A stretch of 31,402 nucleotides of DNA from a virus. The notes under the pieces are model-generated. The model saw only the letters and a list, made by a program, of their open reading frames with translations, was not told the origin of the DNA and made no database searches. Below, in pieces: positions 1 to 31,402 of this stretch (the first letter of the stretch is position 1; every line of letters begins with the position of its first letter). The translations under genes and the position numbers were made by a program. Location: IMG/VR virus record IMGVR_UViG_3300020020_000122, positions 1 to 31,402 of that record; one strand, given 5' to 3'.

Positions 1-3
1 GTC

Positions 4-285
4 TCATCGCTTCTTCCTCCTGGTCGGCTTCACCGTGACTTCGATCCCCAGCAGCCAGTAGAGCGACACGCGCAGCCGCAGGTGGATTAGCATGACCATG
101 TAGGCGTCGAGCGCCCGGCTGCCGTTGAGATAGTTGCCTAGGCGCGCAGGGCTAATACCGAGCGCCCTGGCAGTGGCCGCGACTTCTCCGTAGCCATTGC
201 CCACGGTCTGTCGTAGCCGCAGTGCCACGCCTTCATTGAAAACTTCACGCTCCAGTATTTCATCGATGTCTTTGAGGCGGGACAT
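4..285 (-). CDS. XRE-like HTH transcriptional regulator
   Basis: Small 93-residue predicted DNA-binding protein. The middle (about residues 35-65) reads as a helix-turn-helix: VAATARALGISPARLGNYLNG, followed by a hydrophobic helix (VSLYWLLGI) that may mediate dimerisation, and a basic tail (TRRKKR). The open frame extends upstream to a GTG at 342, but that extension crosses a perfect 19-bp palindrome (311-329) that looks like an operator, so the ATG at 285 is preferred; its ribosome site is weak. It is divergent from the integrase, a usual place for a lysogeny regulator. It has no peptidase domain, so it is not a LexA-type cleavable repressor. The specific role (repressor, activator of integration) is inference. 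Confidence 0.7.
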   Translation of the reverse strand: MSRLKDIDEILEREVFNEGVALRLRQTVGNGYGEVAATARALGISPARLGNYLNGSRALDAYMVMLIHLRLRVSLYWLLGIEVTVKPTRRKKR

Positions 286-310
286 TCGGGCTCTAACAGG
301 AGTGACAGTC

Positions 311-329
311 GGGATACGCAGCGTATCCC
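311..329. promoter_or_regulatory. Perfect 19-bp palindrome, candidate operator
   Basis: GGGATACGC-A-GCGTATCCC is a perfect inverted repeat with one central base, just upstream of the preferred start (285) of the HTH gene. It is probably an operator for autoregulation. Its core (ATACGC/GCGTAT) resembles the arms of the TACGCA-N-TGCGTA sites at 13210 and 21096. Confidence 0.5.
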
Positions 330-377
330 ACCCCCGATACACCCCGCCAGCCTCAGGAAAGCCCTAAAACAAAGGAC

Positions 378-410
378 TTGCGTTGTGGCTGTCGACCATA
401 TATCTATGGC
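378..410 (+). promoter_or_regulatory. Predicted integrase promoter with family A palindrome
   Basis: A -35-like TTGCGT (378-383), a 17-base spacer and a -10-like TATCTA (401-406) point toward the integrase. The -10 lies inside an imperfect 16-bp palindrome at 395-410 (ACCATAT-AT-CTATGGC), one of the family A sites repeated in other control regions of the window. The rest of the gap 343-570 shows no gene. The attP core should lie near the integrase but cannot be recognised without a bacterial junction. Confidence 0.45.
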
Positions 411-570
411 ACCTAGCTACTCCTGATAACGCCTAAAGCCAATAGACAAAGCCTTTCTTGGCTATCGGTATTTCAGGAGCTAGCGTTAACCCAGGGGTGC
501 TAAACACCGTTTGCCCCCTTTCAACCCTTCGCCCCCCAAGGGTGAGACGACAGCGAAAAGGATCAATGAA

Positions 571-1671
571 ATGGCCCAGATTAAGCCGATCAGCAGAGAC
601 AAGTGGCAGGTGGCGGTTGACTACAAGGGTGTGCGCAAGAAGAAGACCATCATCGGCTCCAAGGCCCAGGCCCAGCAGTGGGGCCTGGACCGTGAGAAGG
701 AGATCGAGGCCACGGGCACGCTCGCCCCCGAGCTGAAGCTGACGTCGCTCGGTGAGTTGGTCGAAGCCTACGAGAAGGACATGGCGGCCAACGGCGTCCA
801 CTTCAGCCACACCAAGAGCTACAACCTGTTCAAGATCAGGGAGCAGATCGGCGCGATCGTCCTGTCGGCGCTCGGCAAGCAGGACGTGGTCGCCTACGGC
901 AAGAAGCTCGCCAAGACGCGCGGCCCCAACGGCGTCAAAGAACGCCTCAACTATCTCAGCAAGGCGCTGAAGTGGGGCAAGTCGCACAAGGACTATCCGC
1001 TACAGCCGCAGATCGATGCGGTGGCTAATGCCATCTCAGTGCTGGGCACCTACCGGCTGGTCGGTGATGCGGTGGCGCGCAACCGCTCAGTGAGCGACGC
1101 CGAGATCGATACCATCAAGGCTCAGTTCCAGACCATGCGCCGCTCCGACATCGACATGCCTGAGCTGGTCGACGTGCTGCGCGTCCTGCCGCTGCGTGTC
1201 GGTGAGCTGTGCAAGATCGAGTGGACCGATCTCCTCCCTGAGCTGCGGGCGGTCAAGATGAAGCGCAAGCATCCGACCAATCCCAACTTTGTGCAGATCG
1301 TGGCGCTGCCGGTGATCGGCGGCGTCGACACCTACGAGCTGATCGCTGGTCGGCCGCGCCATCTGGCGCGTCCCTTCCCGTACTCCTCCAAGACGGTGTC
1401 GAGCTACTTCTGGCTGGGCCACAAGATGGCTGGCGTGCAGGACATCCACCTGCATGATCTGCGCGCCCACGCCATCACCTGGCTGCGCGACAACGGCCTG
1501 CCGAAGGAACAGGCCAAGGCGCTCATGGGCCACAGCCGCGACAGCAAGGTGCTGGATGAAGTCTACACGCGCTTCTCGGCTGATCAGGTGCATGGCGCGA
1601 TCGAGCGCACCGGCATCGACAAGATGCAGCGTCGTCGCACGGGCGAAGTGGTGCCCCTACGCGCCGCCTAA
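571..1671 (+). CDS. int: Tyrosine-type site-specific integrase
   Basis: 366-residue tyrosine recombinase that would integrate and excise the phage genome at attP/attB. The catalytic set is visible: Arg209 in the LRVGEL motif, His295 and Arg298 in HDLR, His321 in LMGHS and the nucleophile Tyr332 (VYTRFS). The N-terminal about 150 residues hold the arm- and core-binding part. The ATG at 571 is preferred because AAGGA lies about nine bases upstream; an in-frame TTG at 511 would add 20 unlikely residues. It converges with the excisionase-like gene and overlaps it by four bases, so the two are opposed on the map as in many temperate phages. It is complete, with no broken motif. Confidence 0.95.
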   Translation: MAQIKPISRDKWQVAVDYKGVRKKKTIIGSKAQAQQWGLDREKEIEATGTLAPELKLTSLGELVEAYEKDMAANGVHFSHTKSYNLFKIREQIGAIVLSALGKQDVVAYGKKLAKTRGPNGVKERLNYLSKALKWGKSHKDYPLQPQIDAVANAISVLGTYRLVGDAVARNRSVSDAEIDTIKAQFQTMRRSDIDMPELVDVLRVLPLRVGELCKIEWTDLLPELRAVKMKRKHPTNPNFVQIVALPVIGGVDTYELIAGRPRHLARPFPYSSKTVSSYFWLGHKMAGVQDIHLHDLRAHAITWLRDNGLPKEQAKALMGHSRDSKVLDEVYTRFSADQVHGAIERTGIDKMQRRRTGEVVPLRAA

Positions 1672-1916
1672 GCCACCTTGTGCTTGCGCATGTAGCTCAG
1701 CACATCATCTTTGAAGAAGAGCCTCTTACCCCCGACACGCGAGTGCGGGGGTAATTCTTTGTCAGCCTTGTTCCACAGCGTCTTGACGTCGATGCCCCAG
1801 AGCGTCGCCAGCTCCTCCTGCGTCATCATCCCAAATTCGTCCAGCAGCCGCCGACGCGGGATCAGCGGGTCGACCTTGACGCGGTTGGGGCCTCTAGCGC
1901 GACGCTTCGGGGCCAT
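1668..1916 (-). CDS. Excisionase-like MerR/HTH_17-type DNA-binding protein
   Basis: 82-residue basic protein with an excisionase/MerR-like winged helix: MTQEELATLWGIDVKTLWNKADKELPPHSRVGGKRLFFKDDVLSYMRKHK. The GGKRLFFKDDVLSYM tail is the typical wing and second helix of the HTH_17 family. The start at 1916 has GGAGG five bases upstream; another ATG lies at 1928. Its end overlaps the end of the integrase gene on the other strand. It is the last gene of the leftward block that starts near 5557, so excision could be co-expressed with recombination genes. The family is fairly secure; the role as Xis is inferred from position and size. Confidence 0.75.
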   Translation of the reverse strand: MAPKRRARGPNRVKVDPLIPRRRLLDEFGMMTQEELATLWGIDVKTLWNKADKELPPHSRVGGKRLFFKDDVLSYMRKHKVA

Positions 1917-2421
1917 TCGTTCCTCCATCTAACGGCAGCGGCAACTGGTAGGGCTTGTAGCGCCAGACGATGCGACTATCGCGGCGCACCCCGGTGTCCT
2001 CGATCATCTTGTTCTGGCGAAGCTCATCAATCGGCGCTTCGGGCAAGTGAAGTGCCTGACACAGCTCGGGCTCAGTGAAGCCCTTTGGCCAGATGCTCCT
2101 GGCATAGTCGATCGGCGGCATTGGCGGACCGCCCAGCACCTTGGTTCCAAGATCAGTCAGGACGTAGGCGATCTGGGCGCGGCCGGTCGGGCCTGGGCGC
2201 GTCCCGAGTTGCACAATCCATCCGTCCTCGCGCATCGGCGCGAGGCGCGGCACGACGGAGATGGTCGACATCTCCAGGGCCAGTGATAACTCCCACCCAT
2301 TGCGCGGTGATTGCTCTTTCAGGGCCTGCAAGATGCCCAGCTTGATGGTGGTTGTGTCGATCGACCGGGCGGCCTCTTCGGACGTCGATGGGTCGGTATC
2401 GCGCCATGCTCCAATCGTCAT
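1894..2421 (-). CDS. Winged-helix DNA-binding protein
   Basis: 175 residues. Residues about 20-90 resemble a winged helix: ILQALKEQSPRNGWELS, then a recognition-like helix (TISVVPRLAPMREDGWIVQL) and a wing before YVLTDLGTKVL. The C-terminal half (FTEPELCQALHLPEAPIDELRQNKMI) may form a second small helical domain. The start at 2421 has a strong ribosome site (GAGGGG). A longer open frame to 2772 runs over the J-domain gene in another frame and is rejected. It overlaps the excisionase-like gene by 23 bases. A regulatory role is likely; the target is unknown. Confidence 0.7.
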   Translation of the reverse strand: MTIGAWRDTDPSTSEEAARSIDTTTIKLGILQALKEQSPRNGWELSLALEMSTISVVPRLAPMREDGWIVQLGTRPGPTGRAQIAYVLTDLGTKVLGGPPMPPIDYARSIWPKGFTEPELCQALHLPEAPIDELRQNKMIEDTGVRRDSRIVWRYKPYQLPLPLDGGTNGPEASR

Positions 2422-2437
2422 GTTCCCCTCCACTACG

Positions 2438-3007
2438 CTACTGCCCAAGCTCGGCACGGGCCTGGGTGATCGCTCGATTGAGATCGGCCATCGCGTCGTG
2501 CGATCCCCCAGGCACGTCGGGGTGCGCTGTCCGCGCCTTGCGGCGGAAGACGGCCTCGGCGTCGGCAAGGCTGGCGGGGTTATCGAGGATCGCATGCCAG
2601 TCGACGGCAGGTGGCGGCGGCAGTGCCGCGAAACCCGTGAATGTTGCGCGCACCAGCGCGAGCGTGCCGTGGCGCAGCTCGGTGCGGCGGGCCTCAATGA
2701 CGTGATGAACCGCCGTAAGATTTGCGGCGATGCTGTCATAGCGGTCGACCGGGATGGCGACGCTGATCGCATCCCAAACGAAATAGACCGCGACGCCAGG
2801 ATCAGCAGGTGAGGCGTTGCCCAGTGAGTAGTTTGAGCTGATCACCAGGCCCTGCAGTTGCTTGCCACTATCCTTGGCGAAGAGCCGCAGCGACGTCTGG
2901 ACCTTGTCGAGCGCGCTGCTCAGCGTGGTTTTGAAACTACCCTTCTCCCGTCGCGCCGAGCGCGGGAAGCCGGGAGGCCACGCCAGAGGGTAGGCCTGCG
3001 GCGTCAT
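2438..3007 (-). CDS. J-domain-containing phage protein
   Basis: 189 residues. The C-terminal part (about 135-189) has a J-domain core: VDWHAILDNP, then ADAEAVFRRKARTAHPDVPGG with the diagnostic HPD tripeptide at 162-164, then a closing helix. J domains stimulate the ATPase of Hsp70/DnaK chaperones, so this protein could recruit the host chaperone to replication or recombination complexes; that use is inference. The N-terminal about 130 residues are not recognised. The ribosome site GGAGG precedes the ATG, which overlaps the stop of the upstream gene by four bases. Confidence 0.75.
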   Translation of the reverse strand: MTPQAYPLAWPPGFPRSARREKGSFKTTLSSALDKVQTSLRLFAKDSGKQLQGLVISSNYSLGNASPADPGVAVYFVWDAISVAIPVDRYDSIAANLTAVHHVIEARRTELRHGTLALVRATFTGFAALPPPPAVDWHAILDNPASLADAEAVFRRKARTAHPDVPGGSHDAMADLNRAITQARAELGQ

Positions 3008-3195
3008 GCTACCTCCAGCTCATCCTCAAAGACGCGGATTTTTTGTTCCTTGCCGTCAGCAAAGTAGCGGACGTCGTACTCGATCGAGCTGATCATACCG
3101 ATGACATGCAGATCGACCACGCGCGCCTTCATGTCCTCCAGCGGCTTGATCAGGACGTGTGCGCCATAGTCAAATTTCGGCGTCGGCCATTTCAT
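3004..3195 (-). CDS. Small conserved-looking protein, possible SH3-like/KOW fold
   Basis: 63 residues starting MKWPTPKFDYGAHVLIKP. The pattern of short beta-like segments (HVLIK, ARVVDLHVIGMISS, YDVRYF, KIRVFEDELE) suggests a small SH3-like barrel, such as are used to bind nucleic acid or partners; this is only a fold impression. The ATG at 3195 overlaps the end of the ninB-like gene by four bases, indicating translational coupling. An upstream in-frame start at 3231 would overlap ninB much further and is rejected. Function unknown. Confidence 0.7.
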   Translation of the reverse strand: MKWPTPKFDYGAHVLIKPLEDMKARVVDLHVIGMISSIEYDVRYFADGKEQKIRVFEDELEVA

Positions 3196-3593
3196 GGCGG
3201 CCCCACGGCGATGCCGCGCATCGCGCACCACGCTTCGGTGTAGTCGAGCAGATCGGACATCTCGCGCTCAGCCAGATCACGAGTGTAGCGGCCGAGCATG
3301 ACGCGCTCGCCTTCAAGCCCGATCAGCAGGCGAGGCGGGCGGCCCTTCAGCGTGTGCCAACCGCAGAGAAATAGATCGTGCCAGCCTTGTTTGTCGTGGC
3401 GCGTGCCGCTCCAGGTATAATCGGTCTGAGCGACGGCGCCGCACGTCGCCCAAAACTTGCTCGATTGCTTAAGGGTGCGCGGCGGCGCGCCGATCTTCAC
3501 CAGCCAGCCATCAGGCGCCTGTGCGACCAGCTTGGTGGCGGCAAGCCGAGTGTGATCACCCGCAAGGCGGACCGTGGCGCCGTCGAGCGACAT
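3192..3593 (-). CDS. ninB: NinB-family recombination protein
   Basis: 133 residues matching the NinB (lambda Orf) family layout: AAT-KLVAQAPDGWLVKIGAPPRTL, then KQSSKFWATCGAVA, a tryptophan-rich middle (YTWSGTRHDKQGWHDLFLCG) and the final helix after YTRDLAEREMSDLLDYTEAW. NinB proteins bind single-stranded DNA and act as recombination mediators that can stand in for RecFOR. The gene sits beside an OB-like protein, a zinc-ribbon protein and a RecB/Cas4-like nuclease, which supports a phage recombination module. The ATG at 3593 overlaps the upstream stop by one base (TGATG). Confidence 0.8.
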   Translation of the reverse strand: MSLDGATVRLAGDHTRLAATKLVAQAPDGWLVKIGAPPRTLKQSSKFWATCGAVAQTDYTWSGTRHDKQGWHDLFLCGWHTLKGRPPRLLIGLEGERVMLGRYTRDLAEREMSDLLDYTEAWCAMRGIAVGPP

Positions 3594-4141
3594 CACGCGC
3601 CTTCAGGGAACGCGTCGGGCGTCGGCGGCTCTTCGGGCATACCCACCGACTGCGCGGGCGGCGGTGACGGGCGCGTCACCAATTCGTAGGCCTGACTGGC
3701 AGCCTGGGCCAGGATGGCGATCTCGCTGGCGGTGAATTTTCCGCTTCCCATGGCGCGGCCCACTACCCCGGTGACGAATATCATCCTGGCCTCGCCAGGG
3801 TCGCGCTGGCCGCCGCCCTGGATGAGGCGTGGCTGGAAGCCCGTATTTGGCCGCTGGCCGCCGTACGATCCGCCCTGGGTCTGTGGGCTCTGGCCGTACG
3901 ACCCACCCTGCTGGCCGCCTCCCTGGCCCTGCATGGGCCCAGTGGTGGCGATCGTCACCGTACGGGCGTCGGCGCCCTGGCCCCACGTCTGTTGCTTGGT
4001 CGCGATCTCGACCGTCATCCCACCACGGAACATGTTCAGCAGATCGGGTGGCACCCAGATCGTCTGGCCATCGGTGAGCTGCAGCTTGCCGTACTTGCGG
4101 CCAGGTTGGGGGAAAGTGACGTGTTGGATGCTTACCTGCAT
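3593..4141 (-). CDS. Predicted OB-fold single-strand-binding-like protein with Gly/Gln linker
   Basis: 182 residues. The first 70 (KYGKLQLTDGQTIWVP, MTVEIATKQQTW, ARTVTIATTG) alternate beta strands as in a compact OB fold. A low-complexity linker follows, rich in Gly, Gln, Ser and Tyr (GQGGGQQGGSYGQSPQ), then a helical C-terminal part and an acidic, proline-rich end (MPEEPPTPDAFPEGA). This resembles the plan of single-strand DNA-binding proteins, but the final residues are not the classic DDDIPF tip. Position next to ninB and a nuclease fits DNA binding in recombination. The start at 4141 has AGGAG upstream. The SSB-like role is inference. Confidence 0.6.
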   Translation of the reverse strand: MQVSIQHVTFPQPGRKYGKLQLTDGQTIWVPPDLLNMFRGGMTVEIATKQQTWGQGADARTVTIATTGPMQGQGGGQQGGSYGQSPQTQGGSYGGQRPNTGFQPRLIQGGGQRDPGEARMIFVTGVVGRAMGSGKFTASEIAILAQAASQAYELVTRPSPPPAQSVGMPEEPPTPDAFPEGA

Positions 4142-4320
4142 GACAGCTCCTCTAGACATTTCTGGCACGATGTCGGCACGCCCCTGGGCGGCATGAACAC
4201 CCGTCCGCAGCAGTCGCAGCACGCGCCGGTTTGCGACGGGCCCACGGCGTTGGCCTGTTCGGCAGCCACTTGATCGATGATCTCAGCGATGCGCTGATCG
4301 GATAGCGGAAGGCGGCTCAA
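4132..4320 (-). CDS. Small zinc-ribbon protein
   Basis: 62 residues. Two cysteine pairs make a probable zinc knuckle: CCDCCGRVF near residue 34 and SCQKC near residue 52. It starts with TTG (4320), preceded by GGGAGG and overlapping the upstream stop (TTGA). Its 3' end overlaps the start of the OB-like gene. It is probably an adaptor or nucleic-acid-binding protein of the recombination block; nothing more specific can be read. Confidence 0.65.
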   Translation of the reverse strand: MSRLPLSDQRIAEIIDQVAAEQANAVGPSQTGACCDCCGRVFMPPRGVPTSCQKCLEELSCR

Positions 4321-4604
4321 TTCAGCCTCCCTGGGCCATGCGATTTGTGCAGCAGCGTGTGGGACGGCGGGTGCTTCGCCTTCACGCTGGCCTTCGCCAA
4401 GGCCAGCGTGCTTTCCTTCTGGCCACAGGGATCACCTGAGCCGCAGATCGTTGAGACGCGATCGGGACTGCCGATTGGCCACAGCACCAGAGTGAAAGCG
4501 AAGTCGTTGCTGTCGAGGCCAGAGGCGGCGAGACTGTCACCGACTGACGCCGCAGCGAGCGTTAGAATTTCGGCCATGATGTCGCGTCTTACGTCGTCAG
4601 ACAT
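4317..4604 (-). CDS. Hypothetical protein
   Basis: 95 residues, not recognised. The N-terminal part is helical (DDVRRDIMAEILTLAAASVGDSLAASGL), followed by a strand-like stretch (FAFTLVLWPI) and a tail rich in Lys, His and Ser. It is placed in a tight leftward block: the start overlaps the end of the nuclease gene and the stop overlaps the TTG start of the zinc-ribbon gene. This supports it as a real coding sequence. No catalytic motif is visible. Confidence 0.6.
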   Translation of the reverse strand: MSDDVRRDIMAEILTLAAASVGDSLAASGLDSNDFAFTLVLWPIGSPDRVSTICGSGDPCGQKESTLALAKASVKAKHPPSHTLLHKSHGPGRLN

Positions 4605-5400
4605 TGGGCACCGCCTGCAGCCGCGTGTGGCTGGGCTCGCTCGGGACCGTGCGCGCGGCCTTGGACATCTGCACGACGGTCTTCATCGGTCCCCTGAAGT
4701 AAAAGCTTTCATAGTCGGGTGAGAACATCGACAGCGCGTCATGGCCATCGGTGACATGCACCAGCAGCGAGCGAATGGCGTGGCAGGCCTCGATCACGCG
4801 ATCGTAGGCGGTGGCGGCGTCGGTCGGAGTGATCTCGAAACGCATCCAGCGCTTTGGCGTGACGTAGGTCAGCGAGAACGGCACGCCATGAAACATGGAG
4901 TAGGCCGACACCTGCTCGACGTGGTTGGGGTCGGGCTTGCCGCCGTTCGGCATGCGCCAGGTGGTTTTGAGATCGGTGCCATGGTCGGGCCACACCCAGT
5001 CAGCGAAGCCCACCAAGGGCACCGAGATGCCAGGGATGGTGAGCGACATCCGAGCTTGCCGCTGCAGCGGCATCGGAAGGTCCGCGAAGGCGATCTTGGC
5101 TTGCGTCAGGAAGTCGGGAAGCGCGTCGTATTCCTTGGTCGCGTCGTCATCGACCACGCCCTGGGCGCAGGCGTCCCATTCATCCTGCATCGCCTTCGCG
5201 GCGGCCTCGGCGCCGAGATTGAACAGCAGCCGGTCGACGGCAGCCTCGACAGCTCGCCCACGCCATGCGCCTGGGCCGCTTTCGTCGGGTGCCTTGAGGA
5301 GATACTTGCCAATCCAGACGGCAGGAGCGTCGCGCCACAGGCGCAAGCTCGACGGGCTCAGATGGTCGATGCCGTGCCGTTCAAATGGGTCTATTGCCAT
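4597..5400 (-). CDS. PD-(D/E)XK nuclease, RecB/Cas4-like
   Basis: 267-residue predicted exonuclease of the PD-(D/E)XK superfamily. The N-terminus has the SPSSLRLWRDAP motif, then an RGRAVEAAVDRLL segment typical of RecB-like and Cas4-like phage nucleases. The active-site set is visible as GFADW (Asp134), TDLKTT (Asp143, Lys145) and HVEQVSAY (Gln163, Tyr167). Such enzymes resect DNA ends for single-strand annealing; here the neighbours NinB and an OB-like protein would provide mediator and binding functions. No C-terminal iron-sulphur cysteine cluster is seen, so this is not a full Cas4. It is preceded by a TTG-start gene whose stop lies inside its first codons. Confidence 0.8.
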   Translation of the reverse strand: MAIDPFERHGIDHLSPSSLRLWRDAPAVWIGKYLLKAPDESGPGAWRGRAVEAAVDRLLFNLGAEAAAKAMQDEWDACAQGVVDDDATKEYDALPDFLTQAKIAFADLPMPLQRQARMSLTIPGISVPLVGFADWVWPDHGTDLKTTWRMPNGGKPDPNHVEQVSAYSMFHGVPFSLTYVTPKRWMRFEITPTDAATAYDRVIEACHAIRSLLVHVTDGHDALSMFSPDYESFYFRGPMKTVVQMSKAARTVPSEPSHTRLQAVPNV

Positions 5401-5557
5401 TGTCCGCCCCTTTGCTGGATTGCTCCAGGGCGGTGTTCGCGGCGTCTTCCGCAGTCAGCTCATGGCTGGCGAAGATGATCATGTCGCCCAGCTTCACGGT
5501 GGCTTCCACCAAGCTGGCATAAATTTCGCGAAGCTGATCATATTCGCGGCGGGTCAA
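5381..5557 (-). CDS. Small hypothetical protein with TTG start
   Basis: A 58-residue frame beginning with TTG at 5557, preceded by a strong GGGGAGG ribosome site. It reads TRREYDQLREIYASLVEATV, then KLGDMIIFASHELTAEDAAN, and ends GNRPI. The composition is that of a real helical protein, and the stop overlaps the start of the nuclease gene by some 20 bases, as elsewhere in this block. It probably couples translation of the nuclease. Function unknown. Confidence 0.55.
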   Translation of the reverse strand: MTRREYDQLREIYASLVEATVKLGDMIIFASHELTAEDAANTALEQSSKGADNGNRPI

Positions 5558-5562
5558 TGCGC

Positions 5563-5641
5563 GGGTCCTCCCCGAAGTGAGGGGACCCTACGACCGGCCG
5601 AGCTTGGAACAAGCGCTTTTTACGTTTTTCGTAGGCGCTTG
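5563..5641. other. Two inverted repeats in the gap between repressor and recombination block
   Basis: One hairpin pairs GGGTCC (5563-5568) with GGACCC (5583-5588) and encloses the minus-strand ribosome site (GGGGAGG) of the TTG-start gene. A second pairs CAAGCGC (5610-5616) with GCGCTTG (5635-5641), with a nested TACG/CGTA stem and T-rich loops. They may control translation or transcription into the leftward block. Confidence 0.4.
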
Positions 5642-5675
5642 ATCCGCCTCATGAAAATGCCCGATTTAGCCCGTT

Positions 5676-5704
5676 AGGGCCCCTACGCATTACGTAGGGG
5701 CCCT
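5676..5704. repeat. 12-bp inverted repeat spanning the repressor stop codon
   Basis: AGGGCCCCTACG (5676-5687) and CGTAGGGGCCCT (5693-5704) are perfectly complementary around a five-base loop that contains the stop codon of the repressor gene. No T-run follows on the minus strand, so it is not a classical intrinsic terminator. It could be an operator or a factor-dependent end. Confidence 0.5.
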
Positions 5705-6154
5705 GGACAACGCCTGCATCTTGACCTGGAAACAGGCCAGCGCCAGCCCGCGCTCGATCGTCTCCATGCCGATCGGACGGCCAGCAAAGCGTTCTGTGAT
5801 CATGGTCAGAACGGCATCACGGATTTCATCCATGTCGACTGGCTTGGGCGCCGACTTGACCATCTCGCACACTTGGCGGATTACTGCAGAGGTTTCCGTC
5901 ATCCCGGCCCCAGGCGCATGCGTGATCACCGCCAATGGCAAGCGAGAATGCGCTGGTAGGTGACGGTTGATCTCTTCAATCGACCAGTCGAGAAATTCCG
6001 CCATCGGCGCTATCTCGCTCTGCTGAATGTGTCGACGGCCAGCGATCATCTCATAGACGCGCGGCGCAGCGATACCCAAAGCTTTCGCCAACGCTGTCGG
6101 TGTTCTGCCCAATTCGCGCAACCGCGTCTTCAGCCACGGCATTTTTTCCTTCAT
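5690..6154 (-). CDS. Phage repressor-like XRE-family regulator
   Basis: 154 residues with an N-terminal XRE helix-turn-helix at about 15-45 (RTPTALAKALGIAAPRVYEMIAGRR) and a further helix (QQSEIAPMAEFLDWSIEEI). The C-terminal part is mainly helical and has no S24/LexA peptidase serine-lysine motif, so any induction would not be by self-cleavage. The ATG at 6154 follows an AAGGGG site. It is divergent from a Cro-like gene over a control region with palindromes, the standard arrangement of a phage immunity switch. Role as the main repressor is inferred from position. Confidence 0.75.
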   Translation of the reverse strand: MKEKMPWLKTRLRELGRTPTALAKALGIAAPRVYEMIAGRRHIQQSEIAPMAEFLDWSIEEINRHLPAHSRLPLAVITHAPGAGMTETSAVIRQVCEMVKSAPKPVDMDEIRDAVLTMITERFAGRPIGMETIERGLALACFQVKMQALSRAPT

Positions 6155-6187
6155 CCGACAACCCCTTAGTCCCCATTAACAGCATAA

Positions 6188-6202
6188 GAGTATGCCATAC
6201 TC
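6188..6202. promoter_or_regulatory. 15-bp palindrome, candidate operator of the switch
   Basis: GAGTATG-C-CATACTC is a perfect inverted repeat with a single central base. It covers the predicted -10 of a leftward promoter (minus-strand TTGCCT at 6223-6218, spacer 17-18, GTATGG/TATGGC near 6200-6194) that would express the repressor. Confidence 0.5.
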
Positions 6203-6225
6203 ATTGCGTAGGGCTAGAGGCAATA

Positions 6226-6254
6226 TTGGGGTATTTCCGTATTCTCGATACAAT
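6226..6254 (+). promoter_or_regulatory. Predicted rightward early promoter
   Basis: TTGGGG (6226-6231), a 17-base spacer and TACAAT (6249-6254) form a good sigma-70-type promoter toward the Cro-like gene, with about 150 bases of leader. Two further inverted repeats lie in the leader: CCGTAC/GTACGG (6317-6335) and TTGTGC/GCACAA (about 6362-6379). Confidence 0.55.
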
Positions 6255-6407
6255 AAATAGTGGGTCAACCGGGACCACAGCCCACGATCTAGCTCTGTCG
6301 AATTATGCTTCCAAGGCCGTACGGAAAGAGTACGGTGGACAATGTTGCTCCCAATTTTTCGTTGTGCAGAAAAGCACAATTATTGGCGTACAGGGGAGGT
6401 TCGACCC

Positions 6408-6656
6408 ATGGACCGAGCAGTCAGCCTGCCCAAGGCGGTCAAGCAATTCGGCGGATATTCCGAGCTGGCCCGTAGGCTCACCGCCTTCATAGGTGAAGAC
6501 GTCCCGCTTTCCACCGTCCATGGCTGGGCCAGACGCAAGAAGCTGCCGCACTGGCGGGCGCGCGAGATCGCCGCCCTGGCCAAGACCGAGAACATCGACG
6601 TCTTCAAGATGAAGAAGAAGCGTCGCACGCTGAGGGCTAAACGCAGGGTGAGCTAG
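6408..6656 (+). CDS. Cro-like HTH regulator
   Basis: 82-residue basic protein. Residues 8-57 match a Cro/YdaS-like helix-turn-helix: KAVKQFGGYSELARRL, then VPLSTVHGWARRKKLPHWRAREIAALA. The tail is strongly basic (KMKKKRRTLRAKRR). The ATG at 6408 has GGGGAGG upstream; the longer frame from 6342 is rejected because it has no ribosome site and starts inside the leader. First gene of the rightward early operon, opposite the repressor, so a Cro-like lytic regulator is the natural reading. Confidence 0.75.
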   Translation: MDRAVSLPKAVKQFGGYSELARRLTAFIGEDVPLSTVHGWARRKKLPHWRAREIAALAKTENIDVFKMKKKRRTLRAKRRVS

Positions 6657-6770
6657 ATGCTCGCCGCCGCAGCCCTGGAGATCATCACCTTCATCGTCGT
6701 CGTCATCGTGATCCCGGCTGGCTGCGTCGGCCTCTGGATGATCGCCACCAGGCCATGGGGCAAACGATGA
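6657..6770 (+). CDS. Tiny single-pass membrane protein
   Basis: A 37-residue frame starting one base after the stop of the Cro-like gene. One strong membrane segment (IITFIVVVIVIPAGCVGLWMIA) is followed by a short basic tail (RPWGKR). Its stop overlaps the next start (ATGA), which supports real translation. It may only serve coupling or may be a small exclusion-type protein; function unknown. Confidence 0.5.
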   Translation: MLAAAALEIITFIVVVIVIPAGCVGLWMIATRPWGKR

Positions 6771-7324
6771 GCAATGAGCCGCTGGGCATCTATGAGGAGC
6801 TACGCGCCCGTGCCGACTACTACGGCGAGCTGGGCGAGAAGCTTCGCAGGCGGCTGGTCTATCCTGTCATCGCAGCGAACGGCGCCTGCGCTCAGCCTGT
6901 CAATCCGTTCATGAACGGCCTGCGCAGGCGTATCCGTGCGGTCGGCGGGCCCGTCGCTTCCACCAGCCGAGGAAACGCCCGCCATCGCCTGCGCACGATC
7001 TGGCCCGAGGCCAAGTTCGGCGTCGCGCTCTTCACCGTCATCAAGACGGTGATCGATGAAAGCGAAGTCACGGCGGGCGAGATATTCAGTGCCCACCAGA
7101 CCTGGCGCGTCTCGCGACCGCGCCAGGTGGCCATGTACATGGTCGATCGCTACTGCCCTGACTATAGCCTGCCGCAGATCGGCTTCATCTTCGGTCGCGA
7201 CCACACGACCGTCATCGCGGCGATCGACGCGGTGACCATCCGCCTCGGGACAAAGCATAACGAGACTGTTGATCTGGTGACCAAGTCGCACCAGCGGCTG
7301 CACGCCCTAGTGGCGGCGGCTTAG
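6767..7324 (+). CDS. DnaA domain-IV-like replication protein
   Basis: 185 residues. The C-terminal half carries a clear DnaA DNA-binding domain: SRPRQVAMYMVDRYC, then SLPQIGFIFGRDHTTVIAAI at 134-153, which is the DnaA signature with the Asp-His-Thr-Thr core. No AAA+ ATPase motifs are present, so it is only the origin-binding part, joined to an unrecognised N-terminal 90 residues. It likely binds DnaA-box-type sequences to start phage replication or to compete with host DnaA. It is placed directly before the nuclease and primase-helicase genes. Start at 6767 (ATGA overlap); an ATG at 6755 is possible. Confidence 0.8.
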   Translation: MSNEPLGIYEELRARADYYGELGEKLRRRLVYPVIAANGACAQPVNPFMNGLRRRIRAVGGPVASTSRGNARHRLRTIWPEAKFGVALFTVIKTVIDESEVTAGEIFSAHQTWRVSRPRQVAMYMVDRYCPDYSLPQIGFIFGRDHTTVIAAIDAVTIRLGTKHNETVDLVTKSHQRLHALVAAA

Positions 7325-7328
7325 TGTC

Positions 7329-7841
7329 GTGCGTGGGAAACGCGTCTATCGCGAGCATGCACTACAGATCGCTGTCGCGCACATGCTGCAGATCGTCCTG
7401 GACCCCACGAGAACGTGGTGGACGGCGATCGATCATGGCGTCGGCAAGCTCGGCGTAGTCGAGGCAGGCATCCGCAAGCGGCGTGGGGTGAAGCGCGGCC
7501 TGCCTGACTTCATGCTCATGGCCTACGCCACTTGGCCGACGCTGATCGGGATCGAGTTGAAGAGCGACAAGGGCGAGCTGAGCGAAGACCAGCTCGACGT
7601 CGCGGATGCGTGGGACGATATGGGTTTCCCGATCTATCTCGCGCGCTGCCAGGAAGACGTCAACGCGATCCTGGAGCATTGCAAATTCCCGATGTCGCAT
7701 CGGCTCCAGTTCTTTACCGAGGGGAAAGTCCATGCCTGTGCTCGCAGACTTGCGAAGGCTCGGCATCAACGTACGAGCCGTAGACGGAAACCAAAAAACC
7801 ACCTGCCCCTGGTGCTCGGCAACCCGCCGCAAGAAAACTGA
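7329..7841 (+). CDS. VRR-NUC domain nuclease
   Basis: 170 residues, GTG start. The VRR-NUC (PD-(D/E)XK) core is visible: KRGLPDFMLM with Asp60, then IGIELKSDKGELSEDQ with Glu76, Lys78 and Gln88. Family members cut branched or flap DNA such as Holliday junctions, so it may resolve replication or packaging intermediates. From about residue 135 the frame overlaps the next gene for 110 bases and becomes Arg/Lys-rich, so the tail may be only a by-product of the overlap. Lies four bases after the DnaA-like gene. Confidence 0.75.
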   Translation: MRGKRVYREHALQIAVAHMLQIVLDPTRTWWTAIDHGVGKLGVVEAGIRKRRGVKRGLPDFMLMAYATWPTLIGIELKSDKGELSEDQLDVADAWDDMGFPIYLARCQEDVNAILEHCKFPMSHRLQFFTEGKVHACARRLAKARHQRTSRRRKPKNHLPLVLGNPPQEN

Positions 7842-8016
7842 TCCCTGCCTCAGCGTGATTATCGAGGAAGACCATGCCCGCTGGAATTGTTGGCACTGCG
7901 GTGCAAAGGGTGGAATGGGAGATGGACGAGCTGCACGGGCTGGCGCTAGAGCAGCGCGGCCTGAGCGTCGAGATGGCGGCTCAACTTGGTTGGCGTCCAT
8001 GCGTAGGGCCTACTGA
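7732..8016 (+). CDS. Zinc-ribbon primase N-terminal piece
   Basis: 94-residue frame. The first 65 residues form a zinc-binding domain like that at the N-terminus of T7 gp4-type primases: TTCPWC, then a strand segment (CLSVIIEEDHARW) and NCWHCGAKGG. The ATG follows a strong GAGGGG site. After about residue 67 the frame runs over the helicase gene and turns into an Ala/Arg-rich stretch, so the useful part probably ends there. The TOPRIM-helicase part follows in the +1 frame. It could work as a separate subunit, or be joined to the helicase by frameshifting. Confidence 0.65.
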   Translation: MPVLADLRRLGINVRAVDGNQKTTCPWCSATRRKKTDPCLSVIIEEDHARWNCWHCGAKGGMGDGRAARAGARAARPERRDGGSTWLASMRRAY

Positions 8017-9346
8017 CGATCTGTGGCTGGCCATCCCGTTCATTGAAAAGGGCAAGCGTGTCGGCACCAAATATCGGACTGTCGGCGGCGCTAAGCTGTT
8101 CACGCAAGACACCGGCTCGCCGCAGATATTCTGGAACATCGACTGCCTGCGCAATCCCGAGTTCGCCTCTTACCCGCTGATCATCACCGAGGGTGAGCTG
8201 GATGCGCTCACCGCCATTCAGTGCGGCTTCCCCAAGACGATCTCAGTGCCTGGGGGAGCGCCCGAGTATGACAGCGGCGATGACGGCGCACGCTGGCACT
8301 ACCTGACACACGCCAAGACGCTCCTGGACACTCAGAGGCTGATCGTGCTGGCGGTCGACGGTGACCGCAACGGCCTGGTGCTGCGCGATGGCCTCGCGCA
8401 GCGCCTGGGCAAGTCGCGCTGTCAGATATTGGAGTACCCCACCGGCAAAGACCTGAACGACGTCTTGCTCGCCCAGGGCGATGATGGCGTGCGCCGCGTG
8501 ATCGGCGGCGCCAACTACTTCCCGCTGCCAGGATTGATGCGGCTGCACGAGATGCCTGAGCGCAAGCCGAAGCGGGCGCTCGACACGATGATCCCTGGCC
8601 TGGAGCAGCACATGCGCATGCGGCGCGGTGATCTGATCATCGTCACCGGGCCGCCAGGACACGGCAAGTCGACGTTCGTCACCAATCTCGTCTGCAACAT
8701 GGCCTGGCATTGGAAGGCGACCACGGCGATCTGCTCGCTTGAACAGGCGGTGATGCCCGATCTGCGGCGCACCTTGCGCTCCTATCGAGCCGAGTGCCTG
8801 GAGAAAGACATGAGCGACAACCAGCGCCAAGTCGCTGACGAATGGATTAATCGGCATTTCGTTTTCCTCCAGGGCGAGGAGGGAGAAGAGATGACGGCGT
8901 CGTGGATGCTGGAGCGTTTCACGGCGGCCCGCGTCCGCTACGGCGCGGCCATCTGTGTGATCGATCCGTGGAATGAAGTGTCGATCAGCGACAAGCCTAC
9001 TGATTGGACAACAGAACAATTTGTCTCGCAGTCGCTGCGGGTGTTCAAGTCCTTCGCCCGCACCAATGACGTCACCGTCGTCATCGTCGCTCACCCCGCC
9101 AAGATGAAGCGAGATCGAAACGGGAAAGTCCCCAAACCTGGGCTATGGGACATCGCAGACAGTGCCGCCTGGGCCAACCGCTGCGATCTCGGTGTCGTGA
9201 TCTACCGCCCTGACATTCAGAGCGGTGATGGGCTGACAGAAATTTCGGTGGAGAAAAGCAGGGACTACTACTCAATCGGTACACCGGGTATAGTCACCCT
9301 GAAATGGCAGGCCGAGGCGTCTCGGTTTGTCAAACCAACGTGGTGA
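7874..9346 (+). CDS. TOPRIM primase / DnaB-family replicative helicase
   Basis: 490 residues, a T7 gp4/Twinkle-like enzyme lacking its own zinc domain. The TOPRIM region shows Glu106 (ITEGELDAL), DGDRNG at 162-167 and DLND at 193-196. The helicase has Walker A VTGPPGHGKST at 257-267, a CSLEQ segment, Walker B CVIDPWNE at 361-368 and VAHPAK at 406-410. It would unwind the fork and make primers. The ATG at 7874 follows GAGGAAG, but an ATG at 7922 (MDELHGLALEQRG) fits the conserved start of the TOPRIM part better. It overlaps the zinc-ribbon frame by 143 bases. Confidence 0.9.
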   Translation: MPAGIVGTAVQRVEWEMDELHGLALEQRGLSVEMAAQLGWRPCVGPTDDLWLAIPFIEKGKRVGTKYRTVGGAKLFTQDTGSPQIFWNIDCLRNPEFASYPLIITEGELDALTAIQCGFPKTISVPGGAPEYDSGDDGARWHYLTHAKTLLDTQRLIVLAVDGDRNGLVLRDGLAQRLGKSRCQILEYPTGKDLNDVLLAQGDDGVRRVIGGANYFPLPGLMRLHEMPERKPKRALDTMIPGLEQHMRMRRGDLIIVTGPPGHGKSTFVTNLVCNMAWHWKATTAICSLEQAVMPDLRRTLRSYRAECLEKDMSDNQRQVADEWINRHFVFLQGEEGEEMTASWMLERFTAARVRYGAAICVIDPWNEVSISDKPTDWTTEQFVSQSLRVFKSFARTNDVTVVIVAHPAKMKRDRNGKVPKPGLWDIADSAAWANRCDLGVVIYRPDIQSGDGLTEISVEKSRDYYSIGTPGIVTLKWQAEASRFVKPTW

Positions 9347-9352
9347 TCACCG

Positions 9353-9808
9353 ATGGCCAAACACCCCGATCTGCACCCGGAAGAGCGCACCCTGGTCGAA
9401 CACATGGAGAAGGAGCTGGGCGCCGACCGCGTCATGTCTATGCACCCCGAAGAGCTGAGCGGCAGCCTGGTAGACGACACGGGCGTCATCGTCGTTACGA
9501 TGAATGCCGGTGACCCCAGGGAGGCCGAAGACATGGCGCACGCCTGCAACGACGCGGCAGTGCGCAATCCCGAGATCAAGTTCATGTTCGGCATCAACGG
9601 CCTGAAGGACGATCCACGCGAGATCGACCAGATAGACGTCGGGCGCCTCAGCCTGCGCACGCTGTTCACGCACCTGACGCAGAAGGCCTTCCATCGTTTC
9701 GACATCGAGCATCAAGCCTTGATGCTGGTGGCCATGGGCCTCGGTGAGCGCAAGGGCGATCAGCTCCATGTGCCGCCGTGGATGGTGAAGGACCCTTGCC
9801 GTGGCTAG
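9353..9808 (+). CDS. Hypothetical protein
   Basis: 151 residues, not recognised. It reads as a soluble alpha/beta protein: an acidic N-terminus (HPEERTLVEHMEKELGADR), a strand (TGVIVVTMNAG), then long helices (RTLFTHLTQKAFHRFDIEHQALMLVAMGL). No cysteine clusters or nucleotide-binding loops are seen. It begins six bases after the helicase stop in the rightward early operon, so a replication-linked role is possible but unproven. Confidence 0.7.
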   Translation: MAKHPDLHPEERTLVEHMEKELGADRVMSMHPEELSGSLVDDTGVIVVTMNAGDPREAEDMAHACNDAAVRNPEIKFMFGINGLKDDPREIDQIDVGRLSLRTLFTHLTQKAFHRFDIEHQALMLVAMGLGERKGDQLHVPPWMVKDPCRG

Positions 9809-10049
9809 GGGCAAGGTGAAAGGCCTGCAGACGATGAAGGCCTACACGATCTTCTACGATCACCCCGACCATCCCGGCATGTACGTGATGGTGGTCAATC
9901 TGGTCGGCGCGGGCAAGGTCCAGGTGATCAGCGAGCCGCTGACCTTCAAGTCGCTGAATGAAGCGCGGCGCGCCATCCCTGATCCCAACGTCGTGCGCTT
10001 CCCCCGCGATCCGAGCGATGACAAGACCGTGGTGGAGACCTGGCTGTAA
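9801..10049 (+). CDS. Hypothetical protein
   Basis: 82 residues from a GTG at 9801 (GAAGGA site upstream), or 71 from an ATG at 9834. The core (MKAYTIFYDHPDHPGMYVMVVNLVG, FKSLNEARRAIPDPNVVRFPR) alternates strands and helices and resembles a small conserved phage protein of unknown function. The start overlaps the upstream stop and its stop overlaps the next ATG (TAATG), so translation is coupled. Confidence 0.65.
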   Translation: MARGKVKGLQTMKAYTIFYDHPDHPGMYVMVVNLVGAGKVQVISEPLTFKSLNEARRAIPDPNVVRFPRDPSDDKTVVETWL

Positions 10050-10408
10050 TGGAAAAGTTTTGGGAATGGTTCGCCATCGGCGTCCAGTGGTCGCAGAGCT
10101 TGATGCTGCTCGCTTGCGGCTACTTCATGTTGGACAGCGTCAGGATGATGAAGCACGGCAACAGGATCATCAACGATCAAGACAAGCTGCTTCATGAGAT
10201 GCTGGACCACATACGCTTTCAGCACGGCATCATCGTAGCCCTGCAGGCTGGCGTGATCACGACCTGGAACCTGCAGCCGATCGATCTGCGCGGTTTGCCG
10301 ATCGAGACGCGTCTGACGATCTGGCGCTCGCTACTCGACGTCGGGATTAAGCTGCACGAACTATTAAAGGAACGGAGCGATGCACACCAAGGACAGACTG
10401 GCGCATGA
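10049..10408 (+). CDS. Hypothetical protein with one membrane-like helix
   Basis: 119 residues. An N-terminal hydrophobic stretch (FAIGVQWSQSLMLLACGYFML) could be a membrane anchor or signal-like helix; the rest is helical and soluble (NRIINDQDKLLHEMLDHIRFQHGIIVALQAGVI). No family recognised. Its 3' end overlaps the next start by 29 bases in the early operon. Confidence 0.6.
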   Translation: MEKFWEWFAIGVQWSQSLMLLACGYFMLDSVRMMKHGNRIINDQDKLLHEMLDHIRFQHGIIVALQAGVITTWNLQPIDLRGLPIETRLTIWRSLLDVGIKLHELLKERSDAHQGQTGA

Positions 10409-10661
10409 GCTGGAGATCATCGGTCTGGCCGACATGGCGGCCAGGGCGAGAGAAGGCTACTACGATGACTTCCTGTCTCCCTTAGCTGCACCGATCGTGG
10501 AATTGGTTGGCGAGCTGGCCAAGGTGCGATCGATGCAGGCCATCGGCCTGCGCCAGCGCGTGATCAACGGTGAGTTTGACGCCACCCAGGAAGAGAGTGA
10601 CGCCTGGGCGGCCAGCCCCGAGGGGCAGGCCACCATGCGCCTACTGGCGCAAAAGAAATGA
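10380..10661 (+). CDS. Hypothetical protein
   Basis: 93 residues, mostly helical, starting MHTKDRLAHELEIIGLADMAARARE after a clear AAAGGAAC ribosome site. It contains an acidic segment (NGEFDATQEESDAWAASPEGQ) and ends with KK. No motif allows a function to be given. Stop and next start overlap (AAATGATC), consistent with coupled translation. Confidence 0.65.
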   Translation: MHTKDRLAHELEIIGLADMAARAREGYYDDFLSPLAAPIVELVGELAKVRSMQAIGLRQRVINGEFDATQEESDAWAASPEGQATMRLLAQKK

Positions 10662-10888
10662 TCATGCCCAGGGCCGAAGAAGCGCTCGATCTCGCCCGCC
10701 AGATCGAGCCGATGTTAAAGGGCCACGATGCTGCCGTGGTAGGCGCTGCACTGGCGCAACTCCTGGCGATCTGGGTGGCGGGTCACAATGAAGCAGAGCG
10801 CACGGGCTTGATCGAGATGCACATCGTCGGCGTGCGCTCCATGATCCCGGTGATCTTGAAGGAGAGAGGCGATGTCGAAAGAGACTAG
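10658..10888 (+). CDS. Hypothetical helical protein
   Basis: 76 residues, helical throughout: EEALDLARQIEPMLKGHDAAVVGAALAQLLAIWVAGHN, then MIPVILKERG. The pattern (an AAVVGAALAQLLAIWVAG helix and a second helix) resembles a family of small phage proteins of unknown role. Either the first ATG (10658) or one six bases later can be the start. It overlaps the next gene by 17 bases. Confidence 0.65.
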   Translation: MIMPRAEEALDLARQIEPMLKGHDAAVVGAALAQLLAIWVAGHNEAERTGLIEMHIVGVRSMIPVILKERGDVERD

Positions 10889-11072
10889 TCGCAGCGCCAA
10901 GAAAATCTCTGACGAGCTGCAGGAGATCGTCAAGCGCATGCGGCTCTACGCGCCGAGCTTGCGCGGTGTCGGACAGACAGCGAGCGACGCGAGCTATATT
11001 CGCACGCTGCAGGATGCCGAATATCTGGAGCGGCTGGCGACTGCACTGTGGAAGGAGGGAGATGATGGCTAA
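10872..11072 (+). CDS. Hypothetical coiled-coil-like protein
   Basis: 66 residues, charged and helical (SAKKISDELQEIVKRMRLYA, then YIRTLQDAEYLERLATALWK). It may form a short coiled coil. The start follows GAGAGG, and the 3' end overlaps the next gene by eight bases. No family recognised. Confidence 0.6.
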   Translation: MSKETSRSAKKISDELQEIVKRMRLYAPSLRGVGQTASDASYIRTLQDAEYLERLATALWKEGDDG

Positions 11073-11325
11073 CCCCAAGATGGTGCGCGAGATCGCGATC
11101 GTGATGTTGCAGCTTGATCTGGACGCTCCCGATCTGGTCGACCGCAAGACGGCTGTTGCCAACTATGATCATCCGGCATCGACTGGCTCGCACTCGGGTG
11201 ACTGCACCAATGAGGCGCACACCTGCATGCGTTGCCTACGTGACGACATCGACAAGCGCGCCACAGTCGTCGCTGAGGCGCTTCATGGGCTGGGCTATCG
11301 GGCGAAGGAGGAGAACGATGCCTGA
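11065..11325 (+). CDS. Hypothetical protein with Cys/His residues
   Basis: 86 residues. Start chosen at 11065 because AAGGAGG lies six bases upstream; the in-frame ATG three bases earlier is too close. The middle holds DHPASTGSHSGDCTNEAHTC and MRCLRDD, where three cysteines and histidines might bind zinc, followed by a helix (RATVVAEALHGLG). Function unknown. It overlaps the next start by eight bases. Confidence 0.6.
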   Translation: MANPKMVREIAIVMLQLDLDAPDLVDRKTAVANYDHPASTGSHSGDCTNEAHTCMRCLRDDIDKRATVVAEALHGLGYRAKEENDA

Positions 11326-11563
11326 CGTTTTCACGCCTGAGCAGGTGGTGCGCCTGTGGCGTTACCAGTTTGGGCCGTGGGATTTTCATGGCCCATTCAG
11401 TACGCAAATGCATCCGTTCACTTGCGGCAACAGAGATGACCATCCTGAGATCGCGGGCGATAAGGGTGTGCTGGTGCCGACGACGCGCGGCTGGATTTGC
11501 CCGATCTGCGACTACACCCAGGACTGGGCGCACGATTTTATGATGAGGAAACCAAATGACTGA
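11318..11563 (+). CDS. Small zinc-ribbon phage protein
   Basis: 81 residues. A tryptophan-rich N-terminus (VVRLWRYQFGPWDFHGPFST) is followed by HPFTCGNRDDHP, then GVLVPTTRGWICPICDYTQDWAHDFM. The C-x2-C pair with an upstream Cys and His fits a zinc ribbon. It resembles a common small phage family placed in early operons, with no known activity. Ribosome site GGAGGAG; the end overlaps the next gene. Confidence 0.65.
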   Translation: MPDVFTPEQVVRLWRYQFGPWDFHGPFSTQMHPFTCGNRDDHPEIAGDKGVLVPTTRGWICPICDYTQDWAHDFMMRKPND

Positions 11564-12299
11564 AATCATTCACGTTGCCACTGCCGTCGAAGCCTTCTCG
11601 GTCTTGCGCAGCCGATCGGTCCCCGTCCCAGTGCGCATGTCGAAGATGCCGCGCGACCGTCGCGGCTTCACCGTGCCATTCTTTGTGTCGTGGCTCGACG
11701 CCAACGGCAACTTGGTCGACGCACCCAACGGTACGCCTGACTTCCGCGTCATCGACACGCGGCGCTTTGCTGAGTGTGTCAACTTCGCCAAGTGCTGGCT
11801 GTGTGGCGAGAAGCTGGGCCGCTACAAAGCCTACGTCGTCGGCCCGATGTGCGCCGTCAATCGCACGACCAGCGAGCCACCTTGCCATCGTGAGTGTGCG
11901 GTCTATGCCCTGCAGGTGTGTCCGTTCCTGGCGCAGCCGAAGATGCGGCGCAATGAGAAGAACATGCCCGATGGCTATATCGCGCCAGCGGGCGAGGGGC
12001 TGAAGCGCAACCCTGGCATGGGCGTGCTGTGGCTGCAGGATTGCTTCGCCAAGCGCTACGACGTCGAGGCCAACCGACTGCAGAACATCAACGGTGGCTA
12101 CCTCTTCCAGCTCCAGGACCCTGTCGAAGTCCAATGGTGGAAGGACGGGCGGCCAGCGACTAGGGAGGAAGCCGAGGAAGCGCTGAAGCATGGCGCGCCT
12201 GCCATCCGTGAGATCGCCGTCGCTGAAGGCCACGGCGCGATTGAGGCCTTCGATCGAATGTACGACAAGGCCCGTCGCTACCTGCCGGTGCATGCGTGA
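11556..12299 (+). CDS. Conserved phage protein with Cys/His cluster
   Basis: 247 residues. The N-terminal half has a beta-rich stretch (RRGFTVPFFVSWLDANGN, FRVIDTRRFAECV), then a cysteine/histidine cluster: CWLCGEKLG, MCAVN, PPCHRECAVYALQVCPFL. This suggests a structural zinc site. The C-terminal half is helical (ATREEAEEALKHGAPAIREIAVAEG). It looks like a widespread hypothetical protein of phages and actinobacterial or proteobacterial genomes, but I cannot assign an enzyme class. Start overlaps the preceding stop; its stop overlaps the GTG of the next gene. Confidence 0.65.
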   Translation: MTEIIHVATAVEAFSVLRSRSVPVPVRMSKMPRDRRGFTVPFFVSWLDANGNLVDAPNGTPDFRVIDTRRFAECVNFAKCWLCGEKLGRYKAYVVGPMCAVNRTTSEPPCHRECAVYALQVCPFLAQPKMRRNEKNMPDGYIAPAGEGLKRNPGMGVLWLQDCFAKRYDVEANRLQNINGGYLFQLQDPVEVQWWKDGRPATREEAEEALKHGAPAIREIAVAEGHGAIEAFDRMYDKARRYLPVHA

Positions 12300-12643
12300 A
12301 CGATGAACGGATGCTCGGGCAGATCGGCGTCGAGTACGGGCCGCACGTCGACCCACTGACGCGGGCATTAGACCTGGCGAAGATCGCCAACATCGGCTCG
12401 ATCCGCGTGAACCTCTGCCCGCATCTCGACCCCAACGCGGCGAGCGATCAGCGCGTGCTGTGCATCCGCTGCGAAAGCCTAGGAGAGGCGGGCGACATCG
12501 TGCGCGAGCTGGCCCGGTTCATGACGCCAGAAGAGTGGAGCGAAGTCGGCCCACCGCTACTGATCAGACGCGACGGCCCTGACGGCAAGATGGTCGGCCT
12601 CATGATCTTCACCAAGGCGATCGGGCGGGCTTCGCTCAACTGA
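12296..12643 (+). CDS. Hypothetical protein
   Basis: 115 residues, GTG start (GTGA overlap with the upstream stop); an in-frame ATG lies at 12311. It contains CPHLDPNAASDQRVLCIRCESLG, a possible metal-binding Cys/His pattern, and a C-terminal strand-rich part (GKMVGLMIFTKAIG). Last gene of the rightward early operon; it runs into the oppositely oriented SLOG-family gene with an eight-base overlap. Confidence 0.6.
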   Translation: MNDERMLGQIGVEYGPHVDPLTRALDLAKIANIGSIRVNLCPHLDPNAASDQRVLCIRCESLGEAGDIVRELARFMTPEEWSEVGPPLLIRRDGPDGKMVGLMIFTKAIGRASLN

Positions 12644-13052
12644 GCGCGACGCCAGGCACCCCGGCAGCCTTGCAGCGCTTGGCCATGTCGGCGGTGCCAT
12701 TGCCTCCTGGCACTGAGATGAAATAGTCGGGCTGGTGCTTGTCGATCATGGTCTGGTTGCGCTTGAAGCCAGCTCCTCGATTGTGATGCGGCGGCGGTGC
12801 TCCCCAATCGGCTTCCTCGGTGATCCCGGTGACAGCGCCATCCTGATACTCGGCCCAGCGGCGGGCGATCCGATCAGCGCCACGGGCGCCGCCTTGGACG
12901 ACAGTCAGGTGGAGGTCACGCGCCTCACACTGCATGAGGCACTGGTCGAGTGCGTCAAAAAGTACCTCTTCTTTCCGGTATTCCCTGCCGCCGTACACCA
13001 CCACACACATATGGCCTTGTCGTTTCACGTCCCTCGGTAACTCAATTTTCAT
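12636..13052 (-). CDS. SLOG-family (YpsA-like, DUF2493) protein
   Basis: 138 residues with the DUF2493/YpsA-related SLOG plan: VVVYGGREY at the first strand, DALDQCLMQCEARDLHLTVVQGGARGADRIARRWAE in the nucleotide-binding loop region, an RNQTMIDKHQPDYFISVPGGNGTADMAKR motif and GVPGVAL at the end. SLOG domains bind nucleotides or their derivatives and occur in phage and defence contexts. Start at 13052 after GGGGAGCGG. It is inverted relative to the operon it closes and has its own upstream region, like a moron gene. The substrate is unknown. Confidence 0.75.
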   Translation of the reverse strand: MKIELPRDVKRQGHMCVVVYGGREYRKEEVLFDALDQCLMQCEARDLHLTVVQGGARGADRIARRWAEYQDGAVTGITEEADWGAPPPHHNRGAGFKRNQTMIDKHQPDYFISVPGGNGTADMAKRCKAAGVPGVALS

Positions 13053-13209
13053 TGTACCGCTCCCCAAGCAACTGGAAAGCAAACCCCTTCAAAGAGACTA
13101 CAGCCGCTACCGTGTGCGTAGTTGTGCATTTTTGCATGCCAGAATGTCCCTAAATACGCATCACGACATACAATCAGTCCCTGATTTTCTCAGCGCGCCC
13201 ACTTGACTA

Positions 13210-13222
13210 TACGCAATGCGTA
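13210..13222. promoter_or_regulatory. Family B palindrome TACGCA-A-TGCGTA
   Basis: Perfect 13-bp palindrome with a central A, 10 bases upstream of the predicted -35 at 13233. The same sequence with a central T occurs at 21096-21108. Candidate operator. The wider gap 13053-13289 shows no gene. Confidence 0.5.
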
Positions 13223-13232
13223 AATGGCCAAT

Positions 13233-13269
13233 TTGACATCACTACGGAAGTGTGTCATAGATATATGGC
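13233..13269 (+). promoter_or_regulatory. Predicted promoter with family A palindrome over the -10
   Basis: TTGACA (13233-13238), exactly 17 bases, then CATAGA (13256-13261), reading into the gene at 13290. The -10 is covered by a family A site at 13254-13269 (GTCATAG-AT-ATATGGC). A protein bound there would block polymerase. Confidence 0.6.
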
Positions 13270-13289
13270 ACTACTGGAAGAGGAGCAAA

Positions 13290-13589
13290 ATGGCTAAACG
13301 TCGTAAGCGTCGCTCACAGAAGAGCTTCGACATCCGGCTGGCGAAGGACTTGCGCGCCAAGCGCATCGTCTTCCTCCGCGAGCTGAGTGAGATGGTGAGC
13401 AACGCGGTGGGTGTACGCATCCGTTGCGTGTTCGCAGGCGGTGAGGTGGTCGTGCCCAAGCCGACCGCCAAGCGCAAGGGCAAGGTCGACCGCAAAACCG
13501 GGCACGTCGCTGGCTACGGCCAGGAACCGCCTGTCGATCACGAATTGAAGAGCGCGTCAGAATTACCGCACGAGCATATACCGTTTTAG
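13290..13589 (+). CDS. Small basic hypothetical protein
   Basis: 99 residues, very basic at the N-terminus (MAKRRKRRSQKSFDIRLAKDLRAKR), which suggests nucleic-acid binding. A short predicted strand-helix core follows (RIVFLRELSEMVSNAVGVRIRCVF), then a Lys/Gly-rich linker. Start at 13290 after GAGGAG. It is the first gene after the predicted promoter at 13233 and ends at the nested hairpins of 13588-13658. Function unknown. Confidence 0.6.
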   Translation: MAKRRKRRSQKSFDIRLAKDLRAKRIVFLRELSEMVSNAVGVRIRCVFAGGEVVVPKPTAKRKGKVDRKTGHVAGYGQEPPVDHELKSASELPHEHIPF

Positions 13590-13658
13590 TAGTACGATGA
13601 GCGCGGTGTGGGACCGCCCCGTACTACTGCCCCTGTCGCGGTGTGGCGCGACAGGGGC
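13588..13658 (+). other. Nested inverted repeats between two small genes
   Basis: AGTAGTAC (13588-13595) pairs with GTACTACT (13621-13628) and encloses GCGGT/ACCGC (13602-13616). Directly after, GCCCCTGTCGC (13629-13639) pairs with GCGACAGGGGC (13648-13658). No T-run follows, so this is probably a structured RNA, an attenuator or processing site rather than a simple terminator. Confidence 0.5.
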
Positions 13659-13686
13659 ATCACTACGTCAGCCCATGAGGAGCACA

Positions 13687-13911
13687 ATGAACCGCACGAC
13701 ACTCAAAGCAGCCGGTGAAGCCCTGTGGGGGCCGCACTATCGATCAGAGCTGGCACGCGCCTGCAGCGTCCATCTGCGCACGGCGATGCGGTGGGATCGT
13801 GGTGAAAGCGACATTCCCCAGAGCACCTGGGAAGTGCTGGCCGATCTACTCTTGGAGCGCAAGAAGCAGATCGACAAAGTCCTGAAGAAGATACCGGCAG
13901 GAGACGAGTGA
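13687..13911 (+). CDS. Small HTH protein, paralogue of the 17384 gene
   Basis: 74 residues. ALWGPHYRSELARACSVHLRTAMRWDRGE is a helix-turn-helix, followed by a helix (STWEVLADLLLERKKQIDKVL). The same pattern appears in the minus-strand gene at 17384-17614 (ALYGPFWQSELARAIDVAPRTVRRWAAGE, IWAELSALLTER), so the two are paralogues. The start at 13687 follows GAGGAGC; the frame upstream to 13597 runs through the hairpin region and is rejected. Likely a small DNA-binding regulator. Confidence 0.7.
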   Translation: MNRTTLKAAGEALWGPHYRSELARACSVHLRTAMRWDRGESDIPQSTWEVLADLLLERKKQIDKVLKKIPAGDE

Positions 13912-14174
13912 TGGAGATCAACTTTCTGATCGCGCTGGCGATCGTCCTGGTGCCGCTCAGTCTCGGCGTGTGGGCGGCGTTCCATCGGCCATCAACCAAT
14001 CCATCCTGCGTCGGCCGCGCCCTGGTCCGCCTGGGCGAGGCCGCGCAGCACATTCACTGGCCGCTGTCGGTGATCGGCTTCTACACCGCTCGCCTCTTCA
14101 TCTTCATCTGCGGCTGGGCGGCGATCCTCGGCGCGCTGTGGTTCATCCTGGCCATGCTGGGGTTGGTCAGATGA
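13911..14174 (+). CDS. Small membrane protein
   Basis: 87 residues with two membrane segments: FLIALAIVLVPLSLGVWAAF near the N-terminus and FIFICGWAAILGALWFILAML near the C-terminus, joined by a basic, soluble loop. The ATG overlaps the preceding stop by one base. It is the last gene before a strong terminator. Possible inner-membrane exclusion or lysis-related protein, but no motif supports a choice. Confidence 0.6.
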   Translation: MEINFLIALAIVLVPLSLGVWAAFHRPSTNPSCVGRALVRLGEAAQHIHWPLSVIGFYTARLFIFICGWAAILGALWFILAMLGLVR

Positions 14175-14231
14175 CAAGTTGATCGTCGGCTAAAGCTGTC
14201 CGCACGACCAGCAACCCCGCCGACGTTCAGG

Positions 14232-14268
14232 ACACCCGGCTCGTACCAGCGAGCCGGGTGTTTCTTTA
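14232..14268 (+). terminator. Rho-independent terminator
   Basis: ACACCCGGCTCG (14232-14243) pairs perfectly with CGAGCCGGGTGT (14250-14261) around a six-base loop, followed by TTCTTTATG. It closes the short rightward operon from 13290 and may also end the opposing leftward operon, whose last gene stops at 14266. Confidence 0.85.
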
Positions 14269-14469
14269 TGTGCGCCGTTCCATGAAATCGCGAAAGCCTC
14301 GATCACACGTCGGGCAAAGGTGCATCTGCAGATCGGTGCTATTCACCCAGAGCGTTGTCCATTCGTCGGGCGGCGAGAAGCGCGTCTGCGCTGGCGTGTT
14401 GCTCACCGGCAGTACCGCCTCCTGGTCACATCGATCGCAGCGGAACCTGGTCTCAGGTTGAACGGTCAC
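14266..14469 (-). CDS. Small zinc-ribbon protein
   Basis: 67 residues. RFRCDRCDQEA and HLCPTCDRGFRDFM give two C-x2-C pairs, a probable zinc ribbon. The GTG at 14469 overlaps the upstream stop (GTGA) and is preferred to an in-frame TTG at 14496. Last gene of the leftward accessory operon. It shares its layout with the 15002 gene (C-x2-C, spacer, C-x2-C, then FM), suggesting related small phage proteins. Confidence 0.65.
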   Translation of the reverse strand: MTVQPETRFRCDRCDQEAVLPVSNTPAQTRFSPPDEWTTLWVNSTDLQMHLCPTCDRGFRDFMERRT

Positions 14470-14675
14470 GGCGGCGCTGGGCGTTCGGGCAGCCAATCAG
14501 GCGGTGGTGCGGGATCGAACCCGCCGTAGCGCATGAAGGTGAGCTTGACGTCGTGCGCGGCGAGCTGCAACGCAATCAGCATCTCGGGCCACAGCATGTC
14601 GTCAAAGGGTGCGGTGTGCAGCAGATCGTTGATCGCCCAGCGCAAGGCGACGACGTCCTCCTTGGGTGTGGTCAT
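14466..14675 (-). CDS. Hypothetical protein
   Basis: 69 residues, helical N-terminal two thirds (EDVVALRWAINDLLHTAPFDDMLWPEMLIALQLAAHDVKLTF) and a proline-rich tail (PAPPPDWLPERPAPP). No family recognised. It overlaps the next gene through a GTGA junction. Confidence 0.6.
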   Translation of the reverse strand: MTTPKEDVVALRWAINDLLHTAPFDDMLWPEMLIALQLAAHDVKLTFMRYGGFDPAPPPDWLPERPAPP

Positions 14676-14679
14676 GGCG

Positions 14680-14907
14680 CTAGCTCGTGTAGGTGGTTGA
14701 GCCGGTCGCCTTGCTGGCCTCGGGGGCCTTGGCCTCAGGCGCCTTTTCGTCGGTCGTGTAGGGCGCGGGCTTGTAGGGCTTTTCCTTGGCGGGATCGAAG
14801 GGCGGGCTCAGCTCATCGGCAGGATCGTACGCCCTCGGTGGGGTTGAGCTGGTCGCGGGCTTCGGCCCAGGGGCCGGGCCGGTCGTGGGTGTGGTGGTGG
14901 TTGCCAT
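14680..14907 (-). CDS. Low-complexity Pro/Ala/Lys-rich protein
   Basis: 75 residues of disordered composition: a Thr/Pro-rich head (TTTTPTTGPAPGPKPATSS) and a Lys/Pro/Ala-rich tail (EKAPEAKAPEASKATG) with short repeats. The start at 14907 has GGGAGG upstream, which supports translation; the longer frame from 15054 is rejected. Such sequences are usually linkers or unfolded; function unknown. Confidence 0.5.
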   Translation of the reverse strand: MATTTTPTTGPAPGPKPATSSTPPRAYDPADELSPPFDPAKEKPYKPAPYTTDEKAPEAKAPEASKATGSTTYTS

Positions 14908-15001
14908 GACGTCCTCCCTGCAGGGGGTCAATACCGTACGCCCAACGTAGGAATTGTACAATGGATGCCAGGGCCCCGTATTTGACCGTAGGCGCGATCC
15001 G

Positions 15002-15202
15002 TCATTGCCTGGGGCGCTTGGCCCACCAGGCCATGAAATCCTTGTAGCAGTCATCGCAGAGCGCCTGGATGGGCCCTTCCTCGGGCATCGGCGTCCCGAA
15101 GGTGGCGATCATCTCGGCCTCGGCCTCAGCATCGGAGCGCCCCTTGGGCCATGTCCCGCCGCAGCGGACGCAGGTGAATGTTTCCCGTGAAACATCGGTC
15201 AT
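15002..15202 (-). CDS. Small zinc-ribbon phage protein
   Basis: 66 residues: TCVRCGGTWPKGRSDAEAEAE near the start and LCDDCYKDFMAWW near the end give two C-x2-C pairs. The GTWPKGRSD segment is typical of a widespread small phage family of unknown function. The start overlaps the upstream stop (15199-15202). The gap 14908-15001 upstream of the next gene has only a weak promoter-like pair (TTGTAC, 17 bases, TACGGT on the minus strand). Confidence 0.65.
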   Translation of the reverse strand: MTDVSRETFTCVRCGGTWPKGRSDAEAEAEMIATFGTPMPEEGPIQALCDDCYKDFMAWWAKRPRQ

Positions 15203-15582
15203 GGTGGCTGACCTAATTTTTCACGATAGCCCTGTATGTCGGCCTCGCGCATCCATAGCTCACCCATCGCGCTGCCGCCGAGTGGCCGCCAACCATGACG
15301 CTCCAGGTAGCCCTGAAACCGGCCGGTCGGTGAGCTGATGGCGACGCCCATGCCGCGCCGATCGAGATGGGCCAGGAGCCTGGAGAAGGTGCCTGTCCCT
15401 GGATGGCGTGCGGTGAGCAGCGGCAGGATCACCATGTTGCCCTGGCGGGCGATGAAACTGTCGGGCAGCCAGTCCTTCAACCGGAACCCGAACTTCACCC
15501 CGACCGACGTGCCTGGCTCGACCAGGGTGAAGCCCATATCGAGGTAGAGCGATCGGCACCAGATGGGAAATCGTTCGGTCAT
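15199..15582 (-). CDS. GNAT-like acetyltransferase-fold protein
   Basis: 127 residues. The C-terminal half resembles a GNAT core: a strand (NMVILPLLTAR), a loop and helix in the acetyl-CoA region (GTGTFSRLLAHLDRRGMGVAI), then GRFQGYLERHGWRPLGG, like the YERHGF motif of that superfamily, and a final strand (GELWMREAD). The acetyl-CoA loop is not a classic Q/RxxGxG/A, so activity is uncertain. Substrate unknown; a phage may use it to modify a host or phage protein. Confidence 0.5.
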   Translation of the reverse strand: MTERFPIWCRSLYLDMGFTLVEPGTSVGVKFGFRLKDWLPDSFIARQGNMVILPLLTARHPGTGTFSRLLAHLDRRGMGVAISSPTGRFQGYLERHGWRPLGGSAMGELWMREADIQGYREKLGQPP

Positions 15583-15809
15583 AGCTTGCCCTGTAGGCTG
15601 CGGGCGTGGCGTAGGGCGTTCAGCGCGATGTCACGGGCCACGATCTTGGCTCTGGCGCCGAGCGCTCGCCGTGTGAACCACTCCCTGCGAATGTCGCGGA
15701 CGTCATAGTTATATGGCGCGTCGTGCAGCACGTCTCTGATCGCCTTGGGCAGCCTGTCGAAGAGCTGCAGGCGTTCAGCAGCGGTGAGACCGTCTTCACC
15801 TTTTTCCAT
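15579..15809 (-). CDS. Hypothetical helical protein
   Basis: 76 residues, helical and basic: TAAERLQLFDRLPKAIRDVLHDAPYNYDVRDIRREWFTRRALG, then AKIVARDIALNALRHAR. Overlaps on both sides with neighbouring genes. A family A-like palindrome (GTCATAG-TT-ATATGGC, 15702-15717) lies inside it at codons for YNYD. Function unknown. Confidence 0.6.
   Translation of the reverse strand: MEKGEDGLTAAERLQLFDRLPKAIRDVLHDAPYNYDVRDIRREWFTRRALGARAKIVARDIALNALRHARSLQGKL
15702..15717. promoter_or_regulatory. Family A-like palindrome inside a gene
   Basis: GTCATAG-TT-ATATGGC has the same arms as the site at 13254, but lies within the 15579 gene. May be chance or an intragenic site. Confidence 0.25.
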
Positions 15810-15978
15810 GCTTCTCGATGCGGTTCTTCAGCACCACGGCCATCGCCGTGCCGAAAGCCTCGGCCACTTCATAGGGCTCGATCTTCTCGAAATGCGGTGC
15901 CTGCAGCACCTTGATGATCTCGACAATCAGATCAACCTGGATGGGCTTCAGGCCATCGCTCAGCTCGGGATCGACCAT
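15796..15978 (-). CDS. Hypothetical protein
   Basis: 60 residues, predicted helical: LSDGLKPIQVDLIVEIIKVL, then PYEVAEAFGTAMAVVLKNRIEKH. Starts at ATG 15978 and overlaps the next gene by 14 bases in the leftward accessory operon. No motif. Confidence 0.55.
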   Translation of the reverse strand: MVDPELSDGLKPIQVDLIVEIIKVLQAPHFEKIEPYEVAEAFGTAMAVVLKNRIEKHGKR

Positions 15979-16001
15979 TTTCCATGCTCATCGATATGGT
16001 T

Positions 16002-16181
16002 CTATTTGCTCTTGAAATAACCTACCCAGAAACTCATCGAGGTGTGATTGACTGGCGGGTTGGCCGGTGGATTGCAGCGTAGGCGGGGTGTGTACCAGCT
16101 ATTGTCCCACCAGACGTAGAGCCATCGCCGTGGCCATATCGGCACGGCCAGCAGCACGATTGCATGTTTAGGCAGCATCAT
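16002..16181 (-). CDS. Small membrane-anchored protein
   Basis: 59 residues. A hydrophobic N-terminus (HAIVLLAVPIW) is followed by an aromatic, basic part (RRWLYVWWDNSWYTPRLRCNPPANPP) and ends VGYFKSK. The start at 16181 has GAGGAG upstream. Probably exported or membrane-bound; function unknown. Confidence 0.45.
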   Translation of the reverse strand: MMLPKHAIVLLAVPIWPRRWLYVWWDNSWYTPRLRCNPPANPPVNHTSMSFWVGYFKSK

Positions 16182-16322
16182 TGCTAGCTCCTCCGTCGAA
16201 ACCTCGGCGCCGTGGGTCACCATTGGCGTTTGGGGGAGTGACCACTTATCGAGGGGAGAACGGCACCGAGGTCCCACGACTTACTTGGCTTTGCGTTTGC
16301 GGTATGCCTCACCTCCCTTCGA
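16182..16322. other. Short gap without a convincing gene
   Basis: A minus-strand frame of 31 codons with a GTG start (16312-16217) exists, but its ribosome site touches the start codon and the sequence is not protein-like. Nothing else is seen. Confidence 0.4.
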
Positions 16323-16505
16323 TCAAGGTTCAACCACATAGAGCTGTTCAGGATCGCTGGCGCCCGTGATCTGATCGCGCACCATCTGGCGGTCTGCAGG
16401 GTCGGCCTCGCTCCAGCTCATCCGGTTCTGCTCGCCACTGCCCAGTGGCGTGTGTTCAAAGAGCTTGATCGCCAGCAGCTCGACCAGCATTGCATGTGTG
16501 TCCAT
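16323..16505 (-). CDS. Hypothetical protein
   Basis: 60 residues: an N-terminal helix (HAMLVELLAIKLFEHTPLG) and an acidic, helical second half (SEADPADRQMVRDQITGASDPEQL). Starts just before the small membrane protein gene ends. Not recognised. Confidence 0.55.
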   Translation of the reverse strand: MDTHAMLVELLAIKLFEHTPLGSGEQNRMSWSEADPADRQMVRDQITGASDPEQLYVVEP

Positions 16506-16508
16506 CGG

Positions 16509-16643
16509 TTACCTCCAGATCAGCAGGTAGGCGGTGTACGCCACGCCGCTCCACAGCAACAGGCTCAATGGGACGGTGACGACCAGGGTGCGCCAGCTCG
16601 GGCGCCAGATCGGGCGCCCGGTCATGACGGCGGGGAATTTCAT
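16509..16643 (-). CDS. Tiny single-pass membrane protein
   Basis: 44 residues with a basic N-terminus (MTGRPIWRPSWR) and one membrane segment (TLVVTVPLSLLLWSGVAYTAYLLIW). The ATG overlaps the upstream stop (ATGA). The longer frame to 16769 runs over the neighbouring gene and is rejected. Function unknown. Confidence 0.5.
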   Translation of the reverse strand: MKFPAVMTGRPIWRPSWRTLVVTVPLSLLLWSGVAYTAYLLIWR

Positions 16644-16816
16644 TTGACTACCTCCCACGTCCAGCCTTTGCCTTTGCACACCGCCACGAATGTCTTGCCG
16701 TCGAGGCCCATGAGCGACGATCGCAAGATCGGCGCGCAAATGATGATATGGCCATCGCGAGCGACGCAACCAGCGCTGAACGGCTGGCCTCGATAGAGGC
16801 CTTCAACGCTGATCAG
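16640..16816 (-). CDS. Hypothetical protein, start uncertain
   Basis: About 58 residues: ISVEGLYRGQPFSAGCVARD, then GHIIICAPILRSSLMGLDGK and TFVAVCKGKGWTWEVVK. The beta-rich pattern looks protein-like, but no ATG or GTG lies at the right place. A CTG two bases after the upstream stop is the nearest candidate; the only ATG (16915) would overlap the preceding gene by almost 100 bases. Confidence 0.4.
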   Translation of the reverse strand: MISVEGLYRGQPFSAGCVARDGHIIICAPILRSSLMGLDGKTFVAVCKGKGWTWEVVK

Positions 16817-16817
16817 C

Positions 16818-17018
16818 TTATCGCCGCCTCTTGCGACGCTTGGTGGCCTCGGCTTGCTTGACGAGCTTGTCATAGTCGGACAGCTCCCCGTTGGTCGGAT
16901 AGATGCGCCGCTCACAGCCGACGCAGAGATGCTTCAGGAAGCTGTCGGTGCAGAGCGCGATGACGCCATCCTTGGTGTAGCAAGGCGTCATGTCGCTCCT
17001 GGCATACTGGCATTTCAT
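16818..17018 (-). CDS. Small Cys-rich protein with basic tail
   Basis: 66 residues: MKCQYARSDMTPCYTKDGVI, then LCTDSFLKHLCVGCERRIYP, four or five cysteines suited to a zinc site, followed by a basic tail (KRRKRRR). Its ATG overlaps the stop of the upstream gene by four bases. The longer frame to 17180 is rejected (Arg/His-rich shadow). Possible nucleic-acid-binding protein. Confidence 0.55.
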   Translation of the reverse strand: MKCQYARSDMTPCYTKDGVIALCTDSFLKHLCVGCERRIYPTNGELSDYDKLVKQAEATKRRKRRR

Positions 17019-17221
17019 GCGGCGGGCTCTGGCGGTGGCGGGTCGACCAGGAGCGTGACGTAGCGCCAATCGCTCCAGGCGGCGAGGATGCTGCTCTTGC
17101 CCAGGATCAGAATGCCATCCTGGATATCGATGTCGTCGGCCTCGATGTCGGTCGTGTCGGTGGCGGTGACGACACGCCATTTCTTGGGCGCTGGCTTGGT
17201 GGTCTTGCCTGGCTTGGCCAT
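17015..17221 (-). CDS. Hypothetical protein
   Basis: 68 residues: a Lys/Pro-rich head (MAKPGKTTKPAPKK), then a beta-rich core (WRVVTATDTTDIEADDIDIQ, GILILGKSSILAAW, WRYVTLLVDPPPPE). Start at 17221, just after the ACGT-rich region. Upstream in-frame start at 17281 would translate the repeats and is rejected. Not recognised. Confidence 0.5.
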   Translation of the reverse strand: MAKPGKTTKPAPKKWRVVTATDTTDIEADDIDIQDGILILGKSSILAAWSDWRYVTLLVDPPPPEPAA

Positions 17222-17231
17222 GGTCTGCTCC

Positions 17232-17405
17232 CGACGTGGACGTAGACGCGTACCGTAAGCGTAGGCGTGGGCGTACGTCAACCTACGCCAACGTGGACGC
17301 AGACGTGCGAACGTAGACGTGGACGGCGGACGTCAACGTGGACGTAGAGCGCTGGACGTGGACGTGAGCGTAGGCATCGAGCGTCAACGTAGATGTGGAC
17401 GTGGC
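17232..17405. repeat. Degenerate six-base repeat region rich in ACGT
   Basis: Direct count gives 14 ACGT tetranucleotides between 17234 and 17403, most as GACGTG or GACGTA units that often sit six or twelve bases apart. The right edge enters the 3' end of the HTH gene. It is probably a protein-binding array or an origin-like element; it contains no gene. See findings. Confidence 0.6.
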
Positions 17406-17614
17406 ATCTGCGTACGCAGACCGCGCAATGTGACTTCGCGCTCGGTGAGCAGCGCGCTCAGCTCGGCCCAGATGCCAGGCGGCACGCGGTTCTCGCCCGC
17501 CGCCCAGCGGCGCACCGTGCGCGGGGCGACGTCGATCGCCCGCGCTAGCTCGCTCTGCCAGAACGGCCCATACAGGGCCGTTCCGACACGCGCCAAATAT
17601 TCGTGGTCACTCAT
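17384..17614 (-). CDS. Small HTH protein, paralogue of the 13687 gene
   Basis: 76 residues. ALYGPFWQSELARAIDVAPRTVRRWAAGE is a helix-turn-helix, followed by IWAELSALLTER. It aligns position by position with the protein at 13687. The ATG overlaps the stop of the 17611 gene (ATGA). The ACGT-rich repeat region begins inside its 3' end, so it may bind that array; this is inference. Confidence 0.7.
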   Translation of the reverse strand: MSDHEYLARVGTALYGPFWQSELARAIDVAPRTVRRWAAGENRVPPGIWAELSALLTEREVTLRGLRTQMPRPHLR

Positions 17615-17811
17615 TTGGGCATGGCATCATAGACCACGGTCCCGACAAGCGAATGAATGGCCATGACTTCAATACGGTCCGCCGCATTGGGCAGCCTGTC
17701 GGCTAGCGCGTATAGGCGTGTCTGCACATCGGCCAGCGTGGTGGCCATGGCATCTAGCTTGCTGGCCATATCCAACATGGCCGCGTCTTTGTCGCTCAGT
17801 TTGATGTTCAT
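17611..17811 (-). CDS. Hypothetical coiled-coil-like protein
   Basis: 66 residues with heptad-like hydrophobic spacing: KDAAMLDMASKLDAMATTLADVQTRLYALADRL, then IEVMAIHSLVGTVVYDAM. Probably a short coiled coil. No family recognised. Confidence 0.6.
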   Translation of the reverse strand: MNIKLSDKDAAMLDMASKLDAMATTLADVQTRLYALADRLPNAADRIEVMAIHSLVGTVVYDAMPK

Positions 17812-17814
17812 GGC

Positions 17815-18270
17815 CTAAGCCTCCTCTTCGCGCTTGGCGTCTTGTTCGGCCTGATACTCGCGTTCCCGTTCGGCCGCATGTTCGGCCATGCTGTCGGCCG
17901 CATACCACGCGTCACGCTCCTCCGCGTATAGGTCAAAGTCGACACTAGACGCCATGCCCTTGCCCATGGTCCAGCCAGCGAGGAACCCGCGACCGCGCGG
18001 CAGACGCAATACGCAAGCGGTAATGGTCTGATCCTGCATATCGTCGCAGTACCAACCATTGACGCGTGCGGGCCTCTCACACGAGCGCAAGCGAAACGTG
18101 GCATCGCCCGTTGTGCCCTGGTCATCGCTGGCATAGTAGCCACGGCCTAGGCCACGGCCTGCAGTCGGGACCGTGTACATATACGGGCCGACAACCTTAC
18201 GGTTTTGAACGCGCAACGGCAGGGGCCTGCGCCAATTGTGAAGGTAGATTGTGGAGCCTGTTAGGGTCAT
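17815..18270 (-). CDS. Hypothetical phage protein
   Basis: 151 residues. The N-terminal part is beta-rich with aromatic residues (STIYLHNWRRPLPLRVQNRK, VGPYMYTVPTAGRGLGRGYYASDD) and the C-terminal end is charged and helical (EHAAEREREYQAEQDAKREEEA). Start at 18270; another ATG lies at 18282. It resembles a conserved phage protein of unknown function. Confidence 0.6.
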   Translation of the reverse strand: MTLTGSTIYLHNWRRPLPLRVQNRKVVGPYMYTVPTAGRGLGRGYYASDDQGTTGDATFRLRSCERPARVNGWYCDDMQDQTITACVLRLPRGRGFLAGWTMGKGMASSVDFDLYAEERDAWYAADSMAEHAAEREREYQAEQDAKREEEA

Positions 18271-18278
18271 GGCGTGCC

Positions 18279-18485
18279 TCACAGGGGCCAGTCGACGGCG
18301 CGCAACGCCTTGCCGATTGCGCTAGAGCCGCGTTCCCACACGCGCGCCGTGGCAGTGTCCTGCCAGTTGTGGCGCAAGTGGTTTGCCTTTTCGTCGCAGA
18401 TGATCTCTAGCGCGGTCAATACCGCCACCATGCCTTGGCTATCAATCATAGCCTCTAGCGCTGTCTCGATTTCTTTGTGTGTCAT
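18279..18485 (-). CDS. Hypothetical protein, first gene of leftward accessory operon
   Basis: 68 residues, helical: MTHKEIETALEAMIDSQGMVAVLTALEIICDEKANHLRHNW, then SSAIGKALRAVDWPL. Read from the promoter at 18558-18530 with a leader of about 40 bases and an AAAGGGA ribosome site. Not recognised. Confidence 0.6.
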   Translation of the reverse strand: MTHKEIETALEAMIDSQGMVAVLTALEIICDEKANHLRHNWQDTATARVWERGSSAIGKALRAVDWPL

Positions 18486-18521
18486 AGGGTCTTTCCCTTT
18501 CAGCCGGGCCTAATTGCCCTT

Positions 18522-18558
18522 GCCATACCTATATGGCATTGCCTTTTGCGTAGGTCAA
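18522..18558 (-). promoter_or_regulatory. Predicted leftward promoter with family A palindrome
   Basis: Minus-strand TTGACC (18558-18553), exactly 17 bases, then CATATA (18535-18530). The -10 lies in GCCATAC-CT-ATATGGC (18522-18537). Same geometry as the 13233 promoter. Drives the 18485-14266 operon. Confidence 0.6.
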
Positions 18559-18611
18559 GCGAACACCGGCTAACTATTTAAGAAAACATTAGAGAATTTT
18601 CGACCTTGGGC

Positions 18612-18647
18612 TTGCCATAGGTCTATGGCGTGCCATATAACCATGGC
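18612..18647 (+). promoter_or_regulatory. Predicted rightward promoter with two family A palindromes
   Basis: TTGCCA (18612-18617), 17 bases, ATATAA (18635-18640). A perfect site GCCATAG-GT-CTATGGC (18614-18629) overlaps the -35 and an imperfect one, GCCATAT-AA-CCATGGC (18632-18647), covers the -10; their centres are 18 bases apart. Drives the gene at 18677, divergent from the 18530 promoter. Confidence 0.6.
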
Positions 18648-18676
18648 AGGCAATCAAGCCGCTAGGGGTTAGACCA

Positions 18677-18907
18677 ATGCTGAATGAGACCGCGATTAAC
18701 GCCATTGCCGTGTGCGCCATGATGGAAAACTTTTGGGAGATGAATAGCGCAAGCCGCAAAGACTTCTATGGACTGAAGCCGCGCACGCGTCGCGGCTATG
18801 CGCGCTTGATGCTGAAAGAGCGGGCCCGGTTTTTTAATCAGGGCGATGACGAAGCGGCTTTCCGTCTTCGCATTATGTGGCGCACGGATACCAATGTGCC
18901 GGTCTAG
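18677..18907 (+). CDS. Hypothetical protein
   Basis: 76 residues: an N-terminal hydrophobic helix (NETAINAIAVCAMMENFWEM), then a basic part (RKDFYGLKPRTRRGYARLMLKERARFF) and a short end. First gene after the predicted promoter at 18612. No family recognised. Confidence 0.6.
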   Translation: MLNETAINAIAVCAMMENFWEMNSASRKDFYGLKPRTRRGYARLMLKERARFFNQGDDEAAFRLRIMWRTDTNVPV

Positions 18908-18925
18908 TCGACCATCGCCCCACAA

Positions 18926-18954
18926 AGGCCCGCACGCGAAAGCGTAGCGGGCCT
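18926..18954 (+). other. Stable hairpin with GAAA tetraloop
   Basis: AGGCCCGC (18926-18933) pairs with GCGGGCCT (18947-18954), continued by ACGC/GCGT with a one-base bulge and a GAAA loop. No T-run follows, so it may be an attenuator or an RNA-protection structure before the 19015 gene. Confidence 0.5.
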
Positions 18955-19014
18955 AAGGCAGTAGGAGGCTCTGGAATAGTCCGGGACCTACAGGGCAATA
19001 GGAGGCCCTACGCA

Positions 19015-19221
19015 ATGACCAAGTCAGTATCTATGCAGCATCGCCACTACGTTTTGATTGCTGAGGCAATCGCATCTCTCCCCGTCTATCGCGGCAATGA
19101 TTGCCGCATCGCTGTCGCCAATCACTTTGCCGACAAGCTGGCCAACACAAACCCGCGTTTCGATCGTGGTCGGTTCATCGCGTGCGCCATTGGCGCGCCG
19201 TGCACGGGGAGGGACGCCTAA
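19015..19221 (+). CDS. Conserved small phage protein
   Basis: 68 residues: HRHYVLIAEAIASLPVYRGN, then IAVANHFADKLANTNPRFDRGRFIACAIG. The HFADKLANTNPRFDRGRF stretch matches a small family common in alphaproteobacterial phages, function unknown. Start at 19015 with AGGAGG upstream. Confidence 0.7.
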   Translation: MTKSVSMQHRHYVLIAEAIASLPVYRGNDCRIAVANHFADKLANTNPRFDRGRFIACAIGAPCTGRDA

Positions 19222-19286
19222 TGGGCACGATCATCTTCTGTGTCGTGGCCTTCCTGGTCATCGGCCTGATTTACAACAATCACTGA
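19221..19286 (+). CDS. 21-residue membrane peptide
   Basis: ATG overlaps the previous stop (TAATG). The peptide is one hydrophobic segment (IIFCVVAFLVIGLIY) and NNH. Possibly a real micro-membrane protein or only a coupling frame; no family. Confidence 0.4.
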   Translation: MGTIIFCVVAFLVIGLIYNNH

Positions 19287-19297
19287 CAGGTGATGCG

Positions 19298-19747
19298 ATG
19301 AAGCATTGGAACCCGTACGGCGCATACCTTGGCAATGGTGGCGCGTGGGAAAAGGTCTCGACCACGACACTTGCCAGCCTGCGTTCGCCCGCCCGCTATT
19401 GGGTAATCAGTGACGCGCAATTGAAGCGTGATCTCCGGCCGCGCACGATCAAAGACGTGTACCGCGAAAACCGCGCCTTGCGCGGTATCGAGCGCAAGTA
19501 TGTGCCGCGCAATTTCGGTGAGACTGACAGCGGCGGGAATTTCGACGGCCTCGGGATAGACCGCCGCTCCCTACGGAGTGAGTATCTAGAATGGTGCGCG
19601 GCGCGTGGTCACGTTCCGCACCCCGCGTCGGTCGACAGCGATCATCCGCGCAACTGCCATCGTGAGAAGGCGCCTAGGCGCGACATCGATTTTCTGCATT
19701 CCGTTCCCACCCCTGCGACTGACTGGCCAATGAAGGAGGCCGCTTAA
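19298..19747 (+). CDS. Hypothetical phage protein
   Basis: 149 residues: an aromatic N-terminus (HWNPYGAYLGNGGAWEKVS), then a basic region (AQLKRDLRPRTIKDVYRENRALRGIERKYV) and a His/Pro-rich end. Start at 19298 after a CAGGTGATGCG stretch; longer frame from 19058 rejected as a shadow of the 19015 gene. Not recognised. Confidence 0.6.
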   Translation: MKHWNPYGAYLGNGGAWEKVSTTTLASLRSPARYWVISDAQLKRDLRPRTIKDVYRENRALRGIERKYVPRNFGETDSGGNFDGLGIDRRSLRSEYLEWCAARGHVPHPASVDSDHPRNCHREKAPRRDIDFLHSVPTPATDWPMKEAA

Positions 19748-19749
19748 CC

Positions 19750-20160
19750 ATGATCACGCAAGCAATCCACGTTCGGTTTCTGGGGCCGACAAACTTTCGC
19801 GGCTCACGCTACATTGCCAAGTGTTCGGCAGGCATAAAAATGTGGCAGGCCGACCACGCGCTAAACCCGTCTGAGAATGCACGCAAGGCCGCTGAGGCCT
19901 TGCGTGATCATCTGCAATGGAACACGGCACGGTATGGTGATCTGGTCGGCGGAGGCCTGCCGGACGGTTCTTATGTGTTCGTTTTCAGCGATCGGCCACG
20001 CGTGGCGCGCGAGGCCTTGGCCAGTGTCCGCCGCATGGTGCCTTGGCTGGCGAGGATGGTGGCCGATAGTTGGCACAAAGACTGCGCCAATCCCAATGAT
20101 GCGGTACAGGCTCTGAATGAGGCCTGCAGCCTGCTAAACCAGGAGGGAATATCGCCATAG
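19750..20160 (+). CDS. Hypothetical phage protein
   Basis: 136 residues: N-terminal strands (ITQAIHVRFLGPTNFRGSRYIAKC), then helices (SENARKAAEALRDHLQWN) and a long helical end (PNDAVQALNEACSLLNQEG). Such pairs with the preceding gene occur in other alphaproteobacterial phages. The stop codon lies inside a family A palindrome (20154-20169), so a bound protein there could affect readthrough into the terminator. Confidence 0.6.
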   Translation: MITQAIHVRFLGPTNFRGSRYIAKCSAGIKMWQADHALNPSENARKAAEALRDHLQWNTARYGDLVGGGLPDGSYVFVFSDRPRVAREALASVRRMVPWLARMVADSWHKDCANPNDAVQALNEACSLLNQEGISP

Positions 20161-20169
20161 CTCTATGTC
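20154..20169. promoter_or_regulatory. Family A palindrome at a stop codon
   Basis: GCCATAG-CT-CTATGTC, one mismatch in the arms. It covers the stop codon of the 19750 gene and lies 19 bases before a terminator. No matching -35 is seen. Confidence 0.4.
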
Positions 20170-20187
20170 ATCTCACGAAATTATTAC

Positions 20188-20219
20188 ACGGGGCCGCATC
20201 GTCGGCCCCGTTGCCTTTT
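20188..20219 (+). terminator. Rho-independent terminator
   Basis: ACGGGGCCG (20188-20196) pairs with CGGCCCCGT (20203-20211), loop of six, then TGCCTTTT. Ends the operon that starts at 18677. Confidence 0.8.
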
Positions 20220-20247
20220 CGGGCTCTGGTCGCCATAGCTATATGCA
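20211..20247 (+). promoter_or_regulatory. Family A palindrome with weak promoter match
   Basis: GCCATAG-CT-ATATGCA at 20232-20247. A TTGCCT (20211-20216) lies exactly 17 bases before CATAGC (20234-20239), the same geometry as the other family A promoters, but it overlaps the terminator tail. Confidence 0.4.
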
Positions 20248-20252
20248 GATAG

Positions 20253-20297
20253 TACGCATATCGTAATTGACAGGTTTTTTTGTTGCGTGCGTATATA
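20253..20297 (+). promoter_or_regulatory. Predicted late promoter with family B-like site
   Basis: TTGACA (20267-20272) and TATATA (20292-20297) with a long 19-base, T-rich spacer. Immediately upstream lies TACGCATATCGTA (20253-20265), a partial family B palindrome. It would drive the packaging and head genes. Confidence 0.45.
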
Positions 20298-20581
20298 TCT
20301 TTACTGGTCGACCGACAGGGAGACCAGCAACCAACACCTCCACTCCTCCAGACAGCGTTCATAGGCCCTCATGGGCCTGAAGCCCATGAGGGCTCAGAAA
20401 GGGCGCTGTAGAAGGCAAAGGACAGTGTCTCATGGATAGACATATGGGAGAGTGATCTAGCGCGTGGCGGCCCTTTGCGCGTGTTCGGGATACGGTCCCG
20501 TCGATTTTCCATAATACTTGATTGACCGCTCACTTACGGGGAGCGTACGGTCTAGGCCTCCACGGTACGGGAGGCCGTACG
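20298..20581 (+). other. Structured leader of the packaging operon
   Basis: No gene is seen in this stretch. Inverted repeats: CTGGTC/GACCAG (20304-20327); a perfect 12-bp stem GCCCTCATGGGC (20365-20376) with GCCCATGAGGGC (20382-20393), enclosed by ACAGCG/CGCTGT (20352-20357, 20404-20409); and a hairpin at 20544-20581 that pairs the TerS ribosome site GGAGG (20570-20574) within GGCCTCC/GGAGGCC, with CGTAC/GTACG outside. It may hold a regulatory RNA or a packaging (pac/cos) site. Confidence 0.5.
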
Positions 20582-21019
20582 ATGGCCAAGGCCAAAGGCC
20601 TGACACTCAAGCAAAAGCGGTTTGCGGCAGAATACGCGCACCATGGCAATGGTGCGAAGGCTGCCAAGCTTGCAGGGTACAAGGGCAACGGGAATGCCTT
20701 AGGTGTCATGGCTCATGAGAACCTAAGGAAGCCTAACGTTGCGTCTGCAATTGATGGTGAACTGCGGCAGATTGAGCGGGATTTCTCGCCCGCTAGGGTG
20801 CGTCGGCGCCTCGATCAGATCAGCCACAACGCTGAACGCGATGGCCAGTACGGGCCCGCTGTCCGCTGTGAGGAGTTGATAGGCAAAGCGGCAGGCATGT
20901 GGATCGACCTGCAACTTTCAGGTGTATTGTCAGGCGAACACATCGCCGCTCTTATCGGGACCGCGCGCAAGCGACAGGCTGAGCCCGTCGACAATCGGGA
21001 CACAAGCGACGATGACTAG
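20582..21019 (+). CDS. terS: Terminase small subunit
   Basis: 145 residues of the Terminase_2/XtmA type: LTLKQKRFAAEYAHHGNGAKAAKLAGYKGNGNALGVMAHENLRKPNVASAI is the N-terminal DNA-binding helix-turn-helix that recognises the packaging site. The C-terminal part is helical and probably makes the oligomer. ATG at 20582 chosen for its GGAGG site; a frame from 20522 lacks one. Placed directly before the large subunit, as usual. The ribosome site is in a strong hairpin (see findings). Confidence 0.9.
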   Translation: MAKAKGLTLKQKRFAAEYAHHGNGAKAAKLAGYKGNGNALGVMAHENLRKPNVASAIDGELRQIERDFSPARVRRRLDQISHNAERDGQYGPAVRCEELIGKAAGMWIDLQLSGVLSGEHIAALIGTARKRQAEPVDNRDTSDDD

Positions 21020-21095
21020 GTCGCACCCCGTTTGCACCCTGCCAGTGCGACAGAATGCCGGTATTACTGGCTTATCTATGTGGCTACAAACCACG

Positions 21096-21108
21096 TACGC
21101 ATTGCGTA
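21096..21108. promoter_or_regulatory. Family B palindrome TACGCA-T-TGCGTA
   Basis: Perfect 13-bp palindrome 10 bases before the large terminase ATG, nearly the same as the 13210 site. It overlaps the TAGGG part of the ribosome site, so a bound protein could also affect transcription through it. Confidence 0.5.
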
Positions 21109-21118
21109 GGGCAATGCC

Positions 21119-22891
21119 ATGACCAAAGGAGGCAAGCGACACGCTGGGCTAGATCAACGCGCAACGCGCAACGCACGGGCGAGCGATGGCCCGGACGTAG
21201 GCGTAGCCAGACGCGCCGCTATCGAGCGGGTTGAACGTAGCAATCAAATCACTGCGAAGCCCCCCACCGGGTCGACCACCTCGACCCCGCAGTCGGAAAC
21301 GGACCACCCGCACCCGCCAAACGCATTCCACCACTCCCCCGAAAAAAATTCACAACAGCATATAGAAGAGCCTACTGAAAGCGTAGGCCCCACACGACAG
21401 GACGCCGTCCTCGGTCGTCGCACCATCCTGACAGGTGCTGCCGCAGCGGCTGCCGCCGCAGCGGTGTCCAAGCCAGGCGAAGCCGCTGCCAAGATTGGCC
21501 TCTGGACCACGATCGTTGAGACCTACCGCGACCGGCCGGTCGCCTTTGTCGAAGACCTGCTGCTCAAGAACTATCCCGGTTTCAAGATCGAGAAGTGGCA
21601 GAAGCGCTTCTTGAAGGCGGTGGCTCGTGGTGAGCGCCGTATCAGCGTTCGGGCCGGGCATGGTGTCGGTAAGTCGGCGGCCTGCGCCTGGGCGCTGATC
21701 TGGTTCATGTTCACGCGCTTCCCGCAGAAGAGCGTGCTGACGGCGCCGACCGAAAGCCAGCTCTTCGACGCGCTGTTCTCCGAAGTGAAGCGCTGGATCA
21801 ATGAGCTGCCCGACTTCATGCGCCAGCAGGTGGAAGTCACCAGCAACCGCGTCTTCCTCAAGGCCGCACCCGAAAGCTCATTCATGTCGGCGCGCACCAG
21901 CAGCGCCGAAAGGCCCGAGGCGCTTGCAGGCGTTCACAGTGATCATGTCTTGCTGGTCTGTGACGAGGCGTCAGCGATCCCCGAGCCCGTCTTTGAAGCC
22001 GCCTCGGGCTCGATGTCGTCATTCCAGGCGACCACCATCCTGATCAGCAACCCGACGCGCAACACCGGGCTGTTCTTCAAGACCCACCACGAATTGATGG
22101 CGAGCTGGTTCAGGCTGCACGTCAGTTGCGTCGGCTCACGCCTGGTCTCGCCTGACTTCATTCAGCAGACCCTGGAGACCTACGGCGAGAAGTCGAAGGC
22201 CTATCACGTCCGCGTGCTGGGTGAGTTCGCCCTGGCCGAAGACGACGTGCTGATCCCGGCTGAGCTGGTCGATGCCGCGATGGGGCGCGACGCTGTCCTC
22301 GATACCAGGGAGCCACTGGTTTATGGCGTGGACGTTGCCCGCTTCGGTGACGATCGCACCGTGCTGCTGAAGCGCCAAGGCAATGTCGTGGTCGAGTACA
22401 AGTCGTTTCACGGCTTCGATCTCATGCAGACCTGCGGCTGGGTGATGAATGAGGCGCGCAACGACACGCCCGCCGAGATCATGGTCGACAGCATCGGCCT
22501 CGGTGCTGGTGTGGCCGATCGACTGCGCGAGCAAGGCCTGAACATCCGCGACGTCAACGTGAGCGAGGTCAGTGCTTTGTCGCCTACGGCGTCAAAGCTG
22601 CGCGATGAGCTGTGGATGTCGGTCAAGGATTGGTTGGCCAAGCGCCAGTGTCGCCTACCCAAGAGCGAAGAGCTGAAGATGGACCTGGTCGGTCCGACCT
22701 ACAGCTTCCTGAGCAACGGCAAGCTCAAGGTCGAAGCCAAGGCCGACATGAAGCGCAGAGGTCTCAAGTCCCCCGACATCGCTGACGCGCTCTGCCTCAC
22801 CTTTGCCGGGGCTGCCGCCATGATCGGCGGCCGGGCGGCCTTCTGGGTCAAGGGCAAGCCACTCCAACGCAACATCAAGGGGATTGTGTGA
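21119..22891 (+). CDS. terL: Terminase large subunit with unusual N-terminal extension
   Basis: 590 residues. The ATPase has Walker A GHGVGKSA near 180-187 and Walker B LLVCDEAS at 278-285. The RNase H-like nuclease shows Asp405 (YGVDVARFGDD), Asp457 (MVDSIGLGAG) and SPDIADAL near 551-558. This motor cuts and pumps phage DNA into the prohead. The normal start of the family corresponds to about residue 130 (TIVETYRDRP); before it is a Ser/Thr/Pro/His-rich stretch and GRRTILTG followed by nine alanines. No better start with a ribosome site is seen, so the extension may be real. Adjacent to terS. Confidence 0.93.
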   Translation: MTKGGKRHAGLDQRATRNARASDGPDVGVARRAAIERVERSNQITAKPPTGSTTSTPQSETDHPHPPNAFHHSPEKNSQQHIEEPTESVGPTRQDAVLGRRTILTGAAAAAAAAAVSKPGEAAAKIGLWTTIVETYRDRPVAFVEDLLLKNYPGFKIEKWQKRFLKAVARGERRISVRAGHGVGKSAACAWALIWFMFTRFPQKSVLTAPTESQLFDALFSEVKRWINELPDFMRQQVEVTSNRVFLKAAPESSFMSARTSSAERPEALAGVHSDHVLLVCDEASAIPEPVFEAASGSMSSFQATTILISNPTRNTGLFFKTHHELMASWFRLHVSCVGSRLVSPDFIQQTLETYGEKSKAYHVRVLGEFALAEDDVLIPAELVDAAMGRDAVLDTREPLVYGVDVARFGDDRTVLLKRQGNVVVEYKSFHGFDLMQTCGWVMNEARNDTPAEIMVDSIGLGAGVADRLREQGLNIRDVNVSEVSALSPTASKLRDELWMSVKDWLAKRQCRLPKSEELKMDLVGPTYSFLSNGKLKVEAKADMKRRGLKSPDIADALCLTFAGAAAMIGGRAAFWVKGKPLQRNIKGIV

Positions 22892-23115
22892 TGACTATCA
22901 GCACGACGGCAGCCGACGCAGTGCGCAAGAACTTCAATCCCTCGGGCAACGAGGACGTCAGCGCGATCAAGCAGCGCACCGCCGAGTTGATCTCGATCAT
23001 GGAAGTGATCCGCGACCGCAACGACGGCGCGGCCGGGCGTGAGGCCGCTGTCGCCATCACCAACCTGCAGACCGCCTCGATGTGGTGCGTCCTGGCGGCG
23101 ACCAAGGGGTTGTGA
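22891..23115 (+). CDS. Acb2/Tad1-like hairpin protein, possible anti-CBASS sponge
   Basis: 74 residues: NFNPSGNEDVSAIKQRTAELISIME, then AGREAAVAITNLQTASMWCVLAATKGL. This matches the pattern of the Acb2/Tad1 hairpin family: an N-terminal NPSG-like turn, a long helix and a REAAVAITNLQTASMW helix with conserved Arg, Thr, Ala, Met and Trp. Family members bind cyclic di- and trinucleotides and block CBASS defence. The ATG overlaps the terL stop by one base, and such proteins are often found near head genes. The activity here is inference from sequence pattern and has not been shown. Confidence 0.65.
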   Translation: MTISTTAADAVRKNFNPSGNEDVSAIKQRTAELISIMEVIRDRNDGAAGREAAVAITNLQTASMWCVLAATKGL

Positions 23116-24575
23116 TGGCTGACGTCAGTCAATTTGCCAGCGTCAGCGAGGCCATGATCAGCGAGCTGCCGGTCGGCAGCGAGGCGAACGACAGCGACCA
23201 GCTTGAAGCCAACCAGGGCGGCACGACACGCTCACTCACGGTTGGCCAGATCAATGCCCGGCTGACCGGCTCGATGGCGACCGGCATCCCGGCGTGGTTG
23301 AACCAGCCGTCGAGCTTCAATCTCTACGCCGCGATGATGGACAAGACCGGCAACGGCGGCCTGCTGGTCTTCAACGACAGTCCGATCTTCTTCGGCAATC
23401 CCGAAGCGCCGACCCGAGCACCCGGCGACAGCGATACCTCGATTGCCACCACGGCGTTCGTGCAACAGGCCATTGGCACCGCCGCGACCGGCCCGGCGGG
23501 TGGTGATCTGGCGGGCAACTACCCCAACCCGATGATTAAGAGCGACGTGGCGCTGAGCGGTACGCCGACCGCGCCAACGGCCACGGGGTCCTCGCCCAAC
23601 GACATAATCGTTAACAAGCAATTCCTGAGCGACACGCTCAATCTGGTGCTGCCGAACTATGCGCCGATCAACAGCCCGACCCTCACGGGCGTGCCTAGGG
23701 CCCCGACGCCGCCCGGCGCAGGGCCGGGCGATCAGATCGCGACCCTGGGCTGGGTCAACATGCAAATCGGTTCGTTCAACTATGCCCCGCTTGCCGGTCC
23801 GATCTTCACGGGCGATCCCCGAGCGCCGACGCCTGCGACGTCGGACAACGACACCAGCATCGCCACGACGGCGATGGTGCAGGCCGCCATCGCGGCGGCC
23901 ATTGCCGCCTTGCCGTCTGCGAGCTTCCCCGTTGGCACGGTGGTCGATCTCGTGGGCTCGGTCCTGGCGCCAGCCGGTTGGGTGTGGGCGATCAACGGCA
24001 CCATCGGCAACGCCGCCTCGGGTGCCACGATCCGCGCCAACGCCGACTGCGCCAACCTGTTCGCTCACCTGTGGACCCTGGACGACACCGAGGCGCCGGT
24101 CTCAGGTGGCAGAGGGGCCAGCGCCGCTGCCGACTTCGCCGCCAACAAGACCATCGGCGGGCTCGACTACCGGGGCACAGTGCGCGCGACGTTCGACAGC
24201 CTGGGCGGCACCGCTGCTGGTCGTCTGACCAACCTGCATCCACGCAACGGCATGATCGCAGGCGCGCAGGACGTGCAACTCAACACGGCGCACCTTGCCT
24301 CGCACACCCACGGTCCGGGCAGTCTGTCGACGGCGGGACACGGGCACTCGGCGTCCGGCGCTGGTTCTGTTGGCAACAATCTGACCAACGGTACAGATCG
24401 TGCCGTTGGCACAGCAGACGGCACGAACGCGGGTCTCTTTCAGTCGGTTGCCGTCACCGTCAACGCCGCTGGCGCGCTCGCCGTCAATGGCGGCGCGACG
24501 GCGGCCACCGGCAGCGGGACCGCGCACAACAACACCCAATCGACACGCACCGTCACCACCATCATCAAGCTGTGA
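23115..24575 (+). CDS. Tail fibre / collar-like protein with repeats
   Basis: 486 residues. Four repeats of a form like GDPRAPTP..DNDTSIATTAMVQAAI lie at about 91-120, 148-175, 190-218 and 230-260, typical of phage tail-fibre repeats. A collar-like stretch follows (PVGTVVDLVGSVLAPAGWVW, 272-291). A His-rich segment (ASHTHGPGSLSTAGHGHS, about 394-411) recalls metal-binding HxH parts of fibre trimers, and the end is Ala/Gly/Asn/Thr-rich. It would bind the host surface. The ATG overlaps the upstream stop. It lies between terminase and portal, an unusual place. Confidence 0.85.
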   Translation: MADVSQFASVSEAMISELPVGSEANDSDQLEANQGGTTRSLTVGQINARLTGSMATGIPAWLNQPSSFNLYAAMMDKTGNGGLLVFNDSPIFFGNPEAPTRAPGDSDTSIATTAFVQQAIGTAATGPAGGDLAGNYPNPMIKSDVALSGTPTAPTATGSSPNDIIVNKQFLSDTLNLVLPNYAPINSPTLTGVPRAPTPPGAGPGDQIATLGWVNMQIGSFNYAPLAGPIFTGDPRAPTPATSDNDTSIATTAMVQAAIAAAIAALPSASFPVGTVVDLVGSVLAPAGWVWAINGTIGNAASGATIRANADCANLFAHLWTLDDTEAPVSGGRGASAAADFAANKTIGGLDYRGTVRATFDSLGGTAAGRLTNLHPRNGMIAGAQDVQLNTAHLASHTHGPGSLSTAGHGHSASGAGSVGNNLTNGTDRAVGTADGTNAGLFQSVAVTVNAAGALAVNGGATAATGSGTAHNNTQSTRTVTTIIKL

Positions 24576-24581
24576 GGAACC

Positions 24582-24845
24582 ATGCCGATCAGCACGACCA
24601 GCACCTTCACCTGTAACCGCGACGGCGTGACAGCCGAGGGCGTGGGCGCCGAGAACGCGATGAGCGTCAACCTACCAGAAGGATGGGGTCGCATGATGTG
24701 CGATGAAGCGCTACCGCCCGGTGGTGCGCCGCAGTTCAACGTCACCGCCTATCTCTGCCCGACGTGCGTCGCTGCGCTGCGCGAGTGGATGGCGACAGAG
24801 GGTGGCGCCGGTCTGCCCGGACCGCCGCCCGCGAGCCCGCCATGA
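24582..24845 (+). CDS. Small Cys-containing protein
   Basis: 87 residues: FTCNRDGVTAEG, MMCDEALPPGG and AYLCPTCVAALREWM give four cysteines with a C-x2-C pair; a zinc site is possible. The end is Gly/Pro-rich. Start follows GAGGAAC. It is in line with the fibre gene, with overlap to the next. Function unknown. Confidence 0.6.
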   Translation: MPISTTSTFTCNRDGVTAEGVGAENAMSVNLPEGWGRMMCDEALPPGGAPQFNVTAYLCPTCVAALREWMATEGGAGLPGPPPASPP

Positions 24846-25024
24846 CCGAGTGGACCAAATCATTCCCGTCCGCCGACGACTGGCTGATCGTGCGCAACGA
24901 CAATGTCCGACGCATCACCCAAGACGGCCGACGCCGCATCACCGAGCAGGGTGCGGTGCGCATCCTGGAGCGACGCAGAGTGAGCTGGACGACCGAACCG
25001 ACGCCACCCAACCCGTGGAGCTGA
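24842..25024 (+). CDS. Small protein with RIT repeats
   Basis: 60 residues: WTKSFPSADDWLIVRNDNV, then RRITQDGRRRITEQGAVRILERR, a short repeat of R-R-I-T-x-x-G, like the beta-turn repeats seen in many small phage virion-region proteins. The ATG overlaps the upstream stop. No function known. Confidence 0.55.
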   Translation: MTEWTKSFPSADDWLIVRNDNVRRITQDGRRRITEQGAVRILERRRVSWTTEPTPPNPWS

Positions 25025-25026
25025 CA

Positions 25027-25326
25027 ATGCCACTGAACAAGAACCACCAGACCAAGATCGACATGATGAACGCCTACGACATGGCCGATCGCAACACGCC
25101 GCGCGATCAGCTCGGGCGGGCGAGCTACGGCATGGGCGCGGGCGGACTGCCGCGCACACCGGCCCAGCAGGCGGCGGTCAAGAAGGCCGCCAAGGTGTCG
25201 GCGGCCAAGCGCGGTGAGCGCGCCATGCTGCGCTCACCGAAGGCGCCCACCCAGCCTGCCCCTGGCGTCTCGACGGGCTCCACCGTGCTGGTGAAGAAGC
25301 CGAAGACTGGTCTGCTCGGGCTCTAA
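25027..25326 (+). CDS. Basic hypothetical protein
   Basis: 99 residues, rich in Lys, Arg, Ala and Gly: NTPRDQLGRASYGMGAGGLP, then QAAVKKAAKVSAAKRGERAM and TVLVKKPKTGLLGL. Mostly disordered. Two bases after the previous stop. Conserved in position before portal in similar phages as far as I recall; role unknown. Confidence 0.6.
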   Translation: MPLNKNHQTKIDMMNAYDMADRNTPRDQLGRASYGMGAGGLPRTPAQQAAVKKAAKVSAAKRGERAMLRSPKAPTQPAPGVSTGSTVLVKKPKTGLLGL

Positions 25327-25341
25327 TTAGGGCCTAATTAG
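25323..25341. repeat. Tandem CTAATTAG around GGC
   Basis: Two identical 8-bp palindromes, CTAATTAG, at 25323-25330 and 25334-25341, between the stop of the 25027 gene (the TAA lies in the first copy) and the portal ribosome site. Confidence 0.5.
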
Positions 25342-25357
25342 GCGGAGGCCGCGTATC

Positions 25358-27739
25358 ATGGCCGACACACCAAACGCGTTAGTCGTCACTGGCCCACAGC
25401 TCAGGGAGATGCCTGCCGATCAGGGCGCTCCCGAGCCGATGGATGAAGCGCAATTCGGCGCCGCCGTGAAGGCGGCGATTGATGACGGCCAGGACTACAT
25501 CGACAGCTACATCGCGCGCAGCCGCGCGCAAGCGACGTCAATGTATCGCGGTGATCTGTTCGGCAATGAAGAGCCCGGTCGGTCGCAGTTCGTGATGACC
25601 GAAGTGCGCGACACCGTGCTGGCGCAGATGCCATCGCTGCTGCGCATCTTCACCAGCTCCAGCGAAGTCTGCACTTTCGAGCCGCGCACGGCGCAGAAAG
25701 TCGAGCAGGCCGAGCAGGCGACCGACTACGTCAACTACCTTTTCTACAATGACAACGACGGTTTCACGATCCTCTACAACGCTTTCAAGGACGCCCTGGT
25801 GCGCAAGTCGGGCGTTCTCAAGTGGCGGTGGGATGAAGACATCGAAATCGCTGAGTACAGCTATACCGATCTCAGCGACGCTCAGATGCAGCAACTGACG
25901 GTCGATCCCGACGTCGAGATTTTGGAAGACATCGCCAGCGAGATGCCCAATTGGCAACCGCCCGTCGACCCGGCGACGGGCCAGCCCGTGCCGATCCCGA
26001 CGCCGATGCTGCACGACGTTCGCATTCGTCGGCACAAGATGAAGAAGCGCGTGCTGGTCGAATGCCTGCCGGTCGAAGAGCTGCTTGTCAGCCGCACCGG
26101 CCGCGAATTGAAGACCTGCCCGATGGTCGGGCACCGCTCGCTGAAGACCTACAGCGATCTCGTGAAGATGGGCTACAGCCTCGATCAGATCAAAGACGTC
26201 TCGGGCATCGGTGACACGTTCCTCACCAACGTCGAAGCTCAGGCGCGCAACCCGGCGATCAACGCGTTCCAGCAGTCTCCCGACATCAATGACGAGAGTG
26301 CGACCAAGGTTGTCTACAACGAGGCCTTCATCCGCATCGACAAGGATGGCGACGGCATCGCTGAGCTGCGCCGCGTCTGCATGATCGGCCACACCGTGCT
26401 GGCCGATGAAGTGTGGGATGAAGTCCCGATGTCGGTGCTGTGCCCTGATCCCGAGCCGCACATGATCATCGGCAACAGTGTCGCTGATCAGACGATGGAT
26501 ATTCAGATTTTGATGTCGGCCATCGTGCGCAACACGCTCGACAGCCTGGCCCAGGCCATCCATCCGCGCACGGCGGTGGTCGAAGGCCAGGTGAACATGG
26601 ACGACGTCATGAACACCGAGACCGGCGCGATCGTCCGCATGCGGGCGCCTGGCATGGTGCAGGAATTGAACACGACGTTCGTCGGCCAGCAGGCGATGCC
26701 GATCATCGCCTGGATTGATCAGGTGAAGGCCAAGCGCACGGGCGTCGTGCCCGCGTCGGCCGGTCTTGATCCCGACGTGCTGCAGAGCACGACCAAGAGC
26801 GGTGTCGACGCCACCATCCAGGGCGCTCAGGAGCGCACCGAGATGATCGCCCGCCTGTTCGCTGAGACCGGCGTCAAGCCGATGATGAAGGGCATCCTGA
26901 AGCTGGTCTGCAAACACCAGGATCGTGCTCGCATGGTGCGGCTGCGTGGCAAGTGGGTCGAAGTCGATCCGCGCGTGTGGGATGCCGACATGGACGTGAT
27001 CACGCACGTCGCCCTGGGGCGCGGCACCGACGCCGATCGCCTGCAGGCTCTGGCGTTGATCGCGACCAAGCAGGAAGGCGCCATCGCTGGCATGGGTGGC
27101 GTGACCAACCCGCTGGCCGATCTCAGTAACTACCGCAACACGCTCGGCAAGATGACCGAGATCATGGGCTACAAGAACGTCGATCAGTTCTTCAAGCCGG
27201 TCGACATGCAGGCGATTGCCCAGCAGCAGGCGCAGAACCCGCCGCCGCCTGATCCCAACCTGCTGGTTGCCCAGGCGCAGCAGGCCAAGGTGCAAGCCGA
27301 GATCGAGCTGAACAAGGCGCAACACCAGCTCGCCATGCAGCGCCAGCAGATGGAAGAGCAGAAGGCGATTGCCGATCACCAATTGAAGATGCGCCAGGCC
27401 GAAGTGGATGCCGAGACGCAGCGCCAGCAGAACCTCCTTCAGGATCAGCGCGAGCGCGACAAGGCACGGCTCGACGCCATCATCAAGCTGCAGATCGCTG
27501 AATTGCAGTACGGCACGGCGGTGCGCACCAGCGAGACCGAGCTGGAGCTGGAGCGGGCTGGCCTCCTGGCCGACGTCGCCAAGCACCGTGAAGGCCTCGA
27601 TCGCGATGAGGAGGCGCACGTCCGTGATCTGGAGGCCGACATGGCCAAGCACCGCATGACGATCGAGCAGAAGCGTGAGGCCGCTGCCGAGGCTGCCAGG
27701 GCGAAGAAGGAGGCGGGCAATGGCAACGCAACTGAGTGA
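25358..27739 (+). CDS. Portal protein
   Basis: 793 residues, podovirus-type portal. The N-terminal part has the helical start (AVKAAIDDGQDYIDSYIARSRAQATSMYRGD) and GRSQFVMTEVRDTVLAQMPSLLRIFTSS, typical of this family, then a beta-rich wing and a KRTGVVPASAGLDPDVL region. The C-terminal 150 residues are a long coiled coil rich in Gln, Lys and Glu (HQLAMQRQQMEEQKAIADHQ), matching a portal barrel. It forms the dodecameric DNA gate and binds TerL and the adaptor. Ribosome site GGAGG before the ATG. A long antisense frame over the same bases is a codon-bias shadow. Confidence 0.92.
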   Translation: MADTPNALVVTGPQLREMPADQGAPEPMDEAQFGAAVKAAIDDGQDYIDSYIARSRAQATSMYRGDLFGNEEPGRSQFVMTEVRDTVLAQMPSLLRIFTSSSEVCTFEPRTAQKVEQAEQATDYVNYLFYNDNDGFTILYNAFKDALVRKSGVLKWRWDEDIEIAEYSYTDLSDAQMQQLTVDPDVEILEDIASEMPNWQPPVDPATGQPVPIPTPMLHDVRIRRHKMKKRVLVECLPVEELLVSRTGRELKTCPMVGHRSLKTYSDLVKMGYSLDQIKDVSGIGDTFLTNVEAQARNPAINAFQQSPDINDESATKVVYNEAFIRIDKDGDGIAELRRVCMIGHTVLADEVWDEVPMSVLCPDPEPHMIIGNSVADQTMDIQILMSAIVRNTLDSLAQAIHPRTAVVEGQVNMDDVMNTETGAIVRMRAPGMVQELNTTFVGQQAMPIIAWIDQVKAKRTGVVPASAGLDPDVLQSTTKSGVDATIQGAQERTEMIARLFAETGVKPMMKGILKLVCKHQDRARMVRLRGKWVEVDPRVWDADMDVITHVALGRGTDADRLQALALIATKQEGAIAGMGGVTNPLADLSNYRNTLGKMTEIMGYKNVDQFFKPVDMQAIAQQQAQNPPPPDPNLLVAQAQQAKVQAEIELNKAQHQLAMQRQQMEEQKAIADHQLKMRQAEVDAETQRQQNLLQDQRERDKARLDAIIKLQIAELQYGTAVRTSETELELERAGLLADVAKHREGLDRDEEAHVRDLEADMAKHRMTIEQKREAAAEAARAKKEAGNGNATE

Positions 27740-27995
27740 CGAGCAGCTAGAGCAGGTGCGTGAATTTTTCACCAGCGCCGCCGCCAGCATCCTATGGCAG
27801 CGCCTGGAAGCCGGGACCATGGCCGACTGGGTCCTGGCAGAGACATCGGAGGCCCGCGAAAAGTGCTGGCACGCGCTGCACGCGATCCTGCAGCTCCAGG
27901 CCACGCTGCGCGACGCCACCGCAATGAAGCATCTCGACGGGCGGGCCCAGGCCGCCCGTACGGCACCCGGCTACGGGACCCGTAGTCAGACCTAA
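27720..27995 (+). CDS. Hypothetical protein after portal
   Basis: 91 residues, helical: SDEQLEQVREFFTSAAASILWQRLEAGTM, then EAREKCWHALHAILQLQATLRD, ending in a Gly/Arg/Thr-rich tail. It overlaps the portal end by 20 bases and precedes the scaffold. Members of this place are often head-completion or unknown proteins. Confidence 0.65.
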   Translation: MATQLSDEQLEQVREFFTSAAASILWQRLEAGTMADWVLAETSEAREKCWHALHAILQLQATLRDATAMKHLDGRAQAARTAPGYGTRSQT

Positions 27996-28017
27996 AATTT
28001 TGGAGTAAATAGCAACC

Positions 28018-29022
28018 ATGCCGACCACCACCGCTGACACGCCTTCGCCACAAGGCACCAGCCTGGAGGACGCGGCGCTCGCGATCGAAGGTCTTCTCGA
28101 CCAGGAAACTGACACCGAGACGCCCGAGACGCCCGCCGCTGACGCAGCTCCCACCGATGGTGAGAGCGTTGCCGCCGACGCCAAGTCGCAAGAGACGGCC
28201 CCGACTGAGGAGGAAGGGGAGGGCGATGAAGCCGAAGCATCGGACGACGCTGACAAAGCTACGGAGATCGATCCTAAGAACGCCATGGTCACCGTCACGA
28301 TTGACGGCAAGTCCGAGGCGAAACCTCTGGAAGAGGTCATCCACGGCTACCAGCGACAGGCCGACTACAGCCGCAAGATGGCCGATCTGACAACCGAGCG
28401 AAAGAATTTCGAGACGGAAGTCAAAGCGGTCACCGAAGAGCGCACGACCTACAAGGCCATGCTGGAGGCACTTCGCAATCAGCTCACCGAGCTGCAACCC
28501 GAAGAACCAGACTGGGCTGAGGTCTATCGGACAGACCCTGTCGGGTATGCCCGGCGACGCGATGAATGGCGCGACAAGCAAGAGAAGATCGCTGCGGCGA
28601 AATTCGAGCTGGAGCGCGTTCAGAGCGAGGAGCGAAAACAGGCAGTCGAGGCCAACCAGAAGCTGGCGTTAGAGAAGCGGGCAGAAATGCTCGAAATGAT
28701 GCCAGTGTGGAAGGACCCCAAGGTTTGGGAGGCTGATCGCCAAGCGATCGTCAAGCACGCCCTGGCCCACGGGTACACCGCTGAGGAAGTCGCTGCTGCC
28801 TACGATCCGCGTGCCATTGTGATGTTCAACAAGGCACGTCTTTGGGACGAGCTGCAGGCCGGTGGAAAGCCGAAGCCCGTCGCAACCAAAGGACCGAAGG
28901 TCGCTTCTGCCGGTGCTGCACGCGACAGCACGACTGCCACGAGGCTCAACGCGGCTCAGCAACGTCTCGCCAAGAGCGGTCGCATCGAGGATGCGGCCAA
29001 GGTGTTTGAGCAACTGATCTGA
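28018..29022 (+). CDS. Capsid scaffolding protein
   Basis: 334 residues. An acidic, Ala/Thr-rich disordered head (about 1-85, EEEGEGDEAEASDDADKAT), then VTIDGKSEAKPLEEVIHGYQRQADYSRKMADL, a motif typical of phage scaffolds, a long coiled coil (about 120-230), and a basic C-terminal helix (NAAQQRLAKSGRIEDAAKVFEQLI) that would bind the coat protein. It guides capsid assembly and leaves the prohead. It lies directly before the capsid gene, and GGAG precedes the start. Confidence 0.88.
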   Translation: MPTTTADTPSPQGTSLEDAALAIEGLLDQETDTETPETPAADAAPTDGESVAADAKSQETAPTEEEGEGDEAEASDDADKATEIDPKNAMVTVTIDGKSEAKPLEEVIHGYQRQADYSRKMADLTTERKNFETEVKAVTEERTTYKAMLEALRNQLTELQPEEPDWAEVYRTDPVGYARRRDEWRDKQEKIAAAKFELERVQSEERKQAVEANQKLALEKRAEMLEMMPVWKDPKVWEADRQAIVKHALAHGYTAEEVAAAYDPRAIVMFNKARLWDELQAGGKPKPVATKGPKVASAGAARDSTTATRLNAAQQRLAKSGRIEDAAKVFEQLI

Positions 29023-29056
29023 GTTCTTGGGTCGGTTGCCATGGAGGGCGTAACTC

Positions 29057-30031
29057 ATGGCGTTGATCACCAATACCATCACTCGCTACGACGCGACGCG
29101 CGCCGTTCGCGAAGACCTGAGCAACATGATCTACAATATCGCGCCCGTGGACGTGCCCGTCATGTCCAACATCGGGCGCGATACTGCCAAGCAGACCTTG
29201 TTTGAATGGCAGACGGACGGCCTGGCCGCTCCCGCCAACAATCCGGTGATCGAAGGCGACGACATCGTCGGCGTGACCGACGCTCGCGCGCCGACCAACC
29301 GCGTGAACAACTACACCCAGATCAACCGCAAGATCGTGACCGTGTCGGGCACCTTGGAAGCGGTCGATAAGGCGGGCATGCGCTCCTACCTGAGCTACGA
29401 GCTGGCCAAGGCAGCGAGCGAGATGAAGCGCGACATGGAAGTGGCGATCACCGGCATGCAGATCGGCAACGCGGGTTCCAACACTGTGGCTCGCAGGACC
29501 GCTGGCATGGGCGCCTGGATCATCACCAACTACATGGGCGGCGCGACCGGCACGCCGCCTGTCATGTCGGGTGGTGGCGGCAACGGCACGCCGAGCACGG
29601 CGGCGGGGGCGGGCACCGATCGCGCCTTCACCGAGGCGCTGTTCAAGACGGCGCAGCAGAACGTGTGGACCCAGGGCGGCAATCCCAAGGTTGCCTTCAT
29701 GGGGGCAACGCAGAAGGTCGTGTTTTCGACCTTCGCTGGCATCGCCACGCGCTTCCGTGACGTGCCGCCAGGGGACCAGGCGCAGATCATCGGCGCGGCC
29801 GATCTCTACGTCGGTGACTTCGGCTCGACGTCGGCGGTGCCCGATCGGTTCATGCCGCTCGACATCGTCTATGTCGGTGATCCCGAGTACGCGAGCGTTG
29901 CGTACCTCCGAAACTTCCGCACCGAGGTGATGGCGAAGACCGCCGATGGCGAGAAGCGCATGATCCTGTGCGAGTGGGGCCTGCGCATGAAGTCGCAGTA
30001 TTCCTGGGCGGCCATCGCGGACCTGACGTAA
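29057..30031 (+). CDS. Major capsid protein, SU10/DUF5309-like
   Basis: 324 residues: ALITNTITRYDATRAVREDLSNMIYNI, then PVMSNIGRDTAKQTLFEWQTDGL, the typical N-terminus of SU10-type/DUF5309 capsid proteins, with a spine helix (LSYELAKAASEMKRDMEVAI), a Gly-rich loop (GGGGNGTPSTAAGAG) and VYVGDPEYASVAYLRNFRTE near the end of an HK97-like fold. It would form the capsid shell. Ribosome site GGAGGG upstream; it is followed by its own terminator, in line with high expression. Confidence 0.92.
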   Translation: MALITNTITRYDATRAVREDLSNMIYNIAPVDVPVMSNIGRDTAKQTLFEWQTDGLAAPANNPVIEGDDIVGVTDARAPTNRVNNYTQINRKIVTVSGTLEAVDKAGMRSYLSYELAKAASEMKRDMEVAITGMQIGNAGSNTVARRTAGMGAWIITNYMGGATGTPPVMSGGGGNGTPSTAAGAGTDRAFTEALFKTAQQNVWTQGGNPKVAFMGATQKVVFSTFAGIATRFRDVPPGDQAQIIGAADLYVGDFGSTSAVPDRFMPLDIVYVGDPEYASVAYLRNFRTEVMAKTADGEKRMILCEWGLRMKSQYSWAAIADLT

Positions 30032-30074
30032 TCGAGCTGGGCCTGCTTCTACGTGTATGTGTAGAGGGGGTGAC

Positions 30075-30118
30075 TGACGGGTGGCAGCGTAGCGTACGCC
30101 ACCCGTCATCTTTCCCTC
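30075..30118 (+). terminator. Terminator after the capsid gene
   Basis: TGACGGGTGGC (30075-30085) pairs with GCCACCCGTCA (30098-30108), with an inner GCGTA/TACGC stem, then a T-rich tail (TCTTTCCCTC). Probably partial, as head genes continue after it. Confidence 0.75.
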
Positions 30119-30131
30119 AGGGTAGGGACTG

Positions 30132-30434
30132 ATGAGGCGTGTACTTGCCTTTGATCCGGCGACGGGCTGCATGCAGTACGTCGATTACGATGAGAACACC
30201 GATACGTTCCGCGTGGTCGATGAGATCGAAGCCCAGCCGCTGATCGATCTGAACAAGAAGTTTTTCAATGAGGCGCCCGATCGCTGGGGCGACGGGCAGA
30301 CTGTCGGTCGCGTGCCGCTGGTGCTGTGGAACAAGCTGAAGCGCGAAGGCATCATCGATGACGAGCAGGCGCTGCGGCGCTGGCTGAACGATCCCGACAA
30401 TCGTGGCTTCCGCACACGCCCAGGGCGGGTGTGA
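30132..30434 (+). CDS. Hypothetical head-region protein
   Basis: 100 residues: RRVLAFDPATGCMQYVDYDENT, then VDEIEAQPLIDLNKKFFNEAPDRWGDGQTVGRVPLVLWNKLKREGI and RWLNDPDNRGFRTRPGRV. The last part is typical of a small conserved phage protein found after the capsid gene. Its stop overlaps the adaptor start (TGATG). Function not known; a virion role is possible. Confidence 0.7.
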   Translation: MRRVLAFDPATGCMQYVDYDENTDTFRVVDEIEAQPLIDLNKKFFNEAPDRWGDGQTVGRVPLVLWNKLKREGIIDDEQALRRWLNDPDNRGFRTRPGRV

Positions 30435-31069
30435 TGGCCGCCATCCAGATCACCAACTACAGCGAGCTGCAGTCGGCCACGGCCGACTGGCTCAATCGCG
30501 GCGACCTGGTCGACCAGATACCGGCCTTCATCATGATGACCACGGCGCAGTTCAATCGCGAGCTGCGGACGCGGGACATGATGACCCGTGCCGAGGCGAC
30601 CAGCGCCAACGAATATGTCGAGCTGCCGGGTGACTGGCTTGAGCACTACTCGCTGGTGCTGAGCGATCCTCAGAACAATTTTCCGCTGCGCTATATCAGC
30701 GAGAAGGAAAGCAACGCGTTCAAGGCCTATGCGGGCGGCGTGTCCGGCCCGGTGACGGCCTACACGATCATCGGCAACGCGATCGAGCTGGTGCCAGCGC
30801 CTGGCGCCGACGTCGATCTGAAGATGATCTACTACGCCAAAATTCCCGATCTCAACGACATCCAGACGACCAACTGGCTGCTCACCAAGTCGCCCGATTT
30901 TTATCTCTACTCGGTGCTGCTCCAGGCGGCGCCGTACCTCAAAGACGATCAGCGCCTGCCGACCTGGATACAGCTCCGCACGGCCATCGCTGAAACCATC
31001 CGGCTCGAAAGTGAAGCGTCACTGCGGCCTCGATCGCAGCTCAGCGCGCGTGCGCCAACATTCTACTGA
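30434..31069 (+). CDS. Head-to-tail adaptor protein
   Basis: 211 residues: ITNYSELQSATADWLNRGDLVDQIPAFI, then MMTTAQFNRELRTRDMMTRAEA, a strand-rich middle (EYVELPGDWLEHYSLVLSD, YTIIGNAIELVPAPGADVDLKMIYYAKIPDL) and a helical end. It matches the phage adaptor (P22 gp4-like) family that joins portal and tail. Directly after capsid and before small membrane proteins, as in similar podoviruses. Confidence 0.8.
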   Translation: MAAIQITNYSELQSATADWLNRGDLVDQIPAFIMMTTAQFNRELRTRDMMTRAEATSANEYVELPGDWLEHYSLVLSDPQNNFPLRYISEKESNAFKAYAGGVSGPVTAYTIIGNAIELVPAPGADVDLKMIYYAKIPDLNDIQTTNWLLTKSPDFYLYSVLLQAAPYLKDDQRLPTWIQLRTAIAETIRLESEASLRPRSQLSARAPTFY

Positions 31070-31080
31070 GGAGGCAGGCC

Positions 31081-31254
31081 ATGACACTCGGTCTCGCGTT
31101 CTGGATTTTGATGCTGCTGTGGCTGGTGTTCGGCTTCGCCTGGCACTGGGGCGCGATCCCTGGCCCCTACGGCATGTGGGGTGGCGGCCTGTTGCTGTTC
31201 ATCCTGCTGCTGCTGCTCGGCTGGCGTGTGTTCGGCGCGCCGCTGCATGGATGA
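31081..31254 (+). CDS. Small two-span membrane protein
   Basis: 57 residues with two membrane segments (LAFWILMLLWLVFGFAW and GLLLFILLLLLGWRVF) and a Gly/Pro/Trp-rich middle loop (HWGAIPGPYGMWGGG). Start after GGAGG, 11 bases beyond the adaptor stop. Small proteins of this form occur after the adaptor in related phages. Function unknown. Confidence 0.65.
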   Translation: MTLGLAFWILMLLWLVFGFAWHWGAIPGPYGMWGGGLLLFILLLLLGWRVFGAPLHG

Positions 31255-31402
31255 GCGACCGCCCACCCTTCGATGCCGCCCGCGCCGGTTTCTATCTGGT
31301 CGTGGTGGTGATCTGTGTGCAGCTCACCATCGTGCTGGCGGGCGTCGGCATGTGTCTCATCCATGCCGATCAGATCGTCGCTGGGAGCTTCCGATGCGAC
31401 CG
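31251..31402 (+). CDS. Partial small membrane protein, cut by window end
   Basis: Starts at ATGA overlap with the previous gene: MSDRPPFDAARAG, then a membrane segment (FYLVVVVICVQLTIVLAGVGMCLI). No stop before the right edge, so the length is unknown. An ATG at 31394 might start the next gene. Confidence 0.5.
   Translation, partial: MSDRPPFDAARAGFYLVVVVICVQLTIVLAGVGMCLIHADQIVAGSFRCD

Follow-up and report, generated by a model that had tools for sequence, protein, structure and literature searches.

We found that a 16-bp palindrome, hereafter family A, recurs at the promoters of several dispersed operons of small cargo genes in a bacteriophage genome and at matching places in its relatives. 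With a probability of about 0.5, we consider family A to be the operator of a phage-encoded helix-turn-helix (HTH) repressor acting across these cargo operons, most likely the Aca2-like protein encoded at 13687. The window, i.e. the whole stretch of DNA analysed, is an IMG/VR virus record of 31,402 nucleotides (the window phage is abbreviated W), and its relevant features are collected in the table.

Table. Family A sites, HTH proteins and cargo genes in the window (G001, G003 and G006/L059 are relatives described in the text).
Feature	Position	Strand	Remarks
Family A match ACCATATATCTATGGC	395..410	+	Over integrase promoter: TTGCGT 378-383, TATCTA 401-406
CI-like HTH protein	5690..6154	-	HTH conserved in five phages
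Weak A-like site AGCATAAGAGTATGCC	6181..6196	-	Before CI-like gene; A-like in W, G001, G003
Putative family A operator GTCATAGATATATGGC	13254..13269	+	Matching gap in all six phages; contains -10 CATAGA
99-aa cargo gene	13290..13589	+	Between site 13254 and HTH 13687
74-aa HTH protein, Aca2/YdiL-like	13687..13911	+	Behind A site in all six phages
Intragenic match GTCATAGTTATATGGC	15702..15717	.	Inside gene 15579-15809(-)
76-aa HTH paralogue of 13687	17384..17614	-	Leftward operon of 18522 promoter
Putative family A operator GCCATACCTATATGGC	18522..18537	-	Kept in G001 21192, L059 6481
Putative family A operator, perfect palindrome GCCATAGGTCTATGGC	18614..18629	+	Kept in G001 21285; degenerate in G006
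Putative family A operator GCCATATAACCATGGC	18632..18647	+	Identical in G001 21303; contains -10 CATATA (18634-18639)
76-aa cargo gene	18677..18907	+	Downstream of 18614/18632
Family A site GCCATAGCTCTATGTC	20154..20169	.	Holds TAG stop of gene 19750-20160; no promoter
Family A site GCCATAGCTATATGCA	20232..20247	.	After terminator, upstream of conserved TTGACA near 20265

The seven sites of the original prediction (395, 13254, 18522, 18614, 18632, 20154 and 20232) were all found where it had placed them, six of them in gaps between genes and the seventh, at 20154, touching a stop codon as it had described (its GCCATAG contains the TAG). The 14 fixed bases given there matched exactly at 18614 only; GCCATA-N4-TATGGC is a better core, and the consensus across the sites can be written GnCAYA-N4-TRTGnC (16 bp). 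Searching for GCCATAGNNCTATGGC with up to three mismatches returned 10 places in the window against 1.22 expected from dinucleotide shuffles, a count reached in none of 100 shuffles. Far from being as common in genes as between them, the motif was strongly enriched in the gaps, which make up 8.6% of the window on an approximate gene map: five places there departed from the core at no more than one position, where 0.003 were expected from shuffled gaps. A weight matrix built from the seven sites scored them at 19 to 24, while shuffled windows contained 0.07 places scoring 15 or more. The list of seven was incomplete: the match at 15702-15717, which scores 21.3 on the same matrix and is equally good, had been missed. 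It lies inside a gene and is probably a coincidence, since the G006 homologue of that gene keeps the protein sequence (APYN-D) and not the palindrome. The weak A-like site before the CI-like gene also falls outside the seven. An exact-pattern search of IMG/VR returned 31 stretches, and these single matches are probably mostly chance, because beyond the near-identical L015 few of the stretches had a second good site.

Scans for relatives yielded this near-identical fragment and five diverged phages, G001 (IMGVR_UViG_3300045996_002109), G003 (3300005937_000045), G004 (3300045141_000293), G005 (3300036832_000955) and G006 (3300045284_000225, also L059), whose proteins are mostly 45-75% identical to those of W; the comparison therefore covers six phages, a small number of fragmentary records with approximate gene starts. 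The matrix, made from the window only, gave its top ranks to sites in orthologous gaps in four relatives: G001 (21303, 21192 and 22637), G003 (43346 and 43329), G004 (14664 and 14604) and G006 (448 and 6481). The second-best match in G005 (12937) lies in the expected gap; its best match (32158) was dropped, as it reads as coding sequence. The motif is thus conserved at orthologous gaps in all five diverged relatives and the -35/-10 geometry is kept at the cargo promoters, which supports the idea of a dispersed operator set placed over promoters.

Conservation differed between sites. Only the gap before the HTH 13687 operon carries A sites in six of six phages, in G003, G004, G005 and G006 as pairs 17 bp apart. 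The sites at 18522, 20154 and 20232 persist wherever those genes are present (W, G001 and G006); the tandem 18614/18632 is kept in two phages (W and G001, with the same 18-bp offset). Each counterpart of 20154 (22637 in G001, 7687 in L059) contains a stop codon (TAG, TAA and TAG, W included), and the spacing to the counterpart of 20232 (22716 and 7766, respectively) is 78, 79 and 79 bp in the three phages, with a terminator hairpin between the two sites. The palindrome at the integrase (395) was not kept in G001, the one comparable relative, which retains the integrase promoter TTGACATGTGGCTGTCGATCAGATATTC without it; we accordingly set the integrase aside as a regulon member, and control of integration by the same regulator is not supported.

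Promoters were assigned by consensus only. At 13254, the -10 CATAGA occupies operator positions 3-8 and lies 17 bp past TTGACA (13233-13238), so that the promoter spans 13233-13261; at 18522, a leftward promoter reads TTGACC (18558-18553)-17-CATATA; and at 18632, the -10 follows by 16 bp a TTGCCA (18612-18617) which is itself overlapped by the 18614 site. The general form at 13254, 18522 and 18614/18632 is TTGnCn-16/17-CATAnn, with the palindrome containing the -10. Similar promoters stand at A sites in G001 (13479, TTGACG-17-CACATA; 21192, TTGCAA-17-CATATA) and G006 (527, TTGACA-17-CATACT; 6481, TTGACC-17-CATATA), and in the pairs 17 bp apart the likely -10 lies in the second site, with TTGACA or TGGACA overlapping the first. 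The inverted repeat thus sits within the -35/-10 region of the HTH 13687 operon in W, G001 and G006, and as paired sites in G003-G006. The proposed shared promoter geometry stood at 13254, 18522(-) and 18612/18632, but was weak at 20232, where the supposed -35 varies (TTGCCT, ATGCCT, AAGCAT) and it is a downstream TTGAC(A/G) that is conserved, and absent at 20154, where no promoter was found at the palindrome. Control of the late region was likewise supported only in part: both sites there are conserved in three phages, yet a terminator lies between them and a conserved TTGAC -35 follows further downstream. A simple block of the -10 does not account for the sites at 20154 and 20232.

Five HTH proteins (at 4, 5690, 6408, 13687 and 17384) had been named as candidate binders. 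HTH 4 (4-342) was set aside, as no counterpart was found in the relatives; HTH 17384 occurs in three phages only; and the CI-like protein (5690) and its divergent neighbour 6408 lost ground, both being associated with another palindrome, family B. HTH 13687 is the best candidate left, because its gene is shared by the operons that follow the universal A site, the gene preceding it varies, and the protein resembles Aca2 in profile and in predicted fold. A profile built from it gave Aca2 at E 3.5e-4 and YdiL at E 6.7e-4 (weaker in another profile search), and the match to Pfam Aca2_YdiL (E 0.01) fell below the cut-off. Its AlphaFold model (pLDDT 92) has helices at residues 2-14, 18-25, 30-38 and 45-68, close to the first four helices of Aca2 (2-13, 16-24, 28-38 and 43-70; PMC8434428). 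Foldseek ranked Aca2, Aca10 and AcrIF25 first with weak E-values (0.07 at best), while in VIA the Z-scores were 7.0-7.8 against Aca2/YdiL and 7.3-8.5 for the Aca2/Aca10/AcrIF25 group, little above those of unrelated HTH proteins. Arg31, invariant in the alignment, lies near the DNA-contacting Arg30 of Aca2. The protein lacks the C-terminal dimerisation domain of Aca2, its 74 residues ending, in the model, at the fourth helix, against 116 aa in all for Aca2 (PMC8434428). We class the system as Aca-like and keep it outside the Aca2 family, because this domain is missing and no anti-CRISPR gene was identified. Family A was absent around distant relatives of the HTH protein in phages Aval, Mannheimia 535AP2, Morganella Mecenats66 and Edwardsiella EPP-1; the Mannheimia and Edwardsiella relatives have different palindromes in the upstream promoter region.

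The genes behind the A sites are small and variable. Between the site and the HTH gene lies a 99-aa gene in W, none in G001, one of 135 aa in G003, one of 60 aa followed by other small ORFs in G004, one of 156 aa in G005 and a 9-codon vestige in G006; the W product (13290-13589) had no family match, and its gene is replaced or missing at this place in the relatives. The homologue of 18677-18907 in G001 lies on the opposite side, behind the leftward A promoter. That HTH 17384, the paralogue of HTH 13687, is itself encoded behind the 18522 promoter wherever this region is present also speaks for our main reading. Searches of Pfam, NCBIfam, PHROG and PADLOC gave none of the cargo proteins a match to a family with a known function.

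In the mechanism that we propose, the A promoters would fire upon infection and the small cargo genes would be expressed early; HTH 13687, made from one of the A operons, would afterwards occupy every A site, mask the -10 and shut the cargo off, repressing its own operon in the same way. As the operator is built round the -10 at cargo promoters, the bound protein would shut out RNA polymerase, and at paired sites 17-18 bp apart both the -35 and the -10 would be covered. At 18.5 kb, the same operator would bring the divergent cargo operons under HTH 13687, as it would the sites on either side of the terminator that precedes the late genes; this conserved pair, which lies upstream of the terminase genes, may adjust the boundary of the late region.

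Some phages have many dispersed repressor sites, and family A could instead be the operator of the CI-like protein, silencing the cargo operons and the late boundary in the prophage, a possible but doubtful reading. This was our first reading, suggested by HTH residues 1-41 that are identical between W and G001, the two phages whose A sites are most alike, and by a site at cI in both; an A-like site precedes cI in W, G001 and G003, so that CI stays a candidate binder. We demoted it since in G004 and G005 the HTH of CI, recognition helix included, is preserved and yet no clear A site stands at cI; A-like sequence at this place is evident in W, G001 and G003 only. In G005, moreover, where HTH 13687 is most diverged, the A half-site drifts too (GGCATA, GACATA), whereas the CI recognition helix is unchanged. 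Finally, the distinct family B palindrome (TACG-N5-CGTA) occupies the places expected of a CI operator: W, G001, G003 and G004 have it at the leftward operon and again immediately behind cI, and the cI promoter carries it with one mismatch in W, G001, G003 and, judged by eye, G004 and G005. In G003 and G004 it also precedes the homologue of 6408. The CI-like protein looks like an immunity repressor, because its C-terminal part differs in G003-G005 and in G003 resembles the Rhizobium phage 16-3 C repressor (E 3e-7); the CI of W has a different, shorter C-terminal part, and its operator is probably family B and not family A. A search for CI homologues in the phage collection found none, and scans of genome contigs with CI and helicase found no prophage. 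The 16-3-like repressor part, together with a phiM5-like terminase, makes an alphaproteobacterial host likely.

It seems unlikely that the two Aca-like paralogues, 13687 and 17384, share family A, or that 17384 takes the sites at 18.5-20.2 kb. HTH 17384 (phrog_12690, E 8.8e-16) belongs to the operon of the 18522 promoter and is confined to the three phages with those sites (its counterparts are in G001 and G006 only), which would suit such a division; yet the recognition helices differ (VAPRTVRRW against VHLRTAMRW in 13687) and three phages that carry A sites lack the gene. Quite improbably, the palindrome would be no phage operator at all but promoter sequence (-10 CATATA/CATAGA) or the site of a host protein: promoter constraint alone would preserve part of a motif that contains the -10, but the dyad symmetry reaches beyond it, the promoterless 20154 is conserved in three phages, and offsets of 17-18 bp recur between paired sites.

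We thus retain HTH 13687 as the favoured binder of family A, and the circuit is probably one of Aca-type autorepression extended to several cargo operons. More tentatively, such a repressor may run a multi-operon regulon in which one palindrome serves dispersed, divergent promoters, cargo is swapped between slots and between phages, and the operator marks anti-defence cargo invisible to homology. If this is true, an operator common to several cargo operons would be a search tool for unknown anti-defence genes of bacteriophages, as operator-based searches have already been done for archaeal viruses, and an unstudied HTH family (phrog_12690/phrog_3626) would acquire a testable link to a DNA site.

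Bacterial Acas have been described at their own acr-aca promoter. These autorepressors (Aca2 of Pectobacterium phage ZF40; Aca1-Aca10) are small HTH proteins encoded behind small variable genes, and their operators lie as inverted repeats within the core promoter, which in some cases has two of them (PMC9410906; PMC8434428). The system in W shares this layout, and its HTH protein shows some similarity to Aca2 in profile and fold. In contrast to these systems, the window has no recognised anti-CRISPR gene, and its operator is found at several other promoters and round a terminator as well. Among archaeal viruses, SIRV2 has many early operons that are dispersed, consist of small unannotated genes and share one regulatory sequence, Aca8 being the proposed repressor (PMC11065993). 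The likeness lies in an operator spread over several dispersed operons; the difference is that SIRV2 has an archaeal TATA/BRE promoter and a winged HTH, and the bacteriophage described here a promoter of sigma70 type and an HTH resembling Aca2. The stoperators of Cluster A mycobacteriophages (L5), which are asymmetric and mostly off promoters (PMC6550527), are similar as many sites for a phage-encoded repressor scattered over the genome, whereas family A sites are palindromic, few and mostly at promoters.

The sites of a second palindrome, family B, which is frequently found in the form TACGCAATGCGTA, lie at the leftward operon of the window, directly behind cI (the gene of the CI-like HTH protein, 5690-6154, minus strand), at the cI promoter and ahead of the large terminase gene, and the relatives carry family B at corresponding positions; family B is probably the operator of CI. 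In G005 and G003, stand-alone relatives exist for the C-terminal part of the CI-like protein encoded by the window, and the C-terminal part of CI in G003, G004 and G005 is unlike that of the window.

Directly ahead of the gene for HTH 13687, the Aca2-like protein, two strong RNA hairpins lie side by side in the window (z = -3.8), G006 (z = -4.7) and G001 (z = -5.4), with compensatory changes in the second stem. This pair may act in attenuation or in the control of translation. Rfam detected int-alpA RNA in G006 and none in the window.

The slots of the cargo genes, small accessory genes behind promoters overlapped by the family A palindrome (A promoters), differ between phages. The gene at 18677-18907, which is rightward in the window, is leftward in G001 (21159-20932) behind the other A promoter, and that at 13290-13589 lies in G001 at 3227-3526, behind the integrase gene. 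The AT-rich block between the divergent A promoters reads TATTTAAGAAAACATTAG, then GAATTTTCG, and perhaps represents UP elements or a site for another protein.

Coordinates of the additional features in the window and its diverged relatives
Feature	Window	Relatives	Remarks
Family B, TACG-N5-CGTA	5621, 5684, 6198, 13210, 20253, 21096		
Stand-alone relative of CI C-terminal part		G005 13700-13876	Small gene directly behind HTH 13687 homologue
Match to CI C-terminal part		G003 7567-7722	Downstream of cI
Hairpin pair	13586-13660	G006 (L059) 598-682; G001 (L040) 1625-1706	
int-alpA RNA (RF02996)		G006 (L059) 4952-5022 (-)	E = 8.6e-7
AT-rich block	18575-18602	G001 (L040) 9346-9373	Long; identical in both
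Imperfect GACGTGGACGTAGACG-type repeats	17225-17405	G001 about 19130-19280	Run in cargo region

The large terminase (21119-22891) shares 66% identity with its counterpart in Sinorhizobium phage phiM5, whose record mentions LUZ24-like phages in its notes. The early region of the window, by contrast, looks temperate.
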